From Sipunculus nudus (lineage: Eukaryota > Annelida > Sipuncula > Golfingiida > Sipunculidae), in assembly GCA_026874595.1 (NCBI GenBank), contig CM049311.1:53137676-53201675 (forward strand): a stretch of DNA of 64,000 nt, in the 5' to 3' direction. Positions 1-64,000 of this stretch are shown here, one piece after another (position 1 is the first letter of the stretch; each line of letters begins with the position of its first letter). Below the pieces are notes generated by a model that was not told the origin of the DNA, did not search any database, and saw only the letters and a list, made by a program, of their open reading frames with translations. A program made the position numbers and the translations under genes.

Positions 1-22
1 TGTGTGTGTGTGTGAGAGAGAG
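1..22. repeat. (TG)n(AG)n microsatellite
   Basis: Dinucleotide run at the window edge; it may continue to the left. Sequence 23-340 holds no recognisable gene. About 196-310 recurs as a diverged direct copy at 6756-6866. Confidence 0.8.
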
Positions 23-876
23 ATGATATTTCCTTTTAATTCAGTCAGATATCTGCTGGTCTCTCCTTTTATAAGATTATTAAAGGTTTTTCCAAGTTTT
101 TCCCATTTTCCCACTTTGAGAGGTTTTTGTAAAGGCGGTTAATATTGGTATTTACCAGCTGGTAAATACAGCACTGGGAAAAACTTAACAACCCTGAAAG
201 TGACAGTATACTTGTACGCCGTGAGGTATTGTAAAACATTTTGAAAATATTTGCTTCCTCATAGAGATCTGTGGTGTGGTTCTCAGAATTAGAGGGCAGG
301 CCATTCTGACAGTTGATCTGGCCTCATGTCAGAGGAGCCAAGAGTCACTACTAGACTGGGGAAATTGTATGTGTTTTATGACGGGGGATGTCAAAGGTCC
401 CTTGGTTGAATGTAAGGAAATTTTTTTTGTAAAATTCAATCAGCCCAGGGGCCATTTACTACCTTGCACATTTAATGAGGATAATTTGCATATCTGAATA
501 AATAAGTGGAAATTAATAAATAATAAAGTAATAAATTCAGTATTTGGTTGGAGAATGACAGAGTATTGTTTTTTTGGGGAACAAATTATTCAACTGTATT
601 CACATATAACAAAAAAAAATAATTCAAAATTAATGTTTTAGATGAAAAGAGTGAAAAAAGTATGCAAATTAGGCAAATTTTCAAGTGTATTGTGTATTTA
701 AATGTGTCCTCTTGAAAAGAACATTACAAAAAGAAATGGTTGATGCTTCTGTTGTCTCAGCCTTAATATGTTTTATTATCATCATTTTGTTAAGTTAATT
801 TACACATATACATTATTTTATCAACTAATTTGCATATGTATATAGGTATATGTTAAACATCAAAATCAATACATTT

Positions 877-2108
877 TTAGCTCAGCTGACTGAAAGTCAT
901 CTGAGCTATAGGGATCACCATTCGTCCGGCTGTCTGGCTGTCAACAGGGCACAAATCGTAATGGCTGGATCTGCAATCTTGCAACTTGAAATCCTGGGAG
1001 GTCCCTTGGAAACCTGAAATCAGTTCTCTGTTACCCATATCCTCTGGGCTATGGGTCTTGTGAATACCCCCCCCCCCCCCCAGAATAATAAAAATTTTGA
1101 TACAAAAGCTCAAGTAGCTGAATAATTACTGCATTGATTACCATGATTCTCTACATGAAAATTGACCATGGAGTGTTCCATCGGCTTCTGCAAAAACTTT
1201 CCTTGAAAAAATAATTCAAGGTGTAATCCAGAAGATGCAATGTTGTGTAATGTAGCATTTTTAAAGAAATCAATTTTCTTTTAAATGATTTTAACAAATA
1301 TAATTGAACCCATCAGTATGCTTAAATTATTATAAAATATGAAGCACATTATGGATAAATAAAGACACAATTAAAAATTGTGAAATCTAAGTCAAGTATT
1401 ATTTTTAGATATTTATTGTTTTGCAGATTTAAAAGATATATTTTTGTGGTAAAAAATAAATAATCATTTGTATGCATGATGTGGTGTTATCTGACAAGAT
1501 TGAGATTTATGATGATGCAATTGAGAATTATGAATCAACTTTTATATTCAGATATATATGTTAAATTAGAAATGTATAGAAATATAAACTTAAATTAGAA
1601 AAAAATTGATGTGTTAAAAAAATGAGGATTTAATACAAACATTTGTTCATTATTTTTCTGCCTCAGCAGAATTTGAGATCAGGCTTTGTTTGCCCTGTTT
1701 TATGTTGTTAATTAGCTATATTTCAACTGTATACATTTCATTAAAAAAAATACATATAAAATTTAATAATATATATTATACAAAAAAAAGATTCAATTGA
1801 ACAAATGTGTAAACTACTGAAATGTCAATAGTTAATCGAAAAACCAACTAATGATCATGGTAATAGTACAGATCATTTGTTCACAAACTGCTCACATGCT
1901 TTAGTTTCAACATTAGGAAACACATTGTCAGGTCACAAAATATTTTTTGCAACAATTTCTTGCTCATCAGTACAAACCAATCATATAAACCAACCATGGC
2001 CTTTATTACCTCTTCCTCTTACACTTTATCTCCATTTGATATTATTTTAGATTTTTACCTTCAAGGTTAACGTCAGCTGAGGACAGTGACCCATAGGTCC
2101 CTTGTTTC
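877..2108 (+). mobile_element. HINE/Helentron-like non-autonomous element, copy F
   Basis: It starts with the family hairpin AGCTCAG...CTGAGCT at 879-907 (inner stem TGACT/AGTCA). It ends near 2107 in the family terminus CAGCTGAG...GACCCATAGGTCCCTT. GCTCAGCTGA therefore occurs inverted at the two ends. This copy has a short GTCY tract and one monomer of the kind tandemly repeated at 2115-3058. It interrupts the left palindrome arm. Confidence 0.6.
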
Positions 2109-2114
2109 TCTATT

Positions 2115-3058
2115 TTTGAGACCTTCAAAGAAGCTGTCATCTGTTAACAGGGCACAAATCTTAACCTCTTAACCTCGAATCTTCTCACTTGACATCAAGG
2201 GAAGTTCATGAAAAGTCTTCAGGGAAACTTCAAATTAGGTCTCTCTTACCCATATCATCAGAGCTATGGGGCTCGTAAGTACCCCTCAGAATAATTAAAA
2301 ATATGATACCAAGCTCAAGTATCTGAATAACTAATGCATTGATCACTATGATTCTTTGCATGAATATTGATCATGGATGTTCCATCACTTCCTGCAGACT
2401 GGTGGCGCCAGCTGTATTTTTTCCAATTTTTACGAATTTTTTTCTCATTTATTCAGACCTGCAATGAAACTGTCATCTGTTAACAGGGCACAAATCGTAA
2501 CCACTGGATCTGGAATCTTCAAACTTAATATCCAGGGAGGGCCATGAAAAATCTCCTTGAAAACCTGAAATAAGGTTACTGTTACCCATATCCTTCGAGC
2601 TATGGGGCTCGGAAGTACCCCCCAGAATTATGCAAAATTTGATACAAAAGCTCAAGTATATGAATAACTACTGCATTGATCACCATGATTCTTTGCATGA
2701 ATATTGATCATGTGATGTTCCATCACTTTCTGCAGACTGGTGGCGCCAACTGTATTTTTTACTAATTTTTACAAATTTTTTTCTCTTTTTTCAGACCTGC
2801 AATGAAACTGTCATCTGTTAACAGGGCACAAATCGTAACCACTGGACCTGGAATCTTCAAACTTAAAATCCAGGGAGGTCCATGAAAAATCTTCTTGAAA
2901 ACCTGAAATTAGGTTGCTGTTACCCATATTATTCGAGCTATGGGGCTCCGAAATACCCTCCAGGATCATGCAAAATTTGTTACAAAAGCTCAAGCATATG
3001 AATAACTACTGCATTGATACCCATGATTCTTTGCATGAATATTGATCATGGTAGACTG
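2115..3058 (+). repeat. Tandem 338-bp repeat, three monomers
   Basis: The motif (A/G)CTGTCATCTGTTAACAG followed by GGCACAAATC begins units near 2119, 2455 and 2794 (spacing about 337). Each unit ends in ...CATGAATATTGATCATG. Related monomer sequence is inside copy F (935-1170). Short open frames on the minus strand at 2473-2655 and 2811-2993 simply reflect unit similarity. Confidence 0.8.
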
Positions 3059-5399
3059 ATCTTCTGCGCCAATATTAGGAAATATTTAATTACCAAACAT
3101 ATATACCGGTGGGATATAACGAAAATAAAGAGTAAGCCATATTATGTTCTCTTGATATTTATATTAAAATAGAAATTTATACCTTTTCAGTGTGAATAAA
3201 GTTTTTTTTTTGCATTCTTAGATGACATGTTGTTATTGATCTTCCCCCTTATTTTGTTCCGTGAATACATAATTAGCTAATTTGCATATATGAGTGAAGG
3301 GTTAAATCATGATCGCGTTTAAAACAAGCTAATGGCACATGCATCCAGATGTCTTCACTAAGCACAAAATGGATATTCTTACAAAAAAAAATTTAAAAGT
3401 ATGTCTTACTAGCATTTGTTTTATTTTATTTTATGGCACATATAAGGCAGATATTGTTGAGTAAAAAACATGATTTAAACGTGATATGTCCTTGCAAAGG
3501 CAAAACAGAGTTTACACAAAATATAATGAAACATCAGCTGTCAGCTTGATGAGGAGATGATTTTGATAAAGTTCCCATGTCATTATAAAAGTAACAGAGG
3601 TGTAAATATGGATCCACAATAAGTGTCAGAATTTTAATGACGGTAAGGTATATTTGCAATGCATGTTTTACTTTGTGCCGCGTAGATGAGGACAAAACAT
3701 CCTTTACCAACCTAAATGTTTATTCACTGTCACTTTTAATTTGACTCCTTTCAAAATCACTGCCACTGCTTCTGTCTGAAAGAGATCCATCTGACTCATT
3801 GTCAGAATTTTGGCAAGCATCTTTCTCTAATACTTGTCTTGACTTTTTTCTTCTAGGACTTGAACCACGTGTTTCACCTAACAGGTCATCAGCATCTTCC
3901 CCCGATTTCTACTCTGCTCTTTACTGTTCCTTTGATAGACATAGGGGCAGTTGTGTGCACTGATACCATACAGGTTTTATCCCATCTTCTGTTGCACACT
4001 ATCCTCTGTCCATGGGGGGGAAATGTAGTCAATATTTTGTGCAACATTGATACCAGATGCTGCCAAAATTCTGACAATGAGTTAGATGACTCAGAGACAG
4101 AAGAAGTGGCTGTGATTCTATTAGCTGTCAAATTGAAAGTGACAGTGAATAAACATTTAGGTTGGTAAAGGATGTTTAGTCATCTAGTCAGGATGTCATC
4201 TACGCGGCAAAAAGTAAAATATGCTTTGCAAATATTTTTACCATCATTAAAATCACTATGATCACAATTTAACCTGCCCCTCATTATATATGAAAAATAA
4301 GCTAATTACATATTCATCAGACCATTGTAGGGGAATATTAATTACAACATGGAACCTAAGCAAGTAGACATGATATCTTCCTTATATGCCATAAAATAAA
4401 TAAAACAAATGCTAGTAAGACATGCTTTTTAGTTCTTTTTTGTGAGAATATCAGTTGTATGATTAGTGAAGACAGCTGGATGCATGTGTCGTTTGCTTAT
4501 ATTAAATGCAAAACTATGATAATCATAATTTAACCCCTCGCTCATCATGTATGCAAATTAGCTAATTATGTATTCATTTGACAAAATTTGGGGGCAGATC
4601 AATTACAACATGCCACCTAAGAATGCAAACAAACAATTTTAGTCACACTGAATAGGTATAAATTTCTCTTTAAATATAAAAACTAGGAGGACATATATGG
4701 CTTACTCTTCATTTCCACTTATTCCCACCAATATATATGTTTAGTTATTTAATATTTCCTTATATTTGCACAAGAGTATATTTAAAACATGACAAATTGC
4801 ATTCTCACATGTAAAATTGAGTTTCTTGACATTAGAAACCCATGAATGCATTTGCTGCTTGCTTATTTTATACACATGAATGCGATAATCACAATTTAAC
4901 CCGACCCATTATATATGAAAATAAGCAAATTACGTTTTCATCCGACCATTGGAGGGGAATATTAATTACATAATGGCAACTTAGCAAGTAGATATTCAAT
5001 TTAATTCACACTGAATAGATGCCAATTATTGACATCCATTAAACATTTTTTAAATGTATTGATTTTCATGTTGAACATATACCTGTATACATATGTAAAT
5101 TATTTGATAAAATAATGTATACGAGTAAATTAACTTTACAAAATGATGATAATAAAACATGTTAAGGCCGAGTCAATAAAATCATCAAATATTTCCTTTT
5201 TGTAATGTTTTTTTCAAGAGAAAACATTAAAATACACAATAAACTTGAAAATTTGCCTAATATGCACAATTTATTCACGTTTTTCATCTTAAACTTTAAT
5301 TTTGAATTAACTTTTGTTATATGTGATAAAAGTTGAATGATTGGTTCCCAGTAAACAATATTCTGTCAGTCTCCTGCCAGATTCTGAATAAATATTCTT

Positions 5400-6010
5400 A
5401 ATTGTCCCCCCCCCCCCCCCCTCCGTGGATGTGGGGGACATTGATTTGGGTTTGTCTGTCTGTCTGTCTAGCTGTCTGTCTGTCCTTCTGTCTGTCTTTC
5501 TCTCAGTCTGTCCATCAGGTTTCATTTCCGTGCCATAACTTTCATAAATATTATCCAATTTTATCCAAAATTGGGTCAGTGATTGCTCTCATGCATACCT
5601 TGGTTGGGATTGGTTTTGGAGTGTCTGGCATCTGTCTGTCTATCTGTCTGCAACTTGGTCTGTCTGTCTGTCAGGTTTTTGTTTCTGGCCGTACCTTTCC
5701 TAAATATTATCCTATTTCATTCAAATTTTGATCAGTGATTGCTCGTATGCTTACCTTGGTAGGGATTGGTTTTTTGAGTGTCTGGCTTGTCTGTCTGTAT
5801 GTCTGTCACTTTGTCTGTCCATCCATCAAGTTTTGGTTTTCCGTGCCACATAGCTTTCCTAAATATTATCTGATTTCATTCAAATTTTGGTCAGTGATTG
5901 CTCTCGTGCATACCTTGGTTGGGATTGGTTTTGGAGTGTTTGGCTTCTGTCTGTCTGTTTCTCTGTCACTCTGTCTGTCCGTCCTTTATCAAGCAGGGGA
6001 AAAACCAAGA
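5400..6010 (+). repeat. C-run plus (GTCT)n-bearing tandem repeat, about 163-bp monomers
   Basis: It begins with a C tract (5407-5420). Monomers each contain a (GTCT)n tract and the core CAGTGATTGCTC...CTTGGTTGGGATTGG (three to four units, 5448-5990). The boundaries carry related GGGGACATT sequences (about 5433 and 6021). It sits as an extra block in the right palindrome arm. It resembles the tandem core of a HINE without the end hairpins. Open frames across it are repeat artefacts. Confidence 0.65.
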
Positions 6011-7040
6011 TCCCAAAGCAGGGGACATTAATTCCACTAATTTGCTTTTTATTTATTCATTCCAGCTAATTTATTCAAATATGCAAATTATCTCATTAAA
6101 TATGCAAAATAAGAAAGGGTCCCTGGGCTTATTGGATTCTACAAAAAAAAATGACTTAGGATGCAACCAAGGGACCTTTGACACGCCCTTCATAAAACAC
6201 ATACAATTTCCCCAGTCTATACATGACTTCCATCACGGTATAACTGCTCCACCAACCTGTGGTACAAAACAAGCCCTGTACCCTCCTCTCGCCTAAATGG
6301 TAGAGGGGACAAAAGGGCTGGCTGTTAAGAGGTAATATTAATGTTATTTTGGCACATATTTTCCTTAAAGCATCTTGATGGGCCCAAGCTGTGACAACCT
6401 GACTCAGTAGGCAATCGGATATTTGGGCTGGTAAACCTACTAAAGTCGTGATACAGGTAATATCGGGGAATGTATCTCAGTGGTTTTGCATCAGGTTGCA
6501 TTCATATTGTGGTAAACGGCCCATAATCTGAATATTATGCTTAGAATGATAAATAAACACAATCATAATATTATCAATAATAAATAATTAATATATATGT
6601 GAGCTCACAACCCTAACTGAAACACTGTCTCCATGGACACAGGTCATTTCCTGTATCCCCTGCTAGCTGCCTGCCTCCTGTAACTTTTCTCGCTCATATT
6701 TGGTATTATTAGAAAGAACACAAAAAATGCTAACAATTGGTCTGGATTATATTGATTGACAGTGTACCTGTAGGCAATGAAGCGTTGTCAGAAATGACAA
6801 AAATATTTGCATCTTCATAAGGCCTTATAATGTGTTCCTCAGAATTAGATGTTATGACACTCTGGAGCCAGTAATCTGATCGTAATGGCAGAGGGTCGAT
6901 ATGACACAAGATGGTCCCCCCCCCCCCTGTCTTTGTTGTAGTGTTTTATGTGTGATACAGAAAAAAAATAGGTAAAAAAATCCATTTTGAAATTTAAAAA
7001 AATGCATAGATCTGTGTTGGGTAGGGTGAAGGATCAGTTA

Positions 7041-8688
7041 TTTTAAGCTCAGCTGACTAAAAGTCATCTGAGCTATAGTCGTGGTCCATTGTCCGTCGTC
7101 CATCTGTCCGTCCATCCGTCTGTCCGTAGATGTGGCACGTTTTGAAACCGTAAGACCTAGGAATCCAAAATTCAGCATAATGTTAGATGTCCCCAAGATC
7201 TCCTACCAAGCCTAAAACTGGGTCTTTGCGACTTCATTCCTTTGAGAAATTAAGGAAAAACCTCAATTTTTCATTAAAAACCTATTTTCACACTTCAGGA
7301 CCACCAAATATAAAAACCACTCATCTGTTTTTCCTCATATTTGCCATAAATATTCATTTATATGTCCCTATGTACATGCCAGAAATTAGGTCTGTATTAT
7401 ATAATTTAAAAAAGTTATGGGCTCTATCATAATGCATTTTGTAAAAAATCAGGAAAGATATTTGATCACTTAACACAAAAAATGTTTAAGCTAAGGACTT
7501 TTTTTCCAGTAATATAACTTTAATTAATCAAAATTAAATTGTATACCCCAAATTAGATCAAAGTCTTTTAAATTTTTTAAAATATTAGCAAAAATAAAAA
7601 AATTGTACCATAAATTTTTGCCAAACTTTGGCCACGGCAGGTTTTTTTCCTGTAAGTACTGTGGATTTAATTTTCACAGCATGTACACATAGGGATTTAA
7701 TCTGTTGAAATCTGAAGTTTGAAAATAAAAGCAGAAATTAGGCTAGTTATTGAATTTTTTTGGAGGCTCTAGTTGTTTTCCCTTATATTGTCAAGCAGTC
7801 CACTTTGGTCACTGTAGGTCATTCAGTGCTCTATGCTCCCCAGGCTGTTGGCATAATGTTATGCAATCCCATAACTAGGGCAACCCCTCTCTCCTCTGAG
7901 TTTAGCTTGATCAGGCTGTGTGCAGTTAATACCATACCACAGGGAGCCTTTTTCTCTCCCCCCCCCCCACCCCATTCTGTTGACAGACCTGTACTATGAA
8001 TTAGATGAATCTTAAAATTAACATTTTTTCAGCAACGAGCAGTAACAATGGAGACCCCTCCCCCCCCCACCCACCCCTTCAATACACAGGACTAATAAAC
8101 AAGATTAATCTCATAATTTTAATGTTAAAAAAATTCTTTTAGATGAGACTTGGACAATTTTGATTTTTTTTAAAGAAAAAAATTTCAGGAATTTAATCCT
8201 AATATTCAAATGTGATAAAATATTAGGATCTAAGTAAGTGCTAACTGACAAGATTTAAGAAGATATAAATACTTTGTAGCATTACATTCATATCTCTTAA
8301 AGTTGGCAGGGCCTAGGTGTGAATAACACTGTTAACTTAGTATTAAAATTAGGAATATTGGTCAAACTTTGTGGGATTAATTTTTAACTCATATGGCAAT
8401 ATATTTAAATTTTGAAAACTTAATTACCTTCACACATTATTTGTTTATGAAATGTTACTTTTATGTTACACTTACCGTTGGCCTATATGTTCCCTTGGTG
8501 CATTACTAAATGGTTTAGCTCATGTCCATTATTCTATAATTTACAGAGTTTCATTTTAGCAGGGCCATTTTCTCATAGCTTTTCTAATGATAATATACAT
8601 GAAAAACCAAAAGAAATAAAAATAAATTACAGTTGCTAATATTTTCCAAAATTCAGCTGAGCGATGTGACCAATGGGTCCCTTGTTTT
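7041..8688 (+). mobile_element. HINE/Helentron-like element, copy E
   Basis: Hairpin AGCTCAG...CTGAGCT at 7046-7074, then GTCC/ATCC repeats at 7085-7130. The family core follows (TAGATGTCCCCAAGATCTCC near 7182 onward). The 3' terminus TCAGCTGAGC...CAATGGGTCCCTTGTTTTA lies at 8652-8689. The element is shorter than copies A-C because the second about 684-bp monomer is largely missing. Confidence 0.75.
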
Positions 8689-8689
8689 A

Positions 8690-10600
8690 GGTGAGGGGCT
8701 TTTCAGTTATGTCCTCTTTGGCGGTAAAGGTAACCATTCTTTAACAAGGGATATTAGTTATACATGAAATACAGTTTTCCTTCATGGAAATAAAATAATA
8801 TCTGCCAAGATTTTGTCCTCAAACCATTTCTTTATGCCTATAAACAAAGTAAAAATTAGCTTGGAATCGGTGTAAACAGTGGCGTGAAAGAAAAAATAAA
8901 CATAGCCTCCTGCACTAAAGTCATAAATAAAGATGACAACCAACAGTAAAAAAAATAGAATTAGTGTGTGATTCATGACGATTACATATTCCTCTCTCAA
9001 TTGGAATCTGTGTCTAGTATCATTTTCTTTCTTGTACCTCTGTCTGAGAGAGTATAAATTATACTAGTACTCCTGGCTCACTTGTTTATCTTTGCATGAT
9101 GGGTGTTGAGCCCCCCTTTTCTGAATTCCTGTATCAGCTCCTGTTCAAGGACCTGTATGGTATCAGTGAATCCAGATTGTTAAAGCCATCTATTCACATA
9201 CCTTATTTATAGAATGTCTGTGATTTCTGACTTACTCTGTTACATATTTATGAACTCTTATGTTATTCCTGTTCTTAATGAAAAGATTTTATAACACCTC
9301 TGACGGATGCATGAGCTGTTTTGTGCAGAAATTGTTAAACACAGCAGTGTTGACCAACAGAAAAACCATGTAACCTAAAGGTGGTTGTTGCATGTGTGTG
9401 GGTGTAGTGGGATCAGCATTTTCTTGCCTACTGTATATTCATGAAAGGTCCAAGGTACTATCTTTAATTGATAGACATCAATAAGAGGAATAGACCCCTT
9501 TAAACTGAAACAATCTTCAGTACACAACCATACCATAAACAGATGTTCGTGCCAGATGCCATGGGACTATGTGGCTTTTTATATTTCTTAAGAACTTGTT
9601 ATTTACATATAATTATTGTGAGACCTGTGAGATTGTTTATGTAGGTATCGGCCAGTGTGTGTACTAACTTGCATAGGCTGCACATAAACAAAATCTACTG
9701 TATAAGAAACACTACACAGTCAGATGGAATCAGCATGCCAGTTCCTTCTCAAAGTTATATTTGTTTTGTGTATACATTATTTCTGTTCACAGTTGATTGA
9801 ACATTATACTAAATGCAGTTATGTGTCACATCATTGTAACTAAAAACATGTTAAAATGCTGACAGAGATGAAAGGGAATGAAAGTCTGTCAGAATAGTGT
9901 CATGTTGTCAGTCTGATTTTATACGTATTTCATGTAAATATTAAACAGAAATGATGTTTGTGACTGCTCTCTTAAAATAGCTAACTTCTTTTTCATGATG
10001 GGTATTCCAAAAAATACTGCTTTTGGAATGGTAATTAGACTACCCTAATGCAAAGTAAAGGCACAGCACAGATATTTCTGAAACTACAAAAAAAACACAG
10101 AAAATACTTTTTGATGATCAGTTGATTATGATTGATAATTTAAATCACTTAATGTACCTTAACATTCAATCTTTACATAGTAGTAAATATTTGTAGCATT
10201 TCTTGTGCAAAAAAATCAATAGAGCTATGGATGTACTGGACTTCAGGATTGGGGCAAGGTACATGCAATCAGTACCTAGGTACAGGTAAAGGTACTTGTG
10301 AAATGGTCAAGTACAGGTCCAGGTACAGCATTTTTGTAGATTATCTAGGTACAGGTACAGGTACTTTTGAAAGTACCAGGGTACAGGTACATTTTAAAGA
10401 CATTTGAACTAAGGCTGGTTATTGGGCAGCATATTCAGGTACAATATTTATTGCAATAGACTTAAAGCAGTATTCAGTATGTAATGAATATATGCTTCCT
10501 TTTTTTCTTATATTATTTTCTGATTAAAAGCTCTGTGAATATGAGTTTTCATTGATACACACACACACATTTACAGTTTTGTTATGACAGTTCCTTTTTA
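8690..10600. other. No gene or clear repeat, except a GGTAC cluster
   Basis: AT-rich sequence with no exon-like signal, tRNA or long open frame on either strand. A (CA)n run lies at 10557-10570, and repeated GGTACA words occur at 10255-10395. Confidence 0.6.
10255..10395. repeat. GGTACA/GTAC word cluster
   Basis: AGGTAC or its near variants recur about ten times in 140 bp, as in TAGGTACAGGTACAGGTAC. The word contains the palindrome GTAC, so the stretch can fold on itself. It is a short degenerate tandem repeat with no assigned function. Confidence 0.7.
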
Positions 10601-10675
10601 AGGGCCCTGCTTGACAAGTGGTGCCCTATAGTGATCATTGTGTCAGTCCGTCCTTCCGTACTTCCATCCTTCCGT

Positions 10676-11374
10676 TACGCTCCCGAGGCAGCGGAAATCT
10701 TGCGCTTCTAAAGAAGCAACCGATTTTCACGCTGCTAGCTATGACCGTTTATGAGATATTTAGACACCAGATGGCGGTTCGTTTTCCACTGAAATAAACG
10801 TGCGTATGATGTTACAAGCAGCCAATCAGATGCCAATAAACAAACACTCGACAGGCATCCTGGCTCCGCCCATTGTTGCGCTTCAAGCGCCGCTTATTGG
10901 GTTTCCGGTCAAATTTAAATTGCTCCCTCTGCATTCTCGCATCATCGACCGATTCGATTATGACATTATGACTGTGTTAGCGTTGCCATGTATCTGTTGT
11001 CTACAGAACTGAAACCAGCAAGCGAGGTGTGCACGCAGCCTTTGTTGTTACGTTTCCTTTGAATTACAGCTCACCGGCCGAGCATCCTATGTGCCCAAGG
11101 CCCTAAGCAAACCACGTCAGGGGCAATTCTCTCTGAGCCTGTGGCCTGTTCAGACGGTTACGCTGGGGGATGAGCTGTCACTCAAAAAGAAATTAATATG
11201 ATTGGCTCTGTGTATTCCTCGCTTGGCTTTGTCTTCCAGCACAAGGTCTCATCTGATTGGACAAAAATACAGTGCTCCCCTCTGGTGTTGCCATTCAGGA
11301 TACGAGGTCATAACAAACAGCGCCTTACGATATAGGTAGTAGCCCTATAGGTAAAGTGCTGTGTAAAGAGCGTA
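10676..11374. mobile_element. Nested 699-bp insert with 9-bp target duplication
   Basis: It is flanked by TCCTTCCGT on both sides (10667-10675 and 11375-11383) and has inverted ends TACGCTC...GAGCGTA. Copy 2 of the host element lacks this block. It is more CpG-rich than its surroundings. It contains CCAAT-type boxes in both orientations (GCCAATCAG near 10819, GATTGGCTC near 11200, TGATTGGAC near 11253) and GGCTCCGCCC near 10861. It may be a MITE of a 9-bp-TSD superfamily or a captured promoter-like fragment. The superfamily is not assigned. Confidence 0.5.
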
Positions 11375-11389
11375 TCCTTCCGTCAGTGA

Positions 11390-11880
11390 CACTTTCTTTC
11401 CCGCGTGATAACTCAACAACAACATACTGCAGCTTTCCCAAATTCACAGGGATGATTGGTACATATTAGGGCTCCAGACCTATTGAATTACACACCTGTC
11501 AGAAATCCAATGTGGTTGTCACAGCCCAATTTCTGATTTTCTTTCGCGCGGGATAACTCAAAAACAACATACTGCAGCTTTCTCAAATTAACAGTGATGA
11601 TTGGTACATATTAGGGCTCCAGACCTATTGAATTACACACCTGTCAGAAATCCAATGTGGTTGTCACAGCCCAATTTCTGATTTTCTTTCGCGCAGGATA
11701 ACTCAAAACAACATACTGCAGCTTTCTCAAATTAACAGTGATGATTGGTACATATTAGGGCTCCAGACCTATTGAATAACAGACCTGTCCGAATTCAAAT
11801 TTGGCCACAACAGCCCCATTGCTGATTTTCTTTTGTGCGCGATAACTAAACAACAACATACTGTGGTTGCCTTTAAATTG
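11390..11880 (+). repeat. Tandem 145-bp satellite-like monomers
   Basis: GATAACTCA(A)CAACAACATA starts recur at 11407, 11552, 11697 and 11841 (spacing 145, 145, 144). Each is followed by GATGATTGGTACATATTAGG and GCTCCAGACCTATTGAAT. Units two and three are nearly identical, suggesting recent homogenisation. Confidence 0.85.
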
Positions 11881-13357
11881 GCGGGACTGAATTTTTGCGG
11901 TTTTTATATTTTTAAAAGTTTCACAGGGTTCCTTTTTCGCGCTCTATAATTGGTCTAGTAGTATATTTTATTATCAAAAATTATTTCATTAACCGGTGAT
12001 TTCACTTTTATCTAGGTCTACGATTTCTCTGTCCGGATATAGCATGTTCAAACATTCACAGACGGCTGAGCCGCCGCCTGCGGGAAGCATGATTGACCCC
12101 ACTGGCTGTAATAAGTTCAGGGCCGAGGCTCATTAAAAACAACTCACATGTTATTAAGGTGTGTCAAGAAACCAACCTGTAACTACAAAACCGTATATTA
12201 AGTTTGTTTAGGGAAACTGTCTTGATAAGGGTATCTTACTCCTGTTAATTAAAAGTCGAGTCGTAATCACCTGCTCAACCAACAAGGGACGCCTGTAGGT
12301 AGCCCCCTTGTTTCAGTATCGAAGACAGGGATGTGCCCAAATTAATTTGAGTGCCGTTTATGTTGCTAAATACTTCCAAATAAGTGGAAGAAGGAACCGT
12401 ATTCAGTTTCTTACAGTTAAAATCGGAGGCAAAACATAATATTCCACTGTTTTACGGCACTTTGGCCCCAAAATGAACTGTGACCCTTCAATAATATTCA
12501 AAATTCACGTTATCACTAGCCAATCATACATCGTTTGGTGAGTCATGATTTCACAGAATAAGCTCTTTATATAGTTACAAGGTGGCACAACACTAGCGGC
12601 TACGTTTACTACTTCATTGGCAAATTTTTTTCTTTAACATGACTAAATAAGGTACAATGTGAAAGAGTACTTCTACTCAATATTCATTTTAAGCGGCACT
12701 GGATGTCACTTAACTTGGCACACATACACGTAATTTTTAAATATTACTGCCCAGTGGGCACTGACACTTTCCAGTTTTTGCATCTAAGCTAACCGAATTT
12801 TTCAAAATAGGCCCTATCATTCTCCCTGAATCATTTAAAGTATATGCACCAGGCTCGATATGAACATCACTACGTAGCTGAAGATAAATCTCAACTGTCG
12901 CAAACTATTGGCAGCTTCTGAAATTAATGATCATGGTCTGATATATTTGCATTCAAAATTGCATGGTTTCAATTTCGTGGTCAGAGAGCGACCACGAATA
13001 TTGCAAATTTGAAACCACCGCAAATAAGAAGACAACCACAGTACCTCAGCTTTCCCAAATTCACAGAGATCATTGGTGCCTAAATGGGGGCTTCTGACCT
13101 TTTGAAATACAGACTTGCTCAAAATCAAATATGGGCAACAGAGTACAATTGGTGATTTTCTATTGCAGACACTATTTCAGACATATCTTCTTTAATATTA
13201 TTTGAACAAGTAGGATTTTCTTCATGCATATGGATAAAAACCTAATTCTGTTTGTCATAATTTTCATCTTTAACCTAAACTTTTCACCCATATGTAAACT
13301 AGTCCAGCACTACCAGAAATGCGAACCCTCTTAGGATCATTGTCCAACCACATCTAG

Positions 13358-14380
13358 CTGGGCCTCCAAGCCCAGGATAGGCTTCAGTGTTCACTTTGGG
13401 GTTGGTAGGCACTCATTTCTAATGATTTGGCAAATCTCTCATTATTTGAATGGTTCATTTTTCCCTTTACCTTGAAATGTGAATTCCTTAAGCACTTTTC
13501 CCATGGTAATATAGTATTTAATTTTTCACCAAAGCTTTTGAGCACTAGTTTTATCTGTTGCCATACATGTAGTTCCAAATATAAATGGACCTCGAGAAAT
13601 TGATGCACTAATTAGAGGTAAAATAATGGATTGTAAAGTGAAATGGATGTCCTACTGAGATCACAGATTGATTCATAAAACATGCAATGCATATTTGAAT
13701 GGTAACTATATGTAAATTGAACATAGATTGCAAAAATAAATAGGACCTCTGCTAATATATTCCTTAATCATGGCTCCCACACATCGACTTGTCTTGGGAG
13801 CACCGACAAGTGTACATGTATATACATTACTCACCCAGTCAATCACACAGCAATACAAGTAATCTGATTTAAAGTCTTAAAGGTGAACATAACAAATATA
13901 AATTGGCTTTAGCATATATAAATAGTTTATATTATAGATCAAATCAGGGTTATATCTATATTTATTAGCAGTCATTGTGTTTTCTTGATACAAGAGACAT
14001 GATTTATTGCATATCGGTAACCATATTGACATGGCATATAGATATGTACTGATATATTAATACAGTCCTAAATTGAACTTATGATAATTGCGTAATTAAC
14101 ATCTAGAATAGAATAGCAGAATATATCATGAAAAAGTTTTAAATGATCACTTTCTATGTCATCAGGAAAAATACAGGCCTGGTCAATGTAAAGGATTGCC
14201 TGTAGTAAATTTGATAAATAAGCTGATAAAATTTTCCAAAGTTATACAGATATATAAAACTTTCATAAATATACTTAAATATGATGTCTATATTTTTAAT
14301 CAAGTTTTGAATTTCAGAGGAATGTTTTAAAGTAAAAATTTCTGGAGGCACCATACATTCTTAGAGTAAAGAGGTATACC
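13358..14380. other. No feature recognised
   Basis: AT-rich unique sequence between the CTAG element and the foldback element. No coding potential, splice-consistent exon or tandem structure was seen. Confidence 0.55.
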
Positions 14381-15317
14381 TGGCAGGATTTAAGGTACTG
14401 GTTAGAAAACAATTTTTTTTGTGACCCTCACAATAGGAGGGCAAACATCACAAATAAGTCTACAGGTATATCAATGTATATATGTATAATATTCATAATA
14501 TACATCCTACTATCACAGGAAACATCACAAATAATTCTACAGTTCTATCAATGTATATATGTATCATATACATAATATACATCCTACTATCACAGGATAC
14601 TATCACAAATGGATGGAAACATCACAAACATGTTACCTCCCCCTGTCTGACCCATCTGTCCTGAGATGCCATCACAAATGGATGTAAATATCACAAACTT
14701 GTTAGCTCCCCCTGTATGACCCCTGTGTCATGAGATGCTATCACAAATGGATGTAAACATCACAAACATGTAAGCTCCCCCTGTCTGACCCCTGTGTCCT
14801 GTGATACTATCACAAATGGATGTAAACATCACAAACTTGTTAGCTCCCCCTATCTGACCCTATATCCACAGATACTATCACAAATGGATCGAAACATCAC
14901 AAACATGTTAGCTACCCCTGTCTCCCCCCTTTGTCCTGAGTTACTATCACAATTGGATGGAAACATCACAAACATGTTTGCTCCCCCTGTCTGACCCCTC
15001 TACAACTTTATGTGATGTTTCCATCCATTTGTGATGGCATCTCACGACAGAGGGGTCAGACAGGGGGAGGTAACATGTTTGTGACGTTTCCATCCATTTG
15101 TGATGGCATCTTAGGATAGAGGGGTCAGACAGTGGGATTTAACAAGTTTGTGATGTTTCCATCCATTTGTGATAGTATCCTGTGATAGTAGGATGTAAAT
15201 TATGTATATTATACATATTTACATTGATAGAACTGTAGAATTATTTGTGATGTTTGCCCCCGTATTGTGAGGGTCACAAAAAAAATTGTTTTCTAAACAG
15301 TACCTTAAATCGTGCCA
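14381..15317. mobile_element. Foldback element with inverted tandem blocks
   Basis: It is bounded by inverted ends TGGCAGGATTTAAGGTACTG (left) and TGGCACGATTTAAGGTACTG (reverse complement of the right). Pairing continues through GTGACCCTCACAATA and TACATCCTACTATCACAGGA for about 200 bp per arm. Inside, about six direct units of about 75 bp (ATCACAAATGGATG...CCCCCTGTCTGACCC) lie on the left. Two to three copies lie in reverse orientation on the right, with the turn at about 15000. It has no transposase and no clear target duplication. Confidence 0.8.
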
Positions 15318-16453
15318 CAAAAGGCTAAAAACCAAATACATGTACTGGATTCTTACACTTAAGTGCAACATTTGCTCTGTATTTTTAATGTTGTAGTTTT
15401 ATTCAAGGACAGTATTTGTTGATCACTAAAATTTAAGTCACATAGAAACTTCCAGATAAGAACTGACCATAATCATTAGATAACTTGATTTCAAAATCAA
15501 ATGAAAGATGTCTCAAATTATGTAGTAAAATATGACTTACCAAATGCAGGATCTAAAGCACAGACCTTGAATCTGTCACCTTCATCAAGTGTAATGGTAT
15601 TTAAAAATTTGAGTACTGAATTACATTCATCGGTTCCTGTACCTTAGCCCAATTTTGGAGAAAGTCATATGCAGTTTTTAGCTCAGTTGACTATTAAAGG
15701 GGCCTATTCCAGTATCTGATGTCTGTTAAAGAAAGATAACCCTTGGACCTTATATTACAATATCACCATCCAGTTGCTTATGTATCTAGTCCACAGGATG
15801 CAGACTATCACACAGAACAAATCTATAGTTCAGATGTAATATACTCAAAGTTTATTGATTAAATTTAACAGTGATAATATACAAGGTATTTGCTGTTACC
15901 CTTGTCTATCCGAACTATTAAATGCTTCTGTTCCCTCTAGCTCTGTCTGTTTCCTCTTAATCTCCTGTCCTACTTCCTGTCTCCTTTCTCTTTCTCAGCC
16001 CTCTGATCTAACCAATCTCCCCTCTCTGCTCTAACTCTCTAACTGCCTCCCTAAGTAGCTTGTCTCCCTTTCTAATATTTCCCTATCTTGTATTTCTCCT
16101 AGGCTACTATGATTATCATACTTTAAGGCTCACATGATTCCGATCAACAAAATTATGATGTGTGTCCAATGTGACCACCAGTGAATGTGTTCATGTTAAT
16201 GGAAATAAAAAGCTGCCAGTGAGTTTGTAAATGAGTGAACTTGAACTTTGACATCAGCTCAAATCTGCCAAAATATGAAATTAAACTCCTTAACTTTTGA
16301 AGTATTCCCCATTTTGTCCTTTAATATGACACACAATTTGTTTGCCAATTTCTTGGATCAGTTGGAAAACTGTTGAACTTGGCCAGGAACTTCAAGGTCA
16401 AATATGCTAAAATGGAAATTTTTTGTGAACCCCATAAATTGTTAAGTATTACA
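15318..16453. other. Mostly featureless, with a HINE-head remnant
   Basis: TTTTTAGCTCAGTTGACTAT at about 15675-15694 is the left half of the HINE hairpin without the rest. A pyrimidine-rich tract (CTCTGTCT/TCTCC) lies at 15925-16110. No gene was seen. Confidence 0.5.
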
Positions 16454-16794
16454 TTAGGCCAAAAAAATAAAAGGTATAGTTCTCAGGCACCGCCGGCATC
16501 AATTTTAAACCCCCGCATAAAAAATTTTTATTTTGATTTTCCAAAGTAAGTTACCATTTTGAGCTCCAGCCACTCGGACATTTCTTTCAAGAAGATAAAA
16601 TCATACACTTTCCTTTGTTATGTAGTACTTATACTTGTTTAGCAAAATAAATCTGTTATTATCATGCTTTTCCCTTATCATTTTACATTTTTATCGAAAC
16701 ATACCAAAAAATTAAAAATAAAAAAACCGCCCACCCTCATTGATTTCTGAAAAAAAGTGCCTGAGCACTATACCTTTTTTTTATTTTAGCCTAA
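16454..16794. mobile_element. MITE with about 38-bp terminal inverted repeats
   Basis: Left end TTAGGCCAAAAAAATAAAAG, then GTATAGTTCTCAGGCAC. The right end read in reverse is TTAGGCTAAAATAAAAAAAA, then GGTATAGTGCTCAGGCAC. The length is 341 bp with no coding capacity. The superfamily is not determined; TA/TTA target use is possible. Confidence 0.75.
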
Positions 16795-17111
16795 ATTTTT
16801 TATTCCCTAAAATTTTCTACCAACATTTTTCCACCAAGATCTTTGATTTGTTTGAAGACTAGTGACCTTGACCTTGGTCTTCATACTTCACTTGACCATG
16901 GTCAATTTTGTGGCCTTGCCTGTTGCGCAAAATGGTCTAGGTCAGCCCTTTCAGTATATATATTAGAGATCCATATCCAGATGATGAACTTTTAACTTAT
17001 GATGGTGGATTGGTTTATTAGGCAAAGATGTCTATTGTCAAATGCATTACAGGGTAGAGGGGCTAATTTATTATATAAGGTGCACATGTTTGGGGGGACT
17101 AGGGAAGTTTT

Positions 17112-18620
17112 GTTTTAGCTCAGCTGACTGTAAGTCATCTGAGCTATAGCAAGCACCCTTGTCCATTGTCAGTCTGGCTGTTCTATTGTCCAGCCATCTG
17201 TCCATTAACAGTGCGCAAATTGTAAACATTAGACCTAAAACTTCTAACTGTACATCCAGGGAGGTCCTGGGTAGATCTCCTTGGAAACCTGAAATTAGGT
17301 CATGATGAACTATATTTTTTACCCTCTTGCCAAAAACATGATTTTTTGCATCCAGACAGTCAGACAGGGCAAAATTGTATCAATTAGGCCTAGAATCACC
17401 TAAAATTCAGGGAGGTCCAAGGCAAATGTCCTTAGAAACCTTAAATTAGTTCACTGTGACCTATATTTTGCAATCTGTAGGAAAAGATGTCATATGAGCA
17501 CGGTGAATGTCAGATGGGCACAAATTGTATCTTTAAAGCCAAGAATCTTCTAACACAATATCCAGGGAGTTTTTAGGCAAGTCTCTTTCGAAACCTGAAA
17601 TTAGGTCATTGTAACCAATAATTTGCAGCCTAGGCTATGGGCCGAAAGTATGATTTTGTGCTACCAGACAGACAGGGCACAAATTGTATCCATTTACCCT
17701 GGAATCTTCTAATGTAAAATTCAGGGAGATCCTAGGTAAATGTCCTTGGAAACCTGAAATTAGGTAACTGTGACCTACATTTTGCAATCTATAGGAAAAG
17801 ATGTCATATGAGCACCATGAAATTCAGATGGGCACAAATTGTATCTGTAAAGCCAAGAATCTTCTAACGCAATATCCAGGGAGTTTCTAGGCAAGTCTCT
17901 TTCAAAACCTGAAATTAGGTCATTGTTACCAATAATTTGCAGCCTAGGCTATGGGCCGATAGCATGATTTTGTGCTGCCAGACAGATGGGGCACAAAATG
18001 TATCCATTTATCCTAGAATCATCTCCTCTAATGTAAGATTCAGGGAGATCCTAGGTAAACGTCCTTGGAAACCTGAAATTAGGTCACTGTGACCTATATT
18101 TTGTGACCTTTTAGGAAAAAGATGTCCTATGAGCACCAAGAATGTCAGATGGGCACAAATTGTATGTATTAGGCCTAGAATCTTCTAGCGCAACATCCAG
18201 GGAGCTTCTAGGCAAATCTCTTTGGAAACCTGAAATAAGGTCACAGTGAGCTAATAGCTATAGGCTATATCCTGTGAGCTATGAGCCAAAAATATGAATT
18301 TGAGCACCCAGAGAGACAAAATACAAATTTTCCTTTGTATCTCCGATTGTAAAGTTTAGGGAGGTCATTGACAAGTCTCCTTTGAAACCTGAAATTAGGT
18401 AACTGAATTCTTATAGTACATATCAAATACAGTCAGATAGGGCACAAATTGTATCCTTAAGCCCAAAAATCTTCTAACACAACATTTAGGGCACAAATTG
18501 TATGCATTAGCCCTAGACTCTTCTAACATAAATTCAGGCAGTTCCTTTGCAAATCTCTTTTGAAACCTGAAATTAGGGCATGGTGACCTATATATTTGAG
18601 CTCCTACCTGCTATAAATAT
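17112..18620 (+). mobile_element. HINE-like element copy G with 158-bp tandem monomers
   Basis: Hairpin AGCTCAG...CTGAGCT at 17117-17145, followed by a poor GTCY tract. Then come seven or more monomers of about 155-164 bp, each with GGGCACAAATTGTAT, CAGGGAG and CTGAAATTAGGTCA. Alternate monomers are more alike, giving a dimer of about 313 bp. Monomer size is like the roughly 160-bp satellites known inside bivalve HINEs. No 3' GACCCATGGGTC end was found, so the right edge is uncertain. Confidence 0.65.
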
Positions 18621-18845
18621 TGTATGCACCCTAAAATATTTTTTTTCTGCTGCCCTGTAATATTTTAATGCCTGCTCCCTCTTGACAACAACATAATGGG
18701 CTGACCTTGACCAGACTCAGAAATAGGTCACTCTAACCTACAGATGTTTATCTTAAATTTCATTTTGAGCTATTTTAGTATACATCATAAATGGTTTTAT
18801 TCCCCAATAAATCATGTTACATTTATTATGTTAACTTATTGGCAG

Positions 18846-18872
18846 GTCAGGTCATAAGAGAAGAAGGACACC
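18846..18872 (+). other. GOLGB1: 5' UTR part of the first coding exon
   Basis: The sequence ttggcag just before 18846 is a plausible though pyrimidine-poor acceptor, so the exon probably begins here and an upstream non-coding exon should exist. An in-frame TAA at 18855-18857, 15 nt before the ATG, fixes 18873 as the first usable start. The ATG context has A at -3. The upstream exon and the promoter could not be recognised in 1-18800, which is mostly repeats. Confidence 0.5.
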
Positions 18873-18953
18873 ATGTGGGGACGTCTAACGAATCTGGCAC
18901 AGACTGTGCAAGAGGGGATGGGAGGACTGGTGGAGGAAGAGCAAGGGGAACAG
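18873..18953 (+). CDS. GOLGB1: Exon 1 (residues 1-27)
   Basis: Encodes the N-terminal 27 residues: a short amphipathic-looking segment (MWGRLTNLAQTVQEGMGG) followed by an acidic LVEEEQGEQ tail. It is preceded by an in-frame stop and ends at the donor CAG|GTAAGG, phase 0. The RL..LA..V.E..G spacing is shared with the start of vertebrate giantin. A 30-bp minisatellite begins about 3 nt after the donor. The apparent read-through frames into it are repeat artefacts. Confidence 0.75.
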
Positions 18954-21900
18954 GTAAGGGAGAAAACAGTGAAATGTGTGTCATGGAGGGACAATACAGT
19001 GAATTGTGTGTCATGGAGGGAGAAAACAGTGAAATGTGTGTCATGGAGGGACAATACAGTGAATTGTGTGTCATGGAGGAAGAAAACAGTGAAATGTGTG
19101 TCATGGAAGGAGAATACAGTGAATTGTGTGTCATGGAGGGAGAAAACAGTGAAATGTGTGTCATGGAGGGAGAATACAGTGAATTGTGTGTCATGGAGGG
19201 AGAAAACAGTGAAATGTGTGTCATGGAGGGAGAAAACAGTGAAATGTGTGTCATGGAGGGAGAATACAGTGAATTGTGTGTCATGGAGGGAGAATACAGT
19301 GGAATTTTTTATTTATTTTACATGGATTGTAAAACTAGTTATAATGACTAGTACGAGGCACTCTCCATGGCTTGGATGTTGGCGCTCAGTAGTCGGTAAT
19401 GGAATGTGTGTCATGAAGGGAGAATACAGTGAATTGTGTGTCATGGAGGGAGAATACAGTGAATCGTGTGTCATGGATGGAGAATAAAGTGGATTTTTTT
19501 TTTATTTAAAATAGGATTGTAAAACTAGTTATAATAACTAATACGAGGCACTCTACATGGCTTGGATGTTGGCGCTCAGTAGTGGGTAATGGAATGTGTG
19601 TCATGGAGGGATAATAGTGTGAGATGTGTGTCATGGAGGGAGAATACAGTGAATTGTGTGTCATGGAGGGAGAATACAGTGGAATTTTTTATTTATTTTA
19701 CATGATTTGTAAAACTAGTTATAATAACTAATACGAGGCACTCCCCATGGCTTGGATGTTGGCGCTCAGTAGTTGTTAATGGAATGTGTGTCATGGAGGG
19801 AGAATACTGTAAGATGTGTGTCAAAGAGGGAGAATACAGTGAATTGTGTGTCATGGAGGGAGAATACAGTCTAATATTTTATTTATTTTACATGGATTGT
19901 AAAACTAGTTATAATAACTAATATGAGGCACTCTCCATGGCTTGGATGTTGGCGCTCAGTAGTCGTTAATGGAATGTGTGTCATGGAGGGAGAATACTGT
20001 AAGATGTGTGTCAAAGAGGGAGAATACAGTGAATTGTGTGTCATGGAGGGAGAATACAGTCGAATTTTTTATTTATTTTACATGGATTGTAAAACTAGTT
20101 ATAATAACTAATACGAGGCACTCTCCATGGCTTGGATGTTGGCGCTCAGTAGTCGTTAATGGAATGTGTGTCATGGAGGGAGAATACTGTGAGATGTGTG
20201 TCATGGAGGAAGAATACAGTCAAATGTGTGTCATGAAGGGAGAATACAGTCAAATGTTTGTCATAGAGGGAGAATACAGTAAATATTTTTGTCATAGATG
20301 GATCTGATCTTATGTCAGTGCACCAGTTCTTACCAAGCATTGCCTTTTTATTTTAAATTTATCATAAAATCCAGGAAATCATGTGATGTGATCTAAAAAG
20401 AGAAATTAATTCTCTCTTAATTAAAAATGGAATATCATGTGATTTGTTTGCTTTATATGAGAATTTTTTAAAGTGTAATAATAATGGTATTCTAACTCAA
20501 GTTTGAATTTGTAAAGGAGCATGGATGACCTTGCATTGCATGAGTAAACAGAAGGAAAGGAAATAGTTTGTAATGAACTTTGAAAAAAAAGTATGACTCA
20601 TGGTACAACATATGCCTGTTTTATGTGATATGCAATTTGTTCTATCTCCACATCTCTAATTTACAGTGCATGTGCTGACTGATGAATTCACTGAACAGTG
20701 TTACTGTGTTAGAAAGTTCTGAGAAATTGATTTGGGAGACAATTATTGATGAAATTTGTATATTGCCGGCAGGTATATGGGGAAAATAATGTTACAGTAC
20801 AGGATATTTTTCCTATAAGAAATGATGTAGACCTTGATAATTTGCTGATTGCATCTTTATTAGAAGTGAAAGTAACCACATGAAAGCACTGACAGTCAGC
20901 ATAAGGAGCATTTCTCTATGGTCTTGTAATGTATGGTAACTGTCAAATTGTCCTGTGACATTTACATTGCTTAGTGCATTGAAGACTTGGTGTATGAAAA
21001 CATTTCTGCCCTTGCTTCAGTGCATGCTGACCTTTTAACATTTTTTTAGTGCATGACCCACAGATTATCTGATGGCCAGACAGTTTGACATATGGTGGTC
21101 AGTTATTCACACTTTATTGTATTTGTCGATACAGAATGATACAGAAACAAGTAACTCTGAGGGCCTTAACAGCTACTTGTAATTGTAATGTTTCAAACAC
21201 TCTGAAATCTTAATTTTTTTCCCAGAAGTTATTTGCAGCCTATGTCATGAAATTTGTAGAGCTTATTGGTGTTTGATAAGTGTATACTACTTGTATTACT
21301 GGACAGTTCTTAAATAACAGTTTGAGACAACAGTGAGGTTAGAGTTGTATTCTCTTTACATGGCTGTCCATAAAGACTTGTTTATTATAACTTGATTAAA
21401 AAGTAAATGAAGGATGCTTTATTCTCAGAGACCTGTTAAAACAAACAAACTATACAGTGATTTTCTACAGATCAAAATATACAGAACAGCCTATCAAACT
21501 ATCACCCCAGTTAGTGAAAGTGGAGCTCTTGCATATTTGGTTAACTTTTCATCTGAGCATTTTGAAGTACATAGGTTGAACGGATTAACTTCAAATATGC
21601 CAGTCTTACAGACTGGTTATATTTTGGTTAAGAAAGCATCCCTTCATGTGCTTGCTCATCTTTCTGTCTTTTAACCAAAGGTGCCTTTTTTTTACCTAGG
21701 ATTCTTACCTTAGTCTCTTCCTGGCAAAATCTGCACATGCTTAATGAGTTAAGACTAAGTAGTCACAAGACTTAAAATTTAAAGTATTTTATGCACTTTT
21801 GTGGTGCTTTTGTTGTATAAAGATAAAACCTGGGGCCTTCTTAGCTGTTCTTTCTTTTAATCACAACCGTATTTCCTTGATTAGATGCAAGGCCTTAAAA

Positions 21901-24900
21901 AGTAGCCAGCCTTATTTAGTCTCTGGGGCAAAGCAATGTATCAGAAAAACAAAAGCCGGCCCAGAAGCTCAGAGTCACAGTAGTTTCCATATTTGCCGCC
22001 AGATGTCCTTTTTCCTGTCTCTATAACTGGTTTATTTTTGATAAAAATGACCAGATGTTTTTGTATGAATTTTTGGTTTTAGTTGATAATATGTTAAATT
22101 CCTGCATATATCTTTCTTTCGATCCTATGTGCATGCCTGTTTGTTTCCATAAGGGACACCAAATTTTCCTGATATATCCATTATGTTTGAAGCATAACAT
22201 TTTGCCTTCATATCATACATTTTGTTTTATAAAATTACTTTTTCTCTTAATATTGCTAACACTCCTTCTGTACATTATCTGTATGTTTTCTATTAGGAGC
22301 CTGTACAATTCAGGTATGGGAAGCTCCTTAAAAGATCCAAATAATTATCTGTTGCAAAAGGATGTTGGTGCTGCCATTTTATCAATTGGGTTAAACAATG
22401 TCATTTCAGCAACAATTTTATCAGTAAGATACACAGGTTGTTCAGTTTGCTTTTGGCACCACCTGGTGGTGACTGTTAGAAGCATACATCCATTGAAATA
22501 TCAATATACAATCTACCACCTACATATTGATATAGAATGGTAAACAAAAATATATTGTACAGTCATACCAGTATGCATCAGAACATCAACAATAGTTTGA
22601 CATATTTAAAACAGATGGCAGCACCTGCAGTCCCCTGATATTACAATACTAGAAGGGTAAAATCAATGTGATGTGTAAGTTTAACATATTTAGATAAAGA
22701 TGAATGTAACATCAGTATGACAATGCTTAAAAGAACAAGCTTGCTTCCAAACCATATGCAAAGTATGTGCCAGATATAACCAAAAAACATGCTTCAGAGA
22801 TAATGGTAAGAGTCATAAACAGCATTTACTATTGTCAACAATTATACATTCTGTGGAATATTCCCAGCAGTAAATGTAACATACCAGTATATACCAGGTT
22901 GGAAATGCTTGAATAAACTATGTCAAGCTGAATTAGTCTAAAGTTGGCATAATAGTGTCATTAAAACGAGTTACTCGGTGCTGTTATACATAACATCCCT
23001 TTTTATTTCAACGGAATCAATATTACAAGTTGTACGTGGTGCACAGTAAATGGTAGAGCCACCCTATGTTCAGTCTATACAAGATTTTTTTCTCAGACAA
23101 AATCATGTCATACATTTTTAGCTCAGCTGACTATAAGTCATCTGAGCTATAGTCATGGTCCATTGTCCGTCATCCGTCCGTCTGTCTGTCCGTCCGTCTG
23201 TCCGTCCGTCCGTCTGTCTGTCTGGATGTCCGTCCGTAAGACTGGCACGTTTCGACACCGTTGGACCTACGAATCTGAATTTTGGCATACAGTTAGATGT
23301 CCCCAAAATCTCCTACCATGCCAAAAATTGGGTCAATAGGACTTCGTTCCTTAGAGATATTAAGGAAAAACCTCAATTTTTTATTAGAAATCTATTTTCA
23401 CACTTCAGGACTGCCTAATATCAAAACCACTCATCCGGTTTTCTTCATATTTACCATAAATATTCCTCTATATAGTTCCTATGTACATGCCAGATATTAA
23501 GTCAGTATTATATAATTTAAAAAAGTTATGGGCCCAAACATAATGGACTTTGTAAAAAAGTCAGGAAGATATTTGGTCACTTAAGACCAAAAGTGTTAAA
23601 GGTAGGGACTTTTTTCCAGTAATACACTTTAATTAATCAAAATTTAATTGTATACCAAAAATTAGATCAAAATTTGTTAAATTTTTTTAAATATTGGCAA
23701 AAATATAAAATTGGTACCTTAAATTTTGCCCAACTTTGGCCATGGCACGTTTTTTTCCTGTAAGTACTGTGGATTTAATTTTCACACCATGTATACATAA
23801 GGATTTAATCTGTTAAAATCTGAAATTTGAAAATAAAAGCTGCAAAATTAGGCTAGTTATTGAATTTTTTTGGAGGCTCTTGTTGTATTCCCTTACATTG
23901 TCAAGCAGACTCCACTTTGATGACTGTAGGTCATTCAGTGCACATCTCTATGCTCCCCAGGCTGTTGACATAATTTTAGATGTCCCCAAAATCTCCTACC
24001 ATACCGAAAATTGGGTCATTAGGACTTTGTTCCTTCGAGATATTAAAGAAAAAAACTCCATTTTCCATAAAAAAAGCACTTCAAGGCTGCCTAATATCAA
24101 AACCACTGATCTGTTTTTGATCGTATTTAGTATTCACATTCTTTTATACATTTTCTATGAACATACCAAAAATTAGGTCAGTATTGGGTATTATTTTGAA
24201 GTTATGGGCCAAAACATAATGCAATTTTTTTTAAAATCAGGAAATATATTTACTCACCTAACATGAGAATTGCTGAACCTAGAGACTTTTTTTCAGGAAT
24301 ATAACTTTATTTAATCAAGATTCAATTGTTTACCCAAAATTAGATCTGAATTTTGCAAATTTTTCAAGTTATTAGCATAAATAAAAAATCAATACCTTAA
24401 ATTTTGTCCAACTTTGGCACTGTTGATTTAATTTTCCCAGCATATATGCATAAGGATTTAATCTTTTAAAATCTGAACTTTCAAAAGAAATTGATAGGAT
24501 TGAATAGCTTTTATTCATGTTTTCATACACCATGTCAAGTGTTGTTTACATCTAGCCCACCTAGTAGTACAACCTTCACTTGCATTATGTAACCCACCCC
24601 AGGCAGCTTACCTTGGCCCAGCTTGGCCACTACTAGCAGGCTGCCCCTCTGCCCTGCACTCATCCCCCCTCAAGCTGGTTCATAAACTAGATGAATGTTA
24701 TAATTTTTCTGCATTTTATATTATTCTTGGACATGCTACATTTTAGATTTTGTATTGAACCACCAGGGTTACAATGATTAAAGTGTACATTTAATTGTGT
24801 CCACAAAGTGGTGTATTGCTGTGAAAGTGTGGATGTTCATTGTTTGTCCCTCATTCAACCAACAGTGTGTATACTTTATTTGAAAAGATGTTTTATTTTA

Positions 24901-27900
24901 TAAAATTTACTCTTATTTTATTTAGTGAATAAAATTAAGCATGTCCTGAAAACTCCAATGTGCAAAACTTTTTAATAGTGATTCAAGGAATATTCTTGTA
25001 GATGCCATGTTGTGGCATTATTTTCTTTTAAAATCAGTTTAAACATTTATGATTTAAAAATAATAAAATATATGTGTATGCATAATATGACCCAATGTTT
25101 TCTACTCTGTATATATAATGATTGCAACTTTTGCAACAATTCTAATATTTTAACTTATATTTTCAGGTTTTTTAATTAAAAATTTATAAACCTGTAAATA
25201 AAAAAATGATTCAGATAAAAACTTCTTAATGGAAAAAGTGGATCTGCTTAAAAAAATAGGATTATATATAAACTTAAATGCATTATTCTCTTGAAAGTGA
25301 AATAAAGGTATTAGTCCATTCTGTCCACTTGCCTGTCCATCTGTAAATTTTCGTATGCAACACAGTATCTCAAAACTTTTACTGTTTTTCTTCATGACAG
25401 TCTTGTCAGAGTATAAGTTTGCAATCATATATTTAGAACTTTACTATAACCAAGTAGGAGGGCCCCTTTCCTCTTAGCTTTTCATATTCTTATATAAATG
25501 AAAAACATTACAATAGAATATTTCTACATCCACATTCGTGCTGCCCTCACTTTTCCCTTCTCCGAACCCCATCCCAAAGTCAGCCTCAGTAAGCAAGAAC
25601 AAGATGAATCAGATATATTCATACTTTAATATTTTGTATAACTATTCGTCCATAGGTACCTATGTACATGCCAGAAATTATGTCAATATTGTGTAATAAA
25701 TATGTAGACATAGTGGGCATCACAATAATGTACCTTGTCAAGACTAAAGAGATATTGTGTCATACAGTCACATATTCATAAATCACTTCATCAGCATAGT
25801 TAATCATAACATCATATCTGTCAAATTGAACGCTTGCAGACTACCATACACTTTAGATCCTTCAACAAATAGCCTTATCATCATTCTACTACTGCTTATT
25901 ACTGCTGTCATTGCATTCATATTTGCTCAAATATATCACAATTTTCAACCCCTCCTAAATAAATAAAAAATAAACCACTTTATTTGACTCTATTAATCCA
26001 TCAGTCAGGTAATTTCATTTATCATTTACTCACATATTACATTACATTCCTTTATAATAGCCCAACATGTACATGATATTCATAAGCTTTATCCACTTGA
26101 TATAGTATCACAGTGGAGAAATATTTATAGTCCAATCACGATCAGCTGAGCGCCGTGACCCATGGGTCCCTTGTTTTAAAAATTCCTCTTTCTCTTAATG
26201 TTTAAGAATGTTACTCACACTCATGTACATTATCTGTATGTTTTCAATGAGGAGCCTGTGCACAGAAGGTATGGGAAGTCCCTACAGGTCCAAATAATTA
26301 TCTGTTAGTAAAGGATGTTGGTGCATGGATTTTAAAAAGATTAAAACAATGTCATTTCAGCAGCAATTTTATCAGTAAGATACACAGGTTGTTCAGTTTG
26401 CTTTTGGCACCACCTGGTGGTGACTGTTAGAAGCATACATCCATTGAAATATCAATATAATATCTACCGCCTACATATTGATATAAAATGGTTAACAAAA
26501 ATATATGGTACAGTCATGCCAGTATGCATCAGAACATCCACAATAGTTTGATATATTAAAAACAGATGGCAGCACCTGCAGTCCCCTGATATTACAATAG
26601 TAAAAGGGTAAACACCAATGTGTTAGTTAAACATATTTAAATAGAAATAACTTTAACTTCAGTATGACAGTGTTTAAAAGAATAATCTTGCTTCCCTTAC
26701 TTTTATATCAAATATAAGGGGCCTTGATCTTTCCAGACCAGGTATCCTGTTGTACATCTTTGAGTGAGAGGGCCATTATATGTAGTGATTAAAGACAAGC
26801 CCTCTTTACTGTTTGTTGTTTACAGGAGCCAGGGACAGGGCAGACTGACCAGGATCTGAAAGAGGCTTACGAAGAACAGGAAAAACTGGTGCAGCAACTG
26901 AAGGAGATGATTCGGCAGCAGGGAGAGACAATACAAGCCAAGGATAAGGAGCTCCAGGTATTGTACAGACCGACCGAGTTAAAATGACACTCCTCAGCCA
27001 ATAAATATGATTGTCCTCTATACTGGAGTAAAGTATTAGAATAACATGTTATGCCAAACACAGTTGCTGTTTTATTCTGACTGTTAAAGTGGACAATGAG
27101 GTGGTAGATAGTGCCACCTGTCACTTCCTAGCTGTACTAAGGGTGTTCTCCTGATAGGTCAACAATGTGTGGGTGGGCCTGTGATTTCACTGTAAATAAA
27201 GTGAAAGTCATTCACGCATTAACTAATCCGGACCTCATCCTGGGCAAGGAAACCTTTGGTGGTCCATTTTCTGAAAGAATCTGACAAAATTTACCAGCAG
27301 GGCCTTTCTGTAATTATATTATGTGATCTAAAAGCAGTGTGTGGGTATATTGAGAGTGATACAGATAATTAAATGCAACAAATGAAAGTCCAGTTCCAGT
27401 CTATGGCCATTTATTGCATATTTAATCAAGGTTAGTAACCAGTCTTCATTTACTTTAATGGTCTGACCTCTGTTGGCTATTTTAGGAACTAGAAATATTG
27501 TTATTTTTGACTGATTAAGGGGGCACTCGAAAATTCGAAACTGGTTTCGGTTCCGGGAAAACCTGTTCTGTATGGTTTCACCTTGTACTTTTAAGTGGAC
27601 GGTTTCGGTTTTAATAGAAAATATTGATAACATCGTAAATTAGTTATTATTAATTAAATAAATTTATGATGAAAATTTTCTCAAACGCTAGAGATCCATG
27701 CCTGGACCCTTTGAGACCCAATGAGAGCATAATTAATTGTGACTGGCAAATATATATCAAATTATGATGAAAATAGACTGTTTCTCTCCATCTTGTAACA
27801 TGTACGTGTCAGACGGCATGGACGCACAGGATACGTGCGGCTCATCTTTAGCTATACATGGATAGAGTATAGGGAATACTGAATTCAAAACACATCCGAA

Positions 27901-30900
27901 AGAATGTTTATATCTCATTAATTGCTTATTTAACTCTAACAGGCATCAACAGTTTCCATTAATAAAATAATTAACAAAATTGCACTACTTTTCCCCACCT
28001 CCGCCATCTTGCCAGTATAACTATCAAGTGGGCGGTTTTGGCGAAACCGAAACCGAAACCAACTCCAGAGGTGGTTTCGCAGTTTGGCTAAAACCAGTTT
28101 CGGTTTCGCTATTAGTAAGTGAATGGTTTCGCTGAACCGAAACAAGTTTCACGCTCTCGAGTGGGGCCTTAGTTCACCACTCACGGCTGACATCTGGTAG
28201 TCAAAGATGAAACTAAAAGTATCCAGTGATAAGCAGCATTAGAGCCTGACAGGAAAAAAAGGAAATGTATATAATACCAAGAGAGGTAAATAATTTTTGG
28301 ACAAAACCTTTACATTTGCAGTAGCCTCACCCTCAGATTTTAAGAACAAGAAAAATTAGTAAAATTTAGTTTGATTGGCCAGTAACAGAATTTTTTGGAT
28401 GAAAATTTCATAACAACAAAAGATCTGATACCAATAATGATGATTTTTTTATCTTTAATTTTAGGAAACCCAGGCTAAGCTATCCAAGACAAAACTGCAG
28501 GCTAAAGGGAAGATCACCAGCCTGACAAAACAACTGGAAGAAGCACAGGCCTTGGCTTCAGATGCTCTTGAAAGGGTAAGTTATGGTCCATATCAGTTTC
28601 ATTGTGGAACTCCGATAACAAATAGATTATTAAGGTCCATATCAGTTTCATTGTGGAACTCGGATAACAAATAGATTATTATGGTCCATATCAGTTTCAT
28701 TGTGGAACTCCGATAACAAATAGATTATTATGGTCCATATCAGTTTCATTGTGGAACTCCGATAACAAATAGATTATGATGGTCCATATCAGTTTAATTG
28801 TGGAACTCTGATAACAAATAGATTATGAAGGTCCAAATAAGACTCATTATGAAACTCCGATAACAAGTAGATTATGAAGGTCCGTAACAGGATCATTGTG
28901 GAACTCCAATAACAATTATATTATGAAGGTCCATATCAGTATCATTGTGGAAATCCGATAACAAATAGAATATGAATGTCCAAATCAGACTCATTGTGAA
29001 ACTCTGATAACAAATAGATTATGAAGGTCCATAACAGAATCATTGTGGAACTCTGATAGCAAATATATTATGGAGGTCCATATCAGTATCATTATGGAAC
29101 TCAAATAACAAATATATTATGGAGGTCCAAATAAGACTCATTGTGGAACCCTGATAACAAATAGTTTATGAAGGTTCAAATCAGACTCATTGTGGAACTC
29201 CAATAACAATAGATTATTAAGGTCCAAATCAGACTCATTGTGAAACTCTGATAACAAATAGATTATGAAGGTCCATTACAGAATCATTGTGGAACTCCAA
29301 TAGCTAATATATTATGGAGGTCCATATCATTATCATTATTAAACTCCGTTAACAAATATATTATGGAGGTCCTTATCAGTATCATTGTGGAACTCTGATA
29401 ACAAATAGAGTATGAAGGGCAAAATCAGACTCATTGTGAAACTCTGATAACAAATAGATTATGAAGGTCAATAACAGAATCATTGTGGAACTCTGATAAC
29501 AAATAGATTATGAAGGTCCAAATCGTGGTCCATTGTCCATCGTCCGTCCGTCTGTCTGTCCGTCTGTCCGGATGTCCGTCCGTAAGACTGGCACGTTTTG
29601 ACACCGTTGGACCTATGAATCTGAAATTGGGTATACAGTTAGATGTCCCCAAAATCTCCTACCATGCCAAAAATTGGGTCAATAGGACGTCGTTCCTTCG
29701 AGATATCTATTTTCACACTTCAGGACTGCCTAATATCAAAACGACTCATCTGGTTTTCTTCATATTTACCATAAATATTCCTCTATATAGTTCCTATGTA
29801 CATGCCAGTTATTAAGTCAGTATTATATAATTTAAAAAAGTTATGGGCCCAAACATAATGGACTTTGTAAAAATATCAGGAAGATATTTGGTCACTTAAG
29901 ACCAAAAATGTTAAAGGTAGGGATTTTTTCCAGTAATACAACTTTAATTAATCAAAATTTAATTGTATACCAAAAATTAGATCAAAATCTGTTAAATTTT
30001 TTTAAATATTGGCAAAAATATAAAATTGGTACCTTCAATTTTGCCAAACTTTGGCCACGGCACGTTTTTTTCCTGTAAGTACTGTGGATTTAATTTTCAC
30101 GGCATGTATACATAAGGATTTAATCTGTTAAAATCTGAAATTTGAAAATAAAAGCTGCAAAATTAGGCTAGTTATTGATTTTTTTTGGAGGCTCTTGTTG
30201 TATTCCCTTACATTGTCAAGCAGTCCACTTTGATGACTGTAGGTCATTCAGTGCACATCTCTATGCTCCCCAGGCTGATTTTATATAATTATAAATATAT
30301 TATGGAGGTCCGTATCAGTATCATTGTGGAACTGCGATAACAAATATATTATGGAGGTCGATATCATTATCATTATGGAACTTCGATAACAAATAAATTT
30401 TGCAGTTCCTTTCAGAATTATTGTAGAACTCTGATAAAAAATAGATTATGCAGGTCCATATCAAAATCATTGTCGATTTAAAAAGGAAATCAGCCTTTAT
30501 CACATCCAAACTTCCAATATTCAGGAAATAGTTTTTATATTAAAATAATTATCAGAACCATTATCTTCCATGTTTGTGACTTTGTAGGAGGAAGATATTG
30601 TTTCATAAGATACGTTATATATTGGATGAAAAATAAATCTGCGCATCATTAAAGTTTTGTCAAAGGATTTTGCAGGTTCATCACTTGTTGATGTAGGTAC
30701 CCTGTGAAAATAAACATGTATTGAAATTTTTGTCTGAATATCAATATTGTGTTTATCATTTCACATAAGCCTGAATCCTGTTACTAAATACTTGAAATCT
30801 AGTAATTAAATGATGAAGAAGGGTAAAGTTTATTGAAAATCCAGTTTGTTTGTAGAAAACCTTTCTTGGGTTTCTAAAGTTCAACTGTAACAAGATGATT

Positions 30901-33900
30901 AAACCCTGCTACTGCCTTTTACAATGACTGTTAAACTACAGGTATTTAGAACATGTATGTTGTGTATCTTAATGTGTTTGTCTGTATCTAACAGGCCTCA
31001 GTGGGATCTGATGAAAGTGTCAGCACTGTCTCCTCTGAGCTTTCATTCATTCAAACTGACCACAAGAGTAGGGCAAAGGTCAAAGTTCTCAAGAAAAAGC
31101 TTGATGACAAAGAAAAACAGCTCTCTGCCAAAGATGACCTGATCGCTAAGAAAGAGAGAGAGGTGGTGATCAAGGAGAAAGTGATCGCAGAGAGAGACGA
31201 GATTGTCAGCCGTTTACAGAGTCAGTTGGAGGAGCAAACTAAATCACTTGAGCAGATGCAGTCAGCCATCACAGCAAGTCAGGGAGAGGGAGAGGGAGAA
31301 GGCACAACTAAGGATGAGGTCTCAGTAAGTGGGGTCTGTGAGGGAGCGGGGGGGGGGGGGGGGGGGGGGTCTTACCCTTAGGGTTGAGGTTACCATAAGT
31401 AGGGTCACTGAGGGAGAGGGAAAAGGAACCCCTAGGGTTCAGGTTACTGTAAGTAGGGTCAGTGAGGGAGAGGGAGAAGGCACCCCTAGGGTTGAGGTAA
31501 TTGTGAGTAGGGGTTCTGAGGGAGAGGGAGAAGGCACCGTTAGGGATGAGGTCTTGTTTAGTAGGGTCAGTGAGGGAGACATAGAGAAGGCCCCCCCTAG
31601 GATAAGGTCACAGTAAGTAGGGTCAGTCAGGGAGAGTGAGAGGGCACCCATAGGGTTGAGGTTACTGTAAGTAGGGTCACAGAGGGAGAGGAAGAAGGCA
31701 CCCTTAGCCATTAGGTCATAGTAAGTAGGGTCAGTTAGGAAGGGGGTAAAGGAACTCCTAGGGTTGAGGTTACTGTTAGTAGGTACACAGAGGGAGAAGG
31801 AACTCCTAGGGTTGAGGTTACTGTTAGTAGGGTCACAGAGGGAGAGGAAGAAGGCACCCTTAGCCATTAGGTCATAGTTTGTAGGGTCAGTTAGGAAGGG
31901 GGTAAAGGCACCCTTAGGGTTGAGGTTACTGTTAGTAGGTACACAGAGGGAGAAGGAACTCCTAGGGTTGAGGTTTCTGTAAGTAGGGTTAGTGAGGAAG
32001 AGGGAGAAGGCACCCCTAGGGATGAGGTAATTGTGAGTAGGGGTTCTGAGGGAGAGGGAGAAGGCACTGTTAGGGATGAGGTCTTGTTTAGTAGGGTCAG
32101 TGAGGGAGACATAGAGAAGTCACCCCCTAGGATAAGGTCACAGTAAGTAGGGACAGTCAGGGAGAGGGAGAAGGCACCCCTAGGGTTGAGGTAATGTAAG
32201 TAGGGTCAGACAGGGAGAAGTCTCCACTAGGGATGAGGTTACAGTAAGTAGAGTCAGTCAGGGAGAGGGAGAAGGCACCTTTAGTTATGAGGTCACAGGA
32301 AGTAGGGTCAGTTAGGGAGAGGGAGAAGGCACCCCTAGGGTTGACGTTACTGAAAGTAGGGTCCGTGACTGAGAGGGAGAAGGCAACCCTAGGGATGAGG
32401 TTCAGTAAATAGGGTCTGTGAGGGAGAGGGTGAAGGCACTGTTAGGGATCAGGTCTTGTTTAGTAGGGTCAGTGAGGGAGACCTAGAGAAGGCACCCCCT
32501 AGGATAAGGTCACGGTAAGTAGGGTCAGTCAGGGAGAGGGAGAAGGCACCCCTAGGGTTGAGGTTACAGTAGGTAGGGTCAGTAAGGGAGAGGGAGAAGC
32601 ACCCTTAGTTATGAGGTCACAGGAAGTAGGGTCAGTCATGGAGAGGGAGAAGCACCCTTAGTTGTGAGGTCACAGGAAGTAGGTCAGTCAGGGAGAGGGA
32701 GAAGCACCCTTAGTTATGAGGTCACAGGAAGTAGGGTCAGTCAGGGAGAGGGAGAAGCACCCTTAGTTATGAGGTCACAGGAAGTAGGGTCAGTCAGGGA
32801 GAGTTAGAAATCACTTGAAAGAATTTTGTCACAGTAAGTAGAGCCAGTCAAGAAGGGCAAGTTCAGCCTTGAAGATGGGGACTTCATCAGTAGGGCAAGC
32901 CATGGAGGAATGAGGGATATGTTAAGCCTGAAGACTAGGTCAAAGTAAGTAGGACCAGCCAGTGAATGGTCCCTGTGTGAAGGGTCCCTGTGTGAAGGGT
33001 CCCTGTGTGAAGGGTTATGTGTGAATATTCACTGTTGGAAGAGTTACTGGTTGAAGGGTCACAATATGAAGGGTTGCTTGGTGAAGGATCACCATATTAA
33101 GGATCACTGTTTGAAGGGTCACTGGTGAACAGTCAGTGTGCGGTCTCTGTGGGAATGGTCACTGTGAACGGTCACTGTGTAAAGGGTCACTGTGTGAAGG
33201 ATCACAGTGTGAAGGGTCACTCTGTGAAGGGTCACTGTATGAAGAGTCACTGTATGAAAGATCAATGTGATGGGTCACTTTGTGATGGATCACTGTTTGA
33301 AGTGTCACTGTGTAAAGGATCACTATTAAAAGGGTCACAGTGTGAAGGGTGACCATGTGAAGGATCAGTGTGAAGGGTCACTATGTGAAGGGTCACTTTT
33401 TGAAGGGTCACTTTGTGAAGGTTATCTGTGTGAAGGGTCAGGGTTTGAAGGGTCACTGTGTGAAGGATCCCTGAACAAAGGGTCACCATTTTGTGAAGGG
33501 TCACCAGCGTCGTACCTAGCCTCATTGCCGCCGGGGCGGTCTTAGAAATTGCCGCCCCTCTAACAAAACATTACAAAACTGGATAACATATTGAAACATA
33601 TCTTTTCAAATGTCCTTGTTACAGGCTTGTATTTGATAACAACGCAATTATATGGATTAATTTGCAGGGAATTCTTCCGCCACATATTAAAGAGCAGGCA
33701 TCTCTTTGCTAATGTAAATCAAAAGATCGCAATTGTAACTATTAACAGATTACACTGCAGGATACGCATATAATGTGGGAAATTGATCTTTCATCATTCA
33801 TGTAAACACGATTCATGATTACTTTATACTCAGCTTGGGAAAAAACTTTATTTTACTTTGTCATATCTATAATTCCACCTCTTGTTATCGCATATGACAG

Positions 33901-36900
33901 CAGGTACACCTAATAGAGCTATTGAGATATGCATGGTACTGCTGCATGCAAGTCATTTAGCCTTTACTAAAACAGTGTAATTCATCAGTTAAGTATAAAA
34001 ATGTAGGCTGGGCATGTTTATTTTTTTCACATAAAAAATCAAATTTTTAGATAAACTGACTTTGTTTAATTAAAATATCCTCAAAGTTAAAAGCATACTT
34101 TAATTCAAGGCTACATCAAAATTATTTTAGAATTATAGTGATTATGCACTTTGAGAGGTTTTATTTATAAACTTATGACTATTTGTTATTCAGTAAAGTA
34201 TTTAAATAAATTTCAAGTAATGATATAATTTAAATATATGTTTTAATTTAATTTCAAATGATTTGTCACAATATACAACAATTGTCTGTAGGTAGAGGAT
34301 AATGAAACTGTTAATAATAGAATTAACAGTACAGGTATATATTTTTAATTTAAGTTTTAAACTCTAAAGGTTAAAACTGATACTTGATACGTATATAATA
34401 TTGAACATGTGGCTAAGCGGCCAGGGTGATTCATCCCGCCGGACAGTTATAATAGAATTATATTTTAAAGTTAAAATAATTCATATATAGGTCTGGGTGT
34501 TTATTGGTTTTATTCAAGTTACATAAAAGATCATGCAGGTCATATTGGTTAATCAAAAGACACAGGCATTTAGGTAGTACTCATTATATACACGATAGTG
34601 TAAATGTCTGTATTTTAACAAGACTGATGTAAGAGTATGAAGAATCATGGTAAAAGGGCATTTCAGGTTGTTTCAGGCTGTTCAAATATCCTTGAATTTC
34701 GGGAATTCAAGGGTTCAAGAATGGAAATTCTTAATACTTTCCAAGGAAAGAGCAACACAATTCGTCAAAATATTTTTCGCACAATATGTACAACAGACAC
34801 CCCACACCCACAACCTGGTGCCATTGGTCTTCTGGCAGTGTTTTTCCCTGGTGATTATCAGATGCTGCTGGGGATGTCTGTAAATGACGACCACCCTTAA
34901 ATGCAGGCTTTTTGCATGATTGGTCAGTTTATCGATGGCGTTCTGGCATTGCAAGACCACAGATCTAACTAAGAATAACTACAGATATGTATTTCTTGCC
35001 TCTATTGAGGTCGTCCGCAAATAATTATGTTGGTTCCACCGCCAAATTTTTAATCTCTGAAATTCTTGAAAAGGGACAAAAAGGCCAAATTTGAACTTTT
35101 TGAGGAACCCCTTCTGCCACTGATTATACTAATTCCTGGAAATGCCGTCCCCCCCCCCCTTAGGTATGCCACTGAGGGTCACTGTATGAAAGGTCACTGT
35201 GCGAAGGATCACTGTGAAGTCACTGTGCGAAGGATCACTGTGAAGTCACTGTGCAAAGGATCACTGTGAAGTCACTGTGCGAAGGATCACTGTGAAGTCA
35301 CTGTGCAAAGGATCACTGTGAAGTCACTGTGCCAAGGATCACTGTGAAGTCACTGTGCGAAGGATCACTGTGAAGTCACTGTGCCAAGGATCACTGTGAA
35401 GTCACTGTGCCAAGGATCACTGTGAAGTCACTGTGCCAAGGATCACTGTGAAGTCACTGTGCCAAGGATCACTGTGAAGTCACTGTGCAAAGGATCACTG
35501 TGAAGTCACTGTGCCAAGGATCACTGTGAAGTCAGTGCCAAGGATCACTGTGAAGTCACTGTGCAAAGGATGACTGTGTATAGGGTCACTCTGTGAAGGA
35601 TTACTGTATGCCGGGTCACTGTGTGATGGGTCACTGTGTGATGGGACTCTGTGAAGGGTCTCTGTGTTAATGGTCATGATTTGAAGGGTCACTGTGTAAA
35701 TGGTCACTGTCGGAAGGGTGTACCCTATGAAAGATCACTTTATGGAGGGTCATTGTATGAATCTAGGGTTAACTGTATGAAGGGTCACTCTGTGAATTGT
35801 CACTGTATGAAGGGCAAGTCAGGAGGATAAAGAAAGCAACCCCTACTGATGAGGTAAGTTGGGCCATTCTTTGACAGGGAGGTCTGAGGAGGCTAGCAAT
35901 AAGAAGGTCTATTGAGAAAAGGAAACTTAATGCCTCATCATAGTATGTGCAGTTGGAAGGGAGACATAAATGGGAACCCATAGAGTAAGAGAAAAGGCAT
36001 GGGACAAATCCAGGGATATAGTTAAATTAATAAGGTGCATTCACAAGAAACTGGCTACAGCATCAATGAATGATTATGTGTAAGGTGTCACTTCATATAA
36101 GGCTATAATCTACAGTAGGACAATCTTTAGGTTATTATATTAACCATTTGGTGCTAGTCAGCAGGTGAAAATGTATGTGGTGGAAAGGAATAATAGTGTG
36201 TCCAATGTTATGAAAGGAGTTGAAGGGGAGAATATAGAAAGGGAACAGTGAAAGAGAAAGTGCAGAAAATATCACAGTGAAAATAGGCTATGAGAGGTTA
36301 ATCTAAAATTAAGATCTTCAGAATGTGTGTGTGCAGGGGGGGGGGCAAGGGGATGAAAACAACACAGAAATTGCGGTGCCTATATATCTTGATTTTGATG
36401 ATATATATGAAAACAACTTACCTTATTTCCTTAACTTCTCACAGAGGCCTCCAGTGTGCATTTAAATGTGCCATAGTTTAATCAAATATGACTTCTTCAT
36501 TCACAAGTACACATTAATGCCCACATGTTTTGACCATTTTTAGCAAGGTTTTCAGGTATTGTTATAGCTACATTATCATTGTAGAAGCATAAATCATTGA
36601 GGCAATTAACATGGGAGTAACAGAGAGTTGTGAGTGGTGCTGGGGAGGTATTTTATCATTATGATCTCCGTTGAACAGACCAGGGGAGGAACTATTAATC
36701 AGATAACTGTTTCTGTATCAGACCAAGCTGGAGGAGATGTATGCAGCGATGGTGTACAAGGATCGAATGTTGCTGGAGCTGAACAACAAGATCCTGGATA
36801 GTGATCGGCATCTCATAGATCTCCAGGAGCACATCAGTGAAAAGGAACAGGTGCTATCCAGTAGAAACAAGGCCATACAGGTAAGCAGTGTAGTCCCTGC

Positions 36901-39900
36901 TTGTTAGTGCATAAGGATGGAGGATTACTAAAATGGTCCAGGTCTGTCGGTCCATCCGTCCCTTCCCCAGCTGCTTTCTTTACCAAATTTTACAGTCATA
37001 CTCAGCATGTGACTAATATGTGATACGAATTGGGGATATTTGGGTATAATTGGTGCCACACTTTTCCAGTTTAACTCATGGCGGGGGACTACTTTTTTTC
37101 TTAGAGGCCCTTGATAGTATCCCCAGGCAAAGTTGGGATACTATGGTTTCATGATGGTCCCGCCACCACCACAGAAAAATCTTGTGAGCAAAATAACTCA
37201 AAAAATATTTCACAGATCTTCATCAAACTTTACATGTGAATAAATATAGGTCAGAGGAGGAAGCCTATTTAAAACGGGGTCATGACCTTTGCTAGGTGAG
37301 TGACCTAGACCTTGAATAGGTCCATTATTGCTGAAAATCACACAAATTCTTAAATATCTCAAGAAAGCTTGCATGGATTGGTCCAAAAATCAAGGTGACC
37401 GAAGATCTTGGATAGCCTTGTGATGTGCTGGAAACTGGTGGCACCACCTATTATCCTTTTCTTGTTTTCACGCCTATTAATACCCTAATAATTGCCACTT
37501 GACAGTACTGTGAGCATTATAAGTCAGAGACTAATGGACAGATTTCTTTCATATTATGAACATGTAGAAAAAAGGGCTGTGGGATGAGGTCTGTTTAAAT
37601 TTGGTTCATGACCTTTAACATGAGAGTGGCTTTGACCTTGAATATTGCCATATATTGTGAAAATCAAACACCTCTTATGAGTTTTGGTCGCCATTGAGAT
37701 TTCAAACGTGACGCATGTATGGCCCACAACTAAAGGTCACAGGACTGCTCTTTTAAAGATATTGTGGATGCATTTCAAGTTGAGCCAAACTTTTCATCCC
37801 AGATTCTTCCATCATGAACATATAGCCCACCTGCCAATAGTGGATAATCCATAATAGTTGTGGGGTCACAAGGTCAAGCCAAAGGAGCGATATGTAAAAA
37901 ATTAGTTTCTGGATGATAATTCCAGCTTATATTGATGTAACTTGACTTACCTATCTCCCAGTGAAAAAAAGCAAGACCCAAATTGATTTTGGGGTCATGA
38001 GGTCAAAGGTCAAGTTCACAGGACCCACTTCTTTTTAAAGATTATGGATGCATTTTAAGCCAACCAATCCCCCCCCCCCCCCCCCCCCCGTTCATCTCAG
38101 ACCTTTCATCTTGCACATATAGTTCACTTTTCAAAAGAGGAAGACCCCTAACAATTTTGAGATCACAAGGTAAAAGGCAAAGGTCACAGGAGCCACCTGT
38201 CCGAAAAATAGTTTCCAACTGATAATTCTAGCTTGGATTGATATAGGATTTCTAACTTTAATTTTAATTATAGTCAACCAATAAAGCAATACCTCTATTG
38301 ATTTTGGGGTAATGAGGTCAAAGGTTAAGGTCACATGACCCATTTCTTTAAAAAGATTGTCGATGCATTTTAAGCTAGACTGTTCATCCCAGACCTTTCA
38401 CCTTGCACATATTGCACATCTACTAATAGAGTAATTTCCAAATCAGTGTTTGGATTACAGGGTCAAAGGTGAAGGTCACAGGAGCCATCTGCCAAAAATT
38501 CATTCCCTGATGATGACTCCAGTTTGGATTTATATAAGGGTTTCTATCTTGACTTATATATGGCCCAACAATAAAACAAGAATCCTATTGATTTTGGGGT
38601 CATGAGGTAAAAGGTCAAGGTCACAGGACCCTCATCCTTAAAATATTGTGGATGCATTTTAAGCAAAACTTTTAATCCAAAGCCTTCCTTCTTGCAAATA
38701 TATTTTATCTACCAAACATTCCCATCAGTTTTGGGTCACAAGGTCAAGGTCAGTGTGATAGGAGCAATCTGTTCTCAAAGCTTTGGAAAAAGGATATTTG
38801 GTCAACCCCATAATTTTGAAGTACTGCATCTGTTTCCTTCAAATTTGACACAACCATCTCCACCAGATGTCGGTAAAGTTCAAACATTTGTGACCTTGAC
38901 CCTGTCATGTGTCAATTTATACTACAGAAGAAGGGTCCCTTTTTTAAAGTCTGTGAATACTATGGCATCTCCAGTGCTAGAAATGTCTTGTTCCGTATGT
39001 TCTACATGTCTAAGTAGGACCGGTAGGCAGTGTATTCTCCATATGTTCAGTATGTTTTATATGTCTCAGTATGGACAGGTGAACAGTGTAATCTCTATTT
39101 GTGTTGTGAGTAGTGTAGACTTTATCTAGTAGACATTATGAGAGAGGCAAAAAATCAGTGGTAAGATATTCTGGGACACAACCACTGAATTAGCCAAAAG
39201 CATGCAGAGGACATTTTAGGAGTTGATGAATTTGGCATGAACCCAAAACACTGACAGAACTGATCTGTCTCTTACTTAATGATTGAGGCACAGTGTCAAT
39301 GTTACTGTTCTCAGTTTGCCAGTTCTGTTTGTTTAATTTGTGAAATTCTGTGAAAATTCTGCCAGATTCAACATTTAATTAATGAATAACAGCATGTGAA
39401 TAATAAAAAATTGCAATACATTATTCAGAGATTCTCAGTAACATATGTTTATAATGTTTAATAAGTGTTTGTGGAAAATGTAAAAATATCTTCCTTTTAA
39501 AATTCCATATCTTCCCAGAAACTTCCCCAACTTTCAGAAATTTCCCTTACCTTCCTGAAAAGGGAAGAAATACCTACCTTCCAGGAAGAATGCCAACCCT
39601 GGTTGACAGTGAAGACTCTGTTTGTTCAATATGCTTTACATGCTCCAGTATGGACAGGTGGACAGTGTAGTCTCTGTTTGTTCAATATGTTCTGCATGTT
39701 TCAGTATGGTCTCAGTATGGACAGGTGGACAGTGTTCTCTCCATTTGTTCAATATGTTCTGCATGTTTCAGTATGGTCTCAGTATGGACAGGTGGACAGT
39801 GTAGTCTCTGTTTGTTCAATATGTTCTGCATGTTTCAGTATGGTCTCAGTATGGACAGGTGGACAGTGTTCTCTCCATTTGTTCAATATGTTCTGCATGT

Positions 39901-42900
39901 TTCAGTATGGTCTCAGTATGGACAGGTGGACAGTGTAGTCTCTGTTTGTTCAATATGTTCTGCATGTTTCAGTATGGTCTCAGTATGGACAGGTGGACAG
40001 TGTAGTCTCTGTTTGTTCAATATGTTCTGCATGTTTCAGTATGGTCTCAGTATGGACAGGTGGACAGTGTAGTCTCTGTTTGTTCAATATGTTCTGCATG
40101 TTTCAGTATGGTCTCAGTATGGACAGGTGGACAGTGTAGTCTCTGTTTGTTCAATATGTTCTGCATGTTTCAGTATGGTCTCAGTATGGACAGGTGGACA
40201 GTGTAGTCTCTGTTTGTTCAATATGTTCTGCATGTTTCAGTATGGTCTCAGTATGGACAGGTGGACAGTGTAGTCTCTGTTTGTTCAATATGTTCTGCAT
40301 GTTTCAGTATGGTCTCAGTATGGACAGGTGGACAGTGTAGTCTCTGTTTGTTCAATATGTTCTGCATGTTTCAGTATGGTCTCAGTATGGACAGGTGGAC
40401 AGTGTAGTCTCTGTTTGTTCAATATGTTCTGCATGTTTCAGTATGGTCTCAGTATGGACAGGTGGACAGTGTAGTCTCTGTTTGTTCAATATGTTCTGCA
40501 TGTTTTAGTATGGTCTCAGTATGGACAGGTGGACAGTGTAGTCTCTGTTTGTTCAATATGTTCTGCATGTTTCAGTATGGTCTCAGTATGGACAGGTGGA
40601 CAGTGTAGTCTCTGTTTGTTCAATATGTTCTGCATGTTTCAGTATGGTCTCAGTATGGACAGGTGGACAGTGTAGTCTCTGTTTGTTCAATATGTTCTGC
40701 ATGTTTCAGTATGGTCTCGGTATGGACAGGTGGACAGTGTAGTCTCTGTTTGTTCAATATGTTCTGCATGTTTCAGTATGGTCTCAGTATGGACAGTAGG
40801 ACAGTGTAGTCTCTGTATGTTCAATATCTTCTACATGTCTAAGTATGGTCTCAGTATAGTGAGGTGGTCAGTTTATTAGGGCTATGCTTGACAAAAGGTG
40901 TCCTATAGTGATCACTGTGTCTGTCCGTCCTTCTGTCCTTCAGTCAGTAACACTTTCTATTGCGCGCGATAACTCAACAACAACATACTTTAGCTTTCCC
41001 AAATTCACAGGGATGATTGGTACCTAGGAGGATACTATCCCTCTCAAATTACAGGTCAGTCCAATTTCCAATATGGCCGCCAGGGCACAATTGGTGATTT
41101 TCTTTAGCACCTGATATTTCAACAAGAACATGCTTGATCTTTATCATTTTCTCAGAGATCATTGGTGCCTAGGCAGACTCGATCCCTCTCAAATTACAGA
41201 CCTGTTGGAATCCCCAAATGCTTGCCAGAGCAAAATTTGGGGTTTTTATCGAACCTTTGAGTTTATGCGATGGTGCAGCGTTGTCCGTCGTATGTCGTGC
41301 GTTGTCTGTACATTAACCATAGCTATCTCAAAAACAGCAAAGGCTAGCATCACCAAATTATTTTGCAAATAATCAGTCATCTGAAAAACTCTATTGGATT
41401 TTGCTTATTTTTTTTCTAACTGCATTTTCTTAGATTTTATAGGGAAAAAGCTAAAAAAGCTTAAAAAATCTTCTTCTCCGAAACTGTCCAGCCAAATTGT
41501 CCAATATTTCACAGAAATGATTCCTGGAACAATCTCTCTCAAATTTGTTCGAATGGTTCCTTTTTGGAGATTTTTAGCCGAGTTAGTCATCTGTCCAAAA
41601 AAGCACACTAAAATTAAAATCTCAGAAACGGCTAGAACTATAGTCACCAAATTTTATACCAATGTTTGTCACATATGTCATATATGAAATTGAGGTATTG
41701 GTGGCGCCACCAACATTGATGTGTATTTTACAAGCGAAAAGGTAATTTTAAACTCTTCCAGCTTATACACTGATTTATGATGAAACTGTTAAGCTGATTG
41801 GTTTAAACTTTACAAGAATTATTCTAAATAATTATTGGGTAAATACAGCTTTAAAAAAGCATCGTAGCCAATTGAAAAAGGCTTCCTGTGTTTGAAAACA
41901 GATTTGGCAACATGCTGAGTTTCAGCAGCCAAGTCAAGGGGTCACTCAGTACAAACAGGTTGGGTCCAGACATCACCATGGCAACTGACCTGGCTCTGGC
42001 GGTTGTCCAGACAATGTGTCTAGAAGTCTAGACATAGCGTCTAGACGTCTAGACACAGTGTCTAGATGCAGAATTCCCAGATTATTGGAACTATATCTTT
42101 CAACTGTTTGAAAAAACTTGGTTTGCAATTTAAGCAAATCGGGTTTATCATCACTTCACATGTGAACTGCTGCGCCTTCATTTTTGGTTGACCTCTGACG
42201 TTTCCTCGCTGCCCAGCATCCATTTGTGCATCTGATTCCACACAAAAACCCTCATATCTCGGGAACTGTTTGACCAATCAGGCTAAAAATTTTGCACAAA
42301 TGTAGCCCTTTGATAGCTTTATAACATACACCAAAATGGTGGCACCACCTGCAACCATTTTTGCACAGCGTCCATCTGTTTATCTGCCTTGGGATAATAT
42401 CACTAGTATCTCAGCAGTGGTTTGATCTTTCCACCTGAAATTTTACAGGTTTATACATCCTGGACAGCTTTCTCGATTTTATGATAGGTGGCGCCACCTA
42501 CATTCACGTACCTGCAGACATCCAAGCTCACATCTCGGGAACTGTTTGACCATTTGGGCCAAAAATTTGCATGTGTATTGATCTCACATAGCTCTTCATC
42601 ATAGGCAAAACTAGTCGCGCCACCTGCAACCACTTATGCACAGCGTCCATCTGTTCATCTGCCTTGGGATAAAATCACTCATATCTCAGCAGTGGTTTGA
42701 CATATCCAGATAAAATTTTGCAGGTTTATACATTTCTGGACAGCTCTCTTGATTTTATGACAGGTGGCGCCACCTATATTCAGGTTTACTCTGCAGACAT
42801 CCAAGCTCATATCTCAGGAACCGTTTGACCGATTGGGCCAAAATTTTGCATGTGTATAGATCTCACATAGCTCTTCATCATAGGCAAAACTAGTGGCGCC

Positions 42901-45900
42901 ACCTGCAACCACTTATGCACAGCGGCCATCTGTTCATCTGCCTTGGGATAAAATCACTCATATCTCAGCAGTGGTTTGACTTTTCTACCTTAAGAGGACT
43001 TAAGAGGATCAATATTAAATTTAATAAATTAACCTCCATTCATACTCCAAAACTTTGCACAGGTTTGCATTAGGTCTGTAGGCCTTGTTTTTAAGTGCGA
43101 TATCTCAACAAGAATATTCTTGATCTTTTACATTTGCACAGAGATCATTGGTGCCTATGATTGCTTCGGACCTATTGAAATACAGACTTGCTTAAAATCA
43201 AATATGACCAAAAGAGTACAATCAATGATTTTCTATTGCACACATTATTTCAGACATATCTTCCTTAATATTGTTTGAACCAGCAGGATTTTTTCCCTCA
43301 TTCATATGGATAAAAACCTGTTTCTGTTTGTCATATTTTTCAACTTGAACCTAAACTTTTCACCCATATGTAAACTAATCCAGCATGACCAGAAATGTGG
43401 GGCCCTCTAAGGACCATTGTCAGACCACATCTAGTTTTCTATATGTTGTATATGCCTCATTATGGTGAGATGGTCAGGTGTTCTTACCATGCATTCAGTA
43501 CACTATACATGTCTCCATATGATAGTATATGATGCTAATTTTTTTCTATATGTTCAGTTTGTTCTTCATGTCTTATTATGATCATGTTTCCATTGTTTTT
43601 TTCTGTTCTTTGTACATTAATTTATTCTCGTTATATCATTATGATCATGTTGTCAGTGTTTTTTTGCATTCACTATGTTCTAAATGTCTCAGTGTTATCA
43701 TATTAAAGCTAACAGTCATTTTATATATATATATATGTTTTGTTTCCCTTCAAATAAAGAACAAAGAATGTTTCCTTCAATGTGAATTATGGAGTACCGA
43801 GCAGAGATCTATTGAAGATCTAGAAAATAAGGCATACACATTATTCTTTTTTCAAAAACAGTTGGAGCATATAGGTAATTATACATTTAATTAATAACAA
43901 AAATAATCAGGCCCCTCTGAAAAGGCAGTCACTCAGTGCCTGATATTTAGATAATTCACTTATTAAATTTTTGAAGTTGGAGTATCCAGTCGGATTTGTC
44001 TGACTTCTTGGGGGTAAAACTCTACCCAGATTATCTTTCCATATGAGCAACAAAGTAAGTGGGGCAAAGACTTTCAGACTGATCCCTTTTAGGTGATATG
44101 AGCTATTAAATTTGGAATCACCAGGAATCCAGTTTGGCCACCAGGAAGCCTTCTTCGAATTTTGCATTATCATGGCTCTAGTTGTATTGTATTGTTCCAA
44201 TCATGTCTTGTTCCTTTAAATTTTGTCATACTAAACTGAAGTATTTAAAAGCAAAATAAAATCTGACCTATTTGCTGATGTTCTATTACTCCAGTCATTA
44301 ATACTATATAGAACCTGGCCAGGATGTATTGAATTGTTTGATGTACTTTTTATGCTCATAGTCATACTTATTTATCATTGTATCATCATTTCTGTATTTA
44401 TCAGTGTTTAAGAGCATCCATAGCATGGGTTTAATGCTCTATATAATGAATTATTATTATTATTATTCTAGTATGTGAGCATGTATGTGTTGTTGATATT
44501 TTACAGTTGATGCAGAAGGATATCGAACACAAAGACAAGAAACTGAAGGACCAGACTGTAACGCTCAAACAAATGACTTCCAAACTACAGCAGTATGAAG
44601 AACGGGTCATACTCCTGTCTGACCAGCTGGCTGCCAAGGAGCAGGAACTCAAAGCCCAGATGGATACGTTCAGCGGTAAACTGAAGGAGGCCCAGGACAA
44701 CTTCACCCTCGCCCTGCAGGAGAAAGATGCAGAAGTGGCCAGAATGCTTGACCTTGTGGGAACCAAGAATACAGAACTACAACAGAGGGATGAGGATTTG
44801 CGGCAAATGCTCACAAGGCATGAAAAACAAGTGGAAAATCTGGTCGCTAAAGGTGCTGTTAATATTCAGGATGAAGTGTTTAAGATGATGGAGCAGAAGC
44901 TGAAGGACTCCCATGATATCCTCTCCAGCAAAAATAAAGTGATTGTGGTTCTTCAGCAGGAGATGGCGAGTAAAGAAAAGCAGATCCTGGAGCAAGGAAC
45001 GCTGGTGAGGACAACGTCAGAGAGGCTCCAGCTGACTTCAGAGCAGCTCAAAATGATGCAGGAAAATTTCGCAACTGTTGAATCACAGTGGAAGGACCAA
45101 AAACAGCAGCTGGAGACACAGCTTCAGCAGAGCACCGAGAAGCATTCTGCTGAGATGCACAAATCAGCATCTCAGATACAGCAGCTTCAGACTGGGGTCA
45201 CTCAGTATGAGAAAGCCTACGCTGAGCTCTCAAGTCAGCACAGGGCCCTACAGGAGCAGCATAAGAGTGTCTGTCATGAACTGGAAGAGGCTAAATCAGC
45301 CCAGAAACAGGCTGCTGTCAGTGGTACTAAAGCTGATGGAGATGCAAAGCCTAAAGAGTCTGACGGAGCAAAACCTAAACAAGACAGCAAGGACACTAAA
45401 TATATGAAGTACAAAGCACAAGCCACTGCCAAGATAAAAGCTCTGGAGAGACAGATAGCTGACCTCAAACAGGTAGGTCTTTATCATTTTGTAGAAGCAA
45501 TTTTTTAAAAAATCCTCACATGAGAGAAAGACTGATAGGACATATATTGTCTTTCCCCTTTGATAATCCACTGCTGTGGATGATCTGCACTCTCATTTTA
45601 GAGCCACAATTTTTAGGGAAACCATCTAACTCAGTGTATAATATGCACACTCAGTTTCTGGCCCAAATCATGAATGTTGTATTTTGCATTTGTGGTATTC
45701 ATCAAATATTTACTGGTTCAGTCATGGTAAACTTTGCCAGTCAGGCCAACAAGTCTCTTAGATCTAGCACAGAAGTAGATTGTTACAATAAAAAATCATA
45801 GCAAGAAGTCTATTCCTTTTTAGTTGTCAAGTGTAAAAGACTGAAATGTAACTGTTTTCAGTAAGATATAATTAAGGAGTGGTGGGGTACACGGGGAACA

Positions 45901-48900
45901 CCTAACAGCCATGAAGCATCACCAATGTCAGTGCCATACGTACCCAAAAAAGAGGCTGCTAGTGCTAACAGTGCGCATGCCATGTTCCAACTAACAATGA
46001 CATCAAACAAGGTCAGCCAAATGATGCCGCCATGTATATTTCAGTTTACATATCATCTGTGTTCTTCAGTTGTAAGCCATGGTTAAGGTTTATTTGAAGT
46101 ATCTGAAATGATATCAGTAAGTAAGACCAAAATTTATGTTATCTAATTGAAAATTAAACCAGTACTGTTCATTTATGTAAAAATCCTATATTTTCACTCA
46201 ACATTGACTGATGGTGATATGGCCCATCATATGATGCTTTTTTTGCAGCAGGAAAAAGTTTGGTAATTATGCTTCAGTGTATAATACGCATATATTTTTT
46301 TCGTTTTGATTACATGAAGAAAAGGTATTTAGAAATGTAAATTATATTAACATTATAGGTGACAAAGTCAATTCCAGATTATTTAGTAAGTAATATAATT
46401 TTTAAAAAACTATTTTTTATAAAAATAAATGAAAGTCTCAACATTGAGCCATGACAAATCATGAAATTTGATCCACTACTTGCATTCTTATGTTTTGTAT
46501 CATCTCCTGTAGAGAAAGATGATTATGGACTCTTAGGGTATTTTGTTCAGAGTTCTTTTTTAGCCTCACTGCAGTTTAGTCTTTCTGAACTGGAACATTT
46601 GGTCTTATTCAGTTGTCCTCTTAGTCATCCATCTCTTTGTAGGATAAAAATCAAAGATGGTTTACATTAATCTTTCCTGTGTAAAATCTGTTGAAAAATC
46701 TGAAAATAGGTCAAGGTAACCTATTTTATGGTAATTTAGGGCAAAAACCTGATTTTTTGCACCTTGAAAGTCATATCTCAGGAATGGGTGCATGGCCTAT
46801 CCTGAAATATAAAAGGCCTGTTGATTTTGGATAGCGCCATGACCAGTGGGGTTACCTTCCAATTTTTAATTCTTAAGAAATATTGTGTCAAGGATCAAAT
46901 TGATCAAGAATTACTTCACCAAATATTCTAAGATATGTGTGAGTTCATTGACTATTCATGGATATACTTTCAGCTTCAAAATAGTAGTAGTGCCATTTTA
47001 TTCATTTGTACAAATTTTGCCAGCTTTCTTTGGAAGAGTTCTGAGTTTTGCTGAGACCTAAAAAAATTGTTTGAATCTGGCTGGCAAGAAGTTTGCATTT
47101 AATTTCAAAATAGCATATAAGTTATTGGGCTATTTCTTCAATATTCAAAAATGTGCACTACCTCTCATGTAAATGAACAATACATGGAATATTGGGTCCT
47201 TGGCAGTTATGTATGAACATAGATTATAGATAGATAATAAATATTGAAAGCTCAAACTTTGGGAATGAAATTTGCAAAAGCTGTTGTGGATCTTTTATAT
47301 ATGACATATACTGTTGATTCACAACATTAATTTCTTTTATCTTTGAAGGCATCTTCTTGGAGTTTTACCATTGTTTGCTTTACTTCAGTGCAAACCTTTC
47401 ACCAATCCTGTGAAGGCTTATGTAGGCAAAGTAAATTAACATAACATTCATCAGTCCTCTCAAACCCTTATAAATTAAACTTCCATCAGTCCCCTTTATG
47501 GTGAGCAACTTCTTTCATTATAATGGAAGCAAGTTATAGAGTAACTATATTTAGGAAAAAAATGCTGAAATTTAAAATACTCCATGATTCTGATTAAAAA
47601 AGAGACATAATGTTAGTGTATGACCTTTGGCTAAACAAGATCACATTCAGCTGTGTTTGAAGATTTTTTTAAACAATTATACTAAATATTGTCAGTACAC
47701 TATGTATGCTTTCTGTATGTTTATATGTTCTCCATGTGTAGCCATGGAAAGTGACATTTACCATTGCAGCTGTGGCTACAGCACTGTAAAGTTTGCCATT
47801 ATCACAATAAATAAGGCAGGTGTATGTTCATACTGCTGTTACTCTCATTTGTAAGTAATTGATAGATTTCAAGCATTCTTCTCAGCCCAGCCTGCTGCCT
47901 GTTCCCATCCTGTCCTACTCTCTTACCTGATCACTCTCCTGCTTCATCTGTCAATGTAGTCTACAATACTGGATGTACTGGTTTCCTGCAGGCCCACACT
48001 GACAACGGTGATGGTTTACAAAATCAGATTGCTGAACTGGAGGATGAAAAGGGAAACCTACAGCTGAGGATTGTCGAATTAGAAGGAGCTCTGAATGGTC
48101 AAGGTATGCACAACATTAACATTTACAAATCTAACTTTACATAAGTCTTATACATAAATATTGCATTATATTACTTAGACAATACACACACACAAAATAT
48201 TTATTTTTCTGTGTTTAAGATTATTGGGTCATGTTTGCACATTTAACCTTCTACACTAAAAATATGTGGTAATAGCTGTGCACAAACATTCATAAAATCT
48301 TTTATTTTTTTGTTCAGTCATCAGTTCTCTGGAGACAGGAATGTTGTACAATTACATAAGTGGCATCTTTCCAGTATAGCTTTTTTAGGATTGGTCCAGT
48401 GAATGCAGCAGTTGATTTTCTTGCTTTGAATAACCATCAAAAAACCAGGAATAGGGTTGCTGTAACCTGTAAACTAATATGGTTAAGACATTCATTCATT
48501 CACTGATGCCTAAATTTTGGGATGTTTATGGTCTGTTTCACAACTTTTTCTATCTTTACAATTGCACTTTTATATAGCAAACTGAGCTCAGTTTATTAGC
48601 TCAGCTGACTATAAGTCAACTGAGCTATAGTCGTGGTCCGTTGTCCGTCGGTCTGTCCGTCCGTCCGTCCGTCTGTCTGTCCGTCCGTCCGTCCGTCCTG
48701 CTGTCCGTCTGGATGTCCGTCCGTAAGACTGGCACGTTTCGACACCGTTCGACCTACGAATCTGAAATTCGGCATACAGTTAGATGTCCCCAAAATCTCC
48801 TACCATGCCAAAAATTGGGTCAATATGACTTTGTTCCTTCGAGATATTAAGGAAAAACCTCAATTTTTTATTAGAAATCTATTTTCACACTTCAGGACTG

Positions 48901-51900
48901 CCTCATATCGAAACCACTCATCTGGTTTTCTTCATATTTACCATAAATATTCCTCTATATAGTTCCTTTGTACATGCCAGAAATTAAGTCAGTATTATTT
49001 AATTTTAAAAAGTTATGGGCCCAAACATAATGGACTTTGTTAAAAATCAGGAAAGATATTTGGTCGCTTAAGACCAAAAGTGTTAAAGGTAGGGACTTTT
49101 TTTCAGTAATACAACTTTAATTGATCAAAATTTAATTGTATACCAAAAATTAGATCGAAATCTGTTAAATTTTTTTAAATATTGGCAAAAATATAAAATT
49201 GGTACCTTAAATTTTGCCCAAGTTTGACCATGGCACGTTTTTTTCCTGTCAGTACTGTGGATTTAATTTTCACAGCATGTTTTTGTTAGCATTTTGTCTG
49301 TTAACACCAAAAATTTGAAACCAGTTGATCAAAAACTGTAGATTTTATTCAAGTTTTAAAGCACCATGTCACATCAAGTTTACATCAAGCTAGTGTTATG
49401 CAGTTTGCTAGAGCTCAGCTCCCCAGCTTCAGCTCTAAGTTCCTTAAATTTAGCATACAGTTAGATGTCTCCAAAATCCCCTACCATGCCAAGAATTTGA
49501 TCACTAGGACTTAATTCCTTTGAAATATTAATGAAAAACTTCATTTTTCCATTAAAAACCCATTGTTACACTGTAAGACTGCCTAATATCAAAACCACTG
49601 ATCTGACTTTGATCATATATAATATACATATTTTTTCTATACATTCGCTATGCACATGCCAGAAATGATGTCAGTATTGCGTAATTGTTTTAAGTTATGG
49701 GCCCAAACATAATACACTTTTTAAAAAATCAAGAAATATATTTACTCCCTTAACAAGAGGATTGCTGAAGCTAGAGATTTTATGTCAGGGATGTAACATT
49801 ATTAAATCAAGATTCAATTGAATACCAAAAATTAGTTCTGAATTTTTCCAATTTTTTAAGTTATGCATGCTTGAGCGAAGCATACACTGGGGCAGCCAGG
49901 CAGCTAATGCCCAGCCACAGTTGATCCAGGTGTCCAACCCAACTCATCTAGTAGTTGTTTTGAAAAACAACATAACAATAAACAATAAATTAATAATTTT
50001 GTATTGTTTTTTTATAACAAATTAAAGAAAAGTTAATAGAAAAGGAATTTGTTAGTTGATGAGTAACAGAAAATTAACTTGCAGTTACTGATGATGTAAG
50101 AATCTTGTATGGATGGATAGAATGTCAATGTCAATGTTATTCCAAATAACACCATGCAGTCACCTATGGTATTTTTCAGTGAAATTTTAATGATAAAAAA
50201 ATAAATCATATTATTCATTACTAATCATTAGGGATCATATGAAGGAAATTAATGATAGACAAAGATGCAGTTGATAATATTAATCTAGACTCCTACTGTG
50301 TCTAGTGTGTAGATTGATGTTAAAGTAGTCCAAAGTGAATATGTTACATTTATTTTTTTTATATATAAATAAAAGCCATAAAACCAGGTCCTTATGATCA
50401 TTATTTAAATTTGTGAATTTTGTATATTCTGGATTCTCAACATCATTGTTTGGCTAAAACTGAATAAATACTAGACATGGTGCGAATGCTTTGCAAATGT
50501 ATTTGAATATGAATATGAATATGTACTGCATTAAAAAATTTTATTGCATAAGAATGGGAATTCAGGTAAAAAAGAAAGTATTTGAATACTAGTGCAGATA
50601 CTTTCAAAATGTATTCATGAATGCATTCATGAATATATTCTATAATATTATTTCAATAATCATTTCAGTTCTATTTTATTTAAAAAAATCATATGATTTT
50701 CTTCTTATTTTTTTATTAAAAATTATATCGGCACAATATTTGTTATTAAATTTTAATAAATAGTTAAACTCTTTTATTATATGTGCTGCTTATAAGTTGT
50801 ATGGCCAAGTAAAAATCCGTGTGACAATAGCACTCCATTTGTTAATAAAATAAATGAAATCAATCCTCTTCCCTGTCTCCAAAGGTACTATCAAAATCAT
50901 ACGTAAGCTAAACACCAACAGCTCATAATAAAGCTTATATTTATTACCACACAAAACAAGCATGTGGATATATCCTATAAATCAATAGGATGGGTTTACG
51001 CTCCCCACTTGATTTCACTAATCAAGAAATTAGATCCCGGTCATTACTGGTGACATTTCCAGGTTCTTTAAAGGATGTGTATAAACATACCAGACAATCA
51101 TACACCCAGATCAATAGAAACTATGAGACATCAGGTTAAATTCACAAATATAATTCAAGACAATACTTACAGAGACCTAGATGTGAGTGTGTGTGCGTTG
51201 ATGTGTCAATACGACAGTCCTTCACATTAAAAATACAGGATATTTACTGAGTCCATGGTTCGTATAAAAACAATAAAGTCCAGTTCCTTCAGAGATCTCT
51301 GGTTACTGTTTTGTGTAGAATCTAGCGTATGGTTAGCACCATATAGTCTTTCTGAGATTAGCAATCTTCAACTGATCTTGCTTGACAGCGACCCGTGTAG
51401 GTTTACGCTCACATGAATGCAATAGCTCTCTTTGTTTACATAGAGCTTAGAGTCCTTGACCTTGCTGGTGTGGCAATCGTTTCACGGCTTACATCGATTA
51501 TGTATCTAGGTCAAGCTGAACTAGGCCGGCAGGTGATGCGTGCGCACTCACTTTATCGCCAATTCGAAGCTCTGTCGGCAGCATGGCTGTGTTCTCATGA
51601 GCTGGGCCCTTGCCTCATGTAGAAGCTCGCTTCTATGCCGTTCCTGGCGTGTTTAAGCGTTCTAATGTTCCTACTGCGGTGCGTGCGTGCTGCCCCTCCA
51701 AGCTTCCAGACCCAACTGAAGCAGTGTCCCGCGTCTCTCCCTGAACTCTGATGTCACAATCGTCGTCACAATACGGCGATCCGGTTCTCTGATTGGCTTA
51801 TGGCTCAATTGTCCCATATAAGGATATTTGTGACCTAGAATGACTGCTAGCGTCACCATGGCAACCCACATACCAGATGTAATACACGCAATGCGTGACA

Positions 51901-54900
51901 CAGATAAAACAGCTGATAGCCGCTGGGATTTCATACAAGATTACTCAATATATATACAATCAGGACCTGTCAACGCTTTAGGATGACGCTTCACGTCAAT
52001 ATCAATAGAGAACAGACTTCGTTAAACTATGATACAAAACACCGTACTTATTGTCACCGAGTTTCTGGTGACAGTGCCTCTTTCCCAAATCATATTTTTT
52101 ATCATATATAACAGCTGAGCGCCGTGACCCATGGTTCCCTTTTTTTTAAAGAGACAGAATAATACAAAAACTAAAACAATTTTTAGACAGATTTATAGGG
52201 CTTGTGGTCATCATTTATTTTGTTTACAAACTAACTGGTAGTAGCATTACTGGCACAACCAGGCAAACATAAGCCATTTTAAAACTACAAGCACGTGGAA
52301 TGCAGGTTCCCCAAAACTGAATTCAACATACAGTATTTCTATATTGTATTTACTTCAGGTTCATACTGCACCAGAAATAAAAATAAATTCAGGAACATAT
52401 TCAAAGACTTATTTATTAACTTTTTGTGTACACAATGGGTATGTTTTAAATATGATCTGTTTCCATTTATAGCACATGTGCATAAATATTCTTCATATTG
52501 TGTATGCATTGCAGAATCAGTATTCTGAACACATACATTTAATTTGTTTTCACACTGCATTTATGGGAATAACATATAAATGAATTCTGTATTTTAACCA
52601 CCTCCCAATGTGGTTTCACTGATGTGAATCAAATGTGAATGAATGCTTGTGTAGTGTGAAAAGAACTTGGAATTATAGACAGCAAAGTGGTATTTGATCT
52701 TATATATAGTGAATACAGGGGTAGTGTGTACACGGCTTTATTGTGAATACAGGTACTGGCCCTCTGGTTACCAAAGATGGTCAGATAAGAGACTCAGTGT
52801 TGTTTATGGTTAAACTTATTAGGAGGACTCCATGAGAAGTTGGCAGCCGCTGAAAGAGAAAGGGATACAGCCATACAGGCCAAGGAGGAGCTGGAACAGC
52901 AATTGGCAGGAATACAGACAACAGCTGAGAATGGTAACAAGGTGTGTGGCCTATCCTGAGCATGGGTTGCCTTACTTGTAAATCAATGCTTTATCCCTGG
53001 AGTGCCATTGAGATTTTACTACTGGTACTGGTCAACAGTCTTGCCCCTTGAATAGTTTGTTCATTGTTGTATATTTTTGGGTTCAAAGCAGAGAGAGTCA
53101 GCTGCTATTATTCATTACTATTCTTGCATACCATAAATGGAGGATCATTTTCTGATTTTGTGACTTCACTTTTAATTATATCACATATACAAGAAAACAT
53201 CATGATAATTCAGATGCTTGAAACTTGCTTGAAATCCTCAGTTTTTGCCTTTCCCTAGGTTCAGATATGTTCAACATAGATTTTGGCATCCTGCAAAATA
53301 TTAAATGAAGTCAAGGATAAAACTTATATTATTAGGTCCCATGAATAACAACTTCACTTTAAATATCTGTCACAGTTCTGTGTAACAGTATACTTGAAGA
53401 ATACTGCTTTTTATCAGAGAATTAACCACATCATCCAGGGATTCTGAAGTTCAGTGTTAAACTTGTGAATTTACCATAATAAAGGGGAGATTTTTTTCAA
53501 TTTGTGGGAAATGTATGATTACTTATGCCTAAGTATATATACCAGCCATTTTCTATAACAGCAAATATTGCTAAGTTTCAAAACTGGTGACCTTTACCTT
53601 GATAGCTCAAATCTGCAGGGGGGGGGGAAACATGTTTGAACTTTAATTTTCTTGACATGGTGCCAACAAGTTTTTTTAGAAATAGGCTACAAGGTTGCAT
53701 TACCAGCTTTTTCAAGCCTTCAGAAGATCTGTTTGTTACTTTTCAGTCACTTCAGGATGAAATACAGCAGCTGAAAGACTCACTAAAACACACAGAGGAT
53801 GAGCTGAAAGAGTCCAGAGCCCAGCTGCAGACCATGGCTGATGAGAAGGTCACCCTGGAGGTCAAAATGGCTGAGCTTGAGGAACACAAGGAAGGTAAGA
53901 ATTAGGCTGCACTCCGTCAGTTTGTCATCAGTTATAATGTTACAGAGTAGCATGGTTGTTAAGGCATGTCATCAGTTATAATGTTACAGGATAGCATGGT
54001 GGTTAAGAAATGTCATCAGTTGTAATGGTACAGGGTAGCATGGTGGTTAAGAAATGTCATCAGTTGTAATGGTACAGGGTAGCATGGTGGTTAAGAAATG
54101 TCATCAGTTGTAATGGTACAGGATAGCATGGTGGTTAAGAAATGTCATCAGTTGTAATGGTACAGGGTAGCATGGTGGTTAAGAAATGTCATCAGTTGTA
54201 ATGGTACAGGATAGCATGGTGGTTAAGAAATGTCATCAGTTGTAATGTTACAGGGTAGCATGGTGGTTAAGAAATGTCATCAGTTGTAATGGTACAGGAT
54301 AGCATGGTGGTTAAGGCATGTCATCAGTTGTAATGGTACAGGGTAGCATGGTGGTTAAGGCATGTCATCAGTTATAATGTTACAGGATAGCATGATGGTT
54401 AAGAAATGTCATCAGTTGTAATGGTACAGGATAGCATGGTGGTTAAGGCATGTCATCAGTTATAATGTTACAGGATAGCATGGTGGTTAAGAAATGTCAT
54501 CAGTTGTAATGGTACAGGGTAGCATGGTGGTTAAGAAATGTCATCAGTTGTAATGGTACAGGGTAGCATGGTGGTTAAGAAATGTCATCAGTTGTAATGG
54601 TACAGGATAGCATGGTGGTTAAGAAATGTCATCAGTTGTAATGTTACAGGGTAGCATGGTGGTTAAGAAATGTCATCAGTTGTAATGGTACAGGATAGCA
54701 TGGTGGTTAAGGCATGTCATCAGTTGTAATGGTACAGGATAGCATGGTGGTTAAGAAATGTCATCAGTTGTAATGGTACAGGATAGCATGGTGGTTAAGA
54801 AATGTCATCAGTTGTAATGGTACAGGATAGCATGGTGGTTAAGAAATGTCATCAGTTGTAATGGTACAGGATAGCATGGTGGTTAAGAAATGTCATCAGT

Positions 54901-57900
54901 TGTAATGGTACAGGGTAGCATGGTGGTTAAGAAATGTCATCAGTTGTAATGGTACAGGGTAGCATGGTGGTTAAGAAATGTCATCAGTTGTAATGGTACA
55001 GGGTAGCATGGTGGTTAAGAAATGTCATCAGTTGTAATGGTACAGGATAGCTTGGTGGTTAAGGCATGTCATCAGTTGTAATGGTACAGGGTAGCATGGT
55101 GGTTAAGGCATGTCATCAGTTATAATGTTACAGGATAGCATGGTGGTTAAGGCATGTCATCAGTTGTAATGGTACAGGATAGCATGGTGGTTAAGAAATG
55201 TCATCAGTTGTAATGGTACAGGATAGCATGGTGGTTAAGAAATGTCATCAGTTGTAATGGTACAGGATAGCATGGTGGTTAAGAAATGTCATCAGTTGTA
55301 ATGGTACAGGATAGCATGGTGGTTAAGAAATGTCATCAGTTGTAATGTTACAGGGTAGCATGGTGGTTAAGAAATGTCATCAGTTGTAATGGTACAGGAT
55401 AGCATGGTGGTTAAGGCATGTCATCAGTTGTAATGGTACAGGATAGCATGGTGGTTAAGAAATGTCATCAGTTGTAATGGTACAGGATAGCATGGTGGTT
55501 AAGAAATGTCATCAGTTGTAATGGTACAGGATAGCATGGTGGTTAAGAAATGTCATCAGTTGTAATGGTACAGGATAGCATGGTGGTTAAGAAATGTCAT
55601 CAGTTGTAATGGTACAGGGTAGCATGGTTGTTAAGGCATGTCATCAGTTATAATGTTACAGGATAGCATGGTGGTTAAGGCATGTCATCAGTTGTAATGG
55701 TACAGGATAGCATGGTGGTTAAGGCATGTCATCAGTTGTAATGGTACAGGGTAGCATGGTGGTTAAGAAATGTCATCAGTTGTAATGGTACAGGATAGCA
55801 TGGTGGTTAAGAAATGTCATCAGTTGTAATGATACAGGATAGCATGGTGGTTAAGGCATGTCATCAGTTGTAATGGTACAGGGTAGCATGGTGGTTAAGG
55901 CATGTCATCAGTTGTAATGGTACAGGGTAGCATGGTGGTTAAGAAATGTCATCAGTTGTAATGGTACAGGATAGCATGGTGGTTAAGGCATGTCATCAGT
56001 TGTAATGGTACAGGATAGCATGGTGGTTAAGGCATGTCATCAGTTGTAATGGTACAGGATAACATGGTGGTTAAGGCATGTCATCAGTTGTAATGGTACA
56101 GGATAACATGGTGGTTAAGGCATTGGACTGTAGAAGGGAAACACCACAAAATGAAGAAATGAAGCTGGAACCTCAGACGTTGCTTGAGTGTCTTAAAGAA
56201 CTTCAGATAATCCCTGGCTCTGTGCACCTAAAAACTTTAAATAATATATTCTTATATTATTCTTAATATACATCATAAGGATATGGCCAGTATTAAATAG
56301 TGCCATAGATGGATTCTCTAATGAGAAACTTGGTTTACCACAAGTGTAGCATTCCTTAATACCAAGACACATCGTGCATATATGACATGTCCTGAGACAT
56401 TGTAATAGTTGTAAATTTCTGTACACATTTGCCACTACCAGTTTTATCTCATTTGATTGAAAGTCATCTTAGTTTTTAACAGAACTGGACTTGCATTCTG
56501 TGAGTTTAGGGATAATGGATTGCAATAAGTGAGGATATTTGTATATCATAATTTACAGCAGTGTTTGGCATGAAACTGATTTGCTTATATTAAATTAGTA
56601 TATCAGATTGTGTATATTAGTGACAAACAAGAATGCAATGTTGCTTGAATACTTTGTGCTTTAACAGAATTTAGTGTTTCTGGGTTAACCAATTTGGGAA
56701 AGTATATGCAGAGGGTACAGAATAAAGTTTCCCACAGATTCTTAGTTTATTACAACATCCATGCAGTGACTTGCTTTATTCATGTAGTTTATTACAACAT
56801 CCATGCAGTGACTTGCTTTATTCATGTAGTTTATTACAACATCCATGCAGTGACTTGCTTTATTCATGTAGTTTATTACAACATCCATGCAGTGACTTGC
56901 TTTATTCATGTAGTTTATTACAACATCCATGCAGTGACTTGCTTTATTCATGTAGTTTATTACAACATCCATGCAGTGACTTGCTTTATTTATGTAGTTG
57001 ATTACAACATCCATGCAGTGACTTGCTTTATTCATGTAGTTTATTACAACATCCATGCAGTGACTTGCTTTATTCATGTAGTTGATTACAACATCCATGC
57101 AGTGACTTGCTTTATTTTTGTAGTTGATTACAACATCCATGCAGTGACTTGCTTTATTCATGTAGTTTATTACAACATCCATGCAGTGACTTGCTTTATT
57201 CATGTAGTTTATTACAACATCCATGCAGTGACTTGCTTTATTCATGTAGTTTATTACAACATCCATGCAGTGACTTGCTTTATTCATGTAGTTGATTACA
57301 ACATCCATGCAGTGACTTGCTTTATTCATGTAGTTGATTACAACATCCATGCAGTGACTTGCTTTATTCATGTAGTTTATTACAACATCCATGCAGTGAC
57401 TTGCTTTATTCATGTAGTTTATTACAACATCCATGCAGTGACTTGCTTTATTCATGTAGTTTATTACAACATCCATGCAGTGACTTGCTTTATTCATGTA
57501 GTTTATTACAACATCCATGCAGTGACCTGCTTTATTCATGTAGTTTATTACAACATCCATGCAGTGACCTGCTTTATTCATGTAGTTTATTACAACATCC
57601 ATGCAGTGACTTGCTTTATTCATGTAGTTTATTACAACATCCATGCAGTGACTTGCTTTATTCATGTAGTTTATTACAACGTCCATGCAGTGACTTGCTT
57701 TATTCATGTAGTTTATTACAACATCCATGCAGTGACTTGCTTTATTCATGTAGTTTATTACAACATCCATGCAGTGACTTGCTTTATTCATGTAGTTTAT
57801 TACAACATCCATGCAGTGACTTGCTTTATTCATGTAGTTTATTACAACATCCATGCAGTGACTTGCTTTATTCATGTAGTTTATTACAACATCCATGCAG

Positions 57901-59975
57901 TGACTTGCTTTATTCATGTGCTTTCATCTTTTTTTAGTTTCAGACAAGGAGCAGGTAGAACTGAGAGCTGAAACTGAGCGGCTACGAGAAAAAATTGAAT
58001 ATGAAATGCAGCCAAGTGAGAGAGAAAATGAAGAACTCAGACAACAGGTACTTTATATAATATTAATCCAGATTCATATTCAATAATATACATATGTGTT
58101 TCATTGTATCCCCTGACAATGTTCGGATACTATGGTGTAAGCACAGTAGCGCCACAGCCACGAAACTTTCTTTTGGACACAATATCTAAAAAAATATTTC
58201 ACGGATCTTTACAAAATTTGAAATGTGCATAGATATGGGTGAGAGGACAGAGTCTGTTTAAAATGGGTTCATGACCTTTACTTGGAGAGTGACTTTGACC
58301 TCAAATAGGTCCATTTCTGTGGAAAATTATACAAATTCTTAAATATCTAAAGAAATCTTGCATGGATTGATCCAAAAATTACGTTGACTGAAGATCTTGG
58401 ATAGTGTGATGTCATGTACCGGAAACTGGTGGGGCCACCCATTAACCTTTTCTTATTCTCGTGCCGTTTATTACCCCCATCATTGCCACTTGACAGTACT
58501 GTGAGCATTATAAGTCAAAAATTAATGGACAGATTTCCTCAATATTATGCATACACATATACATGGGTTATCGGATGATCTATATTTAATTTGGGATCAA
58601 GGCCTTTCCTATGAGAGTGGCCTTGACCTTGAATACTGCCATATATGGTGAAAATCACACATAATCATAAATATCTCAATAAGGGATGCATGGATTGGTA
58701 AAAAAAAACAAAGTGACCAAAGATCTTGGATAGCTTTGTCTTCTGCAAAAGGCAGGTGGCACCTCCTTCTGTCCTTTTCTTGTGTTTGCACCTTTTTCAT
58801 ACCCTATCATTGCCACTTGACAGTACTGTGAGCCTTATAAGTCAAAAACTAATGGACAGATTTGGTTAAAATTGTGCATGTCCTTTGATCTTGGATACCT
58901 CATCTTATATTCAAGACTGGTGGTGCCATCTGCAATTGTTTTTGTGTGGTGTCAATATGTACATTTGCTTTCAGTAAAATTACTCATATCTCAAAGGAGG
59001 TTCAAGATATTTGTCTGAAATTTGGCAATTCCATCCATCTTGGAAAGTTTTCTCATAATCCCATGCAGAAGGTGCCACCTACCTTCCAGTTTCTGTAGAA
59101 TAAATTAATGCCATTTCTCAGGAGTGATTTGTCCTAGTGGCCTGAAATTGTGCATATATACATAGATCTGGGACACACCATCTTGTACTCAAGACAGGTG
59201 GCGCCATCTGCAATCCTTTTGGCCTGGTGTCCATCTGTACATGTGCTTTGGGTGAAAATTGCACATATCTCCGGAGTGGTTCAAGGTATTGGTCTTAAAT
59301 TTGGCATGTCCATCTATTTTGGACAATTTTTTCATAAGCCATGCATTTGGCACCGACTTCTAGGTTCCACCTGTGAAATAGCTGTTCTAGTTTTGTTTCA
59401 GGAAAAGTCCATAATATAAGTTGTGCCTAGACTGCAGAGGCACCCCAACCACCTTGTAATAAGAATAGATTTCACCCTGTGGTGAAACACTACACCTTTG
59501 ACTTTGCCACAAGATCCTGGTTTAAGATTTTGTTGTCGTAGTACAAGTTGCGACTTCTGTTAGGAATTTTACAGTATTTTGTCTTCACAAATATTTAATA
59601 TATGTTATTCATTCATATATTTTGATATCTGTTGGTAAAATAAACAAGCATGTGGGATGTACCACGAAGTACATTGTTCAATCTTAGACCATATAAATAA
59701 CACGGATAAAACCACTAAAAATGTCGATGAATGAAATATGGTGATAGGTGGTGATTTGGATGTTAAAACATTTTGTATCACAGCTGTCCTTCAGATAGGA
59801 ATTAAAGTTGGCTATATTACATTAGGTAACAAATTGGAAGAAGCAATGGGAATCTTCAGAACAAGAGAGAGCCAAGCTTCAGAAACATTTGGATGAAGCA
59901 GAGGAAGATATCAATTCTCTCAAGCATAAAATTACAGAGAAAGAAGAAGAAATAGAGAAACTGACCAATGTAGAG
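18873..59975 (+). CDS. GOLGB1: Giantin-like golgin, 11 coding exons, 3' partial (806 codons)
   Basis: Join of 18873-18953, 26826-26957, 28465-28575, 30995-31324, 36722-36880, 44507-45472, 47992-48103, 52823-52941, 53747-53894, 57938-58047 and 59826-59975. All introns are GT-AG, and the 2418 nt read without a stop (intron phases 0,0,0,0,0,0,1,0,1,0). The product is almost entirely charged heptad-type coiled coil. Its N-terminus (MWGRLTNLAQTV...) and residues about 49-98 (QLKEMIRQQ, then KLQAKGKITSLTKQLEE) resemble human giantin as I recall it (ELKDIIRQK, KLHAKAKLTSLNKYIEE). Giantin is a Golgi-rim tether of over 3000 residues anchored by a C-terminal membrane segment. Here only the cytoplasmic N-terminal part is present, and exon 11 ends in a donor, so the gene runs beyond 64000. 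Another golgin or coiled-coil protein is possible, but the N-terminal match favours giantin. Confidence 0.8.
18957..20300 (+). repeat. 30-bp minisatellite with about 189-bp higher-order units, intron 1
   Basis: Unit GAGGGAGAATACAGTGAATT + GTGTGTCATG. Eleven plain units run to about 19300. Then five higher-order units follow, each adding TTTTTATTTATTTTACATG...GGATGTTGGCGCTCAGTAGT (starts near 19305, 19495, 19685, 19872, 20065). The array begins about 3 nt after the exon 1 donor. Because 30 is a multiple of three, long open frames on both strands arise from it; they are not genes. Confidence 0.92.
20310..22215 (+). other. Intron 1, no feature recognised
   Basis: AT-rich unique sequence. No coding exon that would keep the exon 1 to exon 2 phase-0 join and look like coiled coil was found. 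Confidence 0.5.
22216..22750 (+). repeat. Direct duplication, copy 1
   Basis: About 500 bp repeated at 26171-26697 in the same orientation. Shared blocks include GTACATTATCTGTATGTTTT, GTTCAGTTTGCTTTTGGCAC, CACCTGGTGGTGACTGTTAG and AGATGGCAGCACCTGCAGTC. Identity is roughly 85-90% by eye, with small indels. It lies in intron 1, upstream of HINE-like copy A. Confidence 0.88.
23117..26176 (+). mobile_element. HINE/Helentron-like element, copy A (about 3.06 kb)
   Basis: Hairpin AGCTCAG...CTGAGCT at 23120-23148, then a (GTCC/GTCT)n tract at 23165-23235. Two diverged monomers of about 684 bp follow (TAGATGTCCCCAAAATCTCC at 23294 and 23977), with a third partial one near 25640. The 3' end TCAGCTGAGCGCCGTGACCC, then ATGGGTCCCTTGTTTTA, is at 26142-26177 and contains the palindrome GACCCATGGGTC. 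GCTCAGCTGA is inverted between the ends. It encodes no protein. Confidence 0.8.
26171..26697 (+). repeat. Direct duplication, copy 2
   Basis: Partner of 22216-22750. Homology starts within or immediately after the HINE terminus (TTGTTTTA-AAATT) and ends near 26697, about 130 bp before exon 2. It has several small insertions and deletions relative to copy 1. Confidence 0.88.
26826..26957 (+). CDS. GOLGB1: Exon 2 (residues 28-71)
   Basis: Acceptor TTGTTTACAG and donor CAG|GTATTG, 44 codons, phase 0 at both ends. After a short polar linker (EPGTGQTDQ) the first coiled coil begins. It contains the segment EKLVQQLKEMIRQQ, the best match to giantin (human VVELKDIIRQK) in this exon. It was found by joining frames; it is short and has no start codon of its own. 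Confidence 0.8.
27519..28168. mobile_element. 650-bp TIR element (MITE-like), intron 2
   Basis: Left end GGGGGCACTCGAAAATTCGA, then AACTGGTTTCGG. The right end read in reverse is GGCCCCACTCGAGAGCGTGA, then AACTTGTTTCGG. It is flanked by TTAA (27515) and TTAG (28169), a possible decayed TTAA duplication. Subterminal GGTTTCGG/CCGAAACC words recur many times, as in subterminal transposase-binding repeats. It encodes no transposase. Confidence 0.7.
28465..28575 (+). CDS. GOLGB1: Exon 3 (residues 72-108)
   Basis: Acceptor TTTAATTTTAG and donor AGG|GTAAGT, 37 codons, phase 0. It encodes ETQAKLSKTKLQAKGK followed by ITSLTKQLEEAQ. This is the basic-then-leucine pattern K(L)xAKxKxTSLxKxxEE that vertebrate giantin has at the same distance from its N-terminus. 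A 49-bp minisatellite begins five or six bases into the following intron. Confidence 0.82.
28581..29522 (+). repeat. 49-bp minisatellite, intron 3 (first block)
   Basis: About 19 units of GGTCCATATCAGTTTCATTG + TGGAACTCCGATAACAAAT + AGATTATGAA. The first four units are nearly identical and later ones diverge. The array starts five or six bases after the exon 3 donor. It is interrupted by a HINE fragment and resumes at 30288. Confidence 0.92.
29523..30277 (+). mobile_element. Truncated HINE-like fragment (copy D) inside the minisatellite
   Basis: It begins at TCGTGGTCCATTGTCC, right after the position where other copies have the hairpin. It carries the (GTCC/GTCT)n tract and one core monomer, and stops at CTCCCCAGGCTG. 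Both element ends are missing, and minisatellite units lie on each side. The left junction shares GGTCC with the 49-bp unit. Confidence 0.85.
30288..30480 (+). repeat. 49-bp minisatellite, intron 3 (second block)
   Basis: Four degenerate units of the same GGTCCATATCAG...GATAACAAATA repeat after the HINE fragment. The rest of the intron (30481-30994) shows nothing recognisable. Confidence 0.85.
30995..31324 (+). CDS. GOLGB1: Exon 4 (residues 109-218)
   Basis: Acceptor ATCTAACAG and donor TCA|GTAAGT, 110 codons, phase 0. It starts with a Ser-rich, probably unstructured stretch (ASVGSDESVSTVSSE). A strongly charged coiled coil follows (KVKVLKKKLDDKEKQLSAK, then repeated K/E-rich heptads). It ends with a Gly-Glu run (GEGEGEG) and TTKDEVS. 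The last part of the exon together with its donor is the founder of the 54-bp tandem array that fills the start of intron 4. Use of a downstream donor copy could lengthen this exon, but the direct read-through frame meets a stop at 31379-31381. Confidence 0.82.
31325..32960 (+). repeat. 54-bp minisatellite made from exon 4 end plus splice donor
   Basis: Unit GGGAGAGGGAGAAGGCACCC + CTAGGGTTGAGGTTACTGTA + AGTAGGGTCAGTGA. AGTAGGG words fall at 31398, 31452, 31506 and 31560 (spacing 54), later 52-60. The exon 4 tail (GGGAGAGGGAGAAGGCAC, then AAGGATGAGGTCTCA) and its donor GTAAGT align to the unit, so the array copies the exon-intron junction. About eleven further GTAAGT words occur, for example near 31449, 31613, 31667, 31721, 32143 and 32244. 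A higher-order pattern (about 540 bp) is visible. Confidence 0.9.
31348..31369 (+). repeat. G22 homopolymer
   Basis: An uninterrupted run of 22 G begins 23 nt downstream of the exon 4 donor. In RNA it could form a G-quadruplex close to the splice site. The exact length may be affected by sequencing. Confidence 0.85.
32965..33504 (+). repeat. 15-bp minisatellite GGTCACTGTGTGAAG, intron 4
   Basis: More than 30 degenerate units. It adjoins the 54-bp array and is split by the hAT-like element. Open frames on both strands here follow the 15-bp periodicity and are not genes. Confidence 0.88.
33505..35174. mobile_element. Non-autonomous hAT-like DNA transposon (1670 bp)
   Basis: The ends are inverted: left CAGCGTCGTACCTAGCC, right read in reverse CAGTGGCATACCTAAGG. 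The element is flanked by an exact 8-bp duplication AGGGTCAC (33497-33504 and 35175-35182). CAG-type ends and an 8-bp target duplication are hallmarks of hAT elements. The duplication is less informative than usual because the flank is itself a tandem repeat of that word. No transposase frame is seen. Confidence 0.82.
35175..35830 (+). repeat. 26-bp minisatellite, right side of the hAT insertion
   Basis: GATCACTGTGAAGTCACTGT + GCGAAG repeated about 14 times (35190-35570), then 15-bp-type units to about 35830. It is continuous in sequence type with the array left of the hAT element, with a newer 26-bp period. Confidence 0.9.
35831..36721 (+). other. Intron 4 end, no feature recognised
   Basis: Purine-rich then AT-rich sequence with a G9-10 run near 36337. 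No repeat family or exon other than exon 5 was seen. Confidence 0.5.
36722..36880 (+). CDS. GOLGB1: Exon 5 (residues 219-271)
   Basis: Acceptor TTTCTGTATCAG and donor CAG|GTAAGC, 53 codons, phase 0. It encodes coiled coil beginning TKLEEMYAAMVYKDRMLLEL and ending in LSSRNKAIQ. The Tyr-Lys-Asp/Lys-Asp periodicity matches exon 6. There is no recognised domain beyond golgin-type coiled coil. The following intron opens with repeat-free sequence. Confidence 0.8.
37105..38930 (+). mobile_element. Third dispersed repeat family, copy 1 (AGGTCA-rich)
   Basis: It starts near the hairpin TATCCC...GGGATA (37118-37140). It continues with monomers carrying GGTCAAAGGTCAAGGTCACA, GGTGGCGCC-like words and GATTTTGGGGTCATGAGG, with a period of about 300 bp in 37700-38760. 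A related copy lies at 58107-59450. Element ends and class are not resolved; the hairpin start is reminiscent of the HINE family. Confidence 0.55.
38069..38089 (+). repeat. C21 homopolymer
   Basis: Twenty-one consecutive C within the AGGTCA-rich repeat, equivalent to a G21 run on the other strand. Confidence 0.85.
39605..40877 (+). repeat. 67-bp minisatellite, intron 5
   Basis: About 18 units of TATGGACAGGTGGACAGTGT + AGTCTCTGTTTGTTCAATAT + GTTCTGCATGTTTCAGTATG + GTCTCAG (unit starts at 39652, 39719, 39786). Most are nearly identical; two units have TCTCTCCAT in place of AGTCTCTGT. Decayed units occur before (38990-39110) and after the adjoining CTAG element (43435-43740), so the array was once longer. 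Confidence 0.93.
42018..42066. repeat. Cluster of five TCTAGA palindromes
   Basis: TCTAGA starts at 42019, 42027, 42040, 42048 and 42061. It includes the perfect 16-bp palindrome GTCTAGACGTCTAGAC (42039-42054). No function is assigned. Confidence 0.85.
42230..42990 (+). repeat. 278-bp tandem repeat with AGGTGGCGCCACCT palindromes
   Basis: TC(G/A)GGAACTGTTTGACC-type unit starts are near 42257, 42535 and 42814. Each unit is a dimer of two related halves. The 14-bp perfect palindrome AGGTGGCGCCACCT occurs at 42486-42499 and 42762-42775, with imperfect versions at the half-unit positions. Confidence 0.82.
43435..44506 (+). other. Intron 5 end: decayed minisatellite and (ATT)n
   Basis: Degenerate 67-bp-type units run to about 43740, then AT-rich sequence and an (ATT)n run at 44449-44468 just before exon 6. 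A weak open frame on the minus strand (43907-44200) was seen but not assigned. Confidence 0.5.
44507..45472 (+). CDS. GOLGB1: Exon 6, the largest coding exon (residues 272-593)
   Basis: Acceptor GATATTTTACAG and donor CAG|GTAGGT, 322 codons open throughout, phase 0. It is almost pure coiled coil rich in Q, E, K and L. Heptads such as KDKKLKDQTVTLKQMTSKLQ begin it, and a Gln-rich middle (KQQLETQLQQ) follows. Near the end is a short helix-breaking linker rich in D, G, K and P (SGTKADGDAKPKESDG), then KYKAQATAKIKALERQIADL. That last motif resembles the Lys/Ala heads that recur before coiled-coil blocks in giantin. Its base composition is clearly more GC-rich than the flanking introns. Confidence 0.88.
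45473..47991 (+). other. Intron 6, no clear feature
   Basis: AT-rich unique sequence. 46680-46870 has weak similarity to the copy G monomers (AAAACCTGATTTTTTGCA). No exon or element ends were recognised. Confidence 0.5.
47992..48103 (+). CDS. GOLGB1: Exon 7 (residues 594-631, phase 0 to 1)
   Basis: Acceptor GGTTTCCTGCAG and donor CAAG|GTATGC, 112 nt. It encodes AHTDNGDGLQNQIAELEDEK followed by a leucine-heptad segment NLQLRIVELEGALNGQ. The extra base G is completed by GA at the start of exon 8 (Gly), which supports pairing with 52823. Confidence 0.8.
48594..52147 (+). mobile_element. HINE/Helentron-like element, copy B, with inner insertion
   Basis: Hairpin AGCTCAG...CTGAGCT at 48598-48626, (GTCC/GTCT)n at 48645-48725, and core monomers at 48781 and 49464 (spacing 683). 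The 3' end CAGCTGAGCGCCGTGACCCA is at 52112-52131, then TGGTTCCCTTTTTTTT. The segment 50874-52073 inside is compositionally different. The element lies in intron 7. Confidence 0.78.
50874..52073. mobile_element. CpG-richer 1200-bp insert, possibly a solo LTR
   Basis: The ends are TGTCTCCAA... and ...CTGGTGACA, i.e. TG...CA with weak inverted similarity. The right end folds as TGTCACC (8-nt loop) GGTGACA at 52052-52073. In the minus orientation there is a TATA-like word and AATAAA-type words near the far end. CpG is much commoner than in the surrounding element. No clean target duplication was found; CCTCTTCCC and CCTCTTTCCC near the two edges are only approximate. Confidence 0.4.
52148..52822 (+). 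other. Intron 7 end, no feature recognised
   Basis: AT-rich sequence between HINE copy B and exon 8. Intron 8 (52942-53746) likewise shows nothing except a G9 run near 53620. Confidence 0.5.
52823..52941 (+). CDS. GOLGB1: Exon 8 (residues 631-670, phase 1 to 0)
   Basis: Acceptor AACTTATTAG and donor AAG|GTGTGT, 119 nt. It encodes GGLHEKLAAAERERDTAIQ, then a Glu/Gln-rich heptad stretch ending TTAENGNK. The exon phase fits exon 7 exactly. The polypyrimidine tract before the acceptor is weak. Confidence 0.78.
53747..53894 (+). CDS. GOLGB1: Exon 9 (residues 671-720, phase 0 to 1)
   Basis: Acceptor GTTACTTTTCAG and donor GAAG|GTAAGA, 148 nt. It encodes coiled coil SLQDEIQQLKDSLKHTEDEL followed by a further Glu/Leu heptad block ending EEHKE. 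A 44-bp minisatellite starts about 28 nt beyond the donor. Confidence 0.82.
53922..56125 (+). repeat. 44-bp minisatellite with tRNA-like core, intron 9
   Basis: About 50 units of CATCAGTTGTAATGGTACAG + GATAGCATGGTGGTTAAGAA + ATGT, with two-state variant positions (AGAAATG/AGGCATG, GGTAGC/GATAGC, GGTAC/GTTAC). ACAGGATAGCATGGTGGTTA + AGGC aligns with the acceptor-stem and D-arm region of eukaryotic tRNA-Leu/Ser (GGATGGCCGAGTGGT...AAGGC). TAGCATGGTGG is one base off the Pol III A-box consensus. After the last unit the sequence continues GGCATTGGACTGTAGAAGGG, again tRNA-like, but no B box is seen. Confidence 0.9.
56126..56743 (+). other. Spacer between the two intron 9 minisatellites
   Basis: It opens with a tRNA-like continuation (ATTGGACTGTAGAAGGG) that may be the remnant of the SINE or tRNA-derived sequence that founded the 44-bp array. 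The rest is AT-rich with no recognised feature. Confidence 0.5.
56744..57919 (+). repeat. 42-bp minisatellite, 28 units, end of intron 9
   Basis: AGTTTATTACAACATCCATG + CAGTGACTTGCTTTATTCAT + GT repeated 28 times (1176 bp), nearly perfect, with only a few substitutions (GTTGAT, TTATTTATG, ACCTGC, AACGTCC). The unit is 14 codons, so long open frames exist on both strands (about 425 and 391 codons). They are pure repeat and are not called as genes. The array ends 18 nt before the exon 10 acceptor. Confidence 0.95.
57938..58047 (+). CDS. GOLGB1: Exon 10 (residues 720-756, phase 1 to 0)
   Basis: Acceptor CATCTTTTTTTAG and donor CAG|GTACTT, 110 nt. It encodes SDKEQVELRAETERLREKI and continues into EYEMQPSERENEELRQQ. 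A second in-frame AG six bases downstream (TTTCAG at 57938-57943) would drop two residues, so alternative acceptor use is possible. A 42-bp minisatellite ends only 18 nt before the acceptor. Confidence 0.8.
58107..59450 (+). mobile_element. Third dispersed repeat family, copy 2, intron 10
   Basis: TATCCCCTGAC...GGATACTATGGTG at 58107-58133 matches the start of the copy at 37118. The following monomers share GACCTTTAC...GAGAGTGACTTTGACCT, ACTTGACAGTACTGTGAGCA and GGTGGCGCCATCTGCAATC. The ends are unclear. Confidence 0.55.
59826..59975 (+). CDS. GOLGB1: Exon 11 (residues 757-806), last one in the window
   Basis: Acceptor GCTATATTACATTAG and donor GAG|GTCAGT, 50 codons, phase 0. It encodes VTNWKKQWESSEQERAKLQK followed by coiled coil rich in E and K (EEEIEKLTNVE). 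The donor has C at +3, which is unusual, so the exact 3' edge is less certain than for the others. No further convincing coding exon was found in 59976-64000. Confidence 0.75.
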
Positions 59976-60104
59976 GTCAGTACTTTGAAAATTTGAGAAT
60001 AAATCAACTGATTTATATAATTTGAAATTTCTTTTATATAGGTTCTTTTATTGATATTTTTATTTTATGATTATTGTTGATAATGTCTAGAAATTGATTT
60101 AGCA

Positions 60105-60810
60105 TATCCAAATTCACAGGGGTGATTGGTACATATGAGGTTTCCAGACCTATTGCATTACACACCTGTCTGAATTCTAATATGGCCGCCACAACGCAAT
60201 CGCTGATTTTCTTTTGTGCGCAATAACTCAACAACAAAATATTTCAGCTTTCCCAAATTCACAGAGATGATAGGTACCTATGAGTGCTCCGGACCTTTTG
60301 AATTACGGACCTGTCGGAATTCCAGTATGGCCACCCATGCCAAATTGCTGATTTTCTTTTGTGCATGATAACTCAACAACAACATACTTCAGCTTTCCCG
60401 AATTCCCAAGGATGATTGGTACATATGAGGGCTCCAGACCTATCAAATTACAGACCTTTGAAAAAGGGGTGCCCAGTTGTAATCATCGTGTCTGTCTGTC
60501 CATCCGTGAGTGACGCTTTCTTTAAAACGTGATATCCCAAAGAGAATAAGATGGATCTTTCTCAAATCCACAGGGATGATTGTTGCCTAAGATGGCTCCG
60601 TCCCTATTGAATTTCAGACCTGCCAAAAATTTAATATGGATGCCAGAGCACAATTAGTGATTTTCTGGTGCTTGCGATATCCCAAAGAGATTATGTTTCA
60701 TCTTTCTGAAATTCACAGGGATGATTGTTGCTAGTTGCAAGGAGGGCTCCGTCCTTGTCAATTTTCAGACCTGCCAAAAATTCAATATGGCTGCCAGACC
60801 ACAATCAGTG
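60105..60810 (+). repeat. 145-bp monomers and a head of the CTAG family, intron 11
   Basis: Units with TTCACAGGGGTGATTGGTAC, TCCAGACCTATTGCATTAC and ATAACTCAACAACAA recur from about 60105. A head-like piece (TTGAAAAAGGGGTGCCCAGT...GTGTCTGTCTGTCC) lies at 60450-60510. The block is cut by HINE copy C at about 60811. Confidence 0.75.
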
Positions 60811-63800
60811 TTTTTAGCTCAGCTGACTATAAGTCATCTGAGCTATAGTCGTGGTCCATTGTCCGTCCTCCGTCCGTCCGTCCGTCTGTCTGTCCGTCCG
60901 TCCGTCTGTCCGTCTGGATGTCCGTCCGTAAGACTGGCACGTTTCGACAACGTTTGACCTACGAATCTGAAATTCGGCATACAGTTAGATGTCCCCAAAA
61001 TCTCCTACCATGCCAAAAATTGGGTCAATATGACTTCGTTCCTTCGAGATATTAAGGAAAAACCTCAATTTTTTATTAGAAATCTATTTTCACACTTCAG
61101 GACTGCCTAATATCAAAACCACTCATCTGGTTTTCTTAATTTTTACCATAAATATTCCTCTATATGGTTCCTATGTACATGCCAGAAATTAAGTCAGTAT
61201 TATTTAATTTAAAAAAGTTATGGGCCCAAATATAATGGACTTTGTAAAAAAATGAGGAAAGATATTTTGTCACTTAAGACCAAAAGTGTTAAAGGTAGGA
61301 ATTTTTTTTTTTCAGTTATACTACTTTAAATAATCAAAATTGAATTGTATACCAAAAATTAGATCAAAATCTGTTAAATTTTTTTAAATATTGGCAAAAA
61401 TATAAAATTGGTACCTTAAATTTTGCCCAAGTTTGACCATGGCACGTTTTTTTCCTGTAACTGCTGTGGATTTAATTTTCAAAGCATGTTTTTGTTACCA
61501 TTTCAACTGTTAAAACAAAAAATTTGAAACCAGTTGATCAAAAACTGTAGATTTTATTCAAGTTTTAAAGCACCATGTCATATATTGTTTACACCAAGCT
61601 AGTGTTATGCAGTTTACTAGAGCTCAGCTCCCCAGCTTCAGCTCTAAGTTCCTTAAATTTTGTATACAGTTAGATGTCCCCCAAATCCTCTACCATACTA
61701 AAAGTTTGGTCACTAGGACTGCATTCCTTCGAGTTATTAAAAAAAAATTTCATTTTTCCATTAAAACCCCATTGTTACACTTTAATATCAAAAACACTTA
61801 TCTGACTTTGATAATATATAATATACACATTTTTCTATACATTCGCTATGCATATGCCAGAAATGATGTCAGTATCGTGTAATTGTTTTAAGTTCTAGGC
61901 CCAACCATAATGCACTTTGTAAAAAATCAAGAAATATATTTACTCTTAACATGAAAATTGCTGAAGGTAGACATTTTTTGCCAGGGATATAACATTATTT
62001 AATCAAGATTCAATTGTATTCCCAAAATTAGTTCTGAATTTTTCAAATTTTATAAGTTATTAGCATAAATATAAAATCAGTACCTTAAATTTTGCCCAAC
62101 TTTGGCCATGGCATGTTTTTTCCCCGTAAGCACTGTTGATTTAATTTTCATATCTTGCTCTGGTAAGGATTTAAGCTTCTAAATTCTGATGTTATAAAAG
62201 GAATTGGTCAAAAACTAGCTTTTATGAGAGTTTTTATGAGACCATATCACACCTTGGCTGTACTGAAGCCCCTCTTTTATGTCCCCACATTGACCTTTCA
62301 GGCCAATTATGCATGCTTGAAGCGAGGCACTCTGCAGCCAGCCAGCTCTTGGGTGGCTTCAACTGGATCTAACTGTCCAACCCCCTCCACTAGTATTTGT
62401 TTAGGCCATAAACATAACAATAAACTTTTTTTTTAATATTTGGTTTATGATAACAACTTAAAAAAATAAACGGAAAAGGAATTTATAGTTAATGAGTTAC
62501 AGGGGATTACCTTGCAATTACTGATCATTTATGGATCTTCCATGGATGGCCAAAATTGTATTTCAAATAACACCATGCAGTCACCATTGGGTATTTTTCA
62601 TTTCAACCATAAAAATGAAAAATAAATAATTAAAATAAATTGTTGTTTACTATTAGGGATTATATGAAGCAAGATAATGGTAGACAAGGATGCATTTGAT
62701 TATATTAAATTAATCTAAATTTCCAGGTCTTTTCCAGGTCTTTAACTTGTTGGTTTATATTTATTACAAAATTAAAATAATAAATAAATATGTCAAAAAT
62801 TTAAAATATTACTCAGACAAGTGTTCATTAAAGATTTTAATTTGTTTGACTTATAACTCATGGTTGTATCAGTTGTTACATGAGACTGGCTAAATAATCA
62901 AAATTTATATTGCTGGTCCTTTATTTCAGTTCATAAAATTAAACATTCCCAACTCCAGTTTGCTCCTGGTATGATATATTGGGTGTTTTGATCCTTGGAT
63001 TAATTTTAACATGTATTAGTTGTATAGCTGAGAATACTTTTCTTTTTTTCCTGATACCATTTAAAAAAATATAAATATTCAAATTTTTCCTGTTAGTGCT
63101 GTGGATATAATTTTCACAGCATGTACACATTAACATTTCATCTGTTAAAATCGGAAATTTGAAACCAATTGATCAAAAACTGTAGATTTTATTCAAGTTT
63201 CCAGGTACCATGTCTTCATTGTTTGCATCAGATCAGTATAAATGCAGTGTACTGGGCAGTTACATAACACCTTCAGGTCTGACCTACTGCCACTGTGAGT
63301 GTCTGGGTCAGGCTGGGTCAGGCAGTAATTACCAGAGAGCCTCTCTTTCTCTCTCTCTCTCTGGCAGTCTAGGTCTCTTTCTCTCTCTTTCTCTCCTCTG
63401 CTTTTTCTCTTTCTTTCTCCATCTTTCTTTCTCTCTTTCTCTCTTTCTCTCTCTCTCTTTCTCTCTCTCTCTCTCCCTAATTGCCTCCCTTGCTCCCTCC
63501 ATCCCATTCTGTTGACAGGTACTATAAACTAGATACATTAGCTATAAATGTTGATGCAATTTAGAAATGTGAATCAACTGAAATATTCACAATCACATGT
63601 ATGTTATGCTGTAAATTTATAGTAACATTCGGAAACTTGGATTAAAATTATGTAATGAAAAAAAGGAATAAATGCAAATATTGTTAATTTTTTCTTGGCT
63701 CAGTAGAATGGGGAAAAAATTATTTGCTTTGTTTCTCCATCTTTCTTTCTGTTTTAAATATTTAATGTTCATGAATAAACTTTTTTTTTATAAGCAATGT

Positions 63801-64000
63801 TGAATTAAATTTCATATCCTGTATGTATATGCAAGGGTGTTGTAACTCTCACTATCCCCTTCTTCATCCCACTGAAGCTTTGCTCCTTGGCACTGTGAAC
63901 AATAGTTCTATGGCTATAGCATAAAATTTAATAATTAAAGAAAATATCTACAGAGAGACAGAGGCTTTGTAACTCTGATCATAACACAACACCCTTCCCC
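60811..64000 (+). mobile_element. HINE/Helentron-like element, copy C, right end beyond the window
   Basis: Hairpin AGCTCAG...CTGAGCT at 60816-60844, (GTCC/GTCT)n at 60863-60930, and core monomers at 60986 and 61671 (spacing 685). The following sequence is closely similar to copy B. The 3' GACCCATGGGTC end is not reached in the window, so whether everything to 64000 belongs to it is uncertain. Confidence 0.65.
63340..63478 (+). repeat. (CT)n/(CTTT)n pyrimidine tract
   Basis: About 140 bp of CTCTCT/TTTCTC. It gives low-complexity Ser/Leu or Arg/Glu open frames in both directions, which are not genes. Confidence 0.9.

Follow-up and report, generated by a model that had tools for sequence, protein, structure and literature searches.

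Minisatellite arrays at the splice junctions of a giantin-like gene and of other genes in Sipunculus nudus

Studies of amphioxus described "mirages", minisatellites that span intron-exon boundaries, in Adh3, globins, troponin C, and PGBD5; they occur at 5' or 3' sites and have units of 10-160 bp, and AG/GT signals recur in their many copies, of which the gene relies on the authentic one next to the exon (PMC3087553; PMC3902484). Mirages are further characterized by instability of length between haplotypes or cells. RT-PCR suggests that normal splicing continues in amphioxus despite the boundary repeats, and it has been proposed that new introns could be made from such repeats (PMC3087553). That introns may be gained when segments are duplicated in tandem has been discussed before (Rogers 1989; Zhuo et al. 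2007; both as cited in PMC3087553), and the available parts of other reports attribute introns to tandem duplications or arrays in Drosophila (PMC2891723) and potato (PMC4974935). In human segmental duplications, variable internal tandem repeats lie at exon-intron boundaries and can be spliced out (PMC2812944). A C. elegans minisatellite near alternative exons was considered as a parallel and, on the accessible portion of the paper, set aside as a different matter (PMC4039745). Among the open papers in the matches listed, judged by title and start of abstract, none gave a many-gene count of tandem arrays against splice sites or described arrays that abut a junction. The pattern is little studied and was previously described from single lancelet genes; here we describe it across several unrelated genes.

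The window analyzed here is a stretch of 64,000 nt (C6:53137676-53201675 within the 1.43-Gb genome). It contains the first eleven exons (E1-E11) of a coiled-coil gene that runs on the + strand from 18873. We call this gene giantin-like, a putative label based on a resemblance and on a very large exon; as to a relationship with giantin (GOLGB1), Pfam gave two matches on the gene, both below the cut-off. In the rebuilt gene model introns 1-10 are complete, all ten are bounded by GT-AG, and 806 codons are open. Past the end of the window the gene continues with an open coding stretch of ~10.3 kb at 68887-79221, in window-frame coordinates (L001-L002), that is probably a single exon, and further exons probably lie near 83.2k and 85.2k. 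The features that matter below are as follows, with a slash marking the splice junction.

18873..18953, + strand: exon 1 of the giantin-like gene, with the start codon; donor CAG/gtaagg
18957..20284, + strand: intron 1 array, 30-bp unit with a 190-bp higher-order form downstream; starts at +3 from the donor (TRF)
28465..28575, + strand: exon 3; donor AGG/gtaagt
28581..29524, + strand: intron 3 array, 49-bp unit, 19 copies; unit recognizable from +5, TRF start 28585 (+9)
30995..31324, + strand: exon 4; copy one of the intron 4 unit occupies its last 39 nt (31286-31324)
31286..32803, + strand: junction-spanning array of intron 4, 54-bp unit, repeated about 27 times within intron 4, so that copies of the exon end and donor run on into the intron
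32962..33486, + strand: interior array of intron 4, away from the junctions, 15-bp GTGAAGGGTCACTGT type (TRF)
35175..35814, + strand: interior array of intron 4, away from the junctions, 26-bp unit similar to that of 32962-33486 (TRF)
39646..40872, + strand: interior array of intron 5, strong and a counter-example, 67-bp unit, 18 copies, 2.8 kb from the donor (TRF)
53747..53894, + strand: exon 9; donor AAG/gtaaga
53923..56119, + strand: donor-side array of intron 9, 44-bp unit, 50 copies; starts at +28 (TRF)
56743..57919, + strand: acceptor-side array of intron 9, with 28 copies of a 42-bp unit; its end lies 18 nt short of the acceptor (TRF)
57938..58047, + strand: exon 10 of the giantin-like gene

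Five arrays found by TRF touch splice junctions, at the donors of introns 1, 3, 4, and 9 and also at the acceptor of intron 9, and the rebuilt model agrees with the preliminary description on each. Its offsets of +3 for intron 1, +28 for intron 9, and 18 nt before the intron 9 acceptor were reproduced, while its +5 for intron 3 holds for the recognizable unit and becomes +9 by TRF. It had also described the units of different introns as unrelated in sequence, and so they appear by eye. Across introns 1-10 (38,685 nt) there are 13 arrays with a TRF score of at least 100, four of which end within 30 nt of a junction by TRF's own ends (five with intron 4 realigned); the binomial P for 4/13 is 0.002, in a gene that was chosen because of this look. 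The interior arrays of these introns number eight, among them 30293-30473, which has been separated from the intron 3 array and belongs to it. In the later part of the gene (the next 30 kb, L001-L003), where exon ends are rough, no TRF array lay within 100 nt of the 10.3-kb exon, the stretches near 83.2k and 85.2k, or the exon 11 donor.

Only the intron 4 array, among these five, spans its junction. The alignment of its 54-bp unit takes in 39 nt of exon 4 together with the GTAAGT donor, and 0 of 1000 shuffles aligned as well, which upholds the earlier statement that the unit contains the donor itself. By TRF this array begins only at +49, past 22 consecutive G, but the alignment of the unit begins at 31286. 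The spanning array takes up ~1.5 kb of an intron of 5397 nt; the donor G is kept in 0.96 and the donor T in 0.78 of its copies, and nine exact GTAAGT occur in the diverged copies between 31326 and 32803. Read-through from exon 4 meets a stop 18 codons beyond the exon. The 22-G run itself (31348-31369, inside the array) is hard to sequence and a likely spot for assembly error. We found no hidden junction-spanning units in introns 1 and 3 or at either end of intron 9, where the unit was no more similar to the flank and exon end than shuffled sequences were (P = 0.29, 0.91, 0.64, and 0.52). Since the arrays of introns 1, 3, and 9 only abut their junctions, they are not classed as mirages.

Intron 4, in contrast, fits the description of a mirage in its sequence, in that its unit spans the exon 4/intron boundary and its intron-side copies carry splice signals. 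The comparison with amphioxus differs in other respects: the work there concerned single genes, whereas here another animal and 430 exon edges are considered and abutting arrays are in excess as well; and splicing was assessed there by RT-PCR, whereas ours is an argument about reading frame made from sequence alone. As far as the accessible portions of the reports on intron gain go, these cases resemble ours in that a segment carrying a splice signal is duplicated in tandem and its copies end up in an intron, but in them the repeat gives rise to a new intron, whereas here the repeat lies at the junction of an existing exon (our sample consists of conserved-domain exons). The human segmental duplications differ in being recent paralogs with changed gene structure, and the available part of that report does not mention that array ends are overrepresented at ordinary junctions (PMC2812944).

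Several other repeats were observed in and around the gene. The intron 3 array (28585-30473) is interrupted by ~770 bp of other sequence at 29525-30292, which contains a CCGTC-rich stretch like others in the window and looks like a later insertion. The two intron 4 arrays of GTGAAGGGTCACTGT type lie ~1.7 kb apart, as though one array had been split. Tandem repeats of ~145-151 bp with a similar consensus occur at 11393-11863, 40974-41237, 60108-60457, and 60531-60815, and this recurrence in and around the gene suggests a dispersed family rather than a minisatellite of local origin. A ~337-bp tandem repeat of similar consensus likewise recurs, at 2105-3051 and, in window-frame coordinates, at 65023-65870 (L001) and 85845-87364 (L003). 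At 14596-15001 and 15011-15173, arrays of a 69-bp unit are adjacent in opposite orientation and form a large inverted repeat of minisatellites. A search with the intron 1 unit gave eight matches, all in its own array, so that it was rejected as a family spread by transposition.

Arrays were then counted at exon edges in other genes. Exons were taken from Pfam matches to the myosin head (75 of 75 rows), kinesin (70 of 126), and DHC_N2 of dynein (70 of 84), the rows being picked by rank together with those inside merged regions; one kinesin row with 15 internal stops was dropped. This gave 215 hits and 430 edges in 137 regions, with ~500 nt on either side, in which arrays were found by TRF. Each array was counted once, at its nearest junction, as near (-60 to +30 nt) or far (30-500 nt), and the expected number near was calculated from the far rate; the +30 limit is that of the preliminary description, and the -60 limit and the score cuts were set after the first list. 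Junctions were called within reach of the hit end with a splice consensus; some hit ends may be domain ends within an exon and not junctions, and far-array distances may err by tens of nucleotides since only 99 of 214 donors score well. Seventeen junctions next to arrays were corrected by eye; the uncorrected calls had already placed these arrays at -30 to +29.

Results showed that arrays of score at least 100 were near junctions in 19 cases and far in 20, where 4.6 were expected near (4.1x, P = 2e-5); two loci, L073 and L116, contribute one near and one far array each through TRF splitting, and L051/L052 and L116/L133 share a gene or intron. All arrays with a period of at least 10 gave 21 near and 33 far against 7.6 expected near (2.8x, P = 4e-4), and strong arrays (period at least 15, at least 2.5 copies, score at least 150) gave 13 near and 10 far against 2.3 (5.6x, P = 6e-5). 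The strong arrays pointed in one direction in all three families, with 5, 4, and 4 near in myosin, kinesin, and dynein (7.6x, 4.6x, and 5.0x); for all arrays in dynein alone the enrichment was 1.8x (P = 0.16). The 19 near arrays were divided between donors (10) and acceptors (9), and the peak was sharp: 11 ends of arrays of score at least 100 fell in -60 to 0 against 3.1 expected and 8 in 0 to 30 against 1.5, and, per 30 nt, 11 fell at -30 to 0, 8 at 0 to 30, and then 3, 3, 1, and 2. An excess near splice sites is thus present beyond one gene, so that the refutation named in the preliminary description, a lack of such an excess, does not hold in this sample, and 19-21 of the 430 edges (4-5%) carry a junction array. 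The giantin-like gene shows this general pattern at high density.

By reading, units that include the splice site and exon sequence were recognized at the donors of L028 (CTGACAG/GTCAGT, about 14 copies), L033, L044, L045, L117, and L125 and at the acceptors of L012, L073, L100, L104, and L116; the boundary-spanning units beyond intron 4, also judged by reading and without a statistic, are those of L012, L028, L033, L045, L100, L104, L116, L117, and L125. Arrays that only abut their junction, again by reading, include L065, L081, L095, L126, L127, L132, and L134. A 58-bp unit is common to the acceptor side of L116 and the donor side of L133, at neighboring dynein exons (C9:46723332-46728251), and therefore the array may fill much of the intervening intron. 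In a myosin gene at C2:44848559-44852248 (L026, L053), five nearby hits to the profile at ~109-204 all lie over 122-152 or close to it, possibly a cluster of mutually exclusive exons.

Since many junction arrays contain the exon end and the splice site, their intron-side copies are decoy splice sites. Intact splice sites occur in intron copies, and in L028, L104, and L117 some are identical to the real site over 12 nt. Over ten spanning arrays, no selection on the decoys was found in either direction, the splice dinucleotide being kept at 0.909 and the other columns at 0.900 (P = 0.77). Ten arrays were tried and in eight of them the next decoy was clear; splicing at it would change the reading frame or introduce a stop in six of these eight, the exceptions being L033 and L104. 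Considering that the decoys decay neutrally and that their use would in most cases damage the frame, the copies look neutral and must be mostly ignored.

The association was also approached from the arrays. We searched the genome for three CAGGTAAGT spaced 20-50 nt, with one reversed motif as the sole control, and obtained 329 matches against 132 for the reversed motif; single motifs numbered 15,335 and 12,947, respectively. Among the matches listed, which extend from C1 to C7:75.0M (662 Mb), there were 18 separate arrays of the tripled CAGGTAAGT and 4 of the reversed motif (P = 0.007). Upstream ends were examined for the 18 donor-motif arrays among the matches listed and for 9 control arrays, and were in view in 16 and 7 of them; for L151 the start was placed at the first motif, as no TRF array reached its end. 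Coding potential was scored with a codon model trained on the 215 sample exons, which, tested on those same exons, passes 91% of donors and, by design, 5% of intron positions. A coding stretch ended at a GT in the first unit or within 60 nt of it in 11 of 16 donor-motif arrays and in 1 of 7 controls (Fisher P = 0.024). By a stricter criterion the GT belonged to CAG/GTAAGT or CAG/GTATGT in 9 of 16, a figure that has no fair control because reversed-motif arrays lack the donor motif. Ten translations upstream of donor-motif arrays were compared with Pfam: one contained a thioredoxin domain above the cut-off, three gave weak matches below it, and six gave no match. The array-first result agrees with the excess of array ends in other genes, and together they sustain the earlier suggestion that arrays have arisen repeatedly and independently at exon edges.

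Enrichment at junctions rose with copy number. For arrays with a period of at least 15 and a TRF score of at least 30, it was 1.3x below 2.5 copies (5 near, 17 far; 3.9 expected near), 3.2x at 2.5-5 copies (8 near, 11 far), and 6.1x at 5 copies or more (7 near, 5 far), so that arrays of at least 2.5 copies end at junctions 3-6 times above chance. Two-copy repeats of high identity and a period of at least 25 leaned to junctions (4 against 1.4 expected, P = 0.10). On C1-C4, among the matches listed, the donor motif had 15 loci with only two adjacent copies and 12 with at least three, as against 13 and 3 for its reversal; this contrast is weak (one-sided Fisher P = 0.08), and because at least three of the control doubles look like members of dispersed families, their removal would raise the donor excess for doubles and weaken it further. 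Unit periods were mixed, by eye, as to whether they are multiples of three. Two simple causes were rejected. The last 40 nt of exons have a G+C content of 46% against 32-35% in introns, yet the units of junction arrays are not richer in G+C than others (in this comparison L051 and L073, each having a junction array as well as another, are both counted as far). Shelter from transposons fails since the cover by dispersed repeats (those with a second copy in 0.3 Mb) is 1-3% over the first 150 nt and reaches 9% only at 400-500 nt, rising too slowly to account for a peak of 30 nt.

The explanation that we tentatively prefer, though we give it somewhat less than an even chance, is that duplications are neutral and that arrays survive better where they border an edge under selection. 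Tandem duplications, about 30-90 bp in length, would arise roughly evenly along genes, and those that touch or span a splice junction would be unusually likely to persist and expand. Since the exon-proximal copy would stay in use by the spliceosome, spanning duplications should be harmless. A deletion that removed the whole of a junction array would also take the splice site or exon and be rejected by selection, whereas an array deep in an intron could vanish whole; because such deletions would be rejected, arrays at edges may survive long enough to expand. Differential survival of this kind would explain why enrichment increases with copy number, why the decoys are neutral, why donors and acceptors are alike, and why the peak is sharp, and the proposal in the preliminary description that selection protects the exon side is supported in part. 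Shielding from deletion, which we infer, would make arrays older at edges, and it counts against this that the identity of their units is no lower (mean 88.0% near and 83.8% far, P = 0.28). The lean of high-identity two-copy repeats to junctions and the flat to slightly reduced cover by arrays near exons also speak against differential survival.

That junction arrays are no more diverged than others is also what would be expected if exon-intron junctions were hotspots of tandem duplication, e.g., because polymerases pause, R-loops form, or DNA breaks at splice sites, a bias of formation that we consider rather unlikely as the principal cause. The sharpness of the peak of array ends fits such hotspots, as does the slow rise with distance of dispersed-repeat cover, a proxy for turnover. 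However, two-copy arrays, at 5 seen and 3.9 expected, are barely enriched, though the high-identity subset leans to junctions, the double-only loci are nearly equal in number for the two motifs among the matches listed, and the similar numbers at donors and acceptors call for a mechanism common to both. Slippage guided by splice sites or R-loops, which had been suggested from the giantin-like gene, is on these counts not borne out as the main cause, many-copy arrays being enriched and two-copy repeats not clearly so; a modest bias of formation may act alongside survival. We are more doubtful still of the strongest statement of the pattern, by which splice junctions in this genome are active sites of the birth or growth of tandem repeats, about 1 in 20 bearing a minisatellite that often repeats the junction's splice site intact many times over, and position beside the exon is all that lets the spliceosome distinguish the true site from its copies.

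An effect of the exon as a barrier, by which arrays cover introns evenly and are merely cut off at exons so that their ends pile up there, seems improbable to us. It is favored by the cover of tandem arrays, which stays level or declines toward exons (3.4% at 0-20 nt from the exon, then 4.4%, 4.8%, and 5.4%, up to 6.7% at 400-500 nt), and therefore the excess is one of array ends and not of array DNA. Nevertheless, even seeding at the far rate predicts, for units of 45-65 bp, a cover of 1.1-1.5% beside the junction against the 3.4% seen; an array that grows from its own seed should keep its outer end at that seed; and the exon-containing units of intron 4 and of the nine boundary-spanning loci named above could not be produced by clipping. 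Least probable is that the extra splice-site copies have a function, in aiding splicing, guarding long introns against early polyadenylation, or permitting alternative exons, for while intact sites do persist in intron copies, the decoy dinucleotides are kept no better than other positions, use of the nearest decoy mostly breaks the frame or adds a stop, and four abutting arrays of the giantin-like gene have no trace of the junction in their unit.

Under neutral duplication with survival at selected edges, the positions of arrays in genes are suggested to be shaped by what deletions selection permits, and "hotspots" at functional edges need no special mutation mechanism. Junction arrays also bear on the growth and gain of introns. 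If the rate seen in our sample holds genome-wide, at very many junctions one site in use would naturally compete with several unused sites that are nearly identical and lie at fixed spacing, which would offer a direct test of exon definition.
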